Assembly (NCBI RefSeq): GCF_025232395.1
Contig: NZ_CP065938.1
Span: 1,984,001-2,048,000, forward strand
Origin: Taurinivorans muris
GTDB lineage: Bacteria; Desulfobacterota; Desulfovibrionia; Desulfovibrionales; Desulfovibrionaceae
DNA: 64,000 nucleotides
Direction of reading: 5' to 3'
Position numbers and translations under genes: made by a program. Position 1 is the first letter of the stretch. Each line of letters opens with the position of its first letter. Below the pieces are notes generated by a model. It was not told the origin of the DNA. It ran no database searches and was given only the letters and a program-made list of their open reading frames with translations. This document shows positions 1 to 64,000 of this stretch, one piece after another.

Positions 1-399
1 AGCGGGCGGGTCTGCATAGAGTGAAATCATTGTTTCAGGGTTGATAGGAGGTTTTTTATCCAAGGGATTGCCGAACGCGTCCAAGGTCCTGCCCAAAAGT
101 TCGGACGATGCGGGAAAAAGGGGAGGCAGGCTGGAATTTTGGATAAGGCTTCCGGGACGAACGCCGCGCATTTCGCCGTAAGGCATGAATAAAAGGCTGT
201 TGTCTTTGAAGCCGACAACTTCCGCCGCAATGGGCACGTCTTTCTTATTGTCGGGAATGATATGGCATACATCGCCCAAACTTGCTTTCAGCCCTGTCGC
301 TTCAACAACAAGACCGACAACTTTGGTTACTTTGCCGAAACTATGGACCGGGTTGCAGTCTTTCAATAAACGGATACAGGTCGCTGGGTCGAAAGGCAT
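1..399 (-). CDS. fliI: Flagellar export ATPase FliI, N-terminal part (cut by window edge)
   Basis: Reverse-strand reading frame from the ATG at 399 runs off the left edge, giving the first 133 residues. The protein begins MPFDPATCIRLLK and shows the FliI/YscN N-terminal beta-barrel signature (FGKVTKVVGLVVEATG, then MPYGEMRGVRPGSLI). FliI is the cytoplasmic ATPase of the flagellar type III export apparatus and works with FliH. The catalytic Walker motifs lie outside the window. It starts 9 bases after the fliH stop, in the order fliG-fliH-fliI, which supports the call independently of the partial sequence. The only uncertainty is that the C-terminal two thirds cannot be seen. Confidence 0.88.
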   Translation of the reverse strand, partial: MPFDPATCIRLLKDCNPVHSFGKVTKVVGLVVEATGLKASLGDVCHIIPDNKKDVPIAAEVVGFKDNSLLFMPYGEMRGVRPGSLIQNSSLPPLFPASSELLGRTLDAFGNPLDKKPPINPETMISLYADPPA

Positions 400-408
400 T
401 GTTTTCCC

Positions 409-1881
409 TTATTGTTTACTGTCAAAGCCCATTTCCGCCAAAAGGTCGTCAGCAAGGTCGCTGGGCAGAGGGCTTTCCTGTTTCGGTTCATTTCCGAGAA
501 ATTCATCCACCAAGTCCTGTGCTTCGGCATGCGCGTCCGGGGAGGAAAAGGTCGGCAGTTCTTCAATGACTTCGATGGGTTCTTCTTGTTTCGTTTGCAT
601 TTGCGGAGCGTCAAAAAGGCTGTTGTCAATTTCCTGCGCGGAAGAGAGGGCTTGTTTTTGCGGTTGAACAGGATTTTTTGGCGCGGAGGCTTGATTTTGT
701 TCCCGCAAAATTTCTTCCATGCCGGCAGGGGCATTGCCATTTGGTTCAGCGGAAGCCTGTTTGGCAAAATCTTGCGCTGTTTCCGCCTGCATATCGGTTT
801 CCGGCATGTCTTGTGCCGGCATGATTTCCTGCGTTTCCGGCATAAAAACGGATTGTTCCGAAGGTGCGTCCGCCGAAACATCTGCATTGCCTGCGTCCTG
901 CTCAGGGACTGGTATCGGGGAATGTTCCGTATCGGGCATAATTTTTTCAAGAGGAATTTCCGCAACGGGAGTTTCAGCTTGCTGCATGGAATGGGCAAGC
1001 ACGGGATTGTTTTGCATTTCGCGGTTGAGGGTGTCCTTGACGTGTTGGGTCAGGAGTTCTTCCTCGCCGGAGCGGGGCAAAACAAGGTTATCCAAAATGT
1101 CCTGCACGAATTTTTGGCGTTCGCTGCGGGAATTTTTGACATAAACATTGTCGCTTTCAAGTTCAAGGCTTCCCGGTTCCAATTCTTTGGAAGATTCCAT
1201 GCTCCAATTTTTTTCCCGCGAATTTTCCAAAACCTGGGTGATAAGTTCCGCATCGGCAGGATTGACCCGAACGATGAAATTTTTCTTGTCAATGAGTTTC
1301 TGCACGCTTTCATCAAGAAGCTGTTTCAAAATGGCTTCTTTTTCGGTGTTGGCAACCCAGCCGGTTCCGACTTCAATGGCGTCAAGGGTCAATTGCTTTA
1401 AATCTTCTTTCCACACATCGTAAAATTTTGCAATTTGCTCATGAATGGAGAGCAGGACAACGGCTGTGCTTTCCCCTAAAATTTGTTGGTTTTGGGCAAG
1501 AATTTGCTGAATTTCCTCATGACCTTTCCGCACGGCTTCATCGTAGACATCCTGATAGCGTTGTTCCGCATCGCCAAGTGTCGCTTGTGCTTTTTGCTCG
1601 ATTTCCTGCGCCTTTTTTTCCGCTTGGGCGGTAATTTCCTGCGCGTGCAGCTCCGCTTCCCGGACAATTTCGTCACTTCTGCGTTTCGCCTGCAAAAGAA
1701 GGGCGCGCACTTTTTCAGTAGCCCGTGACTTCACGCTTTCAAGGTATTCATTTTCCGCCTCCTCACTCCATTTCACGTCTTTTTTTTGATTGAGGTAGGC
1801 ATCAAGACGCGTTTCCCTATGGGTGAGAGGTCCCATGAAAATAGTATTGGTATTTTTTGCTTCAGGATTAGACAAAGACAT
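409..1881 (-). CDS. fliH: Flagellar assembly protein FliH with long acidic C-terminal extension
   Basis: FliH is the peripheral stator and negative regulator of the FliI ATPase. Residues about 40-150 form a long charged coiled coil (AKRRSDEIVREAELHAQEITAQAEKK region, shared with V/F-type ATPase stators), followed by the folded FliH/HrpE-like domain (about 150-280). The remaining roughly 200 residues are a Pro/Glu/Gln-rich, probably disordered tail ending in short acidic amphipathic motifs (LVDEFLGNE, LADDLLAEMGF). The protein is 490 aa, about twice the usual family length. It overlaps the end of fliG. The start is ambiguous: a 9-base anti-SD match (GGAGGTGAT) overlaps the ATG at 1881, so the TTG at 1875, 8 bases past GGAGG, may be the true start. 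Family call is firm; the tail is unexplained. Confidence 0.85.
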   Translation of the reverse strand: MSLSNPEAKNTNTIFMGPLTHRETRLDAYLNQKKDVKWSEEAENEYLESVKSRATEKVRALLLQAKRRSDEIVREAELHAQEITAQAEKKAQEIEQKAQATLGDAEQRYQDVYDEAVRKGHEEIQQILAQNQQILGESTAVVLLSIHEQIAKFYDVWKEDLKQLTLDAIEVGTGWVANTEKEAILKQLLDESVQKLIDKKNFIVRVNPADAELITQVLENSREKNWSMESSKELEPGSLELESDNVYVKNSRSERQKFVQDILDNLVLPRSGEEELLTQHVKDTLNREMQNNPVLAHSMQQAETPVAEIPLEKIMPDTEHSPIPVPEQDAGNADVSADAPSEQSVFMPETQEIMPAQDMPETDMQAETAQDFAKQASAEPNGNAPAGMEEILREQNQASAPKNPVQPQKQALSSAQEIDNSLFDAPQMQTKQEEPIEVIEELPTFSSPDAHAEAQDLVDEFLGNEPKQESPLPSDLADDLLAEMGFDSKQ

Positions 1882-2866
1882 CACCTCCGCCGCCGCGTGC
1901 GACTACGATTTTTCCTTGGGCTTCAAGGTTGCGCACTGTTTTTACGATACTTTGCTGGGCAGCTTCGACATCGGAAAGTTTGGTCGGTCCCATGTATTCC
2001 ATTTCTTCCTTGAGCATGTTCGCCGCACGGTCGGACATATTGCGGAAGAAAAGGTCTTTCATTTCGTCGGAAGCGCCGCGTAAAGAAAGGGTAAGGTCTT
2101 CGTTGTTGATTTCCTTGAGAATTTCGCGGATACCCTTGTCGTCAATATATTTGCAGTCTTCAAACACGAACATGAGGTTACGGATGTCTTCAGCCATTTG
2201 GGCGGAAGTTTCTTCGATTTCAGAAAGGACTTCTTCTTCGGTGGCGCGGTCGACTTGGTTAAGAATTTCAGCAACGGACTGCGTGCCGCCGACTTTCTTT
2301 CCTTCCTTGCTGCCCATGGCGATAAGTTGGCTTTGCAAAACCCTGTCGACTTCCATAATCATTTCTTCGGAAACGGATTCCAACCGTGCCAAACGGATGA
2401 GAATTTCCGGACGAACTCCGGGAGGAAGCATGAGAAGCAAACTTGAAGCTTGGTCCGGTTTTAAATGTCCCAAGATAAGGGCGAGGGTTTGCGGGTGTTC
2501 GTTTCTCAAAAGCTGGGCGAGAAGTTTCGGATTTGCCCTGTCAAGTTCTTGGAAAGGCACGGGACCCGTTTCAAGGTTGAGGGAGTCGGCAACGTATTTT
2601 GCCGTTTCAGGGTCCAAATTGCTCGCAATAACTTGTTTCAATGTTTCCTGACCGCCTGATACGATGTCCAAACCGTCAACAAGAGCCATGTGGAATTCAC
2701 GTAAAATCGCTTCAACTTCTTCTTTTGAAACAGAATCAAGTTCCATGATGGCACGGGAAATATTGGTGATTTCCGACCGTGTCATCCTATTAAATACATC
2801 GGAGGCGAATTTATCCCCCAATGCAAGTAAAATAACGGCTATTTTCTGTGTTCCTGTAAATTCCAT
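1868..2866 (-). CDS. fliG: Flagellar motor switch protein FliG
   Basis: FliG is the rotor protein of the flagellar C-ring that binds FliF and FliM and takes torque from the MotA/MotB stator. The 332-aa product has the N-terminal FliF-binding region (TGTQKIAVILLALG), the middle-domain EHPQT motif within NEHPQTLALIL, and the charged C-terminal torque domain (SLRGASDEMKDLFFRNMSDRA). The ATG at 2866 is chosen over an upstream TTG at 2890 because GGGG lies 7 bases before it and because the length then matches the family (about 330-345 aa). It leads fliG-fliH-fliI. Its usual upstream partner fliF is not adjacent: cobU lies there instead, 84 bases upstream. Confidence 0.95.
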   Translation of the reverse strand: MEFTGTQKIAVILLALGDKFASDVFNRMTRSEITNISRAIMELDSVSKEEVEAILREFHMALVDGLDIVSGGQETLKQVIASNLDPETAKYVADSLNLETGPVPFQELDRANPKLLAQLLRNEHPQTLALILGHLKPDQASSLLLMLPPGVRPEILIRLARLESVSEEMIMEVDRVLQSQLIAMGSKEGKKVGGTQSVAEILNQVDRATEEEVLSEIEETSAQMAEDIRNLMFVFEDCKYIDDKGIREILKEINNEDLTLSLRGASDEMKDLFFRNMSDRAANMLKEEMEYMGPTKLSDVEAAQQSIVKTVRNLEAQGKIVVARGGGGDVFV

Positions 2867-2950
2867 GTATTTTCCCCAAGTATTTGTCAAATAAATGGCA
2901 AATATTAATCTCTTAGTCTGATATGCAAAAAATCTGCCAAATTGTTATTT

Positions 2951-3586
2951 TTATCCTTTTATCAATATCGGTATCCCGCAGGAAAATGTTATGACAGCTT
3001 CGCAGGCTTCTGCAAAAATTTGGTTCGCTTTTCCTTGCATGTCCCTGAAAATCCTCGCTTCTTCATAAATGGGAACTATGCCCATGCCCACTTCATTGCT
3101 CACAAGGACAAGGGGAATTTGCGTATCGCTTATCATTTTCGCAACGTCGTTTGTTTTTTTTAAAATCGCTTCCTCCGTTTCGTTTGCGAGCAGCAAATTG
3201 GAAAGCCAAAGGCTTATGCAGTCTATCACTATGATTTTGGAATTGTTTCTTTTCGCAAGATTTGCCGCGGAAATCAAATCATAAGGTTCCTCAATGGTGA
3301 CCCATGTTGAATTTCGTTGCTTTTGGTGGTCCAGTATCCGTTTTTGAATTTCTTTGTCGGTACTTTCTTTCTGTTGACCTGCGGAATTTCCTTGTTCGGA
3401 ATTTTCCTGCGGTGCCGCAAAACTTTTTTGCATGGTTGCTATGAAGGTTTTTGGTCCCTGAACATTTTGCGCATAGTGAAGCGCGAAATCGCTTTTTCCG
3501 CTTCTTGTCCCGCCGACGCAAAGCAAAGAGCGGGGTTTCAAATCCGCCACATCAAGGCGTTTATCAAATACAAGGCACTTATTCAT
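2951..3586 (-). CDS. cobU: Adenosylcobinamide kinase / adenosylcobinamide-phosphate guanylyltransferase (CobU-like)
   Basis: Bifunctional enzyme of late cobalamin synthesis that phosphorylates adenosylcobinamide and then transfers GMP to it. The P-loop GGTRSGKS is at residues 25-32, followed by FIATM, the conserved DCISLWLSNLL strand and the VSNEVGMGIVP motif near the C-terminus. At 211 aa it is longer than usual because of a hydrophilic insert of about 25 residues (Gln/Glu/Ser-rich) between the IATM strand and the LDHQKQR helix, where the catalytic His of the family lies. The ATG overlaps the end of the upstream gene by 8 bases, so the two are translationally coupled. No other cobalamin gene is visible here and no cobalamin riboswitch was seen. 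Confidence 0.9.
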   Translation of the reverse strand: MNKCLVFDKRLDVADLKPRSLLCVGGTRSGKSDFALHYAQNVQGPKTFIATMQKSFAAPQENSEQGNSAGQQKESTDKEIQKRILDHQKQRNSTWVTIEEPYDLISAANLAKRNNSKIIVIDCISLWLSNLLLANETEEAILKKTNDVAKMISDTQIPLVLVSNEVGMGIVPIYEEARIFRDMQGKANQIFAEACEAVITFSCGIPILIKG

Positions 3587-4952
3587 AGGATATTGTGCTT
3601 AAATCATGGGCGAATTGTTCTAACGCATCCGCAAAAGCCAGGTTTGCGGGAGTATTGTTTCTGCGGTTGAGCCAAAGAGCCAATTCCAAGAGGTGGGGAA
3701 CGGAAGCCAAATTCTCATCATGGCTTACGAGATATTGTTTCAAATCATTTTTTACTTTGCTCACGCGGGAACGCAGCTGTTCGGAGCGTATGGAGCTTTG
3801 TTTGATATTTTCCTCAAACGTGCGCGCCAAATTTTTGTTGTCCCGGTTTTGTTCAAAACCGAGCATATTTTCAGCAAAAAAGCGTTCTTCCTGTGCCAAA
3901 TCGTTCTCAATGGCAAGCAGATTTTGAATGTTTTCGGAAAGCTGGGGGATGTCTTGCAATATGCGTATGCCCCGGGCATAGACAGTGCATTGTTTGGCAT
4001 AGGCATTGAACATTTTTTCCTGTTCGGCATCCGGCATGTTTTTTTGTTTTGCAATTTGCCGCATGGAACGGATAAGGGCGGGAGACAAGTGTTCGTAAAG
4101 CACGGGAAGCATGTTTGCGTTATAGGCATATTCCAAAACTCCGGCACGTCCTTTCATGTGTTCCAAGCCCATGAGTCCTGTGCCGTAACGTTGGTTTATC
4201 CGAGGCATGGAAGTTGTGAGGACCGCTTGTCCGTCTGCATCGGTTTTGTAATTGTTCACAAGGTAATCAGCCAAGTCTTGAATAAAGAAAAGGCTGACAA
4301 CGGGGTCGAAAGAAGTATCGGGGACAAGGGAGGTCAGCGTACCCTGCTTGCTTGGAAAAGCCGTATCCTGGGCAGACGGGGCGAGCTGATTGCTGCGCAG
4401 CTCTTCAAGTTTTGCGAGTTTTTCCTGTTTGTCTTTTTCTTGCGCCAGTGCGATTTCTTCCTCTGTAAGCATTTTGCGTCCGCTTTCAAGGGGAGTTATT
4501 GTGCTTGGCGGTTCGAGGGTGAAATCTTCGGGAGTTTTTTCTTCGGCGTTATTTTCCTGAAAGGTGTTATTTTGTTGGACCAGAGGCGTCATATCGTGTT
4601 CTGCGAGATTGTTTTCTGCATTTTGGTCGGGAGAAATTTTTGCAGGCTGTTCCGGGCTGAGTTTTTCAAAAATTTCATTGGCTGAATTTTGCAAGGAATT
4701 GAGAAGCCCTTTGTTTTCCGTATCATTTTGTGCGGAGTTTGTTTCAGAAGCATTGTCGGGTTTTTTGATGAATGCGTTGATTTTATTTTCGATTTCTTCC
4801 GATACGAAGGGAATGTCCGCCTTATCGGGGAATAAGGCGAAATAAACACCGGCAATGACGGCTAAAATGATGAGTATGGCAATAAGCAGGGAAAGAAAGG
4901 AAACTCCTTTCTTTTGTTTGTTGTTGGTTTGTTGGTTTGTATTGTTACTCAT
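3579..4952 (-). CDS. Membrane-anchored protein of unknown function
   Basis: Not recognised. The 457-aa product has a short Asn/Gln/Lys-rich cytoplasmic N-terminus, one transmembrane helix at about residues 18-41 (FLSLLIAILIILAVIAGVYFAL), then a long low-complexity linker (about 50-220, rich in Asn, Glu, Gln, Ala). A helical C-terminal domain (about 220-457) follows, with the motifs YGTGLMGLEHMKGRAGVLEY and YAKQCTVYARGIRIL. The topology suggests a periplasmic helical domain on a flexible tether. It overlaps cobU by 8 bases and is the first gene of the minus-strand run that ends in fliG-fliH-fliI, so it may be co-transcribed with flagellar genes. An A/T-rich leader follows its start (AAGGATTCC before the ATG). 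Function cannot be inferred. Confidence 0.7.
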   Translation of the reverse strand: MSNNTNQQTNNKQKKGVSFLSLLIAILIILAVIAGVYFALFPDKADIPFVSEEIENKINAFIKKPDNASETNSAQNDTENKGLLNSLQNSANEIFEKLSPEQPAKISPDQNAENNLAEHDMTPLVQQNNTFQENNAEEKTPEDFTLEPPSTITPLESGRKMLTEEEIALAQEKDKQEKLAKLEELRSNQLAPSAQDTAFPSKQGTLTSLVPDTSFDPVVSLFFIQDLADYLVNNYKTDADGQAVLTTSMPRINQRYGTGLMGLEHMKGRAGVLEYAYNANMLPVLYEHLSPALIRSMRQIAKQKNMPDAEQEKMFNAYAKQCTVYARGIRILQDIPQLSENIQNLLAIENDLAQEERFFAENMLGFEQNRDNKNLARTFEENIKQSSIRSEQLRSRVSKVKNDLKQYLVSHDENLASVPHLLELALWLNRRNNTPANLAFADALEQFAHDLSTISYE

Positions 4953-5115
4953 GAAAGGAATCCTTATTTTTGAGCTGATGTTTTTTTATTCAAATTCATG
5001 TATTTTTCAAAATTTTACAGTATATTGCTTGGTTATCATAATTTTCATATTGTGTTAAGTCTTATTTTTCAGAATGAAAATTTTTTTGAGGGAAATCATT
5101 AAAAAACATAAATAA

Positions 5116-5150
5116 AAACTGCTGCATACTTTACATGTATGCAGCAGTTT
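5116..5150 (-). terminator. Intrinsic terminator of tRNA-Leu
   Basis: Perfect 14-bp inverted repeat (AAACTGCTGCATAC and its complement) around a 7-base loop. On the minus strand it is followed by TTTTTATTTAT, and it lies 28 bases past the tRNA 3' end. Confidence 0.85.
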
Positions 5151-5178
5151 CAAATATGTTCAAAAACAATGACTAAGC

Positions 5179-5265
5179 TGGTACCGGGAGCGAGACTTGA
5201 ACTCGCAAGGGCGTACACCCGGTGGATTTTGAGTCCACTGCGTCTACCAATTCCACCATCCCGGC
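5179..5265 (-). tRNA. tRNA-Leu (anticodon CAA)
   Basis: An 87-nt class II tRNA with a long variable arm. The acceptor stem GCCGGGA pairs with TCCCGGT (one G-U), the discriminator base is A, and CCA is encoded. The anticodon stem GTGGA/TCCAC encloses the loop CTCAAAA, giving anticodon CAA. The T-arm carries GTTCAAG. A sigma-70 promoter and an intrinsic terminator flank it, so it is a single-gene transcription unit. Confidence 0.97.
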
Positions 5266-5275
5266 ATGAGAAGTA

Positions 5276-5304
5276 TTAATAAAAAGAAAGAGCGTTTTTG
5301 TCAA
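5276..5304 (-). promoter_or_regulatory. Sigma-70-type promoter of tRNA-Leu
   Basis: On the minus strand TTGACA, a 17-base spacer and TATTAA end 10 bases before the mature tRNA 5' end. The position and near-consensus hexamers fit a strong stable-RNA promoter. Confidence 0.75.
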
Positions 5305-5320
5305 GAAAAATTTTCAGGTA

Positions 5321-5731
5321 TTATTTGCGTTTTTTATTCGCTTCCGCACTGCGTTTTTCCCACAGCTTCATTTCACGCATTTTTTTTCTTCTTTCCCGCT
5401 GCAATTCTTTGCAGACAAGGGGGCTTGTCTTTTTTATGCCCCATTTTTCGCGGTAGGAATCCGCGTCCAAATTATGGGTCGCCAAATGTTTTTTTGTGAT
5501 GATTTTAAAACTTTTTCCACATTCGAGGCACGTGATTGTTTTTTCTTTGATTGATTTTGCCGGGCTGATATTGACGGCGACAGGCTCGCTTTCTTCCGCC
5601 GGCAAATCTTCAAGATGGCGCAGATGGTGGGAGAGGTTTTTCACCATAGATGTGATTTCCTCTTCTGACATGATACGGACAGAAGCTTGTGCCTTCACTA
5701 TTTCAAGGGCTTGTTTCAAATAATCGTCCAT
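5321..5731 (-). CDS. Ros/MucR-family zinc-finger transcriptional regulator
   Basis: A 136-aa member of the prokaryotic Ros/MucR zinc-finger family (best known as DNA-binding regulators of exopolysaccharide and virulence genes). The N-terminal helix begins MDDYLKQALEIVKAQASVR. The zinc finger is CLECGKSF with later His residues in KKHLATH (C-x2-C and H-x4-H), followed by the signature LDADSYREKWGI and a Lys/Arg-rich tail. The ATG at 5731 is chosen because AAGAGAG lies 5 bases upstream and because family members start this way. It lies downstream of the AsmA-like gene on the same strand with a gap of 78 bases. Its targets are unknown; a link to the polysaccharide genes at 8-12 kb is only speculation. 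Confidence 0.85.
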   Translation of the reverse strand: MDDYLKQALEIVKAQASVRIMSEEEITSMVKNLSHHLRHLEDLPAEESEPVAVNISPAKSIKEKTITCLECGKSFKIITKKHLATHNLDADSYREKWGIKKTSPLVCKELQRERRKKMREMKLWEKRSAEANKKRK

Positions 5732-5809
5732 AATGGCTCTCTTTTGGTTATAGGATTGAAAATCGGGCAAAGCGGGTTATTGCTGTGTGCCCCCGCTTTG
5801 CCTGCCTGC

Positions 5810-7756
5810 TTATTTGAAAAGTTTTTCTAAGCCTTTTTCAAGAAGCCTTCCGCCGTCGATAACGTCATTTCCAAGGGAATCGCCTGTATTGAGCAAGCCT
5901 TTTCCCAATATTTGCAGTTGCTTGGATAAATCCAAGCTTACGTGCGGGTCGCCGTATGTGCCGGTGACCTTGTAGGGGAAAACCAAACGCTGTTTTTTGA
6001 GTTCGGCGTTACCGGTTAAATTCAGGCTTTGTTTTGCCAGGTGGCTTGTTCCGTTTGCATTGAGCAGGATTGCGGAACTGTCGATATACGTATTTGTCGT
6101 TGAGAGCAAACCGTTTTTAATCGTAAAAGGAGCCTTCAGCGTGCTGAATTCGTATCTGTCGTTCAATTTCAGCTTGAGCTGCAAAAGGTCTGTTATGAAA
6201 GGGAGAAATTTCGTTTCGATTTTAATGCCTTTGCCGTCGATTTGTCCGCTTCCGTTCAGGGTGTTCAATGGGTCGGCGGTTTTCAGGTTTAGGGTTGATT
6301 TCACCGTAAGCTGTGCGTCCAATGGATTTTTTTCCATAAAGGCGGAAGCCCAGTTACGGGCGGTGATGCTTGGAGCGTCAAGATTGATGCTGACCAAATC
6401 CTTTGGCGCAAGTTCCAGGTTGGCGGCAACATGAATAGGTTCGCCGCCCTTGGTGACGGTGAGGGGTTTGATGTCGATGACGGTTTCCTTATTGTTCATT
6501 CTTCCCGTGACAACGCTGTGGATGGTGTCAAGGGTGAGTTTTTCATAGGAAATGTTTTTAGCGTCGGCTGTGAGCTTGAAATTGAAATTGCCGCTTTTTT
6601 GAGTTTGTTTTGGGGCGGTTTGCGTCCGGGCTTTGGGTGTGCTTTTTGCGCTTGTTTGGTCCTTTGCGGTTTCTTTAGGCAAATAATCCTGAACGGCAAG
6701 ATTTTCTGCGTATAAATCGGCATTGAGGAATTGTTTTGTTAAATCGTATGAACCTTTGATTGAAATAAGTCCGTTGTTCGGGTTTAAGGTTAATTTGTTT
6801 ATGACAACGGTTTTTGCCGTATTTTTTATTTCCGCATTCAGCTGCATTGTTTTGGGCAGATTGTTGAAGCGCATGCCGGCTAAAAAGTTTTCTTGAATGG
6901 CAAGGGGGAAAATATCGCCGCTGACAGTGACTTCCCCTTCTTTTTTATTTCCTTTGCTCTTGAGGGTCAGGTCCGCAAAGGGGCTTTGGACTGTTCCGTC
7001 AAGTTTTTCAACCATAACCGGCGAAAGGTTCATAATGCTTTCGGCTGTGATATTAACGGGTTGGCTGAAAGGAAAGCCTTTTGCGGGGGTGAATTTAAAT
7101 GTTTCAATATCGTATTCGATGCTTTGCCCCATAAAGAGAAAACTGAGTTTTGTCGCTAAATCAAAGGCGATATCCTGCTGCTTATCCTTATACGCGAGAC
7201 TTCCGTTAAAATCCACGGAAGAATTTTTATTTATGCCGAAATCTTCAATTTGGGCGTTGATGTTTCGGAGCTGAACTTCCTGTGCGTTGTCTTTGTAATA
7301 AACGTTGCTGTTTGTTATGGAAATTTCGGTAGGGACAAGATCGAAAATTTCTTCTATGGATTTTGCTTGTTTCGGATTTGCGGTATCGTTTTTTACCGTT
7401 TCCGTTTTTGTCTTGTTTCCGGTGTCGACATATTTGAGGGAGAGGCTGTCAACCTTGACGGAGTTGATTTGCACCGTGCCCGAAAAGAGCTTGAAAAGGG
7501 AAACGTTGATGTCGGCATTGTCGAATGTGACGGTGTATTCGGGAGAAGTTAAGGAAGATTTCCCCGCGCTGACGGTGAGAGAGGGAAAAATGCTCAGTTT
7601 GGGCAATTTTTCCATTTCGAGTTTTGCATTGAGATTTTTTTCTAAAACTTCACTGATTTTTTGGATGATGAAATCACTTTTTGTATTCACAAAAACAGTG
7701 AGACCCCCGAAAATGAGAATAAGGACGGCGGCAAGTCCGATTAATACTTTTTTCAT
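5810..7756 (-). CDS. AsmA-family protein (inner-membrane anchored, periplasmic)
   Basis: A 648-aa protein with one N-terminal transmembrane helix (residues 3-25, VLIGLAAVLILIFGGLTVFV) and a long periplasmic region of repeated beta-strand character. It shows the AsmA N-terminal pattern (LSIFPSLTVSAGKSSL, then NADINVSLFKLFSG) and a C-terminal AsmA-like segment (NANGTSHLAKQSLNLTGNAEL, then VSLDLSKQLQILGKGL). AsmA-like proteins are bridge-like proteins implicated in lipid transport and outer-membrane homeostasis. A Pro/Thr/Gln linker at about 375-390 separates two halves. The ATG is preceded by a clear promoter and by tandem repeats, so expression looks regulated. Exact function is not inferable from family membership. 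Confidence 0.8.
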   Translation of the reverse strand: MKKVLIGLAAVLILIFGGLTVFVNTKSDFIIQKISEVLEKNLNAKLEMEKLPKLSIFPSLTVSAGKSSLTSPEYTVTFDNADINVSLFKLFSGTVQINSVKVDSLSLKYVDTGNKTKTETVKNDTANPKQAKSIEEIFDLVPTEISITNSNVYYKDNAQEVQLRNINAQIEDFGINKNSSVDFNGSLAYKDKQQDIAFDLATKLSFLFMGQSIEYDIETFKFTPAKGFPFSQPVNITAESIMNLSPVMVEKLDGTVQSPFADLTLKSKGNKKEGEVTVSGDIFPLAIQENFLAGMRFNNLPKTMQLNAEIKNTAKTVVINKLTLNPNNGLISIKGSYDLTKQFLNADLYAENLAVQDYLPKETAKDQTSAKSTPKARTQTAPKQTQKSGNFNFKLTADAKNISYEKLTLDTIHSVVTGRMNNKETVIDIKPLTVTKGGEPIHVAANLELAPKDLVSINLDAPSITARNWASAFMEKNPLDAQLTVKSTLNLKTADPLNTLNGSGQIDGKGIKIETKFLPFITDLLQLKLKLNDRYEFSTLKAPFTIKNGLLSTTNTYIDSSAILLNANGTSHLAKQSLNLTGNAELKKQRLVFPYKVTGTYGDPHVSLDLSKQLQILGKGLLNTGDSLGNDVIDGGRLLEKGLEKLFK

Positions 7757-7793
7757 ACTTAAAACCTCATAGGCATATTATTTATGATACTTA

Positions 7794-7822
7794 TCAATAA
7801 CCTATTCTTTATGGCGTGTCAA
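7794..7822 (-). promoter_or_regulatory. Promoter of the AsmA-like gene with overlapping palindrome
   Basis: On the minus strand TTGACA, 17 bases, TATTGA. A 12-base palindrome TGATACTTATCA (7785-7796) overlaps the downstream edge of the -10, a typical repressor position. Confidence 0.6.
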
Positions 7823-7825
7823 AAT

Positions 7826-7863
7826 AATTATGGGTTGTCATTATAATTATAGGTTATCATTGG
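7826..7863. repeat. Two tandem 19-bp imperfect repeats upstream of the asmA-like promoter
   Basis: AATTATGGGTTGTCATTAT is followed directly by AATTATAGGTTATCATTGG (14 of 19 bases identical). They sit just upstream of the -35 of the AsmA-like gene and between it and the tRNA-Lys promoter. A related inverted element, AGGTTATTGAT, lies at the -10. Likely tandem binding sites for an unknown regulator. Confidence 0.5.
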
Positions 7864-7918
7864 ATAATTTTAAAAAAACGGGAAAAATAAAAAATAATGA
7901 AAAGAAATATTTTTTTGC

Positions 7919-7945
7919 TTGACTTCGTACTTTGCTTGATATAAA
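7919..7945 (+). promoter_or_regulatory. Probable promoter of the tRNA-Lys pair
   Basis: TTGACT at 7919 and TATAAA at 7940 with a 15-base spacer (or TAAAAG at 7942 with 17), ending about 15 bases before the first tRNA-Lys. Confidence 0.6.
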
Positions 7946-7959
7946 AGGAATGTTCCGCA

Positions 7960-8035
7960 GGGGTGTTAACTCAGTAGGTAGAGTACCTGCCTTTTAAGCA
8001 GAGAGTCGCAGGTTCGAATCCTGCACACCCCACCA
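7960..8035 (+). tRNA. tRNA-Lys (anticodon TTT), copy 1
   Basis: 76 nt with acceptor GGGGTGT/ACACCCC, anticodon loop CTTTTAA (anticodon TTT), T-loop TTCGAAT and encoded CCA. All stems pair. Confidence 0.98.
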
Positions 8036-8105
8036 TAAAGCCGATTGCGGAATAACGGCATATGCTGTTACGGCAGTTTTATTCCGTTTTATTTTTTGTG
8101 ACTTC

Positions 8106-8181
8106 GGGGTGTTAACTCAGTAGGTAGAGTACCTGCCTTTTAAGCAGAGAGTCGCAGGTTCGAATCCTGCACACCCCACCA
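8106..8181 (+). tRNA. tRNA-Lys (anticodon TTT), copy 2
   Basis: Base-for-base identical to the copy 146 bases upstream. The two are probably one transcript that ends at the hairpin immediately downstream. The 70-base spacer between copies is unlike the upstream flank, so the duplication is limited to the tRNA itself. Confidence 0.98.
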
Positions 8182-8187
8182 TTTGAC

Positions 8188-8212
8188 CCACCGTCCAGGT
8201 GGCTTTTTTTTA
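8188..8212 (+). terminator. Intrinsic terminator after the tRNA-Lys pair
   Basis: CCACC, a 5-base loop, GGTGG, then C and a run of eight T, beginning 7 bases after the second tRNA. Confidence 0.8.
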
Positions 8213-8230
8213 TTTTTCATTTTTTTTAAT

Positions 8231-8259
8231 TTGTCTTTCTTTTCTCTTCTTTGTATACT
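8231..8259 (+). promoter_or_regulatory. Promoter of the polysaccharide gene run
   Basis: TTGTCT, exact 17-base spacer, TATACT, located between the tRNA terminator and the SD of the first glycosyltransferase. Confidence 0.65.
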
Positions 8260-8285
8260 TCTTCTTTAGCGAGGAGAAAAGTATC

Positions 8286-9200
8286 TTGTTGATCCATTCC
8301 GTTGTCCTGACTGTTTACAATGCACCTTTCGATGTGGACCTTTGTCTGCGGTCGTTGGCAAGTTCGCTTGATTTTTTGCAGGTTGAACTTATTCTTGTCG
8401 ACGATGCGTCAAAACAGGAAACCCAGAAAATATTGGACGATTTTATTGCGCAGTACCCGCAAGCCGTTCTTGTGCGCCATGCGGAAAACAAGGGATACCT
8501 CCATTCCGTGAACGATGGAATACGCCATGCCCATGGCGATATCGTAACCTTATTGAACAGTGATACGTTTATTCCCGCCGGTTTTAGCGACCGTATTTTG
8601 GCATGTTTCGCAAGTTCCGGGCAAATCGGTGTCGCAAGCCCCGTCCTGTCGCACGGAAATCCTTTTTCCGTGCCGATTGCGAAACGGATGAAACAGGAAT
8701 TTAATAGCGGCACCTTGCCGGTTTTAATGGATGTTATTGATAAGAAAGCAAAAAACATCGTTCCGCGGTATCCGGATATCGTTTTTCCCGACGGGGCATG
8801 TTTTTCCATACGCCGCAGCTGTTTGGAAAAAGTCGGAAATTTTAGGGAAGAATACAGTCCGGGCTATTTTGAAGAGCTGGATTTTTGCATGCGCGCCCAT
8901 AAAAACGGTTTTCGCTGTGTTTTTATCGAAAATCTTTATGTTTATCATAAATCTCATGCGTCTTTCGGAAAAAAGAGGACGAGTGAATACATGGCTCGGA
9001 ATAAAAAACGTTTTTATGATGATTGGGGGCTGGAATATAAGCGGTTAAGCGCATTGTATCCTAAAAAACAGCATAAAAAACGTGTTTTTTGTTCTTTTTA
9101 TTCTTTTGGTTATTATCTTTTTGTGGAAAGCCTTTTAAAGGTTTCGCGGATTATTCCGGTTTCTTCTGTCCGCAGAAAAATTCGTGCGTTATATCAATAA
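8286..9200 (+). CDS. Glycosyltransferase family 2 (rhamnosyltransferase-like)
   Basis: A 304-aa cytoplasmic GT-A glycosyltransferase. It has the GT2 N-terminus HSVVLTVYNAP, the nucleotide-binding LVDDAS, ENKGYLHSVNDG, LLNSDTFI in the position of the DxD motif, and the acceptor-side motif FEELDFCMRAHKNGF. The start is taken as TTG at 8286 because GAGGAG lies 9 bases upstream; longer in-frame starts would fall inside the tRNA terminator and upstream of the promoter. It lies directly before rfbB-rfbA-rfbC, so it probably adds a dTDP-sugar or other nucleotide sugar during surface glycan assembly. The donor and acceptor cannot be read from sequence. Confidence 0.87.
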   Translation: MLIHSVVLTVYNAPFDVDLCLRSLASSLDFLQVELILVDDASKQETQKILDDFIAQYPQAVLVRHAENKGYLHSVNDGIRHAHGDIVTLLNSDTFIPAGFSDRILACFASSGQIGVASPVLSHGNPFSVPIAKRMKQEFNSGTLPVLMDVIDKKAKNIVPRYPDIVFPDGACFSIRRSCLEKVGNFREEYSPGYFEELDFCMRAHKNGFRCVFIENLYVYHKSHASFGKKRTSEYMARNKKRFYDDWGLEYKRLSALYPKKQHKKRVFCSFYSFGYYLFVESLLKVSRIIPVSSVRRKIRALYQ

Positions 9201-9213
9201 GAATGGTGAAAAT

Positions 9214-10281
9214 ATGAAAACAATTTTAGTAACCGGCGGGGCGGGTTTTATTGGTTCTTGCTATGTGCTTATGGCTGTCGCCATGGGTTATCGGGTCATT
9301 AATTTGGATAAATTGACCTATTCCGGAAACCTGGACAACCTTGCAAGCCTTAAAGGGAATGACAGGCATGTCTTCGTGCGGGGCGACATCGGCAATTATG
9401 AGCTTGTGCAATATCTTTGCAAGGAATATGCTCCGCAGTATGTTGTGAATTTCGCAGCCGAAAGCCATGTGGACAGATCCATTCTCGACCCTGAAGCCTT
9501 TGTGCGGACCAATGTTTTGGGAACATGCGCTTTGCTGCGGGCGGTAAAGGAATGGCACGCATCTTTGGACAAGGAAAGCGCGGCATATAAAGATTTTCGT
9601 TTTTTGCATGTTTCGACGGACGAAGTTTTCGGCGCATTGAAACCTGCGGACCCGGCTTTTACGGAAAAAACGGCTTTTGCTCCCAACAGCCCGTATTCCG
9701 CGAGCAAGGCTTCCAGTGACCATTTTGTGCGCGCATATCATGAAACCTACGGGTTGCCCTGTTTGATTACAAACTGTTCAAATAATTACGGACCAAGGCA
9801 ATTTCCGGAAAAGCTCATTCCTCTTGTGACGCTTAATGCTTTGAAAAGAGAAACACTTCCGGTTTACGGCAAGGGGGAAAATATCCGCGATTGGCTTCAT
9901 GTGGAAGATCACTGCGAAGCGATACATTTGGTTTTGACAAAAGGTACGGTTGGGGAAACCTATTGTATCGGCGGAAACAGTGAAAAAAGCAATATCGAGG
10001 TTGTAAAAGCCATTTGCGCGGTATTGGATGAACTGCGTCCCCATGAAGACGGAAAATATGAAACATTGATTCAATTTGTCACAGACAGGCTGGGGCACGA
10101 TTTCCGCTATGCCATCGACTGCTCGAAAATACGGAATGAACTGGGCTGGAAACCGAAGCATAATTTTCAGGAAGGATTGGCGGAAACTGTCAAATGGTAT
10201 TTGGAAAACAGCGCATGGGTTGAAAACGTCCAAAGCGGAGAATACCGCCGTTGGCTGGAAAAAAATTACACCGGCAGATAA
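9214..10281 (+). CDS. rfbB: dTDP-glucose 4,6-dehydratase
   Basis: A 355-aa extended short-chain dehydrogenase catalysing the second step of dTDP-rhamnose synthesis. It has the NAD-binding GGAGFIGS at residues 8-15, NFAAESHVDRSI, the catalytic STDEVFG, YSASKAS (Tyr-x3-Lys), and the substrate motif NNYGPRQFPEKLIPL. The ATG at 9214 with GGTGA upstream is preferred to a longer frame that overlaps the previous gene, because the Rossmann motif then begins at the usual place. It is followed 12 bases later by rfbA. Firm call. Confidence 0.96.
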   Translation: MKTILVTGGAGFIGSCYVLMAVAMGYRVINLDKLTYSGNLDNLASLKGNDRHVFVRGDIGNYELVQYLCKEYAPQYVVNFAAESHVDRSILDPEAFVRTNVLGTCALLRAVKEWHASLDKESAAYKDFRFLHVSTDEVFGALKPADPAFTEKTAFAPNSPYSASKASSDHFVRAYHETYGLPCLITNCSNNYGPRQFPEKLIPLVTLNALKRETLPVYGKGENIRDWLHVEDHCEAIHLVLTKGTVGETYCIGGNSEKSNIEVVKAICAVLDELRPHEDGKYETLIQFVTDRLGHDFRYAIDCSKIRNELGWKPKHNFQEGLAETVKWYLENSAWVENVQSGEYRRWLEKNYTGR

Positions 10282-10293
10282 GAGGCTAGGAAC

Positions 10294-11175
10294 ATGAAAG
10301 AATGGATAGGCATCATTTTAGCAGGCGGTTCCGGAACAAGGCTGTATCCCATGACGAAAAGCGTAAGCAAACAGCTCATGCCGATTTACGACAAGCCTAT
10401 GGTTTATTATCCGTTATCTGTGCTCATGCAGGTAAAAATCCGTGAAATCGTCATTATTTCAACTCCTGAACATTTGCCGCTTTATCAGGCTCTGCTTGGT
10501 GACGGTAAGGATTACGGCTGTATTTTCCATTATGTGGTTCAGGAAAAACCCGAAGGGCTTGCGCAGGCTTTTTTGCTCACGGAGCGGTATATCAAAGGAA
10601 AAAATACCTGCCTTATTTTGGGGGATAACGTTTTCTTCGGCACAGGACTTATCGCCAGGGCGGGCAATGCCAAGAAAAAAGACTGCGGGGCAACGGTTTT
10701 CGGATATCACGTGAACGACCCGGAACGATATGGGGTTGTTGAATTCGATAAAAACCACAAAGTCATCAGCATTGAAGAAAAGCCCCGAAAACCGAAATCG
10801 AATTACGCCGTTACGGGTTTGTATTTTTATGATGAAGAAGTGCTTGACATTGCAAAATCCATTAAGCCTTCCGCCCGCGGTGAACTGGAAATCACGGATG
10901 TGAATAAACGGTATTTGGAAAAGCAAAAGTTGAATGTCGAGCTTCTCGGACGCGGAATTGCGTGGCTTGATACGGGAACGCACGAATCATTGCTTGAGGC
11001 GAGTTCTTTCGTCCATGCAGTGGAAAAGCGCCAAGGCTTGAAAATCGCCTGTATTGAAGAAATCGCATGGAGAAACGGCTATATTACGGGTGAAGATGTT
11101 TTGCGTCTTGCCAAACCAATGGAAAAAAATGATTACGGGCAATATTTAATCCAACTGATAAAGGGCAGCGAATAG
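10294..11175 (+). CDS. rfbA: Glucose-1-phosphate thymidylyltransferase
   Basis: A 293-aa nucleotidyltransferase forming dTDP-glucose from dTTP and glucose 1-phosphate, the first step of the pathway. The signature [18 protein letters not shown] is at residues 10-27, followed by [10 protein letters not shown] (metal-binding Asp) and [28 protein letters not shown] in its usual place. Length is normal. It lies between rfbB and rfbC with short gaps and has AGGCTAGGAAC before its ATG. Confidence 0.96.
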
Positions 11176-11184
11176 AGGTTGAGA

Positions 11185-11730
11185 ATGGAATTTGAGCAAA
11201 GTCCTATCCAAGGCGTCATTCTTATAAAACCAAAAGTTTTTGGCGATAATCGGGGGCTTTTTGTCGAAACATGGCAAAAAGAACGTTATGAGGAAATCGG
11301 TATAACATATCCTTTTGTGCAGGATAATCATTCGCGTTCCGTATACGGGGTGTTGCGGGGGCTGCATTATCAGAGGGAACATGCGCAGGGCAAACTGGTT
11401 TCCGTTTCCTTAGGTTCCGTGTATGATGTGGCTGTCGATATCCGCCCGGACTCGCCTACTTTCGGCAAGTGGTACGGGGTGGAGCTTTCTGCGGAAAATC
11501 AATGGCAGCTTTGGATTGAACCGGGGCTCGCCCATGGCTTCGCCGTGACAAGCGAAACGGCCCATTTCCATTATAAATGCACGGATTATTATTTTCCGCA
11601 ATACGAGGCGGGCATCCATTTCGCCGATCCTGATCTGGCTATCGACTGGAAGATATCATCTCCTGTTTTGTCTGAAAAGGATAAGGTTGCCCCTTCTTTT
11701 AAACAGTTTTGCCGGGCATTGGACTTGTAA
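11185..11730 (+). CDS. rfbC: dTDP-4-dehydrorhamnose 3,5-epimerase
   Basis: A 181-aa cupin-fold epimerase. Conserved features are GDNRGLFVETW, the QDNHSRS loop, LRGLHYQ (catalytic His region), KLVSV and GLAHGFAVTSETA. The ATG at 11185 has GAGG six bases upstream; a TTG two codons earlier is less likely. It is the last dTDP-sugar gene here: rfbD (dTDP-4-dehydrorhamnose reductase) is not next to it or anywhere in the window, so rhamnose synthesis needs a gene elsewhere or the pathway diverges to another 6-deoxy sugar. Confidence 0.93.
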   Translation: MEFEQSPIQGVILIKPKVFGDNRGLFVETWQKERYEEIGITYPFVQDNHSRSVYGVLRGLHYQREHAQGKLVSVSLGSVYDVAVDIRPDSPTFGKWYGVELSAENQWQLWIEPGLAHGFAVTSETAHFHYKCTDYYFPQYEAGIHFADPDLAIDWKISSPVLSEKDKVAPSFKQFCRALDL

Positions 11731-11731
11731 A

Positions 11732-12712
11732 ATGCATGCTTCCGTTTTATCCTGCTGGGCTGTTGACGGGCTGACGCAAAAGGTCTTGGCGGGAAATTGC
11801 TTATCGAAGCGGGAAATACTTTCCCTCGCCCGTGCGGATTGCGGATATTTGGCGAAACAGGCGAATGCGGTCCGCCGTTTTTTCTGTGGTGACAGGGTTG
11901 ATATTTGCTGCATTGTCAATGCGAAAAGCGGGCGCTGTTCAGAGGACTGCAAGTTTTGCGCACAGTCTTCTTTTTATCAGACCGGCGCTGAAGAATATGC
12001 GTTGCTGCCGGAAGATGTTCTCGTTGAAAATGCTAAAAAAGCGGAACAAGCGAAAATCGGAAGATATTCCCTTGTCTGTTCCGGAAGAAGCCCCGGCGGA
12101 GCGGATTTGCAGAAGCTTGCCTCTTGTTTGAAGCGGATAAAAGAAACGGCGAAGGTTTCTTGCTGCGCTTCCCTCGGCTTGCTGGATAAGGATGCCTATT
12201 TGCTGCTGAAACAGCATGGGCTTGAGCGGGTGCATAATAACTTGGAAAGTTCGGAAACGTTTTTCGCCAAGGTCTGCACGACGCATGGTTTTGCCGATAA
12301 GCTAAGGACGATACGCCTTGCCAAGGAATGCGGTTTGGAAGTGTGCAGCGGCGGCATTTGGGGGCTTGGAGAAAGCTTGGAGGACAGAATCGACATGGCT
12401 TTTTCCCTTTCGGGATTGGGAATTTCTTCTGTTCCTGTCAATATTTTATTTCCTGTCCAAGGAACGCCCTTTGAGCGGAACGAGCCGTTAAGCTATGATG
12501 AGATTGTTCTTTCCCTCGCCCTGTACCGTTTTATTCTGCCCAAAGCGTATTTGCGGCTTGCAGGCGGCAGGAAACTGCTGCCGGATAAGGGCAGGCGTTG
12601 TTTCGAAAGCGGTGCGAACGCCCTCATTACCGGTGATATGCTGACCACGCAGGGCATTGGCGCGGAAGAAGACAAAACCATGCTTAAATCGCTCGGCTTT
12701 TTGGTGGAGTAA
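11732..12712 (+). CDS. bioB: Biotin synthase
   Basis: A 326-aa radical-SAM enzyme that inserts sulfur into dethiobiotin. The radical-SAM cluster motif is CSEDCKFCAQSS; further conserved stretches are VCSGR, the HNLE-type motif RVHNNLESSE, GGIWGLGE and VNILFPVQGTP, which are typical BioB landmarks. The ATG follows the rfbC stop by one base and it is followed 3 bases later by tlyA, so it sits inside a transcription unit otherwise concerned with glycans and RNA modification. No other biotin gene is visible. Confidence 0.93.
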   Translation: MHASVLSCWAVDGLTQKVLAGNCLSKREILSLARADCGYLAKQANAVRRFFCGDRVDICCIVNAKSGRCSEDCKFCAQSSFYQTGAEEYALLPEDVLVENAKKAEQAKIGRYSLVCSGRSPGGADLQKLASCLKRIKETAKVSCCASLGLLDKDAYLLLKQHGLERVHNNLESSETFFAKVCTTHGFADKLRTIRLAKECGLEVCSGGIWGLGESLEDRIDMAFSLSGLGISSVPVNILFPVQGTPFERNEPLSYDEIVLSLALYRFILPKAYLRLAGGRKLLPDKGRRCFESGANALITGDMLTTQGIGAEEDKTMLKSLGFLVE

Positions 12713-12715
12713 GAA

Positions 12716-13504
12716 ATGGCAAAAAAAATGCGCGCCGATCAGCTTGTTTTTGAGCAGGGTTTGGCGGAAAGCAGGGAGCAAGCAAAACGCCTCATCATGG
12801 CGGGACAGGTTGTCATCGATCCGCAGAGGGAATTGCCGGAAGGGGTGAAGCCGGAGCCGGTTTTGAAGGCGGGGCAAAATTATCCTGCCGATACGGTTTT
12901 CATGCTTTTGGGCAGAGAGCGCTTTGTCAGCCGCGGAGGCTATAAGCTTTTGACGGCGATAGAATATTTCCGGCTTGATGTGACGGACTGCATTTGTCTT
13001 GACGCGGGCGCGTCCACCGGGGGATTTACGGATTGTTTGCTGCAGCACGGGGCGAAAAAGGTTTATGCCGTGGATGTGGGGCATGCGCAGCTTCATGAAA
13101 AAATGCAAAGACACCCGCAGGTTGTCAATATGGAAGGCGTGAACCTCCGCTATGCCGATGAGGATTTGCTGCCTGAAAAAGTGGATGTCATGGTTTCCGA
13201 CGTTTCCTTTATTTCGCTGACATTGATTATTCCGCCTTGTTTAAAAAGCGTAAAAGAGAACGGGCTTGTCGTTTGCCTTATCAAACCTCAATTCGAGGTC
13301 GGGGCTCATCAGACGGATAAAGGGGTTGTGCGCGATGAGGCGGTCCGGCAGGAGGCTGTCAGTAAGGTTCTGACCTTTTGCGAAAATTTGGGGCTGGAAT
13401 GTTTGGGCGTTACGCCCGCCATGATCAAAGGTCCCAAGGGTAACCAGGAATATGTGGCTTGCTGGCGGAAGAAGGTCCAAAACCGAACGCTTGAAAGATA
13501 TTGA
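12716..13504 (+). CDS. tlyA: TlyA-family rRNA methyltransferase / putative hemolysin
   Basis: A 262-aa protein with an N-terminal S4 RNA-binding domain (RADQLVFEQGLAESREQAKRLIMAG, about residues 6-60) and an FtsJ-like methyltransferase domain. Landmarks are FVSRGGYKL, CLDAGASTGGFTDCLL (SAM-binding), YAVDVGHAQL, VSDVSFISL and LIKPQFEVG. Characterised TlyA proteins are 2'-O-ribose methyltransferases of 16S and 23S rRNA, and the hemolysin name is historical. It starts three bases after the bioB stop. Confidence 0.92.
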   Translation: MAKKMRADQLVFEQGLAESREQAKRLIMAGQVVIDPQRELPEGVKPEPVLKAGQNYPADTVFMLLGRERFVSRGGYKLLTAIEYFRLDVTDCICLDAGASTGGFTDCLLQHGAKKVYAVDVGHAQLHEKMQRHPQVVNMEGVNLRYADEDLLPEKVDVMVSDVSFISLTLIIPPCLKSVKENGLVVCLIKPQFEVGAHQTDKGVVRDEAVRQEAVSKVLTFCENLGLECLGVTPAMIKGPKGNQEYVACWRKKVQNRTLERY

Positions 13505-13510
13505 TTGCTT

Positions 13511-14605
13511 ATGCAGAACATAACAGACATTCCGAAAAACATATTGATAATCCAGCAAAGGCAGCTTGGCGACGTGGTTGTGACAAGTCCGGTTTTTGAA
13601 GCTGTGAAAAAAGCTTTCCCCCATGCGAAACTGACTTTGCTTACGGAAAAAAAATGCGTTCCTCTTGTTGAAAAAGACATATATCTTGATGAAATCATTC
13701 CGTTTCCAAAAAATGAAAATATTTTTTCGCAAATAAAATTTTATTGGAATTTGCACAGGAAAAATTTCGATGTCGTGGCGGATATGCAGCAGCTGCCGCG
13801 CTGCCAAATGGCTGTTTTGTGCTCAGGGGCGAAATACCGCTTATCGTTCGCTCCCCGTCATGCGTATAAGAAAATGCTGTATACGCATTGCTTTGTTCCG
13901 GAAAACACGGAGCATGATTATACTTCCTATTCGAAAATCCGTATCCTTTCACCTTTAGGCATTGAACCGACAGAGCAAAAACCCCGGCTTTACCTGACGG
14001 AAGAGGAAAGAAGAAAAGCGCGGGAAATTTTAGCTTCCTTGCATATTGAAGAAAACACTCCGTTTATCACGCTTGACGCAACCCATAAGCATCCCAAGCG
14101 GCGCTGGAAATATTACGGGGAATTGGTGCGTAGAATTTTAGCCGATTATCCGCAATTTGTTTTTTTTGTTATCCGCGCCCCCAATGAAGATGAGCAGGTC
14201 AGGCATTTACTGGACATTGCCCCCGAGCGCGTGCGTATGCCGGCAAATCCGTTGACTTTACGGGAAACAATGGCTTGCATGTCTTTCGCTTCTTTTCATA
14301 TCGGCAATACTTCGGCGCCGGAGCACATGGCATTGGCTCTCAATATTCCCGCTTTGGTCATTTTGTCCGAAACAGCTTCTTTTTGGCATTTCGCCCCGAA
14401 AAATCCTCTGAAAGGCACGGCGAAACAGATGGAAGTCCGTTTATCCGAAGAAGAATACCAATGGTATTTGAAAAATTTACGGGAATTTCAGAAAGGGAAC
14501 AAGCCTGATTTTGTGCCGGAAGAATATCCGCTTATCAACTGCATTTCCGTTGAAAAGGCTATGGAAAAATTTAAGTTCTTGCTAAGCGGTCCATTTTATG
14601 AATGA
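13511..14605 (+). CDS. Glycosyltransferase family 9 (heptosyltransferase-like)
   Basis: A 364-aa GT-B glycosyltransferase. It has the N-terminal signature ILIIQQRQLGDVVVTSPVFEAVK and the C-terminal ADP-sugar-binding region FHIGNTSAPEHMALAL, both typical of LPS core heptosyltransferases. The likely role is addition of a heptose or similar sugar to the lipid A core at the inner membrane. It follows tlyA by 6 bases and is the last gene of the 8.2-14.6 kb run, ahead of an independent purA promoter. Assignment to waaC, waaF or waaQ cannot be made from sequence alone. Confidence 0.87.
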   Translation: MQNITDIPKNILIIQQRQLGDVVVTSPVFEAVKKAFPHAKLTLLTEKKCVPLVEKDIYLDEIIPFPKNENIFSQIKFYWNLHRKNFDVVADMQQLPRCQMAVLCSGAKYRLSFAPRHAYKKMLYTHCFVPENTEHDYTSYSKIRILSPLGIEPTEQKPRLYLTEEERRKAREILASLHIEENTPFITLDATHKHPKRRWKYYGELVRRILADYPQFVFFVIRAPNEDEQVRHLLDIAPERVRMPANPLTLRETMACMSFASFHIGNTSAPEHMALALNIPALVILSETASFWHFAPKNPLKGTAKQMEVRLSEEEYQWYLKNLREFQKGNKPDFVPEEYPLINCISVEKAMEKFKFLLSGPFYE

Positions 14606-14624
14606 ATTTTAATAATTCTTTTTG

Positions 14625-14653
14625 TTGACCTGTAAAAAAAAGCGACGTATATC
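14625..14653 (+). promoter_or_regulatory. Promoter of purA
   Basis: TTGACC, 17 bases, TATATC, starting 20 bases after the GT9 stop and giving a leader of about 45 bases before the purA ATG. Confidence 0.65.
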
Positions 14654-14700
14654 AAAAACCTTGTGAAAACAAAAATAATTCCTATGCTTTGGCGAGGTAA

Positions 14701-15984
<1,284 letters not shown>

Positions 15985-15990
15985 AAAAAT

Positions 15991-16021
15991 AAAAAATCCG
16001 TCAACTATGCCGGATTTTTTT
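15991..16021. terminator. Intrinsic terminator between purA and holB
   Basis: Ten-base perfect stem (AAAAAATCCG and its complement) with a 10-base loop, A-rich on one side and T-rich on the other, so it could act in both directions. It lies 7 bases past the purA stop. Confidence 0.85.
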
Positions 16022-16029
16022 GATACGAT

Positions 16030-16962
16030 ATGGCAGAAAAAAAGAACAGTGCTGATGAGCAAATGCCCGATAAGGATGAGGCGATTAAAATTTTTGAGCC
16101 TGCCTTATCGCCTTTGTTTGATACATTCAGAGAAAAAATCAACCGCTTGCGGCAAAATCCTCCGCAGCTGCTGCATATTGAAGGGGGCAGCGCGGAACTT
16201 CGCACGGCTTTTGCGTATCATTATGCGGGGCTCTTTTTTTGTGAAAATCCGAAACGTCCTGAAAATAAAGGTGATTTTCTCGCAGACCCTTGCTTGCGCT
16301 GTTCGGAGTGCTATAAAGTCGCCGCCCGCATGCATCCTGATTTTATTGTTTTTGACAGTCGCGAAGGCAATATTGATGTGGACTCCATGCGGGATTTGAA
16401 GAAAATTTCCACGGAAGCTCCGCGATACGCCCGAAAGCGTCTTGTCCTGCTGCTTGAAACACAAAAACTGAGCGCGGTTTCAGGCAATGCCATATTGAAA
16501 TTGCTGGAAGAGCCAAGTCCGCACAATCATTATGTTTTCACCATGTCGCAGCGGGAAATGGTTTTGCCGACTTTGCTCTCGCGCGGTTTCGTCATGACTT
16601 TGCCATGGAAAGATTCTATTCAGGAATTGACAGAAACGGAACGGGAATGGGAAGACATTCTTATTAAATTTTTTCAAAACGGTACAGGACTTTTGGATAA
16701 GACATCGGCGAAAGGCGCTGTCGACAGCGAGCTTGCAAAAACGATATGCGGCATTTTGCAGAAAAATTTCGCCCATGCCATGGCAGGCAGAAAAAATTAT
16801 CTGCTCGCCTCGCTGTTTTGCTCCCTGTCTTTCAGCAAACTTTTCGAAGCGAACGAGCGCGTGGCTTTGTGCTATGAAATGCTCAATCTTATGGTCAATC
16901 CTACCTATTGCATAGAGGCGTTGCTGACGGAACTTTATGTGTTTATGAAAACCGCGGGTTAA
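16030..16962 (+). CDS. holB: DNA polymerase III delta-prime-like subunit
   Basis: A 310-aa AAA+ clamp-loader-type protein. Evidence is the Cys cluster CLRCSECYKVAARMHPD, the DSREGNIDVDSMRDLKK segment, LVLLLETQKLSAVSGNAILKLLEEPSPHNHYVFT (walker-B-like strand plus the conserved LKLLEEP motif) and LPTLLSRGF. It lacks a true P-loop (IEGGSAELRTA at that site), as expected for delta-prime, which does not hydrolyse ATP. The role is loading of the beta sliding clamp. It begins right after the purA terminator, has the ferredoxin one base downstream, and is probably transcribed with it. Confidence 0.85.
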   Translation: MAEKKNSADEQMPDKDEAIKIFEPALSPLFDTFREKINRLRQNPPQLLHIEGGSAELRTAFAYHYAGLFFCENPKRPENKGDFLADPCLRCSECYKVAARMHPDFIVFDSREGNIDVDSMRDLKKISTEAPRYARKRLVLLLETQKLSAVSGNAILKLLEEPSPHNHYVFTMSQREMVLPTLLSRGFVMTLPWKDSIQELTETEREWEDILIKFFQNGTGLLDKTSAKGAVDSELAKTICGILQKNFAHAMAGRKNYLLASLFCSLSFSKLFEANERVALCYEMLNLMVNPTYCIEALLTELYVFMKTAG

Positions 16963-16963
16963 T

Positions 16964-17164
16964 ATGAGTGATTTTGACAAAATTATCGTTATTGATGTGA
17001 ACGAGTGCGTGCAGTGCGAGGGCTGTATTGCGGAATGCCCGCATGATGCGCTGGATATCGGGGCGGGAGGCTATCTTTTCTGCATTGAAAGTCTTTGCAC
17101 CCGCTGCGGGGCTTGCATAGAAATCTGCCCTGTTTTGGCTATCAGCTTTGATGATGAAGATTAG
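16964..17164 (+). CDS. Small 2[4Fe-4S] ferredoxin
   Basis: A 66-aa acidic bacterial ferredoxin. Two complete cluster motifs, CVQCEGCIAECP and CTRCGACIEICP (each C-x2-C-x2-C-x3-C-P), are separated by about 26 residues. A cytoplasmic low-potential electron carrier is expected; iorAB, 5.6 kb away, is one possible partner, but this is not shown by the sequence. It starts one base after holB, so it is translationally coupled to it. Confidence 0.92.
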   Translation: MSDFDKIIVIDVNECVQCEGCIAECPHDALDIGAGGYLFCIESLCTRCGACIEICPVLAISFDDED

Positions 17165-17196
17165 TAAGGCTATGACGGGATAAAAACGCTTTTTGT

Positions 17197-17961
17197 TCAA
17201 GCTTTGGCAAGAACAAGAATATGGATATGCCCGATTCCGGATTTTTTCAGTTCCTTGCAGGCTTCTTCCAGTGTGCTGTTTGTTGTTGCAATATCATCAA
17301 ACAAAAAAATTTCTTTGAGCGCATGCTTGGAAACGGAGAAAGAATTTTTAATGTTCTTCTGCCTTTCTTTTTTGTTCAGGGAATGCTGCGGAACGGTATG
17401 GAATTTCTTTTGTAAGAGATTTGTATGGATATGAACGGTTTTGTCCGTATGTTTCTCAATACGGCGGGCAAAAAACTTCAATATTTCAAGACACTGGTTA
17501 TAGCCCCTTTGCATAAGCCGTTTATTGTGCAGCGGCATGGGAACGATATTGATTTTCCGTATGTCCTGATTGCGGTTCAGAAAATGAAGCGCCAAAAGTT
17601 CCCCCAAGAATTTCATGCACGCCCTGTTTTGGCTGAATTTGGCGCTGAGGATAAATTCACGCAATATTCCTTCGTATTTATTGAAAAAAGAAAAATCATC
17701 CCAAAGGGCGGGCTTTTCCCGGCAATGCCCGCAGCGGGAAACGCTTTGACCGGGATCGGGAAGAATTTCCCCGCAGTGCCGGCAAAAGCCTGTGCGCAGT
17801 TCTTTCAGTTTATTTGCGCATTCCGGGCATAGGTTGTTTGCAATGTGATTTTCGAGAGGGTCGGCGGATTTTTTCGGAAAAAAGGGACGTAAACAATACA
17901 GACAGCGTTTTTCCCGGAAAATATTCCAGTCAATTTTCATAAAATAACGGGATGTTAACAT
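17197..17961 (-). CDS. ComF-family phosphoribosyltransferase-like protein
   Basis: A 254-aa ComF/GntX-type protein. The N-terminal zinc-ribbon region has Cys pairs CLYC, CPEC, CRHC and CGHC (about residues 20-85). The C-terminal phosphoribosyltransferase fold has NIVPMPLHNKRLMQRGYNQ and IFLFDDIATTNSTLEE, where the usual TTGAT-type PRPP loop reads TTNST, so PRPP binding may be altered. ComF proteins act in DNA uptake in competent bacteria, but many homologues have no known role. Two ATGs (17961 and 17940) are possible and neither has a clear SD. The first overlaps the upstream flavin reductase-like gene by 7 bases. It converges on the ferredoxin. Confidence 0.85.
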   Translation of the reverse strand: MLTSRYFMKIDWNIFREKRCLYCLRPFFPKKSADPLENHIANNLCPECANKLKELRTGFCRHCGEILPDPGQSVSRCGHCREKPALWDDFSFFNKYEGILREFILSAKFSQNRACMKFLGELLALHFLNRNQDIRKINIVPMPLHNKRLMQRGYNQCLEILKFFARRIEKHTDKTVHIHTNLLQKKFHTVPQHSLNKKERQKNIKNSFSVSKHALKEIFLFDDIATTNSTLEEACKELKKSGIGHIHILVLAKA

Positions 17962-18503
17962 ATGAAATCAAGGACTTGTTTTTGTTTATGGAAATTGCCG
18001 GCTAAATCGTCATGCTTGTCAAGTCCGTAAAGGCAGAGGCTTTTTTCGAGTTTTGCCCCGATACTGTTCAGGGCGTAGCGTATGCTGAGTTTCGCGCCTT
18101 CAAAAAGTTTGTCGCCTTTTTCCCTTGCGCCCAAAAGAATGAGGTCCACGCATACGTTTCGGGCGGGTTTTTGTTCCTGCGCAAGGGCGAACCACGCTTG
18201 GGACCTGTCCAAAAACGCCTTGAATGTGGCAGGCACATGGTAAAAATAAATCGGAGCGATAAAAATCGCTTTTTCCGCTTGGAAAAGCTCCTGATAGAAT
18301 TTATCGACCGTATCTTGTTCCTGAAGGCTGAATTTGCATAATCCCTTTTTGTTGTCGCAAAATCCGCAGGCAATGCACGTCTGCAAAAATTCTCTGCAAG
18401 GAAAGAAAATTCGGCTGTCCTGCACCGCATTTCGGATAAGCGAAGCGCAAAAGGCGGAATTGCCGTTCATTCTCGGACTGCAGGAAAAAATGACTGTACT
18501 CAT
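17955..18503 (-). CDS. Flavodoxin-like NAD(P)H-dependent FMN reductase/iron-sulfur flavoprotein
   Basis: A 182-aa flavodoxin-fold protein starting MSTVIFSCSPRMNGNS, the FMN phosphate-binding loop of the NADPH-dependent FMN reductase family. It also has a Cys cluster CIACGFCDNKKGLC (C-x2-C-x2-C and a further Cys) as in archaeal/clostridial iron-sulfur flavoproteins, then FIAPIYFYHVPATFKAFLDRSQ, the second flavin-binding loop. It probably shuttles electrons between ferredoxin and a substrate. The ATG at 18503 is chosen because the flavin loop then sits at the N-terminus, although no SD is obvious. It lies between the metallo-hydrolase and comF on the same strand. Confidence 0.8.
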   Translation of the reverse strand: MSTVIFSCSPRMNGNSAFCASLIRNAVQDSRIFFPCREFLQTCIACGFCDNKKGLCKFSLQEQDTVDKFYQELFQAEKAIFIAPIYFYHVPATFKAFLDRSQAWFALAQEQKPARNVCVDLILLGAREKGDKLFEGAKLSIRYALNSIGAKLEKSLCLYGLDKHDDLAGNFHKQKQVLDFIC

Positions 18504-18531
18504 GGCGGGTTTGATTTTCAGCAGGATATGT

Positions 18532-19149
18532 TCAGATACGCACAAAAGAGTTTTTTATCCGTTCATCGCCGATAGTGGTTTCCGGACCGTGCCCGCAATA
18601 AACGACGGTGTTTTCAGGCAAGGTGTAGAGTTTTTCCCGTATGCTTTTCGCAAGCAGTTCAAAATCTCCCATGGGCAGGTCGGAGCGCCCGATACTGCGG
18701 TAAAAAAGCACGTCGCCGGTAAAAACGATATTCTCGTCTTTGATATAATATGCCAAAGATCCGGGGCTGTGTCCCGGAACATGGCGGACATCAACTTCAA
18801 TGGAGCCGAATTTATGGATACCCTCGGCAAGGGGCACGGGGTGAAATTCATCAACCTTCGGCAAACCGTAACGGACGGCGGAGGAAATCAAAACATCGCT
18901 TATTTCGATATCTTCTTTTCCCGCCATGATGGGCGTATCCATGAAACTTTCCAGTTCCGCACAGCCGTAAACATGGTCGAAGTGCAGGTGCGTAAGCAGA
19001 ATGCCTTGTATTTTCAGTTTTTTGTTTTTTATTTCCGTAAGGATATCGACCATATGTCCGCTCGGGTCGATGATAAGGGCGTCTGTTCCGTTTTGATAGA
19101 GGTGGCAGTTGGTTTCCAACGGTCCCAATGAAAAGGTTAAAACAGGCAT
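18532..19149 (-). CDS. MBL-fold metallo-hydrolase (glyoxalase II-like)
   Basis: A 205-aa metallo-beta-lactamase-fold hydrolase with the binuclear zinc ligands THLHFDHVYG (HxHxDH), HVPGHSPG, FTGDVLF (bridging Asp) and CGHGPETT (final His). This set is characteristic of the small glyoxalase II-like/YcbL branch. The substrate, probably a thioester, is not known. The ATG has AAGGAG seven bases upstream, a strong site. It heads a minus-strand unit with the flavin reductase-like gene and comF. Confidence 0.88.
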   Translation of the reverse strand: MPVLTFSLGPLETNCHLYQNGTDALIIDPSGHMVDILTEIKNKKLKIQGILLTHLHFDHVYGCAELESFMDTPIMAGKEDIEISDVLISSAVRYGLPKVDEFHPVPLAEGIHKFGSIEVDVRHVPGHSPGSLAYYIKDENIVFTGDVLFYRSIGRSDLPMGDFELLAKSIREKLYTLPENTVVYCGHGPETTIGDERIKNSFVRI

Positions 19150-19277
19150 AAAATTCTCCTTGGCAGCTTTTGCGCTGAAAGCTTGAAAGAAAAATTTAAC
19201 AAAATTTTTTTCTTCTGTATAGGGTTTAAATATATAAAATTTTTAGGCGGAGCGGAGGAATTGCGAATTTTGCTCGG

Positions 19278-19306
19278 TTGACATTTAAAAGAAAGCTGTG
19301 TAAAAA
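19278..19306 (+). promoter_or_regulatory. Probable promoter of the 127-aa protein gene
   Basis: Consensus TTGACA at 19278 with TAAAAA 17 bases later, about 65 bases before the ATG, in the divergent gap with the MBL-fold gene. Confidence 0.5.
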
Positions 19307-19369
19307 ATACCTTAGAAACGTGCTGGCGGAAAGCAAAAATGTTTTTTGTTTGGCGTATTCGGAGGCTTT

Positions 19370-19753
19370 ATGGATTTAACAAATGGCAGCCCTATGGAAC
19401 AAGTTTGTTTAAAGCTTGATAACGGCGGTGAAATGAATTTTAAAGGTCGTCTTTTTTCTGAGTCATCTTGGTATGATGAAGACGAAGCCTCTCTCACCAC
19501 GCAAAAATTATACGTGACCGATAGCCATGAACAGGTTTATTCCGTTGTTTCCGGTGACGGAAAAACAAAGGAGCGCCGTGCGTACCGTATCAATATGCAT
19601 GGTGATTCCTGCACCGTGAACAACGGCAGTACGGAAATGACCTTGCCTTTCGATATGCTTATGCTTGCAGTGCGTTCATTGTGCCGTTTGGAAGATGACG
19701 CGACGCCAAGTCTTGAAACTGTTGAAGAGACGCTGCGCGCCGCCAACTGCTAA
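19370..19753 (+). CDS. Small acidic protein of unknown function
   Basis: Not recognised. A 127-aa soluble acidic protein starting MDLTNGSPMEQVCLKLDNGGEMNFKG. The pattern is largely beta-strand (SFSESSWYDEDE region, LYVTDSHEQVYSVVSGDG, AYRINMHGDSCTVNN) with a C-terminal helix (MLMLAVRSLCRLED). GGAGG five bases before the ATG makes the start firm, and a strong terminator follows 43 bases after the stop, so it is an independent monocistronic gene. No membrane segment, signal peptide or cofactor motif is visible. Confidence 0.75.
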   Translation: MDLTNGSPMEQVCLKLDNGGEMNFKGRLFSESSWYDEDEASLTTQKLYVTDSHEQVYSVVSGDGKTKERRAYRINMHGDSCTVNNGSTEMTLPFDMLMLAVRSLCRLEDDATPSLETVEETLRAANC

Positions 19754-19795
19754 CTGAGCCGATTATTTTTTTGAAAGAAATTCACCTTATTTTAT

Positions 19796-19821
19796 ATGGC
19801 TCGCAAGAGCCATTTTTTTTT
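19796..19821 (+). terminator. Intrinsic terminator
   Basis: Seven-base perfect stem ATGGCTC/GAGCCAT, GCAA tetraloop (GNRA class), then eight T. Confidence 0.88.
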
Positions 19822-19849
19822 AAATTGAAAAATATGATTTGAGGAAAGT

Positions 19850-22753
19850 ATGCATAAAGATTTTGCCTTATTGCGCGAAGAGCGTTTAACGGAACTTGGC
19901 GGAACTGCCAGACTTTGGCGGCATAAGAAGACCAGAGCCGAAGTTTTGAGCGTCGTCAACGCCGATGAAAACAAAAGTTTCGGGGTGGCTTTCAGAACTC
20001 CCCCGAAAAATTCGACGGGCGTCGCCCATATTTTGGAACATTCCGTGCTTTGCGGTTCTAAGAAATATCCTGTAAAGGAACCTTTCGTGGAGCTTTTGAA
20101 AAGCTCTTTGCAGACTTTTTTAAATGCCCTCACTTTTCCGGATAAGACGTGTTATCCGGTGGCGAGCACCAATTTGCAGGATTTTTATAATTTGATTGAT
20201 GTGTATTTGGACGCTGTTTTTTATCCCCGCATTGATGAAAACGTGCTTTTGCAGGAGGGCTGGCATATCCATGCCGAGGATACGGATACCGTGAAATGGA
20301 ATTTCAAAGGCGTTGTCTACAATGAAATGAAAGGGGTTTATTCTTCCCCTGATTCCGTGCTTGCGGAAGAAAGCCAGCATTCTGTTTTTCCGGATACCCT
20401 TTACAGTTTGGATTCCGGCGGCAATCCTCCTGAAATTTTAAATTTGACCTATGCGGAGTTTAAAGATTTCCATACACGCTATTATCATCCGAGCAACGCC
20501 CGTTTTTTCTTTTGGGGTGATGACCCGGAAGAGGCTCGTCTTGAAAAGCTTGCGGAACTTTTGAATGATTTCGATTACTTGGACATCAATTCAGCTGTTC
20601 CTTTGCAAAAACGCCTTGACTACGAGCGGAAGATTGAAACATTTTATGCCGCGGAAGAGGACGACGGAAATCCGCGCAGCGCCCATGTCACGGTAAATTG
20701 GCTTTTATGCGAGGGCAAGGACGCGGAAGAAATAATGGTGCTTGAAATGCTTGAGCATATTTTGACGGCGCTTGCAGGTTCTCCGCTTCGCAAAGCCCTG
20801 ATGGATTCCGGACTTGGGGAAGATGTGACAGGCTGCGGTATGGAAACGGATTTGCGCCAAGCCTATTATTCCATCGGGCTCCGTTCTGTTTTGCCCGCGG
20901 ACGGAGATAAAATCGAAATTCTGATTTTGGAAACCTTGGCGGATTTAGCCGAGCGGGGTATAAGCCAAAAAGCCATTGACAGCGCCGTTTCGGCAACAGA
21001 ATTTATTTTGCGTGAAAACAATACGGGCAATTTCCCCCGCGGACTTTCCGCCATGTTTCAAAGCCTCAGCACTTGGCTTTACGGCGAAGACCCGTTTTTG
21101 CCTCTTGCATGGGAAAAGCCCCTTGCAAGCATAAAAAGCCGTTTGGCAAAAGGTGAAAAGGTTTTTGAAAACGCCATTAAAAAATGGTTTTTGGATAATC
21201 CCCACCGTTCTTTGGTTGTGCTTTTGCCCAATTCTTCCCTTGCAAAAGAACGGGAAGAAAAAGAGCGGGCACGCTTGGACAACATTGTCCGTTCATTAAA
21301 TGATAAGGAAAAACAAGAGGTTGTCGCTCTTTCTTCCGCCTTGGTTCTTGCCCAGGCAAAGGAAGACAGCAAAGAAGCCCTTGCGACCATTCCGACCTTG
21401 GGTTTAAACGATATTCCCTTGCAGGGCAAAGAAAATCCTTTGGCTGTGAAGCAAAGCGGCGGTATTACCGTGCTGCGCCATGAAATCGATACCACCGGCA
21501 TTTTATATGTGAAAATTTTATTTCCCCTCGACCATGTCCGTCAAGAAGATTTGCCGTTGCTTTCTCTTTATTGCCGGGCGCTTACGGAAATGGGTACGAA
21601 AAATTACGATTTTGTGGACTTGGGGCTTGAAATATCCGCCCGGACTGGCGGTCTTGATACGGGCGTTTCCGTACACAGCAGGGTTGATGAAGATGAACCG
21701 TTCATGCATCTGCGGATTTCCGCAAAAGTTGTCGAAGAAAAAATCGATACTCTTTATGCGCTGCTGGAAGAGATTTTGCTTCAAACCGATTTTTCCAATA
21801 AGGAACGGTTCGTGCAAATGGTCTGGGAGGACAAGGCGCGTTTTGAGCAGTCCATTGTTCCTGCCGGGCACAGCCTTTTGGCGTCCTATATCAATGGCAT
21901 GTTTTCAAAGCTCGGGTATTTGAACGAAGAAATGAACGGTTTGCCTTATTGGGATTTTATCCGCCAATTGGCAGATACGGTACAGGATGATTTTGCAGAC
22001 ATCGAGGCTCGCCTGAACGCTTTGCATGCAAGCATTCTGAGCAAAGTTAAAACAGTGCTCAGCCTTACCGGTACGGAACAGCTCATCGCAAAAGGGGAAA
22101 GGCTTGCCGCTCTGTTGGAAGGCTTCGCCGATGTTTCCCGTCCCGTTCCTGACCGCAGTTACGCTTTCAAAAAACAAGCGGCGGGACTCCTTTTGCCTGC
22201 GCAAGTCAATTATGTGGGGCTTGGGGCGGATTTGAAAAAAAACGGTTATGTTTTTCATGGTTCTTCCCATGTGATCACCCGCTTTTTACGGATGGGCTAT
22301 CTGTGGGACAGGGTGCGTGTGCAGGGCGGCGCCTACGGAGCGTTTGTACGGTATACGCGGAATGCGGGAACGCTGGCTTTTGTTTCCTACCGCGACCCCA
22401 ATGTGGAAAGAACCCTTGCCGTATATAAAGATACCGCCAATTACCTGGGCAATCTGACCTTGAGCCGAGAAGAGCTGACAAAAGCCATTGTCGGGGCGAT
22501 CGGCGACATTGATACGTATTTGCTGCCTTCGGCAAAAGGGAACGCGGCGCTTTGGGAATATATGACAGGGTATACGAAAGCGATGCGCGAGCAAGTACGG
22601 GCGGAAGTTTTAGGTACGATGCCCGCTGATTTCCATGATTTTGCGCCGTATTTGCAAAAGGCTCTCGACGGGGGCGTTGAAACGGCTTTGGGCGGCGGAC
22701 AAGTGCAGGAATATGCCGCAAAAGCAAATTGGAACATCATTAAATTATTATGA
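19850..22753 (+). CDS. M16C-family metallopeptidase (presequence-protease-like)
   Basis: A 967-aa zinc peptidase of the insulinase superfamily, M16C branch. The inverted zinc motif HILEH is at residues 60-64 and the distal zinc ligand is expected in VVYNEMKGVYSS. It has the usual four-domain length, with NTGNFPRGLSAMF and GGAYGAFVRY typical of PreP/Cym1-like enzymes. These enzymes degrade free peptides in a closed chamber. It has no signal peptide, so it is probably cytoplasmic. GAGGAAAGT precedes the ATG. It may share a transcript with iorAB, 51 bases downstream. Confidence 0.92.
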   Translation: MHKDFALLREERLTELGGTARLWRHKKTRAEVLSVVNADENKSFGVAFRTPPKNSTGVAHILEHSVLCGSKKYPVKEPFVELLKSSLQTFLNALTFPDKTCYPVASTNLQDFYNLIDVYLDAVFYPRIDENVLLQEGWHIHAEDTDTVKWNFKGVVYNEMKGVYSSPDSVLAEESQHSVFPDTLYSLDSGGNPPEILNLTYAEFKDFHTRYYHPSNARFFFWGDDPEEARLEKLAELLNDFDYLDINSAVPLQKRLDYERKIETFYAAEEDDGNPRSAHVTVNWLLCEGKDAEEIMVLEMLEHILTALAGSPLRKALMDSGLGEDVTGCGMETDLRQAYYSIGLRSVLPADGDKIEILILETLADLAERGISQKAIDSAVSATEFILRENNTGNFPRGLSAMFQSLSTWLYGEDPFLPLAWEKPLASIKSRLAKGEKVFENAIKKWFLDNPHRSLVVLLPNSSLAKEREEKERARLDNIVRSLNDKEKQEVVALSSALVLAQAKEDSKEALATIPTLGLNDIPLQGKENPLAVKQSGGITVLRHEIDTTGILYVKILFPLDHVRQEDLPLLSLYCRALTEMGTKNYDFVDLGLEISARTGGLDTGVSVHSRVDEDEPFMHLRISAKVVEEKIDTLYALLEEILLQTDFSNKERFVQMVWEDKARFEQSIVPAGHSLLASYINGMFSKLGYLNEEMNGLPYWDFIRQLADTVQDDFADIEARLNALHASILSKVKTVLSLTGTEQLIAKGERLAALLEGFADVSRPVPDRSYAFKKQAAGLLLPAQVNYVGLGADLKKNGYVFHGSSHVITRFLRMGYLWDRVRVQGGAYGAFVRYTRNAGTLAFVSYRDPNVERTLAVYKDTANYLGNLTLSREELTKAIVGAIGDIDTYLLPSAKGNAALWEYMTGYTKAMREQVRAEVLGTMPADFHDFAPYLQKALDGGVETALGGGQVQEYAAKANWNIIKLL

Positions 22754-22804
22754 GATAGTTACAAAGGGGCAGACAAACGCTCCTTTTCCATTCGGTGGGC
22801 TTAT

Positions 22805-25300
22805 ATGCGAAAACTTTGTGAAGAGCGGGAAAATACTCCCCATGTCGTACAGGGCAATATCGCTTTTGCCAGCGGCTGCGTGCGCGCGGGCATTGACGCC
22901 GTAGAGGGGTATCCCGGAACACCAAGCACGGAAGTGATAGATAAGGGCTTGGCAAAGGTTCAGGATAAAATACGGGTCGGCTGGGCTGTGAACGAAGCTG
23001 TGGCGGCGGGCATGGGCGTAGGCGCGAGCCTTGCGGGCAAAGACGCGGTTGTGACCATGAAAATACCGGGCGTATTTCAAGCGGGCGATGTGTTTACTTC
23101 TGCTTCAACGTACAGCGTCGGACGCGGGGGCTTGGTTTTTTATGTCGCGAGCGATTTTGCGCCCAATTCGACGCAGCATCTTGTTGACCCGCGATATTTG
23201 TATAAAAGCTGTTTTCTTCCTGTTTTTGAGCCGCGCAACCACCAGGAAATGCATGAAGCCGCTAAAATTGCCGTGGAAATTTCCCGTACGTTTAAAACGG
23301 CGGCGGTTGTGCATGCGAGCGGTTTGCTTTGCCACAGCGAAGGGCTGATACGCCTTATTCCTCAGGAAAAGCGGGAAGAAGCGCCAGTGGATGATTTCAG
23401 GGCGATGAATTCTTTGCCGAACAATGCCCGTAAGTCTTATGACCGGATTATGGACGAGCGCATGCCGCAGCTTGCCGATTTTGTGGAAAACAGCCCGCTG
23501 AACAAGGAATATGCTGGAACGGGCAAAAAGGGCGTTATCACGTATGGGTCCGGTTCTTTGTATATGGAAGAATACCGTGCTGTCGTGGATAGCGGGATTG
23601 ATGTGCTTTCTTTGGCTTTTACCAATCCTTTGCCCATGGAGAAGATCAAAGCCTTTGTTTCCCGTATTCATGCCCGAGGCGGAAACGTGTACGTGCTTGA
23701 GGACGGATACAGGTTTGTGGAGGAACATTGCCGGATGGCGGGGCTTAACGTTATCGGCAAGCCTTTGTACAATAAAAATACGGAATGGAATTTCGCAGGC
23801 ATTACAGAATTTTTAGGCGGCACGGTCGAAAACATTCAGCCTGATTTAATGCCTATGCCCCGTCCGCCCATGATTTGTGCGGGCTGTCCTTACCGTTTGA
23901 CTGGTCTTCTGCTCAGCCGCATGCGCAGGCAGGGCAAGATAGAAGCGATTTTCGGCGATATTGGCTGCAACACCCTGCTTTATTTCATGGGGGCTTCTGA
24001 TACGTGTCTTGCCATGGGGGCAAGCGAAAGCATGCGCGCTGGTTTTGTGAATGTCAAACCTGATTCGCAGGGAAAGGTCGTCAGTATTTTGGGTGACGGC
24101 ACAGAGTGCCATTCAGGACTTGACGCCACGCGAAACAGCTTGTTCCGTCACATCGGCGGTTTGAAAATCATTCTTGACAACGAATGGATAGGCATGACTG
24201 GAGGACAGCCAAGCCCGACCTCCCCGGTCAATTTAGGGGGGCAGGCTTCGCCCTTTAAGCTTGAGCAGGCTTTGGAGGCGGAGGGAGCGGAAGTCATCGG
24301 CGCAAGCGCTTACGATTATAAAGAGTTGCAGGCAAAATTGAAAGAAGCGCTGGAAAAGGCGGAACAGGGCGACAGGCTTGTTGTTTTGGTTGTGAAAGGC
24401 ACGTGCATACGCAAAGTGCCGGCAAGCGAAAAAAAGGCGCGTCCGGAGCTTGACCCTGCGAAATGCGTTTCTTGCGGGTCTTGTTTGATTTGTCCCGGAA
24501 TTGCTTTTGACAGCAAGAAAAAACCTGATTGGAACAATCTGTGCACTTCCTGCGCGGGCGGTCGTGCCGCTTGTATGGAAATGTGCCCGCGCGGGGCGAT
24601 AAGCCAAGCGGACAGAGAAATTTGCGTGCGGCGCCGCGGGCAGAATGAAGAGCTTTTTACTGCTCCCGATGAAATTTTTTGCAGTGAAGTGCAAAGGGAA
24701 AAGCTTCCTGAACGCTTAAGTCTTGCTATCCGAGGCGTTGGCGGACAAGGTAATTTATTCTTCGGCAAGGTGCTTGCGCAGCTTGCTTTTTTAGCCGGTT
24801 ACGACAAAGAAAACATTGTCAAAGGCGAAACCCACGGCATGGCGCAAATGGGCGGTCCGGTAATCAGCACGTTTGCCTGCGGGCATGCTTATAGTCCGGA
24901 GCTTGCCCCTTGTTCTGCCGATTGCTTGATTGTTATGGAAAAAAGTGAAGTTTTACGTCCCGGTTTTCTTTCCATGCTGAAAAAAGGCGGCACGATACTG
25001 CTGGCGGAAACGAAAGTCTTGCCTCAGGGGCAGACAATGGATAAATATCCGGGCGACAGCGCCATTGCCGAAGTTTTAAAAGGTTTTCAGGTCCGTTCCG
25101 TCGATGTGCTGGCAAAGGCGCTCAGTCTCGGGGATAAGCAAGGCAAATGCGCAAATATCGTCATGCTTGGCGTTTTAAGTAAAACCGCACCTTTTTGTGA
25201 AATTCCGGAAAGTCTGTGGCTGAAAGCTTTGCAGGGATTAAGTCCGAAAGCGGAACTTTGGGAAAGAAACTATAAAGCTTTCATGCTCGGCAGAGAATAG
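22805..25300 (+). CDS. iorAB: Indolepyruvate:ferredoxin oxidoreductase, alpha and beta subunits fused
   Basis: An 831-aa single polypeptide. Residues 1-about 540 correspond to IorA: GYPGTPSTE (pyrimidine domain), the TPP-binding GDIGCNTL and GDGTECHSG, and ICAGCPYR. Residues about 555-615 hold two Cys-rich ferredoxin-like clusters (CVSCGSCLICPG, CTSCAGGRAACMEMCP). Residues about 645-831 correspond to IorB: IRGVGGQGNLFFGKVLA and KGETHGMAQMGGPV. Normally these are two genes. The enzyme oxidatively decarboxylates aryl pyruvates from aromatic amino-acid transamination to aryl-acetyl-CoA, reducing ferredoxin. The spacing of the clusters differs from the usual C-x2-C-x2-C-x3-C pattern (one has C-x6-C), so their geometry may be modified. 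Confidence 0.92.
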   Translation: MRKLCEERENTPHVVQGNIAFASGCVRAGIDAVEGYPGTPSTEVIDKGLAKVQDKIRVGWAVNEAVAAGMGVGASLAGKDAVVTMKIPGVFQAGDVFTSASTYSVGRGGLVFYVASDFAPNSTQHLVDPRYLYKSCFLPVFEPRNHQEMHEAAKIAVEISRTFKTAAVVHASGLLCHSEGLIRLIPQEKREEAPVDDFRAMNSLPNNARKSYDRIMDERMPQLADFVENSPLNKEYAGTGKKGVITYGSGSLYMEEYRAVVDSGIDVLSLAFTNPLPMEKIKAFVSRIHARGGNVYVLEDGYRFVEEHCRMAGLNVIGKPLYNKNTEWNFAGITEFLGGTVENIQPDLMPMPRPPMICAGCPYRLTGLLLSRMRRQGKIEAIFGDIGCNTLLYFMGASDTCLAMGASESMRAGFVNVKPDSQGKVVSILGDGTECHSGLDATRNSLFRHIGGLKIILDNEWIGMTGGQPSPTSPVNLGGQASPFKLEQALEAEGAEVIGASAYDYKELQAKLKEALEKAEQGDRLVVLVVKGTCIRKVPASEKKARPELDPAKCVSCGSCLICPGIAFDSKKKPDWNNLCTSCAGGRAACMEMCPRGAISQADREICVRRRGQNEELFTAPDEIFCSEVQREKLPERLSLAIRGVGGQGNLFFGKVLAQLAFLAGYDKENIVKGETHGMAQMGGPVISTFACGHAYSPELAPCSADCLIVMEKSEVLRPGFLSMLKKGGTILLAETKVLPQGQTMDKYPGDSAIAEVLKGFQVRSVDVLAKALSLGDKQGKCANIVMLGVLSKTAPFCEIPESLWLKALQGLSPKAELWERNYKAFMLGRE

Positions 25301-25324
25301 TTCTTGAATACGGAAAGGACAAAT

Positions 25325-25774
25325 ATGCAGGCGATACGCTTGGCTGTGCAGGAAAATCGTGCCGAAGTCGAGGCTGTTGCCGAGGACGCTTACAGCCTCT
25401 ATCTTGAGCGTATGGATAAAAAGCCTTTTCCCATGCTTGATGATTATGAAGTCCATATTTCCGGAAAGCATGTCCATGTGCTTGAAGAGCAAGGGCGGAT
25501 TGTCGCTTATGTTGTGCTCATTCCGGAGGATGACAAAACGCTGCTGCTTGATAATATTGGCGTTCGCTCTTGTTTTCAAAAGAAAGGATATGGTAAAAAA
25601 CTCACGCTGTTTGCCGAGCGGTGGGCGAAAGAGCGGGGCTATGGCAGAATAATCCTCTATACCGATGTCATTATGCATGAAAACCTTGCCTGGTATCCCG
25701 CTCTTGATTATACGCAAACGCATAGGGTTCGGGAAAAGGGCTATGACAGGGTTTATTTTGAAAAGAACGTATAA
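25325..25774 (+). CDS. GNAT-family N-acetyltransferase
   Basis: A 149-aa GNAT acyltransferase. It has the acetyl-CoA motif LLLDNIGVRSCFQKKGYGKKLTLFAE (beta4 with the Q/RxxGxG/A loop QKKGYGK) and the C-terminal LYTDVIMHENLAWYPALDYTQ typical of small-molecule or protein N-acetyltransferases. The ATG at 25325 is supported by AAGGAC upstream. It follows iorAB by 24 bases and is probably co-transcribed. It converges with the CPBP protease gene across 36 bases. Substrate unknown. Confidence 0.87.
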   Translation: MQAIRLAVQENRAEVEAVAEDAYSLYLERMDKKPFPMLDDYEVHISGKHVHVLEEQGRIVAYVVLIPEDDKTLLLDNIGVRSCFQKKGYGKKLTLFAERWAKERGYGRIILYTDVIMHENLAWYPALDYTQTHRVREKGYDRVYFEKNV

Positions 25775-25810
25775 TGCTTTAATGCGGCGATAGAGTAAGG
25801 TTATATTGAA

Positions 25811-26284
25811 TTAAAAGTAAAAAAATGTGAAATTATACCAAAAATGCATTCCGATACAGACATAAGGATTTTTATATTTATCCCATAACATGCCGAAAAT
25901 CATCGCGGGAAAGAAAACAAGCGCCGCCATGGCGGCAGGTTGCCGAAAGAGGTGGAAAAGAGCGAAAAATACGCTGGTCACAATGCAGGACACTGAAACG
26001 GAATATAATTTTTTGTTGTGCAGTAACGTATTCAGCTGCTCTTGAATAAGAACCCGCCATGTCAATTCTTCCATGAAGGCAATCCAAATGAGTTTCAATA
26101 CGCTTGTCTTGTTTAGAGGATGAAAGAAATATCCTGTCCCTCCCAAAAGGAAAGCGAGGAGTATCGGAAACGATACATAGTTTTTCAGGTGTTTCGGAGG
26201 AATAAAAAAAGAATATGTTTCCAAAAACAATTCTATGAAAGTATTCCTCCAAATTTTTACTATTTCCATATTCCTCCGAGACAT
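25811..26284 (-). CDS. Small CPBP (Rce1-like) glutamic intramembrane protease, candidate C-terminal sorting protease
   Basis: A 157-aa multi-pass membrane protein with all three CPBP/Abi motifs: EELTWR (Glu72-Glu73, Arg77), FALFH (Phe107 to His111) and HFWYN (His147 to Asn151). Three to four hydrophobic helices frame them. It is the last gene of the type II secretion operon, its start overlapping the TPR lipoprotein gene by 25 bases. Small CPBP proteases (MrtX, MrtJ, MrtS types) have been proposed from comparative genomics to process C-terminal sorting tails with an invariant Cys. Two proteins with such a tail are encoded 13-20 kb away in the same gene block, so I infer they are its substrates. 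An alternative start is the ATG at 26269 (GGAGG three bases upstream). Confidence 0.85.
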   Translation of the reverse strand: MSRRNMEIVKIWRNTFIELFLETYSFFIPPKHLKNYVSFPILLAFLLGGTGYFFHPLNKTSVLKLIWIAFMEELTWRVLIQEQLNTLLHNKKLYSVSVSCIVTSVFFALFHLFRQPAAMAALVFFPAMIFGMLWDKYKNPYVCIGMHFWYNFTFFYF

Positions 26285-27210
26285 CTTCCCGCATCCTTAT
26301 AAATTTCCAGACGTTCACAGCTTCCCAGAGAACAGGCTTTTTGCAGGTCTTCACAGCCTTCTTTGGTTTTTCTCAGCAAAAACCGGATGTCACCGCGATT
26401 GACATAGGCTTCCGCAAGTTCGGGCAAAAAGCTGATCGCACGGCTGTATTCCTTGTCCGCGTCGGCGTATTTGTTCTTGTCTTTCAATATGTTGCCTTTG
26501 TTGTAATAAAAATATCCGTCAACAGGATACAGGGCTATCGCCTTATCAATGCTTGCCAATGCGTCGTCAAAGCGGTTGTTTTTTTGCTGGGCGACGGCAA
26601 GAGCGTTCCAGGCATACGCATCGTCCGGCATTTGTGCTGTGTATTCCTGCAGTAATTTGATACTGTCGGCATACATGCCCATTTCATAAAATGCGATGGC
26701 TTCATTATATTTTATAATCGGCTCATCGGGATAATTCTGTGCGAAATCGAAAAGAATTTTCAATGCTTTTTCAGGCTGTTTTTCGTGAATCAATATTGTC
26801 GCATCGCCGATAACGGCTTCCATCAGCTGAGGGTCAAGCTCCAATGCCAGTTTGAATTTTTCTTTTGCCTCGGCAATTTGATTGTTCTCATAATATGCGA
26901 TGCCTAAATTTGCCTGCAATGCGGCGGAATTGGGAACAAGGCTGACTGCTTCCTTGAAAACTTTGACGGCGTTTTCCGGTTGTTTGCATTGCAGGTAACT
27001 CATGCCGAGCCCGTTTAGGATAATAGGATTTTTTTGCAGATTGTCGGCTTCTGAAAAAATTTGGATGCTTTTTGAACATTCGTTGTTGTCATAGGCATTG
27101 AATGCCTTTGAGATGTCGAGCGGCGCCAGTCGTTCAGCATTGTTTGACTGCGCTGCGCAGCCGCATAACAATATGAGAAAAAAGAAAGAACAAAGTAAAA
27201 TCCGTTTCAT
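26260..27210 (-). CDS. TPR-repeat lipoprotein of the type II secretion operon
   Basis: A 316-aa protein with a lipoprotein signal peptide (MKRILLCSFFFLILLCGC, lipobox LLCGC with Cys18). About seven tetratricopeptide repeats follow across residues 35-300 (for example SAALQANLGIAYYENNQIAEAKEKF and YAWNALAVAQQKNNRFDDALASIDKAIALYP). The Cys is followed by Ala-Ala, not Asp, so outer-membrane sorting is expected. It lies between gspH (4-base overlap) and the CPBP protease (25-base overlap). By analogy with TPR pilotins of the PilF/PilW type it may help place the GspD secretin in the outer membrane; a role in substrate docking is equally possible. AGGAG lies before its ATG. Confidence 0.85.
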   Translation of the reverse strand: MKRILLCSFFFLILLCGCAAQSNNAERLAPLDISKAFNAYDNNECSKSIQIFSEADNLQKNPIILNGLGMSYLQCKQPENAVKVFKEAVSLVPNSAALQANLGIAYYENNQIAEAKEKFKLALELDPQLMEAVIGDATILIHEKQPEKALKILFDFAQNYPDEPIIKYNEAIAFYEMGMYADSIKLLQEYTAQMPDDAYAWNALAVAQQKNNRFDDALASIDKAIALYPVDGYFYYNKGNILKDKNKYADADKEYSRAISFLPELAEAYVNRGDIRFLLRKTKEGCEDLQKACSLGSCERLEIYKDAGRCLGGIWK

Positions 27211-27695
27211 AAATACTCCTTATGGATTTTGTCGAAATCCATATCGTTATCAAAGGTGAGGGGTTCCCCTATCGTTGGCAGGTAGATGATTTTATAGTTG
27301 TTTTTGTTTTTCACTTTAATCAGGCATTCTTCCGACAATCCGATTTTGCTGACAGCAAGATTGAAAAAACCGTTCGTCAGCGCCTTATTATTGATTTCCG
27401 TTATTTCGGAACCATGGGAAAGCGTAAATTCTTTATATGTTTTCCCATGATTGGCAATAAGGATTTTTTGGGGATAAAAAACCAAATCAAGCTGCTCGCC
27501 ATTAAAAATGGCTAAGCTTTTAGCCTCGGTTTTAGCATCGATTATTTCATTGACGCTATCCAAAATATTTTTGTCGAACGGCCATAAAAAATTAATGGAT
27601 ACGCTCATGAGAATGCTTATTAAAACCAAGCTTATCGTCAGCTCCAGGAGCGTAAAAGCATTGTCGGAGGAGTGATTGCCGTGCGTTTTCATCAT
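27207..27695 (-). CDS. gspH: Type II secretion minor pseudopilin (GspH-like)
   Basis: A 162-aa pseudopilin. The N-methylation motif is FTLLELTISLVLISILMSVSI at about residue 14, so prepilin peptidase would cleave between Ala and Phe. The residue before the cleavage site is Ala, not the usual Gly. The globular part has beta-rich GspH-like character (KEFTLSHGSEITEI). It overlaps the gspG stop codon and is followed by the TPR lipoprotein. Assignment to GspH rather than another minor pilin rests on order and size. Confidence 0.78.
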   Translation of the reverse strand: MMKTHGNHSSDNAFTLLELTISLVLISILMSVSINFLWPFDKNILDSVNEIIDAKTEAKSLAIFNGEQLDLVFYPQKILIANHGKTYKEFTLSHGSEITEINNKALTNGFFNLAVSKIGLSEECLIKVKNKNNYKIIYLPTIGEPLTFDNDMDFDKIHKEYL

Positions 27696-28132
27696 TCTTT
27701 CGCAGTATCTTTTCCGTAAATGTCCTGGTCTTCGTTTTCTCCCCCTTCCTGTCCGTCGGCACCGAAGCTCATGATTTCAAAAGGGGTTCTTTCCCCGGGA
27801 ACGATATAAACATAAGGATTTCCCCATGGGTCGTCCGGAAGCTTGCTGATATAGCCGTTCGCTGGATAATTTTTAGGTGTTTTTCCCATGGTCGGTTTTG
27901 TCACAAGGGCTTCCAAGCCTTGTTCCGTTGAGGGATAAAATCCGTTATCCAAATAGAATTTTTTCACTGCTGTCGATAAATTTTCGATTTGCATTTGTGC
28001 CTGCACAACTCTTGCCTTGTGGGGCTCATCCATGAACTGCGGGGTGATGATGGCGCCTAAGATGCTGAGAATTACCAAAACAATCATTAATTCAAGCAAA
28101 GTGAATCCGTCATTTTTTTTAGAGTGCAACAT
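27692..28132 (-). CDS. gspG: Type II secretion major pseudopilin GspG
   Basis: A 146-aa major pseudopilin with leader MLHSKKNDG and cleavage before FTLLELMIVLVILSILGAII. The diagnostic region DNGFYPSTEQGLEALVTKPTMGKTPKNY and the C-terminal calcium-binding area DPWGNPYVYIVPG...MSFGADGQEGGENEDQDI are nearly canonical. It forms the periplasmic pseudopilus that drives substrate through the secretin. TAAGGAGAT lies before the ATG. A short, highly expressed gene of the operon. Confidence 0.95.
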   Translation of the reverse strand: MLHSKKNDGFTLLELMIVLVILSILGAIITPQFMDEPHKARVVQAQMQIENLSTAVKKFYLDNGFYPSTEQGLEALVTKPTMGKTPKNYPANGYISKLPDDPWGNPYVYIVPGERTPFEIMSFGADGQEGGENEDQDIYGKDTAKE

Positions 28133-28144
28133 CGCATTATCTCC

Positions 28145-29158
28145 TTATTGAATGTTTTTATATTTCCATTTTATATAGTTATCATAAATCGTGCAGATTG
28201 ATACCATGCTTATGTTATTATTGCCGGCTCCGACCCGGATGTGAAAACGGAAAACCCTGCTCGAGTGGGATACGATGCTTTGGGAGGGAACATTCTGTGC
28301 AAAGCTTTCAAAAATTTCCCTGTACCAGGCGGATTCATTTAAATTTTCTTTTGAAGTTCTTTTTAAAAGTATTTGCTGTAAAAAATCGCCGGCTTGATTT
28401 TGTCCGTCATAAAGGCTTCGGACGACAACCGGCTCTAAAAAAACGATATTCATGGGACCGCTGCTCCAAACGCTGACGATGTCGATTAATCCTTTGCCGT
28501 TGTCTGTTCCGTTTATGATATTATGTATCAATGTTTGATCGATAGTTTGCGGCCATGCTATCAAATTTAATTCTTGGGGATTTTCAAACGGTCTTTCGGG
28601 CGGAAAACACCGGACGGGAAGAGCGAGGTATTTTTTTAATTCCTCCGCATCAGGAGCGATCTGTCCTCCCCATATCAGCATGGAATTGAGCATTTCATCC
28701 GCCATTTCATATGCGTTTTCTTCTGTTCCGGCATAACCGTTTTGTTTCATAAGGTTCACCAGAATATTTTTAAGGATTTGCTGATGATATAAAGCTCTCT
28801 TGCGCGTATCGTCCGTTGACGAAAAAATATTGTTGATAGGGAAAAAAGAATTTTCATCGACAATTTGTATGGAAAAATCTTCGCTTTTAAAAGAATCCAT
28901 GATTGCTTGCCAAATAAGCGTCAATTCTTCAAGCGTATGTTTTCGGGCGGCTGATGTTGCTGACAAATTGTTCCGCAAGAGTTTGACTGCGAGATTTTCG
29001 CCCGATTCCGCAAAAATTTTGCTTTGTATTGTTCTTTTGTTTAAATTTGCAAGGGCATGGTCGTACAATACGAATTGAGAAAGCCTGGACGCGATTGCCG
29101 CAAGCCCGGTAAGAATAATTAAAACTATAATCAGAACAGTCCCTTGATTGTTTTTCAT
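28145..29158 (-). CDS. gspK: Type II secretion minor pseudopilin GspK
   Basis: A 337-aa protein with a GspK-type leader and helix (NNQG then TVLIIVLIILTGLAAIA, without the Glu5 of other pseudopilins, as is normal for GspK). The large alpha domain has LLRNNLSATSAARKHTLEELTLIWQ, DENSFFPINNIF and YEMADEMLNSMLIWGGQI, matching the family. GspK caps the pseudopilus tip with GspI and GspJ. It overlaps gspJ by 4 bases. Confidence 0.9.
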   Translation of the reverse strand: MKNNQGTVLIIVLIILTGLAAIASRLSQFVLYDHALANLNKRTIQSKIFAESGENLAVKLLRNNLSATSAARKHTLEELTLIWQAIMDSFKSEDFSIQIVDENSFFPINNIFSSTDDTRKRALYHQQILKNILVNLMKQNGYAGTEENAYEMADEMLNSMLIWGGQIAPDAEELKKYLALPVRCFPPERPFENPQELNLIAWPQTIDQTLIHNIINGTDNGKGLIDIVSVWSSGPMNIVFLEPVVVRSLYDGQNQAGDFLQQILLKRTSKENLNESAWYREIFESFAQNVPSQSIVSHSSRVFRFHIRVGAGNNNISMVSICTIYDNYIKWKYKNIQ

Positions 29159-29823
29159 CGGCTATCTCTTTCTTTTGCCGGAACCGGAACGATAAACGTG
29201 AAGTTTTTTCTGTCGGAATATGAAATGGTAAATTTAAACGCTTGGGGATAAAAATTCTTATCGGCTGTGGTTTTTTCGGACCAGTTTGAATAATATTGTT
29301 CGTTCCATAACGCTTGGATGTCTATTTCTTTGATGTTTTTGTCCAAAAGCAGCTCCGTCGTCCGAAAATCCGTATCGATACCGGCGAACGGACGTTCCCT
29401 GCGTATTAAAACATACGTGTTTTGCCGGGATTTTCGTAAATAATATTCCACGGCATATGCGGGAGGAAGCGCGTTTTTGGGTGCGCCGCCATGTATTTGG
29501 AACGTTGTCTGCAATGAAATGACCAATATGTCGGAACCGGAAGTGTTTTTTTCTGCGCCGGCGAATTGTTTGAACCGTGCGGAATGTTCCTGGGGAGTAA
29601 GAAACACAGGTATAGGTTTGTTGTGAACAATGGAAATATTTGCGAAATCATTATCCAATATTGTTGAAAACAAGCGTTCCTGCTCTTTTTGAAAAACAAT
29701 TTTTTTGCTTTCAGTGCCGAACTGCATCACCATATCGTATGTTGAAAAAAGAACCATGCCTATGACCGAGGTCAGGCTCATGGCTATTAAGAGTTCTATC
29801 AGCGTAAATCCGTTATTGTTCAT
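29155..29823 (-). CDS. gspJ: Type II secretion minor pseudopilin GspJ
   Basis: A 222-aa pseudopilin with leader MNNNG and FTLIELLIAMSLTSVIGMV. It has the usual GspJ pattern of a beta-rich globular domain with Arg-rich strands (YYLRKSRQNTYVLIRRERP) and a C-terminal strand (FTIVPVPAK-like). It overlaps gspI and gspK by 4 bases at each end, a tightly coupled operon. The tip complex GspI-GspJ-GspK is complete here. Confidence 0.88.
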   Translation of the reverse strand: MNNNGFTLIELLIAMSLTSVIGMVLFSTYDMVMQFGTESKKIVFQKEQERLFSTILDNDFANISIVHNKPIPVFLTPQEHSARFKQFAGAEKNTSGSDILVISLQTTFQIHGGAPKNALPPAYAVEYYLRKSRQNTYVLIRRERPFAGIDTDFRTTELLLDKNIKEIDIQALWNEQYYSNWSEKTTADKNFYPQAFKFTISYSDRKNFTFIVPVPAKERDSR

Positions 29824-30170
29824 GGTAATATGTACTCCATGGTGACACTTTGACCGTTTTTGGAATTTTCATTTTTAAAATTGACTGAAAGTATTTTGAG
29901 CTGATATTGCCCGTCAATTGTTTTTATTTCGGATTTCCATGAAATTTTCGGATTTTCAGGAGCGAGCGTTCCCGATTGTTCATAATTCTTGGATTGGATG
30001 ATATTGGTTAAAATTTCCCTTTCCTTATAAATGACGGCATCCTGCCAGAGATTAAACGCTATGCTTTCTTGCTGCCGTCCAATTTGCTGAACGGAAATGA
30101 CGGCGACAATGCTGAGTATCGACAATGAAATCAATACTTCTAACAGGGTGAAAGCGCTGTTTTCATTCAT
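29820..30170 (-). CDS. gspI: Type II secretion minor pseudopilin GspI
   Basis: A 116-aa pseudopilin: leader MNENSA, then FTLLEVLISLSILSIVAVISVQQ, followed by the GspI-typical short domain (YKEREILTNIIQSK...GTLAPENPKISWKSEI). As in gspH the residue before cleavage is Ala, not Gly. It sits between gspM and gspJ with overlaps of 8 and 4 bases. Confidence 0.87.
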   Translation of the reverse strand: MNENSAFTLLEVLISLSILSIVAVISVQQIGRQQESIAFNLWQDAVIYKEREILTNIIQSKNYEQSGTLAPENPKISWKSEIKTIDGQYQLKILSVNFKNENSKNGQSVTMEYILP

Positions 30171-30606
30171 AACGGATAATGCCCATGGACAATGAAAAAA
30201 AGTTGTCGTTATTTTTTTGCATTGATAATTGTTCGATTTGTATGTCAGGATACGCCTGCCATAGGTTCAGCCATGCGACGCATTGGTCCAGGTAAAGGTT
30301 CGAGAGGCGGATTTCCAATTTTTCACTGTAATTTTCAGTGCGGGGAGAAGGATTTACGGATTCTATTTGCTGTGCCATGTTTAATTGTTCCGATATTTCA
30401 TTGAGGCGGTAAAACAGGGACGTTGACAGGGATTTCGCCTGCGGCTGTTCGGAAGGAATCTGCGCGATAAGGCTTTTCAGTTCGGCGTAATTGTTTTTCG
30501 TTGTTTGTAATTGGTGTTCGGCTTTGTTTATCTGCGTGTGAAGATATATGAAACAAAGAAGAAAGCCTGCCGCCGTCAGCATAAGCATATACTTGAGCTT
30601 GCTCAT
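30163..30606 (-). CDS. gspM: Type II secretion inner-membrane protein GspM-like
   Basis: A 147-aa bitopic protein. The short N-terminal cytoplasmic segment and one transmembrane helix (about residues 6-24, YMLMLTAAGFLLCFIYLHT) are followed by a coiled coil (KAEHQLQTTKNNYAELKSLIAQ) and a small ferredoxin-like periplasmic domain. This architecture and its place directly after gspL are those of GspM, which is poorly conserved in sequence. It stabilises GspL in the inner-membrane platform. Confidence 0.75.
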   Translation of the reverse strand: MSKLKYMLMLTAAGFLLCFIYLHTQINKAEHQLQTTKNNYAELKSLIAQIPSEQPQAKSLSTSLFYRLNEISEQLNMAQQIESVNPSPRTENYSEKLEIRLSNLYLDQCVAWLNLWQAYPDIQIEQLSMQKNNDNFFSLSMGIIRYE

Positions 30607-32051
30607 ATGGTATCCTCCACATTGAAGGTGATTTCAAAATTGATGCTGAATTTGTTTTGACCTTTGATGATGGATGCGTTTGTGACTTTCACGTTTGAAA
30701 TATCGGAATCCGCTTTCAACGCGTTTGTTATGTTATCCAGCTCTTCGTAATTTATGGTGCTTGCATTGATTGAAACAATATTTTTGTTCATATTGAAATT
30801 TGTCAGGATGATTTTTTCCTTATCCGGCAAACGTTCGCTTAGGCGGTCCAAAACGGCTAAAGGCGTATTTTGGGAATGCGCGGCTGATTCCGGAGCTATT
30901 CTGTTTAAAAGCACGCTTTTCAACTGCTTGAAATTGGAAAAAGAGGGGGCGTCCGGAACCGCTTTTTTATAACTGTTTTGAATTTCCGTTAAATAGCTCT
31001 CATTTTCATTTTTAAGAGCTGTCAGCTTGAGGCTGAGGGAGCTTAATCCCAAGACAAGACAAAACACAATAAGATAACAAGGAATGAAATTCGGGTTGAG
31101 CAGTTTTTCCAGCTGCGAGTTTTCATTTGTTTTTTCCGGTGAATTTGTTTTGTTTTTATGGGTGAAAAATAATGAAGCCGAGCCGAAAGACAGAAGGATA
31201 TTATGGGCGACAATGTTTTCAGTGCTGTAAACCGCATGCTTGAACGGTGATTTTTTCTTAAAAAACGCGCATTTTTTCAATATATCCGAGAGGGCTTGCA
31301 ATTTGGGAATTGCGATGTACGGAGCATAATTTATTTCTTTGTCGAGGTATTCTTTCAATTCCCGTTTGTTTTCGCTGATGATGACAAATTCCGCATGTTC
31401 CGCATGGGGCAAAATGAAGTTCATGGCGGCATTGAAATATTTGCCGTTTTGTTCATTTTTAAGCAGTTGAATATAATAGAGTTTTTTTATTTGATTTTTT
31501 TTACGGCAAATGGAAAAGAACGTTTCATCGTAAAGAGCCAGATAGTTTTTTTCTTCCGCATGGTTTTGTCCTAAGAGATAAGGGAAAGGCAAAAAGGTTA
31601 TTTTGGTTTGCGCGGCGCCGTATCGGTCCGTCAATAAATACCATGATGTTAAAAAAGACGTTAGGCAAGAGAGCGTGTATGCTGTTGTTTCCGTATCGTT
31701 TTTTTCTTTTTTGCCGATGATTGCGGTATGGGTGAACAGGTTTGCCTGCGGCATTTCGACATCAAGCATTATGCCGATGGCTTTTTTTATTTTTGCGGGC
31801 GAGGAAAAAGGAAATTTCCATTCTTTGACGATGACGTTTTTAGGGTCGAGGCAAATATGCCATACGCTGTTTTTTATGGATTGCGGGCAGCTGCTTTTCA
31901 GGTCGTCAGCAATTGCGGCTGTCAGCTCTTCGGGATTTGTTTTGGCGTATTTTTTTTCAGCAAGCAAAAAGGGCAGGAAAAAGTTTTTTTTCCAGACGGA
32001 AACATGCCAATGCGCTGATTTTTCAATAAGGACGATATAGAGCTTATTCAT
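30603..32051 (-). CDS. gspL: Type II secretion inner-membrane platform protein GspL
   Basis: A 482-aa protein with an actin-like cytoplasmic N-terminal domain (about residues 1-280, including the ATPase-contact region), one transmembrane helix at about 330-350 (YLIVFCLVLGLSSLSLKL) and a C-terminal periplasmic ferredoxin-like domain. This is the GspL plan, with the C-terminal half resembling PilN. GspL recruits GspE to the membrane. It overlaps gspM by 4 bases and follows gspN by 20. Primary-sequence conservation is low, so the call leans on architecture and order. Confidence 0.8.
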   Translation of the reverse strand: MNKLYIVLIEKSAHWHVSVWKKNFFLPFLLAEKKYAKTNPEELTAAIADDLKSSCPQSIKNSVWHICLDPKNVIVKEWKFPFSSPAKIKKAIGIMLDVEMPQANLFTHTAIIGKKEKNDTETTAYTLSCLTSFLTSWYLLTDRYGAAQTKITFLPFPYLLGQNHAEEKNYLALYDETFFSICRKKNQIKKLYYIQLLKNEQNGKYFNAAMNFILPHAEHAEFVIISENKRELKEYLDKEINYAPYIAIPKLQALSDILKKCAFFKKKSPFKHAVYSTENIVAHNILLSFGSASLFFTHKNKTNSPEKTNENSQLEKLLNPNFIPCYLIVFCLVLGLSSLSLKLTALKNENESYLTEIQNSYKKAVPDAPSFSNFKQLKSVLLNRIAPESAAHSQNTPLAVLDRLSERLPDKEKIILTNFNMNKNIVSINASTINYEELDNITNALKADSDISNVKVTNASIIKGQNKFSINFEITFNVEDTI

Positions 32052-32071
32052 AACATATCCAGTTAAATCCG

Positions 32072-33010
32072 TTATAAGACATTGACGTTCGGAGAATTGG
32101 GGGAGCCGGTGATTTTCATTCTGACTTCGTTTTTTTCAAGAATTGATCTTCGCGTGTTTTTTGGGGTCAGTTCCTGATTGATATCATTCTTATCGATTTT
32201 GACAACGGCGTTGAAATTTAATGCCGATTGGCGGAGATTATGGTAATCAAGATCCGCGGTGCCGTTCACTTCCGCCGATATTATGTCGGACTTGAAAGAG
32301 ATATCGCAATAATCGAGTTTGCTTTTGTTCAGCCGCAAATCCACGGACAGATTTCCGTTTGCAATGTCTGAACGGTTCAGGATAGGAATATGGTTGATGA
32401 CATCGGCATTTGTCACGTTTCCTTTGCAGGCTGCGTCCATGGAGAAAAGATCGGGTTTTGAATTTTGCAGCTGAAAGGCTGCGTAAGCGTTGAAATTGGC
32501 TGTGCCGGAATTGACGCCTATCAGTGTTTGCAGCGGAAATGAATTTTTCATGTCTTTTAAATCGATGTTTTCAAATGTCGCCCGCGCGGTTATTTGCTTG
32601 GGAGAAAACAATGCGTCCGATGTGACGGCTGCCGTGATTTTTCCTTTAGCCAAAGCGCCGGTGAGGTTTATTTCCTTGTTCCAAAGCGATAATTCCAATT
32701 TTCCCTGTTCAATCACAATATCCGGATAAGCCGCATGGCTGAGCGCGTCGAATTTTAAAGCGGGCATGATGAGGCTGATTTGCGGGTTGACGATATTGAC
32801 ATTGTTTTCTTCCAATACGGATAAGAAATGCCGAAATTTCATTTCCGCATTCTTTTTCATGGAAAGAACGGCGAAAATGCAAAGATAGCAGATGAGAAAT
32901 AAAAAGAAAGCGAAAAAGAGCCGTTTGAAAAATTCGGCATGGACCGAGAACAGAAGCGGTTTTCGCCATGTTTCAATTTTGCTGAAAAAAGAAGAAAAAA
33001 AGTTACGCAT
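32072..33010 (-). CDS. gspN: Type II secretion protein GspN
   Basis: A 312-aa inner-membrane anchored protein with one N-terminal transmembrane helix (about residues 28-52, KRLFFAFFLFLICYLCIFAVLSMK region) and a beta-rich periplasmic domain, as in GspN of delta-proteobacterial T2SS. Characteristic stretches are GALAKGKITAAVTSDALF and ANGNLSVDLRLNKSKLDY. GspN is an accessory component found in a subset of systems. It overlaps the 3' end of gspE by 8 bases. Confidence 0.82.
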   Translation of the reverse strand: MRNFFSSFFSKIETWRKPLLFSVHAEFFKRLFFAFFLFLICYLCIFAVLSMKKNAEMKFRHFLSVLEENNVNIVNPQISLIMPALKFDALSHAAYPDIVIEQGKLELSLWNKEINLTGALAKGKITAAVTSDALFSPKQITARATFENIDLKDMKNSFPLQTLIGVNSGTANFNAYAAFQLQNSKPDLFSMDAACKGNVTNADVINHIPILNRSDIANGNLSVDLRLNKSKLDYCDISFKSDIISAEVNGTADLDYHNLRQSALNFNAVVKIDKNDINQELTPKNTRRSILEKNEVRMKITGSPNSPNVNVL

Positions 33011-34697
33011 TGATTACTCTTGTCAGTTCCGTCAGGGAAGTTATTCCTTGGGCTACTTTGATCATTCCGTCAAGATAAAGGCTGTACATTCCGTTTTCTT
33101 CCGCAAATTGCCTGATTGTTGCGGAATCGGTTTTGTCCACGATCAATTTTTTCATTTTTTCATGAATAGGCATCATCTCATAAATCGCAATTCTTCCTTT
33201 GTATCCGGTATTCATGCATTCCGGACAGCCCTGCGGTTTATAGAGGGTATTGTTTTGCATATGTTCCGCCGCCCTGCCGAGTTTCAGCATTTCGTCTTTA
33301 TTCGGTGAATAGGCTGTTTTGCAATGCGGGCAAAGCACACGGACTAGTCTTTGCGCAATGACTCCCCGCAATACCGAGCTCAATAAAAACGATTCCACAT
33401 CCATATCAAGCAGGCGGGTAATGGCGCTTGGGGCGTCGTTCGTGTGCAGGGTTGAAAAAACAAGGTGTCCGGTAAGGGCGGACTGCACGGCTATGGAGGC
33501 GGTTTCCTGATCGCGGATTTCACCGATGAGGATGACGTCGGGGTCTTGGCGCACCAAGGTTCTTAACCCGTTGGCGAAAGTCAGCCCGATTTTTGTGTTG
33601 ACTTGGACCTGCCCGATACCGTCAAGCTCATATTCCACCGGGTCTTCGATGGTGAGGATATTCCTGCTGGGAGAGGCTATTTCCTGCAAGGCGGCATAAA
33701 GGGTTGTCGTTTTTCCGCTGCCGGTCGGACCTGTGACCAGAATAATTCCGTTGGGCATGCTGATAAATTCTTTCATCACGGCAAAGCAGGAGGGGGTGAG
33801 CCCCAGTTCGTTCAAAGAGAGTATCCTTTCGGATTTTTCAAGCAAACGCAGCACAACCCTTTCGCCGAAAGAAGTGGGCAGGGTTGAAACACGCAGTCCG
33901 ACCTCCCTGTCCCCTAAGGCTATGGTTATTCTTCCGTCCTGAGGAAGCCTTTTTTCCGCGATATTCAGTTTCGCCATGACCTTGATACGGGAAACGACCG
34001 CGGCATGGTGGGATTTTTCCAATTTGTTTTTATCGTACAAGACCCCGTCCAAGCGAAAGCGGATACGCGACTCCTCCCGATACGGCTCAATATGGATATC
34101 GCTTGCGCCGAGCCTTATCGCCTGCGCAAGAACATGGTTGACGAAGCGGATGAACGGGGTTTCGTTGCTGTCGTCAAGAACATCGTCAATCGTGTCATCG
34201 TCGAAATCAACGGATTTGTTTTCCGACTGCTGAAGCAGTTCTTCGGAATTTTCTTGGCTTACGGAGTTGAAAGCCAAATTGATGAGATACTGGACGCTTT
34301 CTTTTTCCAGCAAAACCGGAAAAATGAATTGTTTCTGCAATAAAAATTCAAGTTCCTGTTTTATGGACCATGATTGTATGTTACAAATCCCAAGTACGGG
34401 AATATTGTTGTAATAGAGCGGAATTACAATATTTTTTCTTAACCATTGGATTGAAAAAAGGCATATTTCCTCAAAATTAGCAGACCATGGGGAATGTTCC
34501 TGATTTATGAGATTTTTCATATCCGGCACATGGCTGATTCCGAATTCCTGCGAAAGCAAAGAAAGGTATTGCGTTTCGGTTATGCGGTTTTCAGCGTACA
34601 GCACGTTCGCGAGAGGGACGTTTTCTCTCTGCGCCTGCCGGGAAAAAAGCTCTTTTTCTTCTTTACCCAATAAAAAATCATCATAATTCATAGGCAT
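33003..34697 (-). CDS. gspE: Type II secretion assembly ATPase GspE
   Basis: A 564-aa hexameric secretion ATPase. The N-terminal GspL-binding domain (about 1-160) is followed by SDIHIEPYREESRIRFRLDG, Walker A GPTGSGKTTTLYAAL, Asp-box EDPVEYELDGIGQVQVN, Walker B ILIGEIRDQETASIAVQSALTGHLVFSTLHTNDA, and the tetra-Cys zinc domain CPHC...CPEC near residue 470. All motifs are intact. AAGGA lies seven bases before the ATG. It powers pseudopilus growth. Confidence 0.96.
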   Translation of the reverse strand: MPMNYDDFLLGKEEKELFSRQAQRENVPLANVLYAENRITETQYLSLLSQEFGISHVPDMKNLINQEHSPWSANFEEICLFSIQWLRKNIVIPLYYNNIPVLGICNIQSWSIKQELEFLLQKQFIFPVLLEKESVQYLINLAFNSVSQENSEELLQQSENKSVDFDDDTIDDVLDDSNETPFIRFVNHVLAQAIRLGASDIHIEPYREESRIRFRLDGVLYDKNKLEKSHHAAVVSRIKVMAKLNIAEKRLPQDGRITIALGDREVGLRVSTLPTSFGERVVLRLLEKSERILSLNELGLTPSCFAVMKEFISMPNGIILVTGPTGSGKTTTLYAALQEIASPSRNILTIEDPVEYELDGIGQVQVNTKIGLTFANGLRTLVRQDPDVILIGEIRDQETASIAVQSALTGHLVFSTLHTNDAPSAITRLLDMDVESFLLSSVLRGVIAQRLVRVLCPHCKTAYSPNKDEMLKLGRAAEHMQNNTLYKPQGCPECMNTGYKGRIAIYEMMPIHEKMKKLIVDKTDSATIRQFAEENGMYSLYLDGMIKVAQGITSLTELTRVINA

Positions 34698-34707
34698 GGG
34701 GGCTTCC

Positions 34708-36660
34708 TTATCGAACCATGAGCGGAGGAAGAAGCTTCGGTTTGCTGATAATGGGCAACCCGAGTCCGTCTTTGCCTATGCTCGTTTGGTGGAGTATGAG
34801 CTGTTTCTGGGCGGTGAGGGTTTCTGATTCTTCAAAACTTCTGATGATTTTAGGCGTGATGAAAACAAAAAGATTGGTTTGGCTTTTTTCTTTTTGTCTT
34901 GATTTGAAAAGCCAGCCCAGTACGGGGATTTTTGAAAATCCCGGAACTTCCGTCTGCTGGTTGCTGGAATTGTCGTCAAGCAAGCCGCCTATGACGGCGG
35001 TTTGTCCGTCTTTCAGCAAAATGGTCGATTTGATGAGCCGTTTTCTTGTTGTCGGGGCGACAATCTGATCGCCGTTGGACAAGGTGATCAGTCCCTGCGT
35101 CACCCTGCTTGTTTCCTGTTCGACTTCCAGCCTCAGCGCCCCGTTGTCGTTAATTCTGGGAACGATTTTCAATTTCACCCCGACATCCTTATAATCCATG
35201 GTTTGCGTGGTAAACGTCGCCTCGTTGCTTGCCGTGGATTCTTTTGTGTAGGGAATGTTGTCCACCACTTCAAAGGAGGCTTCCTCGTTATCGAGGGTGA
35301 GCAGCTGCGGCGTGGCAAGCACGTCAATATCGGTATTGCCTTTGGACATGTTCAAAATCGACTGGACGTTGTATGCCGTTCCGCCGATGGAAAACGCTTC
35401 GTTCAAAATAGCGCCGAGGCTGATACCGGAAGGAAGCGTGGCGGTTCTGTTTGAATTTAAATTGATTGTTCCGCCGTTTAGATTAACACCGCCCACAATG
35501 CCCACATCGCCCGAATCCGTGCCTAAGGTCCAGTTGACGCCGAAAGCGGCGCTCGCTTCGCTGTTGACTTCCATGATAAGGGCTTCGATGAAAACCTGCT
35601 GTCTTTCAATATCCAGTTTCCTGATTATTTCAAGCAGGGCGTCAAATTCATCAGAGCGGGCGGTGATGACAAGGCTGTTTGTCGATTTGTCGGGAACGAC
35701 CTTGACGTCCTTTGAAAGCACGATGTCCTTTTCTTCTTCCGCGTTTGTCGAAGCGATCTGCCGTTCAAGCAGGGTATTGAGGACTTCCGCAATATCTTCG
35801 GCTTTTCCGTTCGCAAGGCGGACATGGTGGATGTCGCCTTTGCCTTTCGGGGTCGGAATGTCGACTTCCGCAATTATTTCCCGAACGGTTTCGATTGTTT
35901 CATCATCGCCGAAAACCAAAAGGCTGTTTGTCCTGTCGTCCGGCTGTACCATGCTGATACTGATTCCGCCCCGTTTGGACATTTCCTCATCCCTGCTTTT
36001 CAGCATGGTGGCGATAGGCGCCGCAAGGGTTTTTGCGTTGCCGTGCTTTAATTTTATGATTGCCGTTTTTCCGTTATTGGTGCTGTTTTCGACTTGTTCA
36101 ATAAAGGCGAGGGCTGTTTCCATGGCAGATTTCGGCGCGGTGATGGCCAAGGTGTTGGCTCCGGCATAGGACGTGATATAATAATCTTTTGCCAGAATCG
36201 CAGGCAGGATTTTGGAAAGTTCCGAAGCCATGGCTTTTTTCAGCGGAATGATTCTTGTCTCGATACTTTGGGGGGAACGGGAATTTTCAATGCCGACCGT
36301 TGTTTCGCCTTGCTGTATGCCGTCTTTGAAAGGAATGACCGAATACACGCCTCCGGTTTTTTGCACGGCGAACCCGTGTATCCTCATAATGGCGATAAAG
36401 GTTTCAAAGGCTTGCGCGGTGTTTATTTCCACCGGGGAGTAAATGGTGATGTTTCCTTTCACATTCGGGGTCGTGACGATATTATATCCCGTCATTTCAC
36501 TTACATAACGGATAAACTGGTGTATATCCACATCTTGGAAATCGAATTTTATTGTTTTTTCCGCAGAAAGGTGCGCCGGATTTTCTTCATTCGCAAAAGT
36601 GCCGTTTGCGGGCAGAAACAGCGCAAGGCATACAAGAACAATGGTTTTAAGATGTTTCAT
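34708..36660 (-). CDS. gspD: Type II secretion outer-membrane secretin GspD
   Basis: A 650-aa secretin with a cleavable signal peptide (MKHLKTIVLVCLALFLPANGTFA). Periplasmic N0 (FDFQDVDIHQFIRYVSEMTGYN) and repeated N domains lead to the C-terminal beta-barrel with EVPGFSKIPVLGWLFKS, the secretin signature. It forms the outer-membrane exit pore. The length fits a GspD with a short or absent C-terminal S-domain, so a separate pilotin might be expected; the TPR lipoprotein at the operon end is a candidate. Confidence 0.95.
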   Translation of the reverse strand: MKHLKTIVLVCLALFLPANGTFANEENPAHLSAEKTIKFDFQDVDIHQFIRYVSEMTGYNIVTTPNVKGNITIYSPVEINTAQAFETFIAIMRIHGFAVQKTGGVYSVIPFKDGIQQGETTVGIENSRSPQSIETRIIPLKKAMASELSKILPAILAKDYYITSYAGANTLAITAPKSAMETALAFIEQVENSTNNGKTAIIKLKHGNAKTLAAPIATMLKSRDEEMSKRGGISISMVQPDDRTNSLLVFGDDETIETVREIIAEVDIPTPKGKGDIHHVRLANGKAEDIAEVLNTLLERQIASTNAEEEKDIVLSKDVKVVPDKSTNSLVITARSDEFDALLEIIRKLDIERQQVFIEALIMEVNSEASAAFGVNWTLGTDSGDVGIVGGVNLNGGTINLNSNRTATLPSGISLGAILNEAFSIGGTAYNVQSILNMSKGNTDIDVLATPQLLTLDNEEASFEVVDNIPYTKESTASNEATFTTQTMDYKDVGVKLKIVPRINDNGALRLEVEQETSRVTQGLITLSNGDQIVAPTTRKRLIKSTILLKDGQTAVIGGLLDDNSSNQQTEVPGFSKIPVLGWLFKSRQKEKSQTNLFVFITPKIIRSFEESETLTAQKQLILHQTSIGKDGLGLPIISKPKLLPPLMVR

Positions 36661-36669
36661 GTTTCGTTC

Positions 36670-37479
36670 CTATGTGAGAGAATATTGTATCACGAGTTTT
36701 TTGTTGTTTCTTAAAAGGGTTATGGTGAATGTATCGTTCCGGATCACCTCCGCCAGCCGGGCGATGTCGTTGTATGAGCGTATCGCCGTATCATCGGCTT
36801 GCAGCAGGACGTCTTGCGGCAGGAGGCGGAACTTGTCGAAATACGTGCCCGGATTTATGCTGATTATCTGCAATCCCTGGATATTGTTTTTATTGTACGG
36901 GAGAATTTGAACGTGCTGGAGCACGCTTGGAATATCGCTGAAAAAGTCCGTCAATTCGTCTTTGGAAAGCGGATAGGTGAAGTCCGCCTGTATTACCGTA
37001 TTTTCTTTTCTGAGGACGAGTTTTTCCTTTTTGGCGTTTTGGGCGATGATGACTTCTTCGCGGTTGATTTCCACAATTTTCCAATCGCTGACGGTTTGGT
37101 TCACGGTATACAGTTTCTGTTCTTTTCCGTTAGCGATAATCGCCTTGTTTTCCGAGCTGTCGTTTAAAATTATCGTGCCGGTCAGAATTAATGGCAGTGA
37201 ACTAACGGGAATGGAACCGTCGCTCGTATGTTTCCTTGCTGTTTGGCTGTGAAGCGCCTGCTGCTGATTTGGAGAGTAAACAAGCCCGCGGAAGAGGTTG
37301 GCTTGTAAAATTTTTTGATATTGTTTAGGGGAACCGCCCGTATTTTGCACCGCCGCATTTTGTTTTATGCCGGAAAAACGAATGGGCGCCTCCCGCAGGT
37401 CCATGGTGATGGAGGCGGCAAACCAGGCGGAAAGAAAACAAATGCAAAAGAGAAAGGTTTTGGTTTGAAATATTTTCAT
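36670..37479 (-). CDS. gspC: Type II secretion protein GspC (HR and PDZ domains)
   Basis: A 269-aa bitopic protein: one N-terminal transmembrane helix (about residues 8-28), a homology region (LPLILTGTIILNDSSENKAIIANGKEQKLYTVNQTVSDWKIVEI, about 90-140), and a C-terminal PDZ domain (about 175-265, with GLQIISINPGTYFDKFRLLPQDVLLQADDTAI). GspC links GspD to the inner membrane. It lies between gspF and gspD with 1- and 9-base gaps. Confidence 0.9.
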   Translation of the reverse strand: MKIFQTKTFLFCICFLSAWFAASITMDLREAPIRFSGIKQNAAVQNTGGSPKQYQKILQANLFRGLVYSPNQQQALHSQTARKHTSDGSIPVSSLPLILTGTIILNDSSENKAIIANGKEQKLYTVNQTVSDWKIVEINREEVIIAQNAKKEKLVLRKENTVIQADFTYPLSKDELTDFFSDIPSVLQHVQILPYNKNNIQGLQIISINPGTYFDKFRLLPQDVLLQADDTAIRSYNDIARLAEVIRNDTFTITLLRNNKKLVIQYSLT

Positions 37480-37480
37480 A

Positions 37481-38767
37481 CTATCCCGCCAGACTGCTCA
37501 TTTCAAAAATCGGAAGCATGATTGCGATAACGACAAAGCCGACAAAACCGCCCAGTATGAGTATCATGATCGGTTCCAAAAGAGACGTGAGAATTTGAAT
37601 TTTGTTTGCAACGGCGTTTTCGCAATCGTCAGCCACCCACAGGAGCATATCGCTTAAATTTCCGCTTTTTTCACCTGCCGCCACCATGTTCCGCGCAATG
37701 CCCGGAAACAGTTTTTCCTCGTTCATATAAGCGGAAATATCATGCCCTTCCTGCACGCCGTCAATCATATTCTGAACGGAGCGGGTCATAATGACGTTAT
37801 CCGTAATGGAATGGACTATTTTCAGGGCTTTTAAAAGCGTGACGCCGTTTTTCAGGAGCATGCCAAGCGTTCTTGTGAGCTGGCTCACCAAAACATATCT
37901 GTATGTTTCAGCGACAAGGGGCAGTTTGAGCAGCAGACCGTGCCAAAGGAGTTTTCCCCTGCGCGATTTTTTAAAGCGGTAAAAAAGAAAAGCGAAACCG
38001 GTGGCAAGAAGCGCGATGATCCACCAAAAGCTTCGGACGAATTGGCTTATGCCCAATAAAATTCTTGTGGGCAGGGGGAGGATTTTTCCCATATCGGCAA
38101 AAATGCCGGTAACTTGCGGAATAACGTAAACAAGCAGGAAAATGATGATGGCTGTTCCGACAAAAAGCATGAAAACAGGATATGCCAAGGCGGATTGGAT
38201 TTTCCGTTTCAGGGCGACTTGCTGTTCCATGTGGTCCGCATATCGTTCTATGACAAGTTCCAGGGTGCCGGCTTCCTCACCGGCGCGAATCATCGTGACA
38301 AAGGTTTGGGAAAAGAACTGCGGAAATTCCGCCATGCTGTCAGCCAGTGATTTTCCTGTGCGGATATTGTCTTTTATTTGGGACAGGCATTGCCTGAGCT
38401 GTTCATTGGCGCATTGTTCCCCAAGGTATTTTAATGCCTTGTCAACGGGCAAACCGGCTTTTATGAGGGTTGCCAGCTGTCTGATGACTGCCGCGATATT
38501 GGAGGAGGAAACGTTTTGCGGACCGATATGTATGCTTTGTAATTTTTCAATGATATTTTTGGGTCCGGAATTTTCATTAAAAGAAGAAGTCCCCGTATGG
38601 GACTGTTTTTGATTTTCAGAAATTTTTTTGCTGGTCAGGGATATGGAAAGAGGAATGAGCCCTTGGGCTTTTAACGCGAAAATAGCCGATTTTTCCGTGT
38701 CGGAATCAATGGAACCTTTGTGGTTTTTTCCTTTTTGATCAACTGCTTTGTAAATGAAAGTCGGCAT
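37481..38767 (-). CDS. gspF: Type II secretion inner-membrane protein GspF
   Basis: A 428-aa polytopic protein with two related GspF domains (about residues 95-215 and 300-420) and helices at about 195-220, 245-265 and 395-420 (PIMILILGGFVGFVVIAIMLPIFEM). Signature MIRAGEEAGTLELVIERYADHMEQQ and MVAAGEKSGNLSDMLLWVADDCENA mark the repeats. It is the first T2SS gene, so gspF-C-D-E-N-L-M-I-J-K-G-H runs as one operon. The leader holds the terminator-like hairpin of the preceding amidohydrolase, so readthrough from it is possible. Confidence 0.94.
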   Translation of the reverse strand: MPTFIYKAVDQKGKNHKGSIDSDTEKSAIFALKAQGLIPLSISLTSKKISENQKQSHTGTSSFNENSGPKNIIEKLQSIHIGPQNVSSSNIAAVIRQLATLIKAGLPVDKALKYLGEQCANEQLRQCLSQIKDNIRTGKSLADSMAEFPQFFSQTFVTMIRAGEEAGTLELVIERYADHMEQQVALKRKIQSALAYPVFMLFVGTAIIIFLLVYVIPQVTGIFADMGKILPLPTRILLGISQFVRSFWWIIALLATGFAFLFYRFKKSRRGKLLWHGLLLKLPLVAETYRYVLVSQLTRTLGMLLKNGVTLLKALKIVHSITDNVIMTRSVQNMIDGVQEGHDISAYMNEEKLFPGIARNMVAAGEKSGNLSDMLLWVADDCENAVANKIQILTSLLEPIMILILGGFVGFVVIAIMLPIFEMSSLAG

Positions 38768-38786
38768 ATCTTTTTTTCTGTGAAAA

Positions 38787-38818
38787 CCTCGGGCCTTTCC
38801 CTAGGGAAAAGCCCGAAG
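38787..38818 (-). terminator. Terminator-like hairpin after amidohydrolase 1
   Basis: Long imperfect palindrome (CTTCGGGCTTTTCCC facing GGGAAAGGCCCGAGG, two weak pairs). The T-run beyond is only four bases, so this may attenuate rather than stop transcription into gspF. A near copy follows amidohydrolase 2. Confidence 0.65.
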
Positions 38819-38832
38819 CGTTATAGGGTTGA

Positions 38833-41800
38833 TTATGCGTTGTCACGCTTTCTGTAAATGCGTATTGCCAAAAGACCGAATGCCGCCAAGATGACAAGAG
38901 CCAAGTCGTATTGCGCGCTTGTTCCTATGGTGCAGCCCCCGCCTCCGCCATGTCCGGCATAAGGAGCGGTAGGAGCCTTAGGAAGTGAATCCGCGGTTAC
39001 GATGACAGGGTCTTGTATTATTTTATTGGTTTTATCAAGGTCGAATTCGGAATCGTCTTCAATTGCGAAGTGGATGTAGTATGCATTGCCGATTTCAAGC
39101 TTGTCGTTTTCCGTAAGGACGGTGTCAAGCTTTTTGCTGGTAATCCAGAACTTTCCTGCATAGGTCTGCACTTGGGTTTTGTCGAAATCGGCTCCGACAA
39201 GGGTAAATGGCTTGATATTCGCAGGCGTGATGAACTTATGGAGTTTCACGGTGCTGACAGGATCGCCGTTACCCATGATTTGTGCGGAATATATGGCTAC
39301 GGTCTTGGTTCCGTCAATCTTGGAGGTGAACTGGACATTGCCAAGATATGCCTTGCCGAGTGATTTTCCGGCTTCGGCAAGAGTTGCTTCCGGCACAAAG
39401 GAAGCCGGGTCCGTAAAGTCGTCCGCATTTTCGCTGATTGTTTGGATAGTGGAACCTGCAAGGCTGGCGTCGAAGAAACTGCCTTCAAGATAGCTTACGA
39501 AGTTGCCTTCCGTTGTTCCGGGCAAGAAACCGAATACGGCATTGTTGCCCACAATGGTGGTGACAACGGGAATGTCCGCGATTGCCAACAATCCTGTTGT
39601 GCCTTGTTTTTCAAGTTCAAATGGATCTTGTGCGAGAATGACGAAGTCAGCCCAGTTGCCTTCTTTGATTGAACCGAAACGGTCTTCGATTTTGCTTGAG
39701 AATGCGGAGTTCACAGTAACGGCATGCAAAGCCTGCAATACGGTGATGCGTTGGTCGAAGTCATGGAATTCAACCATTTTTGAAGTATCGCCGCTGTTTG
39801 CGTCTTCAACTGTCGGATAGTACTTTTTGGTTTGTCCGATTTCCTTAATGCCGGCAGTGCCGTAAATCGGCTGCTGCTGAGCTTTTATGCCGCCGGCTTG
39901 GTATCCTGAAGAAAGGCGGGTTGTGGCGACTGAGATTGATTTCAACGGGTTTTGAGGCGTTACTGGGGTATCGTTATGGAAGGTGTAACGGTGACCGAGT
40001 TTTACCGCCCAGCCCATAGGGCTCATGTTGTATGCGCGTCCCGGACCCATGAAAATATCTCTGTGGCGTTCGCCCCAGTAATACGTATGGTCGACAAAGT
40101 AAGAGCTGATCATGTTTTGCTGGCGGATGAGGTTTTGTTCTCCGGCTCCGCCCAAAGCGGTTCTGAGGTCTTGCCCCGTATTGCCTTTGCCGGTTGCGAA
40201 TTGGTCAAGGTAGCTGCCTTCTTCCGGATTGTAGTCATTGACTGAATTGGCTTGTTGAGCGCCTTTTTGCCATGTCATGGCGTTTACGCCGGTCCAGACG
40301 TTTGTGAATTTCTTTACGTTTCTCGGCGTGTCGATCGGGAATTGGTCATAGTTGCCCATAATGCGCTGGATGTGCTGCAAATCCTGCATTTGGGCGTGGA
40401 TAACCGTGTGACGGGTGTCGGTGATGTTTTTGCCTTGTTTTTTAGCTTCAAAAGCGGCTTGTTCCACGAAGTTGATAACGTCGTCGTTAGCCCAGCTGCC
40501 GTTCAGGTGCAGGGATACGCCTTGGTTTTGCAGGTGGTATTGGGTAATGGCGTTTTGTACGGAGTCGTATGTGCCGTTGCCGAGTGATTTTTCATTGCCG
40601 TAGTGGGCTCCGCCGACGCAGAAATATTTAGGGTCGGTAACGCTTGGTTTGCCGCCTACCACGTATTCGCCCGTGCCGGCAGCTTCATCGCCCGTACGTC
40701 CGGCAGGGTTGAAAGGCGTCAGATCTGCAGGTTTTGTGTAATAGCCTTGCTGTGCCAAATAACCGGTGTAGCCTTGAATGGAACCGTCATAATTGTATTT
40801 CCAGGTGCCGAGCATGATGCGGTCTTTGTAGCCTACCGGGTCGGCTTGAAACTTTTTGTATAACTGGTTTGCGTACGTCGTGTCAGCCGCTTCGGAACCC
40901 GGTTTTCCATGGTTTTGTTCCGTAGCCGGCGTTCCGGTAAATCCGGGAGGAGTCGGTACGAAAGCGCCGTACCAGGTTGTGATGTCGTCACCTGTTTGCG
41001 GGGAATTGGCGGACGGGGAACCGATGGTTCTGTCTTTTTCATCGGCTGCGGTATAATTCATGCCTGTCCAGCCCAGGGTGAAATGGTTTTGAAGGGTGTG
41101 TTCGTTAATATTGACACCGAAGTTCAGATAGATACGGGGCTGGATTACCATACGCAATGGCAGGGCGTTTGTGGCGAGCGCTTTTTGCGCGTCGTCAAGA
41201 GCCAGACCGAAAGCAAGCGTTCCGCCGTCATTGGCGCTGGTTACGCCGCGGGAAATATAATCCTTGGCGGCATATGGAATCCATTGGTCCTTTGCCGCAG
41301 GAATGGAGGTGACGGCAACAAATTCGGCAGAACTTTCCTGAAGAAGCCCGGTCATGTAGTTTACGGCAGTGTCTGCGTCAGCAATCGGGAAGCTGGCTTT
41401 TCCGTCGTCCTTGCGCATTTGAATGCCGGGAAGCGTTTTCTTGGTACCGTCGTTAAGAGTTATTTCGTATTGGATTTCCGTACCGGATTTGATAAGCTGC
41501 GCGGAAGCCACGCTTTGAGCGCTTGTCAGGACACCTTGGTTTTTTAACGTCGTTGTTAATGTACCTTTAATATATGTGTCGTTGAAAAGTTGTTTTAACG
41601 CCACGGTGTTCACAACGGACATGTGCCCGGAACTGTGACCGATTTTTACAGGTTTTTGTCCCAGTTCACGTACTGAAAGTTCTTCATGGGTCGGGTGGCG
41701 TTTGATGTCAAGCAAGGTGTCGTCGTATCCTGAACCGGAAATTCCGTATTGGTACATATCAGGGTTTTCTTTTGCGGTTTGGATGAGTTTGTCTTGCAGC

Positions 41801-42222
41801 TGTGCCAATGTATTGACACCCGGATCGCCGATGGGAGAAGGGTTCAAGTCGATGCTGGTCAAACCGGATGATGCGGTCGGGAAGTGCCCGTGCGGGTCGA
41901 TGAAGCCCGGAAGCATGACGTTTGTTCCGAGGTTTACTTGTTTGTAATTTGCGTTTTTCGTATACATGTCCGCGTTTTCATTTTCTTTGAAAACTTTTAT
42001 GATTTTGCCTGTTTTGTTATCCACGACAACGGCTTTCGCCTTGTGGGGCTTAACATTGTTTTGAACTTCTTTCAGACTTTCCGTCATGGTATAGATAGTT
42101 CCGCCGCTGTAAACGGTTAAGTTCTGCGTGTTGGCGTAGGCTTGTCTCGGAAGCACCATGAAAGGTGACGCCAACATGGAACACAAACCGTACACCAGGA
42201 CTTTTTTTCCTAGGTTTGCCAT
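38833..42222 (-). CDS. Secreted Amidohydro_3-type amidohydrolase with Cys-containing C-terminal sorting tail (paralogue 1)
   Basis: A 1,129-aa exported metal-dependent hydrolase. The signal peptide (about 30 aa, ending PRQAYA) is followed by the YtcJ-like amidohydrolase start GFIDPHGHFPTA (His111-Gly-His113 metal ligands), SSGHMSVVN, VIHAQMQ (His) and HNDTPVTPQNPLKSI (Asp). It is roughly twice the family length owing to inserts. The C-terminus is a three-part tail: GGGGGC (Cys1097), a transmembrane helix (LALVILAAFGLLAI) and RIYRKRDNA. The ATG at 42222 is supported by AGGAG seven bases upstream and by the signal peptide; a 21-codon upstream extension is ignored. Substrate is unknown. It is inferred to be T2SS-exported and anchored at the surface. 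Confidence 0.88.
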   Translation of the reverse strand: MANLGKKVLVYGLCSMLASPFMVLPRQAYANTQNLTVYSGGTIYTMTESLKEVQNNVKPHKAKAVVVDNKTGKIIKVFKENENADMYTKNANYKQVNLGTNVMLPGFIDPHGHFPTASSGLTSIDLNPSPIGDPGVNTLAQLQDKLIQTAKENPDMYQYGISGSGYDDTLLDIKRHPTHEELSVRELGQKPVKIGHSSGHMSVVNTVALKQLFNDTYIKGTLTTTLKNQGVLTSAQSVASAQLIKSGTEIQYEITLNDGTKKTLPGIQMRKDDGKASFPIADADTAVNYMTGLLQESSAEFVAVTSIPAAKDQWIPYAAKDYISRGVTSANDGGTLAFGLALDDAQKALATNALPLRMVIQPRIYLNFGVNINEHTLQNHFTLGWTGMNYTAADEKDRTIGSPSANSPQTGDDITTWYGAFVPTPPGFTGTPATEQNHGKPGSEAADTTYANQLYKKFQADPVGYKDRIMLGTWKYNYDGSIQGYTGYLAQQGYYTKPADLTPFNPAGRTGDEAAGTGEYVVGGKPSVTDPKYFCVGGAHYGNEKSLGNGTYDSVQNAITQYHLQNQGVSLHLNGSWANDDVINFVEQAAFEAKKQGKNITDTRHTVIHAQMQDLQHIQRIMGNYDQFPIDTPRNVKKFTNVWTGVNAMTWQKGAQQANSVNDYNPEEGSYLDQFATGKGNTGQDLRTALGGAGEQNLIRQQNMISSYFVDHTYYWGERHRDIFMGPGRAYNMSPMGWAVKLGHRYTFHNDTPVTPQNPLKSISVATTRLSSGYQAGGIKAQQQPIYGTAGIKEIGQTKKYYPTVEDANSGDTSKMVEFHDFDQRITVLQALHAVTVNSAFSSKIEDRFGSIKEGNWADFVILAQDPFELEKQGTTGLLAIADIPVVTTIVGNNAVFGFLPGTTEGNFVSYLEGSFFDASLAGSTIQTISENADDFTDPASFVPEATLAEAGKSLGKAYLGNVQFTSKIDGTKTVAIYSAQIMGNGDPVSTVKLHKFITPANIKPFTLVGADFDKTQVQTYAGKFWITSKKLDTVLTENDKLEIGNAYYIHFAIEDDSEFDLDKTNKIIQDPVIVTADSLPKAPTAPYAGHGGGGGCTIGTSAQYDLALVILAAFGLLAIRIYRKRDNA
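38836..38970 (-). other. C-terminal sorting tail coding segment, paralogue 1
   Basis: The final 45 codons of amidohydrolase 1 encode a Pro/Gly linker, GGGGGC with the only Cys of the tail, a hydrophobic helix of about 15-20 residues and a basic cluster. The layout matches Cys-type C-terminal sorting signals of the JDVT-CTERM and Synerg-CTERM classes. Paralogue 2 differs at only two residues in the last 33. Confidence 0.8.
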
Positions 42223-42627
42223 AAAGCTACTCCTGTGAAAGGGGTTGTGAAAATAATCATTAATAATGAAAATTTTCAAAAACAATAGCGCGTGCTATTG
42301 ATATCTGCCTCTTTACAATCATAATTTTCATATATGATTAGGAATAGCAATAACCTATATATATATATATAGTCAATGCATAATTTTGAAAAAAATATGG
42401 CAGGATATGGCAAACATTGCGAAGCATGCTTTTAATGCTGCGTAATTATTTGAATTTTATAAATAAAAAATCATAGTTTTGCTTGCCGGAAGTTAACCGG
42501 CATGGTGTTTTCTCCTTTTTTCGGTTTATGGACCGATATTTCGTGATTGTTCATTTTTTATATATGGATATATATAAGACCGGATAGTTTTGTGAATATT
42601 TTCCTTTTATTTGTTTTTCCGTGAAAA
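42223..42627. promoter_or_regulatory. 405-bp region between the amidohydrolase paralogues: leader and promoter of paralogue 1
   Basis: No gene. Reading on the minus strand it has TTGACT (42371-42376) followed by a TA run (42356-42371), then an A/T-rich stretch and an inverted repeat CAATAGC/GCTATTG (42283-42300). After a 12-base palindrome TGAAAATTTTCA (42267-42278) and TCATTA/TAATGA (42258-42270) comes the SD. The last 85 bases before the ATG match those of paralogue 2 at most positions. The -10 is not clear, so the promoter position is uncertain. The remaining 42380-42627 is featureless A/T-rich DNA. Confidence 0.6.
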
Positions 42628-42659
42628 CTTCGGGCTTTCCCCCAGAGAAAAGCCCGAAG
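42628..42659 (-). terminator. Terminator-like hairpin after amidohydrolase 2
   Basis: CTTCGGGCTTT pairs perfectly with AAAGCCCGAAG across a 10-base loop, with four T beyond, 14 bases past the stop. It is a near copy of the hairpin after paralogue 1. Confidence 0.75.
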
Positions 42660-42673
42660 CGTCATAGGGTTGA

Positions 42674-45600
42674 TTATGCGTTGTCACGCTTTCTGTAAAT
42701 GCGTATCGCCAAAAGACCGAGTGCCGCCAAGATGACAAGAGCCAAGTCGTATTGGGCTGTCGTGCCTATGGTGCAGCCCCCGCCTCCGCCATGTCCGGCA
42801 TAAGGAGCGGTGGGAACCTTAGGGAATGAATCCGCCGTTACGATAACGGGGTCCTGTACCTTTGCGGAGTCCTTGTCAAGGTCGAACTCGGAATCGTTTT
42901 CAATGGCGAAGTGGATATAGTACGCCTTGCCCACTTCAAGAACACTGCCTGCCGCAAGAGGCTTTTCAAGAGTTCTGTCCGTGATCCAGTATTGTTCCGC
43001 GTGACTGTCTATATCGTCCGCATTGACGGAGCCGGTAAAGGTGAACGGTCTGATGTCGGCGTTGTTGATGTACTTATGGAGCCGGACCGTTTCAACCGGG
43101 TCGCCGTTACCCATGATTTGCGCGGATAATACTGCCGTGTTGCTGTTGGTTGTATCAATATCGGCATGGAACTGGACACTGCCGAGATATGCCTTGCCGT
43201 AGTTCTTTGCGGCTTCCATGAGAGTATTTTCCGGAATATAGGAGGCGTTCGGGAACGTATCCGGATTTTCACTTATGTTGGTAAGAGCGGATTGGTTGAA
43301 GAAGCTGGATTCAAGGTTGGAAACAAAGTTACCGGCTTCTGTTCCGGGCAATACGCCGAATACGGTTTCACCGCCGACTATTGTTGCTACAACCGGAATA
43401 TCGGCAATTTGCAATAATCCTGCTTCGCCTTGCTTTTCAAGCTGGAACGGGTCTTGGGCGAGAATGACGAAGTCGGCATAGAAGCCTTCCCTGATTTGAC
43501 CGAGCTTGTTTTCAAGCTGTTTGGTTTCCCAAGCGGAGTTCACGGTTAATGCGTGCAATGCCTGCAATACGGTGATGCGTTGGTCGAAGTACACATAGTC
43601 GCGTTGTTCGCCTTTGTTCAGCTCATCAATCTTGGTCGGATAGAATTTCTTTGTTGCTGTGATGTCCTTGCCCGCGCCTTGGTGGTAAATCGGTTCCTGC
43701 GGACCTTTCACACCGCCGGCGGTATAGCCGGAAGAGAGGCGTGTTGTTGCAATGGTGATTGATTTCAATGGGTTTTGCGGCGTTACAGGGGTGTCGTTAT
43801 GAATGGTCCAGCGGTGTCCCAATTGTACAGCCCAGCCCAGAGGACTCATGTTGTATGCGCTTCCGGGACCCATGAAAATATCTCTGTGGCGTTGTCCCCA
43901 GTAATAGGTATGATCGACAAAGTAGGAGCTGATGAAGTTTTGTTCTTTCATCAATTGACCGTTTCCAAGGTCTTTGCGAAGCTGTTCCGCTTCTTTGGAG
44001 AACTCTTTCTTATAACGCCCTTCTTCAGGGTTGTAACCGCCATATTCCGTTGGGTCCTGCTGTGCCGCTTTCTCCCATGTCATTCCTGCGGTGCCTTGCC
44101 ATACGGTGCAAATATCCTGCAACTTCGCGGGATTGTTCAAGGGATATTGGTCATAGTTGCCCAAAAGACGTTGTGTTTCGACCAATTCCTGCATTTGGGC
44201 GTGGATGACGGTGTGACGGCCGTCTTTAATGCCGGGATTGCTTGCAATGGCTTTTTCAATGAACGTCACGCCGTCGCTGCTTGCACGGCTGCCGTTCATA
44301 TGGCAGTGAATGCTTTGTCCCTTTTCATGGTAACGCTTATAGGTGATTTCGCCGAGTTTGAAAACATCCTGCGCTTTGTTGATAAAGAAGCAACCTTCGT
44401 TTCCGTAGTGTTTGCCGGCTTCGACGAAGTTTTTGGGGTCGTTTATGGATTCCATGCCAAGATTGTTGATTGTGACGGAACCGTCAGGATTGGTTGTTCT
44501 GCCGACAGGGAAATAGGTCACGTTTCCGTCGGGAAGCTGATAATATCCCTTTTGTCCGAAGAAACCGGTATACCCTTGGTTGGAGCCGTCATAAATCATT
44601 TTCCAAGAACCGAGGAAAATCCTGTCCAAAGGAAGTTCTTTATTTAATTGCTTTTGGTAAATTTGGTTGGCTAATGTTGTTGGGGCGGCGAGTTCACCGG
44701 GACCTGCGTTCTTCATATCACCATTCCATGCGGAAATATCGTCACCCGCTTTTGGAGATTTGACGCTTGGGTTGCCGATGGAGCGTTGTTCGTCAGGTTT
44801 GGATTTGTCATAAATCATATTTTCCCATGCAAGAGCAAAATGGTTCATCAAGCTTGTTTGATTGATTTCAGGATCCAGCGCGTTATAAACCATCGGCTGG
44901 ATAATGGTTCTGATTTTCAGCTTGTTGTTCAAAAGACCTTGCTGCGCATTCGGAAGGGCTTGGGGAAGAACTGCGGCGCCCTGCATGGAGGTTGTCACGC
45001 CGCGGGAAGCGTATTCTTTTGACGCCATCGCCATTATTTCAGCCTGTTTCGGTGCGTATGCCTTATCCGCCGGAAGCTGTGCCACATAGCTCATCGCCGC
45101 TTCAACGAAAGTACCTGTCATGCATTTTAAATATGTGTCAACGGTATCGGGTCCGGTAGCCAATGTCTGTGCCGCATCCGCCCGCATTATGATACCCGGC
45201 AGTTCTTTTGTCGTGGAACTGCCTCCGCTTGGAGTGTAGGTAATTTGATAAAACACATTGCCGTTTTTATTGATTAATTTGGCGGCTGTCACTTGGTCGG
45301 CTGGATCTAATTGGATAGCCTTTTTAAATGTATCGCTGTTGTAATAGGATGAGTCAAAGAAACGTTTTAATGCTGCAGTATTGACTGAAATAAGGTGACC
45401 GGAAATGTGGGAAGCCCTGATTATATACTTGGCTAATTCGCCTTTGTTGAGTTCTTCATGCAAAGGGTGCCTTTGAACGTCTAACAATGTGTCGTCATAG
45501 TCGGAAGCGGTTACGTAATTAATGCCTTTGCCTGCATAGTCGCGTTCCGTGATTTTTTCAAGCAAACGCGCCTGCACTTCTTCTATGGTGTCAACATCGC

Positions 45601-45991
45601 CGATGGGAGACGGAGCCAAGCTGATGCCGCTGTAATTGGGTGCGGCGGGGAAGTGCCCGTGCGGGTCGATAAAGCCCGGAAGCATGACGTTTGTTCCGAG
45701 GTTTACTTGTTTGTAATTTGCGTTTTTCGTATACATGTCCGCGTTTTCATTTTCTTTGAAAACTTTTATGATTTTGCCTGTTTTGTTATCCACGACAACG
45801 GCTTTCGCCTTGTGGGGCTTGACGTTGTTTTGAACTTCTTTCAGGCTTTCCGTCATGGTGTAAATCGTGCCGCCGCTGAATACCGTGTAATTTTGCGTAT
45901 TGGCATAGGCTTGTCTCGGAAGCACCATGAAAGGTGACGCCAACATGGAACACAGGCTGTACACTAAGACTTTTTTCCCTAGGTTTGCCAT
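42674..45991 (-). CDS. Secreted Amidohydro_3-type amidohydrolase with Cys-containing C-terminal sorting tail (paralogue 2)
   Basis: A 1,105-aa paralogue of the gene that follows it. The signal peptide and first 115 residues are almost identical (GFIDPHGHFPAA carries the metal-binding His pair), as are the last 45 (GGGGGC with Cys1073, LALVILAALGLLAI, RIYRKRDNA). The middle is clearly diverged, including insert regions around residues 150-320 and 440-560, so the two probably act on different substrates. Catalytic motifs SHISGHLISVN, VIHAQMQ and HNDTPVTPQNPLKSI remain. The ATG at 45991 has AGGAG seven bases upstream. It stands first in the block, with its own TTGACA-type element. Confidence 0.88.
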   Translation of the reverse strand: MANLGKKVLVYSLCSMLASPFMVLPRQAYANTQNYTVFSGGTIYTMTESLKEVQNNVKPHKAKAVVVDNKTGKIIKVFKENENADMYTKNANYKQVNLGTNVMLPGFIDPHGHFPAAPNYSGISLAPSPIGDVDTIEEVQARLLEKITERDYAGKGINYVTASDYDDTLLDVQRHPLHEELNKGELAKYIIRASHISGHLISVNTAALKRFFDSSYYNSDTFKKAIQLDPADQVTAAKLINKNGNVFYQITYTPSGGSSTTKELPGIIMRADAAQTLATGPDTVDTYLKCMTGTFVEAAMSYVAQLPADKAYAPKQAEIMAMASKEYASRGVTTSMQGAAVLPQALPNAQQGLLNNKLKIRTIIQPMVYNALDPEINQTSLMNHFALAWENMIYDKSKPDEQRSIGNPSVKSPKAGDDISAWNGDMKNAGPGELAAPTTLANQIYQKQLNKELPLDRIFLGSWKMIYDGSNQGYTGFFGQKGYYQLPDGNVTYFPVGRTTNPDGSVTINNLGMESINDPKNFVEAGKHYGNEGCFFINKAQDVFKLGEITYKRYHEKGQSIHCHMNGSRASSDGVTFIEKAIASNPGIKDGRHTVIHAQMQELVETQRLLGNYDQYPLNNPAKLQDICTVWQGTAGMTWEKAAQQDPTEYGGYNPEEGRYKKEFSKEAEQLRKDLGNGQLMKEQNFISSYFVDHTYYWGQRHRDIFMGPGSAYNMSPLGWAVQLGHRWTIHNDTPVTPQNPLKSITIATTRLSSGYTAGGVKGPQEPIYHQGAGKDITATKKFYPTKIDELNKGEQRDYVYFDQRITVLQALHALTVNSAWETKQLENKLGQIREGFYADFVILAQDPFQLEKQGEAGLLQIADIPVVATIVGGETVFGVLPGTEAGNFVSNLESSFFNQSALTNISENPDTFPNASYIPENTLMEAAKNYGKAYLGSVQFHADIDTTNSNTAVLSAQIMGNGDPVETVRLHKYINNADIRPFTFTGSVNADDIDSHAEQYWITDRTLEKPLAAGSVLEVGKAYYIHFAIENDSEFDLDKDSAKVQDPVIVTADSFPKVPTAPYAGHGGGGGCTIGTTAQYDLALVILAALGLLAIRIYRKRDNA

Positions 45992-46149
45992 AAAACCACT
46001 CCTATGAAAGGGGTTGTGAAAATAATCATTAATAATGAGCATTTTCAGGAACAATAGCGCGAACTATTGATATCTGCCTTCTTAAACATAATCATATGTT
46101 TATAATCCACCTCTAATATATATATATATGTCAAGCGAAAAAGGCGGAA
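45992..46149 (-). promoter_or_regulatory. Leader and promoter region of paralogue 2
   Basis: On the minus strand TTGACA (46129-46134), a TA run (46115-46129), TATAAAC, and a conserved 85-base leader with CAATAG/CTATTG arms (46052-46069) and TCATTATTAATGA. It begins 16 bases after the gspO stop. The order of elements is the same as for paralogue 1. Confidence 0.6.
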
Positions 46150-46875
46150 TTACAGGAAGAGTATGAAAAGCGCCGCAAATCCCAAGAAGGGACCGAAAGG
46201 AATTTTGGTTGTATGAAGGTCGGTTTTGTATTTAAAATGAAAGAATATGCTGTAACAGAGGGCGGAACCTGAAGCAATCATGAAAAAGAGGGGAATTTCG
46301 CGCGGCAGCAGGAACAGCCCTAGGAAAAGGACGAATTTCACATCGCCGAGTCCTAAGGCTTCCAGTTTTCTTATATGAAGAAAATAGGCATGGCAGAGAT
46401 AAAGCACGGCAAAACAGATAAAGGAAGATAGAATGTTTTCCGGTGAAACAAAGGTCAGCCAATATCCTAAAGGCAGAAAAAGAAGAAAGGAATAAACCGT
46501 AAGAAGATCGGGAATGATAAGCAGGCGGCAGTCGATAATGCCTGCAATCAAAATGATGTGCACGGCGAAACAGTAAAAAACAAATTCCGGAGTAAGCCCG
46601 AATTTCACATAGGTTAAAAGGCTTGCCGTTCCGAAAAGAAATTCCGTAAAGGGATAAAAAAAAGAGATTTTGCCGCGGCAAAAGGAGCAATGCCCTTTTT
46701 GCATAAGAAAACTGATAATCGGTATCAGCTGATACCATTTCAAAGTCCCGCAGCAGTTCGGGCACTTCGACCTTTTGGTGAAAATCGGCGATTTTGCACA
46801 AAACCGCGCAATGCCACAGGCGTAAAAACTGCCTGAGGCAAGCCCTGCTGCGAATATGAGAAAATGGAAAATCAT
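46150..46875 (-). CDS. gspO: Prepilin peptidase / N-methyltransferase
   Basis: A 241-aa aspartic membrane protease with at least six hydrophobic helices. The cytoplasmic zinc loop is CPNCCGTLKWYQLIPIISFLMQKGHCSFC (two C-x2-C pairs). The catalytic Asp residues are in GIIDCRLLIIPD and GLGDVKFVLFLGLFL (GxGD). It cleaves and N-methylates GspG, H, I, J and K precursors. It lies at the far end of the T2SS block on the same strand and completes the machine. The N-terminus starts MIFHFLIFAAGLASGSF as in the family. Confidence 0.93.
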   Translation of the reverse strand: MIFHFLIFAAGLASGSFYACGIARFCAKSPIFTKRSKCPNCCGTLKWYQLIPIISFLMQKGHCSFCRGKISFFYPFTEFLFGTASLLTYVKFGLTPEFVFYCFAVHIILIAGIIDCRLLIIPDLLTVYSFLLFLPLGYWLTFVSPENILSSFICFAVLYLCHAYFLHIRKLEALGLGDVKFVLFLGLFLLPREIPLFFMIASGSALCYSIFFHFKYKTDLHTTKIPFGPFLGFAALFILFL

Positions 46876-47117
46876 ATGTATTTTCTTGTTTAAAATGCGT
46901 TTGTCAGCTGTTTTCCGTTATTTGTTGCTGTATATCGATGTGACAAGATTAAATTATGTAATGCATGCATTAATGCCCGCATGGTGTGCTTTTAGTTTTG
47001 CCTGCGTGCTGTCTTTTTTATATGATTTTCCGTCGGCTTGCCGAGGGATTATGTTTTGTTAAAAGAATTTGTCCTTTTTGGCGGGCGGGATTGAAGAGCG
47101 GGCGCTGTTTGATAAAA

Positions 47118-47705
47118 TCAGCGTTCGAGCCAGTCCGCCAAAAGTTCTTGGTATTCTTCGTCTGAAAAGGTTTTGGTATCGTACATGCCTTTCAGCTGGC
47201 GCTGTCTGCTCGCCTCGCCGAGCAAAAGGGCGGCGGCGACGGAAACATTGAAGCTTTGTATCATGCCGAACATGGGAATGTAAATTTCACCGTCCACGAG
47301 GGGAAAAAGTTCTTCGGAAACGCCGGAATGTTCGTTGCCCATGATGATTGCGGTAGGCATGGTCAAATCATATTCGCGCAGGGGCTTCGCCGTTGGCGTG
47401 CAGTTTGTCGCAAGAATTTGATAACCGGTGTTTTTCAGTTCGCCGATAAGGCTTTCTTTACTGCCGTGCCTTACCGTGTCAACCCATTTTCTTGCGGAAG
47501 CGGACGTTTTTTCGCTCAAATGCGGAAAAGGCGTGTCCGTATAATATAAATGCACCTTGTGCACGCCGAAGGCGTCACAGCTTCGGTAAATGGCGGAAAC
47601 ATTGTGCGGGTCGTGGATATTGTCAAGCACAAGGGTTAAATCTTTTTGCCTTTGGCTTAATACTTTTTCGATTTTCGCTCTTCTTCTGTCTGTCATTGCA
47701 CGCAT
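47118..47705 (-). CDS. SpoU/TrmH-family RNA 2'-O-methyltransferase
   Basis: A 195-aa SPOUT methyltransferase. The three motifs are LTLVLDNIHDPHNVSAIYRSCDAFG (motif 1), AIIMGNEHSGVSEEL (motif 2) and IPMFGMIQSFNVSVAAALLLGEASRQR (motif 3). It closely resembles TrmH, which methylates G18 of tRNA, but tRNA and rRNA enzymes of this family cannot be told apart here. The ATG at 47705 has AAGGA six bases upstream, and a TTGACA/TAAACT promoter precedes it. Confidence 0.9.
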   Translation of the reverse strand: MRAMTDRRRAKIEKVLSQRQKDLTLVLDNIHDPHNVSAIYRSCDAFGVHKVHLYYTDTPFPHLSEKTSASARKWVDTVRHGSKESLIGELKNTGYQILATNCTPTAKPLREYDLTMPTAIIMGNEHSGVSEELFPLVDGEIYIPMFGMIQSFNVSVAAALLLGEASRQRQLKGMYDTKTFSDEEYQELLADWLER

Positions 47706-47737
47706 AACATATCCTTTTCATTGGAAAAATTTTTCGC

Positions 47738-47766
47738 AGTTTAGCCGTGTTTTTTGTTTCTGTCAA
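47738..47766 (-). promoter_or_regulatory. Promoter of the SpoU/TrmH gene
   Basis: On the minus strand TTGACA, 17 bases, TAAACT. A second TTGACA sits 11 bases further upstream as a direct repeat (TTTGACAGAA twice). Confidence 0.7.
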
Positions 47767-47841
47767 ATTCTGTCAAATGTGTTTTTGGATATTTTATGCG
47801 CTCATGTTCATAATTGGCAGACTGTTCATGATACCATGATA

Positions 47842-48138
47842 TTATTTATAATTTACTTCTTTTTGATGTTTTATCGCCAGTATGTGAAGAGTATTGTCTC
47901 CCATTTGACAAAGCATTACATAACCTGTTTCCCCAAAGGGGATAAGCAATTCTCTGTGCTCCGGCTCCAAATCAAGAGAAGGCCTGCCTGCATTAGGAAA
48001 ATTTTCCAGCAACAGGGCTTTTTCTCGGATAATTTTTAATGCCGTCCTTGCGGCATCCTTATTCTTTTCAGATAAAAATAAATATAATTGTTCAAGATTT
48101 TCAAGCGCATGAGGCGTCCAATAAACTATATATGGCAT
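47842..48138 (-). CDS. ParE/RelE-family toxin
   Basis: A 98-aa basic toxin of the RelE/ParE fold. It begins with a short beta strand (IVYWTPHALENLEQLYLFLSEKN), then KALLLENFPNAGRPSL (a ParE-type helix to loop) and HRELLIPFGETGYVMLCQMGDNTLHILAIKHQKE (the central strands). The C-terminal His-Gln motif fits the ParE branch, which targets DNA gyrase, but RelE-type RNase activity cannot be excluded. Its start overlaps the antitoxin stop by 13 bases. Confidence 0.85.
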   Translation of the reverse strand: MPYIVYWTPHALENLEQLYLFLSEKNKDAARTALKIIREKALLLENFPNAGRPSLDLEPEHRELLIPFGETGYVMLCQMGDNTLHILAIKHQKEVNYK

Positions 48139-48416
48139 TTAGGCATTGGCTCCTCTCTTCCCTGAACAATTGTATCTATCCATTCAAGAACTTCCTGATT
48201 GGTCAAATGCAAGCCTGTTTGCTGAAATTCCTCCCACGCTTTAATTCCTTCCTGCCGCCACGCTTCTCTTTTTTCTTCACGGCTGACATGATTTTCCAAT
48301 GCCGATAACATGAACGCATGAGAAGATTGATTGCGGACAGCGGCTAATTTTTGGATTCTTTCACGTAATTCACAAGGTATTTTTATACTGGTATTGACAA
48401 TTGATTGTGACTGCAT
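48126..48416 (-). CDS. Ribbon-helix-helix antitoxin (ParD/CopG-like)
   Basis: A 96-aa antitoxin gene upstream of the toxin, as usual for type II systems. The N-terminal ribbon-helix-helix is IVNTSIKIPCELRERIQKLAAVRNQSSHAFMLSALENHV. The C-terminal half (AWRQEGIKAWEEFQQTGLHLTNQEVLEWIDTIVQGREEP) is the toxin-wrapping segment. GGAG lies seven bases before its ATG. A promoter with direct repeats in its spacer suggests autoregulation. Confidence 0.85.
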   Translation of the reverse strand: MQSQSIVNTSIKIPCELRERIQKLAAVRNQSSHAFMLSALENHVSREEKREAWRQEGIKAWEEFQQTGLHLTNQEVLEWIDTIVQGREEPMPKCHI

Positions 48417-48437
48417 AAATATTCTCCGTTTTGAAAC

Positions 48438-48466
48438 AGCATATACTACTTTTTACTACCATGCAA
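48438..48466 (-). promoter_or_regulatory. Promoter and likely operator of the ParE/RHH pair
   Basis: On the minus strand TTGCAT, 17 bases, TATGCT. The spacer consists of two GTAGTA copies separated by five A, an arrangement expected for binding of an RHH dimer pair. Confidence 0.65.
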
Positions 48467-48653
48467 GTTAATAAACTTTTATAGTGAAATAATCATTGTT
48501 TTTTGGAATAAGCTGTTATGTTATCAGTAATAACGGCAATGAGCTTGACAAGGTAACGGCGTTTTCGGGAAAAGGATGGTTTTTTGCAGTGTGTTAAAAT
48601 CGTATCATAAGGATAATTGTATTGCGCGATTGTTTTTTTATCATCCTGCCCAC

Positions 48654-48680
48654 AAAAAAAGCCCCTCGGATGAGGGGCTT
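48654..48680 (-). terminator. Intrinsic terminator of porin 1
   Basis: AGCCCCTC / GAGGGGCT eight-base stem, ATCC loop, seven T. Identical to the terminator of porin 2. Confidence 0.93.
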
Positions 48681-48712
48681 CATATTTGCTGTCTTACGCG
48701 ACAAATTCAAAA

Positions 48713-50038
48713 TTAGAATTTGTAAACGAAAGTAAGAGCTGAACGGAAGATGTCGTCTTGTTCTTCAGCAAGAGGAGCAAGGTTGGATTGATCGAAGAAT
48801 ACATAACCGAGCTGCAAGGTAGCGGAAAGGTTTTTGTAGATTTGGTAGGTGGTATCGAAGTCGATTTCGATAGCGCTGTCATCTTCTGTCAATTCAATGC
48901 TGTCACCAAATCCTGGGTTATAAGCATTTGGTTGGTTTTCGTTTGTGCCTTCGATGTACAATACGCGTGCGGTGTGGCTCAAGTTTTCAAGGAATGAGAA
49001 ACCTGCGTATTCAGCAATAACACCCCAGGTACCGAATGGGCTGTCTGAACCCAAAACGTTGGTGTAGTCGTCTGCGCCAACGATGTTGCCGCCAAACAAA
49101 ACGGAAGAAGCAGAGAAACCGCCGTCAAGAACAACAAAGCCGTTGTCATTGTTTTCCCAGTCGTTACCGGTTGAGTACCAGCCGCCGAGGCTAGCAACAC
49201 CGTTGCTCAATTTGTAAGAAGCTTTAGCTGCTACATAGAAAGCGTCGTAGCTGTCTTCTGCGAGAGGAGCCATGTTGTGGTATTTGATGTTGTTGTACAA
49301 TGCGTCAACAGCGAATACGAACGGATCGAACATGTTAAGTTCGGCGGAAGCACCGATGATGTAAAGATCTGCGTCAGCTTGTTTACCGTCAATGTTTGCG
49401 AATTGAGCGATACCGGATTCTGCATCGTGTTGTTTATGTGCATAAACAGCCCATGGAGCTACTTTGAAGCCGTCATAAGCAAATTCAGCGTTAAGCATGA
49501 GTGCGTCAGTGGTATCAAAAGTGGTATCAAAGCCGTAGTCAGCATAATCTCTTGTGTTTCTGTCAGCACGCATCCATGCAAGACCGAGGCTGATGTTTTC
49601 GTTAACATTGCCGTTGATGCTGATAGCGTCCGCACGGCTGTCAAGTACAGGAGAACCGAATGCGTAAGAAGGAGCTACAACAGCTTGGCGACCCATACGA
49701 ACTTTAACGTCGGTGCTTGGGAGAGTCCAGTCGATGTAAGCCAAACGCATTTTGAGATTTGCTCTGCCGTCATTGTTTGGTTCGAAAGTACCCCAGTGGT
49801 AACCGCCGTATTGGAACAAGATGGTTGCGGAAAGATCTTCGCTAGCAACATAGTCGAAACCGAAACGGATACGAGTTGCGGCGTCAAAGTTTTCCAATTG
49901 GTCGTTTGTGCCGGCGTCACCATAGGTGAATTCTTCAGCGAATTGCAATACAGGTTTGAATTCGCCAGCGGAAGCGGAACCAGCGAAAGCGGAAACTACG
50001 AGGCCTGCTGCCAAAACAAGTGTGGTAAGTTTTTTCAT
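48713..50038 (-). CDS. Outer-membrane porin of the Desulfovibrio homotrimeric type, copy 1
   Basis: A 441-aa beta-barrel porin. The signal peptide MKKLTTLVLAAGLVVSAFAGSASA is followed by alternating beta strands with DYVASEDLSATILFQYGGYHWG, MRLAYIDWTLPSTDVKVRMGRQAVVAPSYAFGSPV and a C-terminal strand ending in Phe (SALTFVYKF), the outer-membrane insertion signal. The family forms trimeric pores for small solutes. The ATG at 50038 has GAGGAAAATAGA upstream. It faces porin 2 across the recombinase gene; their first 40 and last 30 codons are nearly identical while the middle diverges in loop lengths. Confidence 0.92.
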   Translation of the reverse strand: MKKLTTLVLAAGLVVSAFAGSASAGEFKPVLQFAEEFTYGDAGTNDQLENFDAATRIRFGFDYVASEDLSATILFQYGGYHWGTFEPNNDGRANLKMRLAYIDWTLPSTDVKVRMGRQAVVAPSYAFGSPVLDSRADAISINGNVNENISLGLAWMRADRNTRDYADYGFDTTFDTTDALMLNAEFAYDGFKVAPWAVYAHKQHDAESGIAQFANIDGKQADADLYIIGASAELNMFDPFVFAVDALYNNIKYHNMAPLAEDSYDAFYVAAKASYKLSNGVASLGGWYSTGNDWENNDNGFVVLDGGFSASSVLFGGNIVGADDYTNVLGSDSPFGTWGVIAEYAGFSFLENLSHTARVLYIEGTNENQPNAYNPGFGDSIELTEDDSAIEIDFDTTYQIYKNLSATLQLGYVFFDQSNLAPLAEEQDDIFRSALTFVYKF

Positions 50039-50284
50039 TCTATTTTCCTCACAGAATTTATGCCTAAAAGGCAAATTTGAAAAATTGCTGTTCAAAAAAT
50101 TTAACTTTTCCGAACGTCATGTCTTTTTTGTACACAATTCTTCCTGCCTTGTAAAGTATTTTTTACAAATTAAATTCAATTTTTTTTACTTTTCTTCCAA
50201 AAATATTCCATCTTGTCTTATCCTATTGAAATACCATGTTTTATTTAACATTTTTTAAAAAAATATTTTATATGTATAGCACTT
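50039..50284. promoter_or_regulatory. Porin 1 leader with conserved hairpin
   Basis: TGCCTAAAAGGCA hairpin (50061-50073) sits 22 bases upstream of the ATG and has an exact counterpart upstream of porin 2. The rest is A/T-rich with no convincing promoter. The homology with the porin 2 leader ends at about 50076. Confidence 0.6.
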
Positions 50285-50295
50285 TTATAGCACAT
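50275..50295. repeat. Left 21-bp direct repeat flanking the recombinase (attL-like)
   Basis: Exact copy of the repeat at 51559-51579, in the same orientation: two TATAGCAC octamers separated by TTT plus a following AT. It contains the stop codon of the recombinase gene (TAA at 50285-50287 on the minus strand). Confidence 0.85.
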
Positions 50296-51484
50296 TTTCC
50301 CTTTTTGCGAAATGTTTTTGTATAATTTTTGATACACATTCCGAACTTTGCCGCAGGTTTTTATCATTTAAATGGGCATAACGCTGCGTCGTTACGGGGC
50401 TGTTATGGGTGAGGAGTTTCTGTATCGTATATAAATTTGTACCGCTGTTCGCAAGAAGGCTTGCGAAGTTGTGGCGAAGCATGTAAAAAGGGCGGTATTT
50501 TTCAGGCAAGCCGATTTTTTCCTTTATCGCTTTCGCTTTTTGAAAATAATTCGCATAGGGCTTTTTCGAGCTGTTCAAAAAAAGATATTCGCTTTGTTTG
50601 GGCAAAATTTTCAGCAATTTCTTTACAGGCAGAGGCAGGGGAATGAAATCCGCCTGCCGTTTTTTGGCATTTTGCGCCTGCAAATAAATGATATTGCGGC
50701 AAAAATCTATATCCTGCCATGCGAGATTGTAAATGGCTTTTTTACGCATGCCGGTAAAAAGGGCTATCATGAGAAACGTTTTCGCATGGGGATTTTCTTC
50801 TGTCTGCAATGCGTCAGCATATTGTTTCAGCTGTTTTTCCGTTAAAAACTCCTGCACGGTATTTTGCACTTTCGGAATATTGAAGTGCAGTGTATCATTT
50901 TTTGTACAAAGCCCGTTTTTTACGGCGAAATTTACCAACGTTCTGAACAGTTTCAAAATATGGGCGACAGTCTGCGGGGCAAATTTTTTCCCCTGTCTTG
51001 TGGTTTTATTTTCAAGTTCCTGCCTGAACATGTTGATTTCCTTTGTGGAAAGGGAAAGGGGCGTTTTGGCGTAAAAAGGTTTCAAATACTGATAACAATG
51101 TTTAATTGAAGCAAACGAGCTGAGCGACTGTTTTTGCTCTTTATATTCCCGCCAAATTCCGGCAAGGGTCGGCGCGTTTTCAAACGTTCGGGGATTAACG
51201 GCATTGACGGAACTGCCATGAAGGGATTGCTCATGCTCCAAAATTTTCCGCAGTCTGATTTTCGAGGCTTTTTTCGGAGTCATGCCTTGCGATTTGGTGC
51301 CGACTTTCTGCAAAACCTGTTTCCCTTGCCTGCCTCCGACACGGTAGTAAATGTAATAGGAATAATCATTGGCAATAATGCTCTGTCTCAAAAAACGGAT
51401 TTTTATACCCGTATATCCTTTTACGGAATGGAGCCTGCCGTCTTTCGGCGGGGATTGATTAGGAAAAATAGCTGTCGTGTGCAT
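50285..51484 (-). CDS. Tyrosine recombinase (phage-integrase family)
   Basis: A 399-aa recombinase. The N-terminal arm-binding domain (about 20-80) and core-binding SAM-like domain (APTLAGIWREYKEQKQSLSSFASIKHCYQYL, about 105-200) precede the catalytic domain. This has LFTGMRKKAIYNLAWQDID (first Arg), the box II YMLRHNFASLLANSG, TIQKLLTHNSP (His) and the nucleophile TTQRYAHL. The first position of the HxxR motif is Tyr, not His. It has GAGG before its ATG. It is the only gene between the two 21-bp repeats, with no other phage or conjugation genes, so it looks like a minimal integrated element or its relic. Confidence 0.92.
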   Translation of the reverse strand: MHTTAIFPNQSPPKDGRLHSVKGYTGIKIRFLRQSIIANDYSYYIYYRVGGRQGKQVLQKVGTKSQGMTPKKASKIRLRKILEHEQSLHGSSVNAVNPRTFENAPTLAGIWREYKEQKQSLSSFASIKHCYQYLKPFYAKTPLSLSTKEINMFRQELENKTTRQGKKFAPQTVAHILKLFRTLVNFAVKNGLCTKNDTLHFNIPKVQNTVQEFLTEKQLKQYADALQTEENPHAKTFLMIALFTGMRKKAIYNLAWQDIDFCRNIIYLQAQNAKKRQADFIPLPLPVKKLLKILPKQSEYLFLNSSKKPYANYFQKAKAIKEKIGLPEKYRPFYMLRHNFASLLANSGTNLYTIQKLLTHNSPVTTQRYAHLNDKNLRQSSECVSKIIQKHFAKRENVL

Positions 51485-51558
51485 GGTGTTTCCTCTGCTG
51501 AAATGATGAAATGGTGAAAAATCCGCGTGTGAAATTCTACGATATTAATTAAGGAATA

Positions 51559-51579
51559 TATAGCACTTTTATAGCACAT
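51559..51579. repeat. Right 21-bp direct repeat flanking the recombinase (attR-like)
   Basis: Same 21 bases and orientation as at 50275-50295. It lies about 75 bases upstream of the recombinase ATG. The segment between equivalent points is 1,284 bp. Confidence 0.85.
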
Positions 51580-51732
51580 GACTTTTGTAAAAGAAAAGAA
51601 ATAAGAAAATATATGAAAAACTTTTCTCATAATAAGCTTTATTTATTCTCTTAATTTTATACGGAATGCATTTTTTACGGGATTTGCGGAACTTTTTTGC
51701 CTTTTAGGCATAAATTCTGTGAGGAAAATAGA
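51580..51732 (+). promoter_or_regulatory. Porin 2 leader with conserved hairpin
   Basis: TGCCTTTTAGGCA hairpin at 51698-51710, 22 bases before the ATG, mirrors the porin 1 leader. Upstream is A/T-rich and shows no clear sigma-70 pair. Homology to the porin 1 leader starts at about 51695. Confidence 0.6.
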
Positions 51733-53100
51733 ATGAAAAAACTTACCACACTTGTTTTGGCAGCAGGCCTCGTAGTTTCCGCTTTCGCAGGTTCCGCTTC
51801 CGCTGGCGAATTCAAACCGGTATTGCAATTCGCTGAAGAATTCACCTATACTGACGCAGGTATTGATGACTCAGAAAACTTCAACGCTGCCACCCGTATC
51901 CGTTTCGGTTTCGATTATGTTGCCAGCGAAGATCTTTCCGCAACCATCTTGTTCCAATATCGTCACACAAACTGGGGTAACAATGGCAACGATTTCACTG
52001 CTGACCCTTCAATCTTCGGCGACGATAGCAAAGACCATTTCCGTATGCGTTTAGCATACATCGACTGGACAATCCCAAGCACAGACGTTAAAGTCCGTAT
52101 GGGTCGCCAAGCAGTTGTAGCGCCTTCCTATGCTTTCGGTTCCGCTGTTCTTGACGGTCGTGCAGACGCTGTTAGCGTAAACGGTAACATCAATGAAAAC
52201 ATCAGCCTCGGTCTTGCATGGTTGCGTACAGATTCTGAAACCAATGCTAAAAAATATGAGGTCTTGAAAAATGGTGAAAAAGAGCTTATATTTGGTGCTG
52301 ACGATGCAGACGCAGTTATCCTCAATGCTGAATTCGCTTATGACGGCTTCAAAGTAGCTCCATGGGCTATGTACGCATACAAAGACACCGCAGCAATGAG
52401 TTATGCCCCTGCCAATATGTTGCCTTATGAAGCTAACTCTTTCGTAGTTGGCGCTTCCGCCGAACTTAATATGTTCGACCCGTTCGTATTCGCTGTTGAC
52501 GCGTTGTACAGCAATGTCAGCTATGACGATATGCCTGCTGGTTCAGAAGACAGCTTCGACGGCTTCTATGTGGCAGCCAAAGCTTCTTACAAATTCAGCA
52601 ACGGCGTTGCCGCTTTGGGTGGTTGGTATGCAACCGGTGATGACGACACCAACAATGACAACGGCTTCGTTCTCTTGGACGGCGGTTTCTCTGCTTCCAC
52701 TATTCTCTTCGGCGACAACATCATCGGCTGCGACGGTTACAATACTTTGACCGGAGACACTCCGTTCGGTACTTGGGGTCTCATTGCTGAATATGCTAAC
52801 TTCTCATTCCTTGAAAACTTGAGCCACACCGCGCGTGTTGTTTATGTAAAAGGAACTAACGAATCTGAAAAAAATGAATACGGAATGAAAGTCAAAGCTG
52901 AAGAACATAGCTTCTTGGATTGGAGTGAAGATGACAGCGCTATTGAAGTTGACTTCAATTCTACGTATCAAATCTACAAAAACTTCTCCGCAACTTTGGA
53001 ACTCGGCTATGTTTTTGTTGACCAATCAAACCTTGATTTTGGTCAAGAAGAACAAGACGACATCTTCCGTTCAGCTCTTACTTTCGTTTACAAATTCTAA
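51733..53100 (+). CDS. Outer-membrane porin of the Desulfovibrio homotrimeric type, copy 2
   Basis: A 455-aa paralogue of porin 1 in the opposite orientation. The signal peptide is identical, MRLAYIDWTIPSTDVKVRMGRQAVVAPSYAFGSAV and the terminal SALTFVYKF are kept, and the loops differ (an insert ETNAKKYEVLKNGEKEL near residue 175, YVKGTNESEKNEYG near 380). Different loops suggest different solute or surface properties. GAGGAAAATAGA precedes the ATG. It ends at a terminator identical to that of porin 1. Confidence 0.92.
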   Translation: MKKLTTLVLAAGLVVSAFAGSASAGEFKPVLQFAEEFTYTDAGIDDSENFNAATRIRFGFDYVASEDLSATILFQYRHTNWGNNGNDFTADPSIFGDDSKDHFRMRLAYIDWTIPSTDVKVRMGRQAVVAPSYAFGSAVLDGRADAVSVNGNINENISLGLAWLRTDSETNAKKYEVLKNGEKELIFGADDADAVILNAEFAYDGFKVAPWAMYAYKDTAAMSYAPANMLPYEANSFVVGASAELNMFDPFVFAVDALYSNVSYDDMPAGSEDSFDGFYVAAKASYKFSNGVAALGGWYATGDDDTNNDNGFVLLDGGFSASTILFGDNIIGCDGYNTLTGDTPFGTWGLIAEYANFSFLENLSHTARVVYVKGTNESEKNEYGMKVKAEEHSFLDWSEDDSAIEVDFNSTYQIYKNFSATLELGYVFVDQSNLDFGQEEQDDIFRSALTFVYKF

Positions 53101-53133
53101 TTTCGAATTTGTCGCGTAAGACAGCAAATATGA

Positions 53134-53160
53134 AGCCCCTCATCCGAGGGGCTTTTTTTG
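53134..53160 (+). terminator. Intrinsic terminator of porin 2
   Basis: AGCCCCTC, ATCC loop, GAGGGGCT, T-run. Mirror image of the porin 1 terminator. Confidence 0.93.
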
Positions 53161-53180
53161 TGGGCTTTGGCAAAAAAAAA
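53153..53180. repeat. 27-nt repeat, left of the BrnT/BrnA pair
   Basis: T7-GTGGGCTTTGGC-A9. It recurs at 53829-53855 with two mismatches (ACG for GGG), in the same orientation, and begins in the T-run of the porin 2 terminator. Confidence 0.6.
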
Positions 53181-53239
53181 CTAACTATAAGACGGTGCTC
53201 TTTATTCTATGGGGAGAAGTAAAAAAGGTTGAATACATC

Positions 53240-53268
53240 TTGACTTATGATGAAAATATATTTATATT
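53240..53268 (+). promoter_or_regulatory. Promoter and operator of brnT-brnA
   Basis: TTGACT, 17 bases, TATATT. A 12-base palindrome TTGTAATTACAA (53267-53278) overlaps the -10, a suitable operator for an autoregulating antitoxin. Confidence 0.7.
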
Positions 53269-53292
53269 GTAATTACAAAATAAGGAACATAT

Positions 53293-53574
53293 ATGAATTT
53301 TGTTTGGGATGAAAATAAAAATCAAATCAACCGAAAAAAGCATGGTATAGACTTTACTGAAGCACGTTCTGTATTTTTTGACGAACAGGCTATTTTATTT
53401 GATGACCCTGAATATTCCGATGATGAAGAAAGATTTTTGATTTTGGGAATGAGTGAAACTGCAAAAATTTGCCTTGTTTGTCATTGTTACAGAAACGAGG
53501 ATGAAACAATTCGTATCATTTCGGCAAGAAAAGCAACCAAAAAGGAGGAAAAAAGATATGTTAGAGGAATATGA
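53293..53574 (+). CDS. brnT: BrnT-family toxin
   Basis: A 93-aa toxin of the BrnT/RelE-like family. Landmarks are WDENKNQINRKKHGIDFTEARSVFFDE at the N-terminus, DPEYSDDEERFLILGMSE in the middle and the C-terminal IRIISARKATKKEEKRY, including the catalytic-type basic residues. BrnT acts as an RNase that stops translation. AAGGA lies before the ATG. In BrnT-BrnA pairs the toxin comes first, as here, and it overlaps brnA by 17 bases. Confidence 0.92.
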   Translation: MNFVWDENKNQINRKKHGIDFTEARSVFFDEQAILFDDPEYSDDEERFLILGMSETAKICLVCHCYRNEDETIRIISARKATKKEEKRYVRGI

Positions 53575-53776
53575 TATTGACAAATTAAATCCAAGACCAA
53601 ACCCTTATATACGGAAAAACAAAAGCAACATCACCATACGGCTTGACGATGAGGTTTTGGAATATTTCAAATCCCTATCGGAAGATCTTGATATTCCGTA
53701 TCAAACGCTTATCAATTCATTTTTAAAAGATTGTGCAAAAAATAAAAGGCAATTGGTCTGGAGCAAGAGTTCTTAA
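53558..53776 (+). CDS. brnA: BrnA-family antitoxin
   Basis: A 72-aa antitoxin. The N-terminal segment MLEEYDIDKLNPRPNPYIRKNKSNITIRLDDEVLEYFKSLSEDLDIPYQTLINSFLKDC combines the toxin-binding stretch with a ribbon-helix-helix (ITIRLDDEVLEYFK...YQTLINSFL). AAGGAGG lies nine bases before the ATG at 53558. Expected to neutralise BrnT and repress the pair through the palindrome at the promoter. Confidence 0.9.
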   Translation: MLEEYDIDKLNPRPNPYIRKNKSNITIRLDDEVLEYFKSLSEDLDIPYQTLINSFLKDCAKNKRQLVWSKSS

Positions 53777-53828
53777 GGCATTAAAAAATAAAATGGAAAG
53801 TTTTTTCTGACAGAAAGCCCCCCGAAAG

Positions 53829-53855
53829 TTTTTTTGTACGCTTTGGCAAAAAAAA
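53829..53855. repeat. 27-nt repeat, right of the BrnT/BrnA pair
   Basis: T7-GTACGCTTTGGC-A8, two mismatches from 53153-53180, same orientation. The pair brackets brnT-brnA. Confidence 0.6.
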
Positions 53856-54032
53856 CACCGGCTAAGCTGGTGGAATGAAAAATCTATAGAAGTAACAGCT
53901 TGTGCCGACCATGTCCATATATTGGTTGCTATTCTCCTAAAACTTAGTGTATCTTCGTTTATGGGCTCTTTGAAGGAAAAAACTTTGTGGGGTGCATGGT
54001 GTTTAGGTGAGGGATTTTGCAATTTGCCGTGA
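53856..54032 (+). pseudogene. IS200/IS605-family TnpA transposase remnant
   Basis: An in-frame plus-strand stretch reads HRLSWWNEKSIEVTACADHVHILVAILLKLSVSSFMGSLKEKT then LWGAWCLGEGFCN and a stop. The ADHVHIL core (HuH metal motif) and SVSSFMGSLKEK are diagnostic of the Y1 transposase TnpA of IS200/IS605. The N-terminal 50 residues, the segment normally between LKGKS and FWAEGYYV, and the catalytic Tyr helix are missing. It is therefore a deletion-decayed relic. No ends with hairpins could be identified. Confidence 0.75.
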
Positions 54033-54406
54033 CGAGCTGCTTTTATTGTTTGCGGTTGTGTCAGATATTGGTGTTATTATGGCTGTTTTTTTGATTTTCG
54101 CTGCAAACAGTTCAAAAGCCTAAATACGCTAAAGAGCGGATAACAACTGAAATTACCGTCGGAATTGCCGCATATCTTTTTTCATAAAGGGATATGTGCT
54201 ATAAAGATTGTCATACGTTTGATGAATAAAACAACCATGCCAAATTTCCTGACGCTTATGCCAAAGGAAATAATCGGAAAGCTGAAAAGAAAATTCATGA
54301 TTGTTTATTGAAGAACCGAAATTCGGTTTTTAATTTTTGTTATACGCACAAGTCTTTTTAACTGAGCGGATTAATTTTCTGTCTGTCATTTTGGCAGATT
54401 GGGATT

Positions 54407-55339
54407 TTATTTCCAGTCCTTATTCCAGCGGTTGTGCATCCAAAACCATTGCTCCGGGTTGCTGCGGATTTGTTTTTCCATTGCGCGGGTATAAAACAGC
54501 GTTGTTTCTTTGATTTTTTCTTCCGTAGTGCCTGATAACAGCTTCGTGTCAAGCGGTTCCTGCAAATGCAGAAGAAAGCCTTTGTCCGTGCGTTCCAAAA
54601 AAATGGGCAGAACGAGCGCTTCCGCGCGTACTGCCAAAAGGGCGGGTCCCATATTGACGTTCGCCATGTCGCCAAAAAAAGGCAGGGTATATGCCTCATG
54701 GTTTTTCGTCTTGTGGTCAACCAAGAAAGCGACAATGCCGTGTTTTCGCAGCGCCCGCAAAACCGATGTTGCGACGGCTCTGTGTCCTATCATGCTCGCC
54801 CCTCTCGCTTCGCGCTGTTTTGATATGAACGCGTGCACGGCAGGATTGGGGTATTTTCTCACAACAACCATGCGCGGGCGCGGAGGCTGAAAAACCTGTC
54901 CCAAAAGGCTCGCCAAAAGTTCCCAGGAGCCGTAATGCCCCGTCGCAGCGACTATGGGACGCCGGCAGGAGCGCAATTTTTCCCACAATCCTTCATTTTC
55001 TATGAAAAGATGTGTTCCCTTGTGCTCCAATCCGAAATCTTCCGTAAATAAAATTTCGGTGAAAGAGCGGAATGTGGACTGAAAACTTTTATAAGCGAGA
55101 TTTCTTGCTTCGTCTTGGGTTGTTTTTAAATGTTCCCGTATGCTGGCGATGGTGTTTTCACGGCGTGAACGCAGAATGTGCCATGCCAGAAAGGCGAATC
55201 CGTCAGCCAGCGCATAGGTTGTTTTGATGCCTAAAAAATGAATGGTCTTGCCCAGTCCGCAAAGCGAATAATATTGCATTTTTTGCAGACCGGTTTGCAT
55301 TTCCGTAAAATTGATGTCTTCACTGTGTCGTCTTGTCAT
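54407..55339 (-). CDS. Lipid A biosynthesis acyltransferase (LpxL/HtrB family)
   Basis: A 310-aa inner-membrane acyltransferase. The catalytic HX4E box is GHYGSWE, followed by VVRKYPNPAVHAFI, MIGHRAVATSVLRALRKHGIVAFLVDHKTKN and LPFFGDMANVNMGPALLAVRAEALVLPIFLER, which match LpxL/LpxM-type late acyltransferases. It adds a secondary acyl chain to lipid A. The ATG at 55339 has AGG six bases upstream, and a TTGACA promoter precedes it. It is monocistronic, divergent from ftsH. Confidence 0.9.
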   Translation of the reverse strand: MTRRHSEDINFTEMQTGLQKMQYYSLCGLGKTIHFLGIKTTYALADGFAFLAWHILRSRRENTIASIREHLKTTQDEARNLAYKSFQSTFRSFTEILFTEDFGLEHKGTHLFIENEGLWEKLRSCRRPIVAATGHYGSWELLASLLGQVFQPPRPRMVVVRKYPNPAVHAFISKQREARGASMIGHRAVATSVLRALRKHGIVAFLVDHKTKNHEAYTLPFFGDMANVNMGPALLAVRAEALVLPIFLERTDKGFLLHLQEPLDTKLLSGTTEEKIKETTLFYTRAMEKQIRSNPEQWFWMHNRWNKDWK

Positions 55340-55363
55340 TGCGCACCTGCTTCGTATGGGAAA

Positions 55364-55392
55364 TAATAAATTTAAAAACAAGCGATTGTCAA
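55364..55392 (-). promoter_or_regulatory. Promoter of the lipid A acyltransferase gene
   Basis: On the minus strand TTGACA, 17 bases, TTATTA, 25 bases before the ATG. A plus-strand TTGTCA/TATCAT pair (55386-55413) overlaps it and may serve ftsH. Confidence 0.65.
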
Positions 55393-55435
55393 AGTGAAAA
55401 TCGGTCTTATCATAATTATAATTTTATGCCAAGTT

Positions 55436-55462
55436 AGAACTTGCTAAGTGTGGGCAAGTTCT
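55436..55462. promoter_or_regulatory. Inverted repeat in the ftsH leader
   Basis: AGAACTTGC and GCAAGTTCT, perfect 9-base arms around a 9-base centre, 86 bases before the ftsH start. Either an operator or an RNA hairpin in the leader. Confidence 0.55.
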
Positions 55463-55547
55463 GTTATAGGTTAATTTTATATGAATGAACGCTGTTTGTA
55501 TGATATGGCGAATTATTGACAGGTTATATATCAGCCTTGGAGGAATC

Positions 55548-57524
55548 TTGAACAATAATTTTTCAAAAAATCTTTTAGTTTGGGTTGTTATTGTTATTGC
55601 CGCAATGACGGTTTTCAATATGTTTAATCCCTCTTTCAACGGGACCGGAAATTCCATGTCTTACAGCGAATTTCTCAATTCCGTCAATCGCGGGGAAGTT
55701 GCGGAAGTAAAAATTCAGGACAGGAATATCACATACAGAACCCAAGCCGGGGCGGAACTTTCAACATACGCTCCCGACGATCCGGGGCTTGTGGAACATT
55801 TGTTGAATAAGAACGTGCGCATCGACGCTGTCGCTCCGGAAGAGCCTTCTTTGCTCGTTTCCGTGCTCATGTCCTGGTTTCCGATGATTTTGCTGATTGG
55901 CGTATGGATTTTCTTTATGCGTCAAATGCAGGGAGGCGGCGGAAAGGCGATGAGCTTCGGACGTTCCCGCGCAAGAATGATAGATGCGAACCAAGCCAAG
56001 GTGACGTTTGCCGATGTGGCGGGCGTTGACGAGGCGAAAGAGGAACTCTCCGAAGTTGTGGAATTTTTGTCCAATCCGAAAAAATTCACGCGTCTTGGCG
56101 GGCGCATTCCCAAAGGCGTGCTTTTGGTAGGGCCTCCGGGAACCGGTAAGACTTTGCTCGCCCGTGCCGTCGCCGGTGAGGCGGGCGTGCCGTTTTTCTC
56201 CATTTCAGGTTCTGATTTCGTGGAAATGTTTGTCGGGGTCGGAGCTTCCCGTGTGCGCGACCTTTTCATGCAAGGCAAAAAAAATGCTCCCTGTTTGATA
56301 TTTATTGACGAAATCGACGCCGTCGGCCGTCAGAGAGGAGCCGGTCTTGGCGGCGGACACGATGAAAGGGAGCAAACCCTCAACCAAATGCTTGTGGAAA
56401 TGGACGGTTTTGAATCCAATGAAGGCGTCATTCTCATTGCGGCGACGAACCGCCCCGATGTGCTTGACCCCGCGCTTCTCCGTCCCGGACGTTTTGACCG
56501 TCAAGTGGTTGTTTCAACCCCCGACCTTAGAGGCCGCCAGCATATTTTAGCCGTGCACACAAAGAAAACGCCTATTGCGGACGATGTGGATATTGAAGTG
56601 CTTGCCAAAGGCACTCCCGGATTTTCAGGTGCGGATCTTGAAAATCTTGTCAACGAGGCAGCCCTGCAAGCCGCCAAGAAAAATAAAAATCAGCTCAATA
56701 TGTCCGATTTTGAATATGCGAAAGATAAAGTCCTGATGGGTAAGGAACGCCGTAGTCTTGTTCTCAGCGAAGAGGAAAAGCGTATCACGGCGTATCATGA
56801 GGCAGGGCACGCTCTTGCGGCGGTTTGCCTTCCCGGTTCCGATCCCGTGCATAAGGTTTCCATTATTCCGAGGGGACGCGCCCTTGGCGTAACCATGCAG
56901 CTTCCGGAAGAGGACAGACACGGTTATTCCAAAAATTATCTGCGCAACAATTTGGTTGTGCTTTTGGCGGGCCGTATGGCTGAAGAACTGGTTATGGACG
57001 ACATAACGACAGGCGCGGGCAATGATATTGAGCGCGCTACCAAAATGGCGCGGAAAATGGTTTGCGAATGGGGCATGAGCGATAAGATCGGTCCGCAGGC
57101 TATCGGTGATAACGGAGGCGAAGTTTTCCTCGGCAGGGAATGGGCCCATACCGATTCCGTAAGCCAATCCACAGCGCAGATTGTCGATTCCGAAATAAAA
57201 TTCTTCATTGACGAAGCCCGTGAGCGCTGCCGTAAAATTCTTGAAGAAAATATGGATAAGCTGCACGCCATCGCCGCGGCTCTTCTTGAAAGGGAAACCA
57301 TTACGGGCGAAGAGATCAAGCGCATTATGGACGGCAAGGAACTCGACCCGTTCGTGCTTGACGGCACAAAAAAAGCTGACGAAAACGATACGTTCGCATG
57401 GTCAGAAGAAAGCAAGGAAATACGGCATCCTGAAACTTCTGAAAATGCAGGGCGGGCGGAACGCGCCGAACAGGCAGGCGAACAGGACGCCGGCAGCCAA
57501 AAATCAGAAGACAAGGATATGTAA
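55548..57524 (+). CDS. ftsH: ATP-dependent zinc metalloprotease FtsH
   Basis: A 658-aa inner-membrane AAA+ protease. Two N-terminal helices (about residues 9-28 and 108-128) flank a periplasmic domain. The AAA module has [23 protein letters not shown] (Walker A), [10 protein letters not shown] (Walker B) and the second-region-of-homology [19 protein letters not shown]. The protease has HEAGHALAA (zinc His pair and Glu). The start is taken as TTG at 55548 because GGAGG lies 4 bases upstream and the sequence then begins as in other FtsH proteins; an in-frame longer start lacks an SD. FtsH degrades misfolded membrane proteins and often LpxC. First gene of the ftsH-folP-cdaA-ybbR-glmM-galU-ychF run. 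Confidence 0.95.
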
Positions 57525-57559
57525 TGCAATATCCGCTGCAATTCAGGGGTGAGGCTTTA

Positions 57560-58438
57560 ATGTCCGCCCCTTTTTATGTTTGGGGCATTGTGAACACAAC
57601 GCCGGATTCCTTTTATGACGGCGGTTGTTATGAAAAAACGGATCATGCGACAGCACACGCCCGCCTTTTGTGGGAGCAGGGGGCATGCATTTTGGATATC
57701 GGCGGCGCGTCTTCCCGTCCCGGCGCGGAAGATGTGGACAGCCTTGAAGAATGGCGGCGTATTGCGCCTGTCATTTCCGCCGTAAAAGGGTTTTCTGCGG
57801 AAGAATATGTTTCATGCCGCGGAGCCGATATGATACGGACGGATATTGTTCCGCTTGATTTTGGAAGAAAACCGCTTGTTTCCGTGGATACGTGGCGGGC
57901 TTCGGTGGCGGAAAAAGCGCTTGAAAAAGGCGTTGAAATCATTAATGATATTTCAGCGTTCAGCTGGGAAAAGGAACTTCTTGACGTGGTGGCGGATTAC
58001 AAGCCTCTTTATGTGCTCATGCACTGCAAGGGCAGGCCGCAGACAATGCAGGAAACACCATGTTACGGCGACGTGGTGAAAGATGTGTACGCCTTTTTTG
58101 AAGAAAAAATGAATATTCTTGTGCAAAAAGGTTTACCGGAAGAAAATATTATTTTAGATTTCGGCATCGGGTTTGGAAAAACTCTGGAACATAATCTTGA
58201 CCTGTTGCGGCATATTCAGGTTTTTGAAGCGCTGAAACGCCCTTTGCTGCTTGGTTTGTCACAAAAATCTTTGTTCGGGCATTTGCTCGGTTTGAAAAAA
58301 AATGAACGTTCCGTAAGCACGCAGGTTTGCACGGCTCTTGCCATGCGACAGGGGATCAGTCACCATAGGGTGCATGAAGTGAAAGAAACGGTTGAAACTT
58401 TGGCTTTGACCTATGCTTTGCAAAACGGAAACGCATAA
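57560..58438 (+). CDS. folP: Dihydropteroate synthase
   Basis: A 292-aa TIM-barrel enzyme that joins p-aminobenzoate to the pterin in folate synthesis. Landmarks are WGIVNTTPDSFYDGG at the N-terminus, ILDIGGASSRPGAEDV, NDISAFSWE, MHCKGRPQTMQ and DFGIGFGKTLEHNLDLLR. The ATG at 57560 (GGTGAGG five bases upstream) is preferred over a longer frame from an ATG overlapping the ftsH stop. An insert of about 20 residues before LDFGRKPLVSVDTW makes the barrel slightly longer than usual. It sits between ftsH and cdaA, an order seen in many bacteria. Confidence 0.93.
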   Translation: MSAPFYVWGIVNTTPDSFYDGGCYEKTDHATAHARLLWEQGACILDIGGASSRPGAEDVDSLEEWRRIAPVISAVKGFSAEEYVSCRGADMIRTDIVPLDFGRKPLVSVDTWRASVAEKALEKGVEIINDISAFSWEKELLDVVADYKPLYVLMHCKGRPQTMQETPCYGDVVKDVYAFFEEKMNILVQKGLPEENIILDFGIGFGKTLEHNLDLLRHIQVFEALKRPLLLGLSQKSLFGHLLGLKKNERSVSTQVCTALAMRQGISHHRVHEVKETVETLALTYALQNGNA

Positions 58439-58462
58439 ATAACGCAGTTAAAGTAGGTTCAT

Positions 58463-59212
58463 ATGCTTGGTATTGCACAATTTCCCATAACTGTGAAAGA
58501 CATACTGGATATAGTTGTTGTAACCGGTTGCTTTTATTATCTTTTGCGCTTGGTAAAAGATACAAGGGCAATGGCTGCGATAAATGGTTTTTTCCTGCTT
58601 TTCCTTATTTACGCCGTGGCGAAATTTATCGGCTTGTTCACGCTTTCATGGCTTTTGGAAAACTTTTTCGGTTCGCTTTTTCTTGTCATTGTCATTTTGT
58701 TCAGCGCCGACATCCGCCACGCCCTTGCGGGAATCAGTCTGCGTTCCCTTTTCAGGAAAAAAGAGAAACTGAGTGACAATACCATTCAAATTTTGGTTGA
58801 TACGTGCGAACTCTTGGCTAAAAAACGAATCGGTGCTATTATCGTGCTTGAGCGCGATATGAAGCTCGGGGATCTGCTCAGCCGCGGCGTGCGCCTTGAC
58901 GCGCTGCTTTCAAAAGAATTGCTGCATACCATTTTCTTTCCCAATACCGCATTGCATGACGGGGCGGTGATTATCAACAAACAAGGCAGGATTATCGCCG
59001 CGAGCTGCGTTTTGCCCTTGACCCAAAATCAGGAAAGGCAGCATTTCGGAACACGCCACCGTGCCGCTCTCGGTTTGTCGGAAGTGAGCGACAGCGTTGT
59101 TCTTGTCGTGTCTGAAGAGCGGGGGGAATTTACCGTCGCTCAGAACGGCAGGCTTTCCAATCCGCTAAACCGTGAACGTCTGGAAAGGATTTTAAATAAT
59201 GTTCTCATTTAA
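58463..59212 (+). CDS. cdaA: Membrane diadenylate cyclase CdaA
   Basis: A 249-aa diadenylate cyclase making cyclic di-AMP from two ATP. Three N-terminal transmembrane helices (about residues 11-30, 37-57, 62-82) lead to the DAC domain with the motif LHDGAVII (DGA) and GTRHRAALG (RHR). Length and architecture match CdaA/DacA. It is followed by ybbR (14-base overlap) and glmM, the conserved three-gene module. This implies that c-di-AMP is used by this Gram-negative organism. Confidence 0.94.
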   Translation: MLGIAQFPITVKDILDIVVVTGCFYYLLRLVKDTRAMAAINGFFLLFLIYAVAKFIGLFTLSWLLENFFGSLFLVIVILFSADIRHALAGISLRSLFRKKEKLSDNTIQILVDTCELLAKKRIGAIIVLERDMKLGDLLSRGVRLDALLSKELLHTIFFPNTALHDGAVIINKQGRIIAASCVLPLTQNQERQHFGTRHRAALGLSEVSDSVVLVVSEERGEFTVAQNGRLSNPLNRERLERILNNVLI

Positions 59213-60143
59213 AAATCTGCTTTCAAGAAAAAATGTCGTTGAAAATTTGCGCTTGCTCTTTTTCGCCTTTTTGCTTTCCTGTGCCGTGTGGTACAGTGTC
59301 GTGGGAAGTTCGCAGGCTGAAACGGATATTTCCTTCCATGTGGAATATGTTGATTTGCCCGATGATTTAATGGTTGTCAAAGGCATGAAAGATGTCCTCC
59401 GTGTGCGGGTGCGGGCTTCCGAACAGCGGTTGCGCAGTGTTGTCAACAAAGATTTTGTCTACCGTATCAATTTGAAGAATGCCGTCAGAGGAGCGAACGT
59501 TTTTCCGGTGGAAATAAACACGGCGTTTTCCGATGTCAAAGGTATGGAAATTTTAAGTATCAGCCCGTCTTACTTGATTATCGAAGTGGATGAAATAGCT
59601 GAAAAAAGGGTGCCTGTCGAAGTCGATTTTTCCGAAAAGGACGACGACGATCTGTATGTGCGCGATTTGGTGCTCGAACCTTCGGAAGTCAAGCTTAAAG
59701 GTCCGAAAGAAATACTCGAAAACATTTATTCCCTGAAAGTTAAATTCGATATCAACCAAGTGGAGCTTGCAGGACAGTATACGAGGAATATTCCCCTTTC
59801 TTTGCCTAATCTTGTGGAAGCTGATACGCCTGTGACGAAAATCAGTTTTGAGGCATGGTTCGATTTGGTTCCCGTGAGTTTGAGCAGGCTCGTACAGCTT
59901 GACAAGACAGGCGGGGATTTTAAAACAGAACCCCGCACGGTCGATATTGAGCTTGAAATTCCGCAAAGCAAGATGATTTCCTATAACATCGACCCTGCTT
60001 ATATGGCCCAAGTGCGCGCAATAGTGCGAAATACCCATGAATTGGCGGAGGGACGGCTTTTGCCTGTGGAGGTTCTTTTGCCAAAAGGCGCGAAGCTCCT
60101 TTCGGTCAACCCCGATAAGGTGAAAATTGTTGCAAATCAATAA
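59199..60143 (+). CDS. ybbR: YbbR-domain protein (CdaR-like)
   Basis: A 314-aa protein with one N-terminal transmembrane helix (about residues 18-36, LRLLFFAFLLSCAVWYSVVG) and about three to four YbbR beta-rich repeats on the outer side (for example VDFSEKDDDDLYVRDLVLEPSEVKLKGPKEILENI). In characterised systems YbbR/CdaR regulates CdaA directly, and it is placed here between cdaA and glmM. It overlaps cdaA by 14 bases. Confidence 0.87.
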   Translation: MFSFKNLLSRKNVVENLRLLFFAFLLSCAVWYSVVGSSQAETDISFHVEYVDLPDDLMVVKGMKDVLRVRVRASEQRLRSVVNKDFVYRINLKNAVRGANVFPVEINTAFSDVKGMEILSISPSYLIIEVDEIAEKRVPVEVDFSEKDDDDLYVRDLVLEPSEVKLKGPKEILENIYSLKVKFDINQVELAGQYTRNIPLSLPNLVEADTPVTKISFEAWFDLVPVSLSRLVQLDKTGGDFKTEPRTVDIELEIPQSKMISYNIDPAYMAQVRAIVRNTHELAEGRLLPVEVLLPKGAKLLSVNPDKVKIVANQ

Positions 60144-60167
60144 CAGCATGAATAAATAGGACAGACT

Positions 60168-61520
60168 ATGAAGCGTTTTTTCGGAACTGACGGTATTCGC
60201 GGTTATGTGAACACCTATCCCATGACGGCGGATATGGCTCTTAGGCTCGGACTTGCCGCCGGAACATATTTCCGCGACGGCAAACACAGGCATAAAGCCA
60301 TTATCGGAAAAGACACGCGCCTTTCCGGCTATATGTTTGAAACGGCTCTTACGGCAGGGCTTTGCGCCGCCGGAATTGACGTGTATCAGGTCGGACCTAT
60401 GCCGACGCCCGCCATCGCTTTTTTGACGAAAAACATGCGGGCGGATATCGGCGTTGTCATTTCCGCAAGCCATAATCCTTTTCATGATAACGGAATAAAA
60501 TTTTTTGATAAGAACGGGTATAAGCTTCCGGACAGCGTTGAGGATGAAATCGCCCAGATGGTTCTGAACAAAGATTATGAATGGGATTATCCGGAAGCGG
60601 ACAAGGTCGGAAGGGCAAAACGCATTTTTGACGCTCCGGGTCGTTATATCGTATATTTGAAAAAGAGCTTTCCCGACCATTTGTCTTTGAACGGTTTGCG
60701 TATCGTTTTGGACTGCGCCAACGGGGCGAGCTATAAGATAGCGCCTTTGGCTCTTGAGGAACTCGGCGCGGAAGTGGTGACCATGGCGAATGCCCCCAAC
60801 GGCACGAACATCAATCTGCAATGCGGTTCGCTTCATCCCGGATATGTGGCGGATAAAGTGCGTGAAGTGCGTGCGGATATCGGGCTCGCTCTTGACGGTG
60901 ACGCCGACAGGCTCATTGTTGTCGATGAAACGGGCACGGTGCTTGACGGCGATCAAATCATGGCTATTTGCGCGGAATATTTAATGGCTCAGGGAAAACT
61001 TAAAAACAATACGCTCGCGGCAACATCCATGAGCAATATGGCTTTGGAGCATTTCATGTCCGAACGGGGCGGCTCGATTATCCGCACCAATGTGGGGGAC
61101 AGGTATGTTGTCGAGGCTATGCGGAAATTTGATTTAAGCCTTGGCGGTGAAAAATCGGGGCATCTTATTTTCCATGATTTCAGCACGACGGGAGACGGGC
61201 TTCTTGCCGCTTTGCAAGTGCTGACCATTATGTGTGAATCCGGTAAGAAACTTTCCGAACTTGCGCAAAAATTAAAGCTTTATCCGCAGGAAATGGAAAA
61301 TGTGGAAGTTACCCGTAAGCCTGATTTGGCGACGGTTCCGGAAATTCAGGAAGCGCTGAAAAATGCTGAAAGCCAGCTTGGGCAATACGGACGCGTTGTT
61401 TTGCGTTATTCGGGCACGGAAAATCTTTGCCGTGTGATGGTTGAGGCAAGGGAAGAAAAATTGGTTAAGCAGCTGACCAAGGAATTGGCGAAAGTTGTGC
61501 ATGCGGCTTTAAACAAATAG
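60168..61520 (+). CDS. glmM: Phosphoglucosamine mutase
   Basis: A 450-aa alpha-D-phosphohexomutase converting glucosamine 6-phosphate to glucosamine 1-phosphate for cell-wall and LPS precursors. Landmarks are [11 protein letters not shown], the active-site Ser in [19 protein letters not shown], the metal loop [12 protein letters not shown], and the phosphate-binding [12 protein letters not shown] and [14 protein letters not shown]. Length is normal. It follows ybbR by 24 bases. Confidence 0.96.
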
Positions 61521-61530
61521 GGGTGATCAT

Positions 61531-62406
61531 ATGAAAAATATCAGAAAAGTTGTTATTCCGGTGGCGGGGCATGGTACCCGTTCATTGCCTGCAAGCAAGA
61601 ATGTGCCTAAGGAAATGCTTCCTATTTATAATAAGCCCGTTATCCATTATGTTGTCGACGAAGCCGTGAACGCCGGCATTGAGAATGTCGTTTTCGTAAC
61701 AAGCAAGGAAAAAACAGCCCTTGAAGATTATTTCGACCACCATTACGCGCTCGAAGATGTTTTGGAACGCACAGGAAAAAAAGAATTGCTGAAAACAGTG
61801 CAGGAACTCGCCCATTATGTCAATGTCATCAGCGTACGCCAAAAATGCCAGCTGGGCTTCGGGCATGCGGTGCTTACGGCTAAACCCGTTGTCGGCAATG
61901 AACCTTTCGGGGTTATGGTGGGCGATGATATTTTGCTTGGCAAAGATTGCGGATTGAAAGAACTGATTGATATCGCCGAAAAGGAAAACAAGCCTGTGAT
62001 CGGCGTTATGGAAGTCGACCCGAGCATGGTCTGCAAATACGGCATTGTGGCGGGCAATAAACGTCCGGACGGTATTATTGAAATCACGGATATGGTGGAA
62101 AAGCCGAAAGTGGGGGAGGCGCCTTCCAATATGGCGATTATCGGGCGTTATGTTTTGCCTCCGGAAATTTTTGATTATTTGGAAAATGCGAAACCCGGGC
62201 ACGGAGGGGAAATTCAGCTGACCGACGCTTTGAATTTGCTGGCGAAAGAAAGGGGCATGCTTGCCGTTCCTGTGAAAGGAAGGCGTTTTGATGCCGGCGA
62301 TTTGCTCGACTTTTTGTCTGTCAATATGTATTTCGCTTTGCATGACGGGAATATGAAAGACGCAATGAAAAAGCGTTTGCAAAGTCTTCTTCAGGAATTT
62401 GAATAA
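61531..62406 (+). CDS. galU: UTP-glucose-1-phosphate uridylyltransferase
   Basis: A 291-aa nucleotidyltransferase that makes UDP-glucose. It begins with VVIPVAGHGTRSLPASKNVPKEMLPIYNKPVIHYVVDEA and has GFGHAVLTAKPVVGNEPFGVMVGDDIL, IEITDMVEKP, GRYVLPPEIFDYL and GGEIQLTDALNLLAKE, in the correct order for GalU. It supplies UDP-glucose for LPS and exopolysaccharide. GGGGTGATC lies before its ATG and it lies 10 bases after glmM. Confidence 0.95.
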   Translation: MKNIRKVVIPVAGHGTRSLPASKNVPKEMLPIYNKPVIHYVVDEAVNAGIENVVFVTSKEKTALEDYFDHHYALEDVLERTGKKELLKTVQELAHYVNVISVRQKCQLGFGHAVLTAKPVVGNEPFGVMVGDDILLGKDCGLKELIDIAEKENKPVIGVMEVDPSMVCKYGIVAGNKRPDGIIEITDMVEKPKVGEAPSNMAIIGRYVLPPEIFDYLENAKPGHGGEIQLTDALNLLAKERGMLAVPVKGRRFDAGDLLDFLSVNMYFALHDGNMKDAMKKRLQSLLQEFE

Positions 62407-62417
62407 CAGGAGAACAT

Positions 62418-63521
62418 ATGGCTTTAAGTATCGGTATTGTCGGACTTCCGAATGTTGGAAAATCAACGCTGTTCAATGCTCTGACAAAGGCGCAGAACGC
62501 TCAGGCGGCTAATTATCCTTTTTGCACCATTGAGCCCAACAAGGCTACGGTTTCCGTTCCGGACAAACGCCTGGAAGCTTTGGCGGAATTGGTGAACCCG
62601 CAGAAAATCATTCATGCGACCGTTGATTTTATCGACATTGCGGGATTGGTGAAAGGGGCGAGCAAAGGTGAAGGTCTAGGCAATCAATTTTTAGCCAATA
62701 TTCGTGAATGTGCGGCGATTTTACATGTTGTGCGCTGTTTTGAAGATGAGAACATCACCCATGTGGACGGTTCGGTCAATCCTCTCCGCGATGCGGAAAC
62801 CATTGAAACGGAACTTATTATTGCCGATATCCAAACCGTGACAAGAAAAATCGAGCGCCTTGCGAAACAGGTGAAAGCGGATAAGGAAGCCGGAAAAAGT
62901 TTGGAAGAATGCAAACGTCTTGCGGACTTTCTGAATGAGGGCAATAAGGCGAGCCAATTCGACATTCCGGAACATAATGAGCATTTCAAACAAGTTTGGC
63001 ATGAACTGAGCCTTTTGACAGCGAAAAAAATGATTTATTGCGCCAATGTGGACGAAGAAGGGCTTGAAGAAGAATCCGCGCATGTGAAAGCTTTGAAAGA
63101 AGCCGCTCAAAAACAAGGCTGTGAAGCTGTGGTCGTTTGCGCGAATTTAGAGGCGGAACTGCAGGGGCTTTCAGCTGAAGAACAGGCGGAAATGCTGAGT
63201 TCCTACGGAATTTCGGAAAGCTCCCTTGTCAACGTTGTCCGCACGGGATATCGTACGCTCGGGCTTTGCAGTTATTTTACGGCAGGTCCGCAGGAAGTGC
63301 GGGCATGGACGTTTAAGCAAGGCTGGAAAGCTCCCCAATGCGCGGGTGTCATTCACACGGATTTTGAAAAGGGTTTTATTCGGGCGGAAGTGATTTCCTA
63401 TGCCGATTATGTGAAGTTTAAATCCGAAGCTGCCTGCAGAAGTGCGGGCGTATTGCGGGTTGAGGGCAAAGAGTATGCCGTGCAGGACGGCGACGTCATG
63501 CATTTTCTCTTCAATGTTTAA
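62418..63521 (+). CDS. ychF: Redox-regulated ATPase YchF (OLA1-like)
   Basis: A 367-aa Obg-related P-loop ATPase. G1 is GLPNVGKSTLFNALT, followed by NYPFCTIEPNKATV, FIDIAGLVKGASKGEGLGNQFLANI (G3) and a coiled coil (about 135-210). The C-terminal TGS domain has FFTAGPQEVRAWTFKQGWKAPQCAGVIHTDFEKGFIRAEV. YchF prefers ATP, binds the ribosome and is linked to stress responses. AGGAG lies before the ATG. Confidence 0.96.
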   Translation: MALSIGIVGLPNVGKSTLFNALTKAQNAQAANYPFCTIEPNKATVSVPDKRLEALAELVNPQKIIHATVDFIDIAGLVKGASKGEGLGNQFLANIRECAAILHVVRCFEDENITHVDGSVNPLRDAETIETELIIADIQTVTRKIERLAKQVKADKEAGKSLEECKRLADFLNEGNKASQFDIPEHNEHFKQVWHELSLLTAKKMIYCANVDEEGLEEESAHVKALKEAAQKQGCEAVVVCANLEAELQGLSAEEQAEMLSSYGISESSLVNVVRTGYRTLGLCSYFTAGPQEVRAWTFKQGWKAPQCAGVIHTDFEKGFIRAEVISYADYVKFKSEAACRSAGVLRVEGKEYAVQDGDVMHFLFNV

Positions 63522-63551
63522 CCGCATGGTTTTTTGATAAGGGGAGCTGTT

Positions 63552-64000
63552 GTGAATTTTACGGAAAAAGAACGCAAGGTCCTGAGCATTGTGCAGTCGG
63601 ATTTGCCTGATACGCTGACTCCCTATGCGGATATTGCAAAGGAAGCCGGGCTTTGCGAAGAGGAAGTGCTCGCCCTTTTGCAAAGGCTTAAAGAGGACGG
63701 CACCATACGCCGTTTCGGCGCAAGCATAAAACATCAGAAAACAGGGTATAACCATAATGCTATGGTGGCATGGAAAATCGACGAGGACAACGTTGACGGG
63801 GCGGCAAAGTATGCGGCGCAAAGTTCACGCATTTCGCACTGTTATTACCGTCCAAGTTCCGCTCCTGATTGGCAGTATACGTTTTTTACCATGATACACG
63901 GCAGAACCATGCAGGAATGTTACGATGTCGTTGAAGAACTGCGTCAAAACACTTGTCTTGACGAATATGCGGTTTTGGAAAGCATTAAAGAATTGAAAAA
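63552..64000 (+). CDS. ahbB: AhbB-like siroheme decarboxylase subunit (cut by window edge)
   Basis: First 149 residues of a Lrp/AsnC-like protein of the alternative heme pathway. It starts at GTG with GGGGAG five bases upstream. The N-terminal winged helix ([30 protein letters not shown]) is followed by [23 protein letters not shown] and [27 protein letters not shown], the pattern of the AhbB/NirL branch. AhbA-AhbB decarboxylates siroheme to didecarboxysiroheme, the route to heme in sulfate reducers. The far end is not visible and ahbA could follow or lie elsewhere; another Lrp family member cannot be entirely excluded. Confidence 0.82.

Follow-up and report, generated by a model that had tools for sequence, protein, structure and literature searches.

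A secretion and protease locus around two predicted bile salt hydrolases

Deconjugation of bile salts shapes the bile acid pool of the host, and the taurine that it releases drives hydrogen sulfide formation by Taurinivorans muris and Bilophila. How do the metal-dependent enzymes reach the outside, and are they retained on the cell? A locus in T. muris bears on both questions. We analyzed the 64,000-nucleotide stretch of DNA that contains it (the window) by open reading frames and family searches. A preliminary description had placed two substrates, a T2SS, a prepilin peptidase, a TPR lipoprotein, and a CPBP protease in one minus-strand block. This was borne out, with all parts on the minus strand between 25811 and 46875, including two tailed hydrolases of ~1,100 amino acids:

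25811..26284, minus strand: MrtJ-like CPBP glutamic intramembrane protease, 157 amino acids (PF02517, NF033192, motifs, structure model)
26260..27210, minus strand: TPR lipoprotein (TPR Pfam matches; LLCGC lipobox in the sequence)
27207..27695, minus strand: GspH-like minor pseudopilin (N-methyl motif, 24.8 bits, and position)
27692..28132, minus strand: GspG major pseudopilin (TIGR01710, 164 bits; cut-off 88.9)
28145..29158, minus strand: GspK-like protein (position, length, and syntenic homologues; without significant family match)
29155..29823, minus strand: GspJ-like pseudopilin (N-methyl motif and synteny)
29820..30170, minus strand: GspI-like pseudopilin (N-methyl motif and synteny)
30163..30606, minus strand: GspM (PF04612, 24.9 bits, under the cut-off of 27.8)
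30603..32051, minus strand: GspL-like protein (weak: PF05137, 25.8 bits; TIGR01709, 15 bits)
32072..33010, minus strand: GspN-like protein (position; no Pfam match; homologue in sister species)
33003..34697, minus strand: GspE ATPase (TIGR02533, 616.5 bits, 14 bits under the cut-off of 630.3)
34708..36660, minus strand: GspD secretin (TIGR02517, 452 bits; cut-off 351)
36670..37479, minus strand: GspC (PF11356, 46.8 bits)
37481..38767, minus strand: GspF (PF00482, 224 bits)
38833..42222, minus strand: predicted metalloBSH 2, with signal peptide, Amidohydro_3 domain, C-terminal domain, and Cys tail (PF07969, 113 bits; tail alignment; active-site residues)
38836..38955, minus strand: putative sorting tail of metalloBSH 2, 40 amino acids, Gly-rich, GCTIG, YD, hydrophobic helix, basic end (tail alignment and tail HMM)
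42674..45991, minus strand: predicted metalloBSH 1, with signal peptide, Amidohydro_3 domain, C-terminal domain, and Cys tail (PF07969, 85.6 bits; tail alignment; active-site residues)
42677..42796, minus strand: putative C-terminal sorting tail of metalloBSH 1 (tail alignment and tail HMM; helix in a low-confidence model)
46150..46875, minus strand: prepilin peptidase (GspO/PilD), A24 (PF06750, 79.9 bits; PF01478, 45.6 bits)

The hydrolase open reading frames span 38833-42285 and 42674-46054, but an internal ATG is the likelier start in each, as read from the sequence (42222 and 45991). The TPR lipoprotein gene and the start of the CPBP gene share 25 bp. Pseudopilin and other T2SS genes together occupy 27207-38767, and the system belongs to the T2SS: GspD scored above the TIGR02517 cut-off and is accompanied by GspC, GspE, GspF, GspG, and pseudopilins. 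It had been described as complete. GspC, GspD, GspE, GspF, GspG, GspM, and the pseudopilins were recognized by profile or motif. However, completeness is a reasonable reading rather than one proven gene by gene, because for GspI, GspJ, and GspH the evidence is limited to the N-methyl motif, neither GspK nor GspN has a significant match, and that of GspL is weak, so that these were assigned by order and length. A promoter and terminator scan of 25700-45600 gave 36 versus 30.2 (SD, 5.9) and 36 versus 29.9 (SD, 5.1) in shuffled sequences. We make no operon claim for the interval.

The hydrolases are predicted metalloBSHs

By sequence, the two tailed enzymes belong to the metal-dependent bile salt hydrolases (metalloBSHs), and hydrolysis of taurine-conjugated bile acids is predicted for both. 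Eleven metal, sulfonate-binding, and catalytic positions of Bilophila BwBSH1 (including His196), which we placed by motif and spacing without the BwBSH1 sequence itself, were invariant in 22/22 sequences. A BSH profile run against the PDB found other amidohydrolases, with 3igh and 3icj the best. TmBSH1 of T. muris is active in vitro, and Bilophila BSH genes adjoin a T2SS (Cui et al. 2026 preprint). The T. muris genome contains at least two BSH matches (two candidates per genome were scored), and TmBSH1 is probably one of the two. The hydrolase part of the earlier term "surface hydrolases" stands and can be specified, whereas "surface" goes beyond the evidence.

Three sequences were left out of the alignments: a partial BSH (G104, contig 170), an N-terminal fragment (G273), and the G272 BSH (same species). 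The third BSH copy of G011, missed by both BSH searches and recovered by the tail search, was added late, to the active-site and Cys comparison.

The tail and the protease resemble JDVT-CTERM and MrtJ

Both hydrolases end in GGGGGCTIGTxAQYD, followed by a hydrophobic helix and then RIYRKRDNA. This confirms the earlier reading of two large proteins with a signal peptide and a GGGGGC/transmembrane/basic tail. The Cys, the helix, and the basic C terminus were present in 10/10 aligned tails, and the Cys was invariant in all 11 complete tails. The alignment has a conserved core, GCT[VI]G....YD, beside a variable linker. A BSH structure model (mean pLDDT, 48.9) was used for two features only, a disordered linker and the C-terminal helix after it.

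The tail and protease are, by their sequences, JDVT-CTERM/MrtJ-like, near or under the NCBIfam cut-offs. Against NF033191 (JDVT-CTERM; cut-off 27), the T. muris tails scored 22.9 and 22.7 bits by hmmscan and 28.5 and 28.4 in a six-frame search. The six-frame search gave 27.9 bits in G272 and 17.9 in G110, with no match at E 0.01 in G273, G011, G054, G104, or G106; by hmmscan, the G110 BSH had no match at E 0.01. NF033191 matched 22 genomes at E 0.01, and the matches in the five that have no MrtJ match (G027, G042, G158, G234, and G270) were under the cut-off, at 18.8 to 23.3 bits. JDVT-type tails in other genera are on unrelated cargo (subtilases, beta-propellers, and FG-GAP proteins). Synerg-CTERM (TIGR04564) was rejected; its best match in the genome scored 12.5 bits versus a cut-off of 22.5 and lay outside the window.

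The CPBP protein scored 52.4 bits against PF02517 (gathering score, 22.4) and was the only match in the T. muris genome at E 0.001. As had been noted, this small protein has all three catalytic motifs: EExxxR (72, EELTWR), FxxxH (107, FALFH), and HxxxN (147, HFWYN). Against NF033192 (MrtJ), it scored 67.7 bits by hmmscan and 68.6 in the genome-set search. Both are below the curated equivalog cut-off of 75, and we therefore call it MrtJ-like rather than a member of MrtJ. Related proteases scored 73.6 (G273) and 75.7 bits (G011) by hmmscan. In a 32-row tree, which replaced a 17-row tree restricted to plus-strand loci, the cassette proteases form one clade (support, 98/95) with the catalytic residues kept. 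Structural alignment of the CPBP model returned 6u0o (SagB-SpdC; Z, 10.5) and 4cad (Rce1; Z, 8.2), with the next row at 3.9, although a Z score below about 13 can reflect a common helical-bundle arrangement. Plain Foldseek of the model against the PDB gave 11 matches up to E 10, with none at E 0.001 and no CPBP structure among them, and the protease profile had no match among PDB sequences at E 1. The window CPBP is our candidate for the protease that cleaves the tails.

Tail, protease, T2SS, and TPR lipoprotein co-segregate

The preliminary description had proposed a tail HMM search and a comparison of phylogenetic profiles, and we ran both on 288 Desulfovibrionaceae genomes. A profile search found this BSH in 18 of them. 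Eight encode a tailed BSH, and ten are counted as tail-less-only, since the tail search lists no match in them. The active sites of the tail-less BSHs are intact. CPBP (E 0.01), GspD of this T2SS clade above its cut-off, and the TPR lipoprotein were each found in 8/8 tailed-BSH genomes versus 0/10 tail-less-only genomes (P = 2.3e-5 for the association if genomes were independent; they are related, and P values therefore overstate the evidence). The preliminary description would have been refuted by genomes carrying the tail without this CPBP clade or the T2SS; none of the eight was of that kind. Co-segregation is without exception, and this is what is new: among 18 BSH genomes, tailed BSH, protease, T2SS clade, and TPR lipoprotein either occur together or are all absent.

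The order of the genes is also conserved. Syntenic blocks were found in G273, G106, G110, G054, and G011, each with the protease and a tailed target on one contig as in the window, and in G104, where the block is split over two contigs. The BSH gene is directly upstream of gspF in G000 (T. muris), G104, G106, G110, and G011. In G273, a BSH-type tail lies beyond gspD on the same contig, and in G011 the protease is ~5.5 kb from the TPR gene. Because the arrangement recurs in related genomes, it is not due to chance.

The tail HMM matched 13/288 genomes, and MrtJ was found in 13/13 of these versus 28 of the other 275. A class-wide tail search, for which 209 genomes were drawn and 28 listed (all Desulfovibrionaceae), gave eight matches at E 1e-4, all known from the family search. 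An initial search with a single BSH protein (E 1e-60) found 7/288 genomes. It missed the tail-less homologues as well as G110, and we used the profile search in its place. Both BSH searches scored two candidates per genome, and copy numbers are therefore lower bounds. The GspD clade comprised nine genomes above 780 bits. G185, a 19th genome (69% complete), has the T2SS clade; CPBP, TPR protein, and BSH were not found in it.

Relation to known sorting systems

As in JDVT-CTERM/MrtJ (NF033191 and NF033192), there is a tail with Cys, helix, and basic end, a small three-motif CPBP, and chromosomal linkage of substrate and protease (the linkage according to Guo 2025). However, scores here are near or under the curated cut-offs, and only G000, G272, and G110 of the eight tailed-BSH genomes have an NF033191 match at E 0.01. 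To our knowledge, the Vibrio GlyGly-CTERM motif has no invariant Cys. The rhombosortase system of Vibrio shares T2SS cargo, a tripartite C-terminal tail, and a cut by an intramembrane protease, but that protease is a rhomboid and the motif is Gly/Ser rich (Guo 2025, in the part available). The accessible part of Guo, Haft and Wall 2025 describes the myxosortase MrtX as cleaving Cys-dependent MYXO-CTERM tails, on proteins carried by the T2SS. Sec signal peptide, Cys tail, and CPBP protease are shared with our locus, as T2SS-dependent surface display would be. In contrast, Myxococcus xanthus has 35 substrates and a longer protease, and cleavage was demonstrated there (same source).

The physical linkage had been presented as direct evidence of joint function. 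It is real here, but a two-gene neighborhood of MrtJ and a single JDVT-CTERM gene had already been published (Guo 2025, citing Haft 2024, in the available part), and T2SS adjacency was known for the Bilophila metalloBSH, which is of the same enzyme family (Cui et al. 2026). The published JDVT-CTERM/MrtJ pair, as far as these accessible parts go, is from beta- and gammaproteobacteria, whereas ours is at a T2SS locus in Desulfobacterota with one or more BSH substrates. Cui et al. 2026 described a C-terminal disordered region and secretion; the accessible main text does not mention CPBP, CTERM, sortase, transmembrane, or anchor.

A putative export and processing cassette

We think it probable that the locus is a dedicated cassette, in which a T2SS and a MrtJ-like protease export and C-terminally process metalloBSHs in gut Desulfovibrionaceae. 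The Sec pathway would take the BSH precursor across the inner membrane, and the C-terminal helix would keep it tethered there during folding. The MrtJ-like CPBP protease would cleave the tail beside its invariant Cys, which a housekeeping enzyme probably acylates beforehand (the gene block contains no acyltransferase for it). The folded BSH would then reach the cell surface through the adjoining T2SS, for which the TPR lipoprotein is perhaps a secretin-assembly factor, and be partly held there and partly released. Taurine freed outside the cell could then feed taurine respiration. T. muris is, however, reported not to grow on conjugated bile acids.

The preliminary description had this as one pathway ending in surface retention. 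Co-segregation in the 18 BSH genomes upholds that the parts belong together, but the enzyme found in Bilophila medium argues against complete retention. Active BwBSH was purified by ordinary chromatography from 0.2-µm-filtered medium as well as clarified lysate, and in strain 3_1_6 the supernatant was more active than the lysate (Cui et al. 2026). Therefore, retention in Bilophila is at best partial. These data, and a gene block without an acyltransferase, fit a different scheme, in which the tail serves only to keep the BSH on the inner membrane until it has folded or been loaded into the T2SS, and the MrtJ-like cut then frees a soluble, T2SS-secreted enzyme with no lipid and no retention. 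We regard this as possible but doubtful. Ordinary T2SS release requires no tail, a plain cut does not require a Cys that is invariant in 11/11 complete tails, and washed resting Bilophila cells also hydrolyze taurocholate. Furthermore, a MYXO-CTERM surface protein becomes released once its tail is lost (Guo, Haft and Wall 2025, accessible part).

Could the tail be a plain C-terminal membrane anchor, with the CPBP acting elsewhere (e.g., on a peptide or T2SS part) and linkage reflecting one co-inherited island? CPBP proteases do have other roles, and identical co-occurrence would follow if one island were passed on as a unit. Even so, this is unlikely, given JDVT-type tails on unrelated cargo elsewhere, MrtJ in every tail-positive genome (13/13), a conserved core beyond the needs of an anchor beside its variable linker, and no CPBP at E 0.01 in genomes with only tail-less BSH. 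A periplasmic location of the hydrolases in T. muris, with the T2SS devoted to other cargo, is very improbable. The BSH gene adjoins gspF in five genomes, G273 has its BSH-type tail beyond gspD, BSH genomes without the T2SS are also without the tail, and the Bilophila enzymes are extracellular (Cui et al. 2026).

The cassette reading makes Cys-type C-terminal sorting testable outside myxobacteria, in a one-locus system with one protease, two known tailed substrates, and a small cultured genome, and with tail-less homologues as natural controls. There is perhaps an even chance that T2SS, MrtJ-like protease, TPR lipoprotein, and tail are a separable localization module. A tail-less BSH, without T2SS or CPBP, would probably be periplasmic, and a tailed one with the whole module would be at the surface or outside. 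If so, presence of the module decides whether deconjugation and the freed taurine stay private or are shared with the community. At least two changes of the tail are needed to account for the BSH tree, and the tail would have been lost or gained together with the module.

Probable sorting-tail cassette in Taurinivorans muris

The genes that the preliminary description had placed together in one minus-strand block (25811-46875) were checked one by one, and the block was borne out. In order, all on the minus strand, they encode prepilin peptidase, metalloBSH 1, metalloBSH 2, GspF, GspC, GspD, GspE, GspN-like, GspL-like, GspM, GspI-, GspJ- and GspK-like proteins, GspG, a GspH-like protein, a TPR lipoprotein, and a CPBP protease. 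The T2SS, described as complete, is present as a series of genes, but several of the minor ones are placed by position alone. On one side the block is flanked by a GNAT acetyltransferase gene and a pyruvate:ferredoxin oxidoreductase-type gene, and on the other by a SpoU methylase gene.

42674-46054, minus strand: metalloBSH 1, Cys-tailed metal-dependent bile salt hydrolase (BSH)
38833-42285, minus strand: metalloBSH 2, Cys-tailed metal-dependent BSH
26260-27210, minus strand: TPR lipoprotein, sub-cut-off similarity to PilW/Tgl-type lipoproteins

The TPR lipoprotein could serve this T2SS as its pilotin. Searched with PF02517, the single-contig genome of 2,172,708 bases yielded one CPBP protein. 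The proposed whole-genome search with a tail HMM matched just two tails, both inside the block.

Both metalloBSHs are PF07969 amidohydrolases. Cui et al. (2026; PMC13081902, preprint) describe metal-dependent BSHs of Bilophila wadsworthia, secreted and encoded next to a predicted T2SS, and report that a T. muris enzyme, TmBSH1, is active. T. muris reportedly does not grow on conjugated bile acids, for which expression or export may be the missing step. By motif and spacing, the BwBSH1 metal residues H110, H112, K373, H441, H474, and D583 correspond to H132, H134, K485, H585, H618, and D754 of metalloBSH 1 (numbering starts at the ORF's TTG). Likewise, the sulfonate residues S194, Q381, N443, and H544 correspond to S218, Q493, N587, and H715, and H196, also named there, to H220. 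These 11 positions are invariant in 22 of 22 aligned homologues. The main text of PMC13081902 contains none of the words CPBP, CTERM, sortase, transmembrane, or anchor.

The first ~460 bases of the two metalloBSH genes are 90% identical. Close to the 3' end, identity is again high, about 92% across ~200 alignment columns, but it is far lower in the middle. The tails are 95% identical, versus 59% for the whole proteins. It is as if gene conversion holds signal peptide and tail alike.

Tails co-occur with an MrtJ-type protease

An alignment of ten tails, drawn from six genomes and spanning 44 columns, has invariant G, C, T, G, Y, and D plus an R. Against NCBIfam JDVT-CTERM (cut-off 27 bits), the T. 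muris tails scored 22.9 and 22.7 bits by hmmscan and 28.5 and 28.4 bits in a six-frame search. An HMM built from the ten tails matched 13 of 288 Desulfovibrionaceae genomes (G-numbers below) at E 0.001. Six of these matched by construction because they supplied model sequences; nothing in the model came from G272 (also T. muris), G273, the third BSH of G011, or another five genomes. Every match in the eight tailed-BSH genomes sits on a BSH except that of G273, a 63-aa fragment where a contig ends, in the position that the BSH occupies in other blocks. The five non-BSH tail-positive genomes have weaker tails (23-31 bits). Tail-bearing genomes were expected to have the protease, and MrtJ matches (E 1e-6) occurred in 13/13 of them versus 28/275 of the remainder (Fisher 1.5e-12, treating genomes as independent although they are not).

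The cassette segregates with tailed hydrolases

Tailed BSH, T2SS clade, TPR lipoprotein, and CPBP protease form a cassette with a recurrent gene order, and its parts segregate together. A full-length BSH profile matched 17/288 genomes at E 1e-80; with G273, in which the BSH appears as fragments, the total is 18. A tailed BSH is present in eight (G000, the window genome; G272; G273; G011; G054; G104; G106; and G110). As far as found, ten have tail-less BSHs only (G101, G008, G100, G010, G016, G042, G177, G014, G191, and G195), and the tail HMM found no tail in them at E 0.001. CPBP (PF02517, E 0.01), GspD over cut-off, and the TPR lipoprotein (E 1e-25) were each present in 8/8 tailed and 0/10 tail-less-only genomes (p 2.3e-5 under independence). 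The suggested comparison of tail, CPBP, and gspD profiles gave no exception among 18 BSH genomes. Other secretins alone (126-156 bits) were found in six of the tail-less-only genomes; four had no secretin match. Single absences are possible gaps because 4/10 tail-less-only and 3/8 tailed genomes are <90% complete. When the tail is left out of the BSH tree, its well-supported branches require two or more tail changes; the association is therefore no accident of a single clade.

In the 11 tail-less proteins that were read, the C-terminal domain is retained and the sequence stops close to the expected linker start, anywhere from some residues short of it to about 15 beyond. G054 has both kinds: its tailed BSH adjoins the cassette, and at another locus it carries a paralogue, 45% identical, that is tail-less. 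This pair of loci (L093 and L159) is a natural same-cell control. The GspD clade above 780 bits comprises nine genomes (next score, 597). The ninth, G185 (69% complete), has a cassette-clade GspD with gspE on a 4.2-kb contig (G185:C25, locus L124); BSH profile, PF02517, and TPR searches found no BSH, CPBP, or TPR protein there.

The order BSH-gspF-C-D-E-N-L-M-I-J-K-G-H-TPR-CPBP recurs in G106 and G110. Among the genomes with a recurrent block, C, N, L, M, or H escaped tblastn detection, depending on the genome. Prepilin peptidase adjoins CPBP in G106, G110, and G104; in G104 the block is divided between two contigs. G273 is contiguous from CPBP to gspD, with the BSH-type tail farther along the same contig. 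The block recurs in G054 too, its BSH adjoining CPBP and convergent with it. It is also present in G011, where some 5.5 kb separate CPBP from the TPR gene and gspF adjoins a tailed BSH.

All eight proteases of the cassette fall into one clade (support 98/95; 97% of 200 bootstrap trees) in a 32-row tree with several long branches. The catalytic residues are kept across a 14-sequence alignment, in which one fragment lacks the first motif. The predicted CPBP model (mean pLDDT 82.9) was closest, of 46 chains compared, to SagB-SpdC 6u0o (Z 10.5, 3.3 Å, 114 residues), then Rce1 4cad (Z 8.2, 3.1 Å, 111 residues); the next scored 3.9. For helical proteins, such Z values are no proof by themselves.

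Possible processing and release

Guo et al. (2025; PMC11980579) report that the CPBP protease MrtX cuts MYXO-CTERM in a Cys-dependent manner and is sufficient alone in E. coli. They propose lipidation by an Lgt-like enzyme, then cleavage, then T2SS transit. The window block fits this scheme, with a protease smaller than MrtX and a T2SS encoded alongside it. The BSHs would then undergo tail cleavage, acylation, and retention. The preliminary description noted that substrate and protease are often not clustered. Linkage of such a protease to its target is nevertheless already known, because MrtJ and one JDVT-CTERM gene are a conserved pair (PMC11980579). However, we found no description, in the open-licence literature searched, of a T2SS-embedded MrtJ-type form dedicated to BSHs.

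BwBSH1 (945 residues; PMC13081902) has 362 residues beyond the metal Asp, as calculated from published length and residue numbers rather than from its sequence. The tailed set has 349-378 and the tail-less set 289-323. The G011 BSH adjoining gspF has exactly 362, with numbering nearly that of BwBSH1. Because of these matches, we infer that BwBSH1 is tailed. Active Bilophila BSH was reported in filtered medium, and washed resting cells were active too (PMC13081902). If BwBSH1 is tailed, the activity in filtered medium means that much enzyme is released after processing. Partial release has been reported for MYXO-CTERM proteins too (PMC11980579).

JDVT-type tails on other proteins

Six JDVT-type proteins from MrtJ-positive genomes were scanned. 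Three, in G142, G251, and G205, are S8 subtilases, and all three are tail-HMM matches. One G205 protein has an NHL repeat match, G278 has a beta-propeller protein, and a G197 protein has FG-GAP repeats. Loci L091 and L098, from MrtJ-positive Desulfovibrionaceae outside the BSH group, encode ~1,100-aa S8 subtilases with JDVT-type tails. At L088 (G142:C19:255001-275000), an MrtJ gene lies amid genes for three strong JDVT-CTERM proteins (49.7, 45.8, and 44.2 bits), at least one of which is a subtilase.
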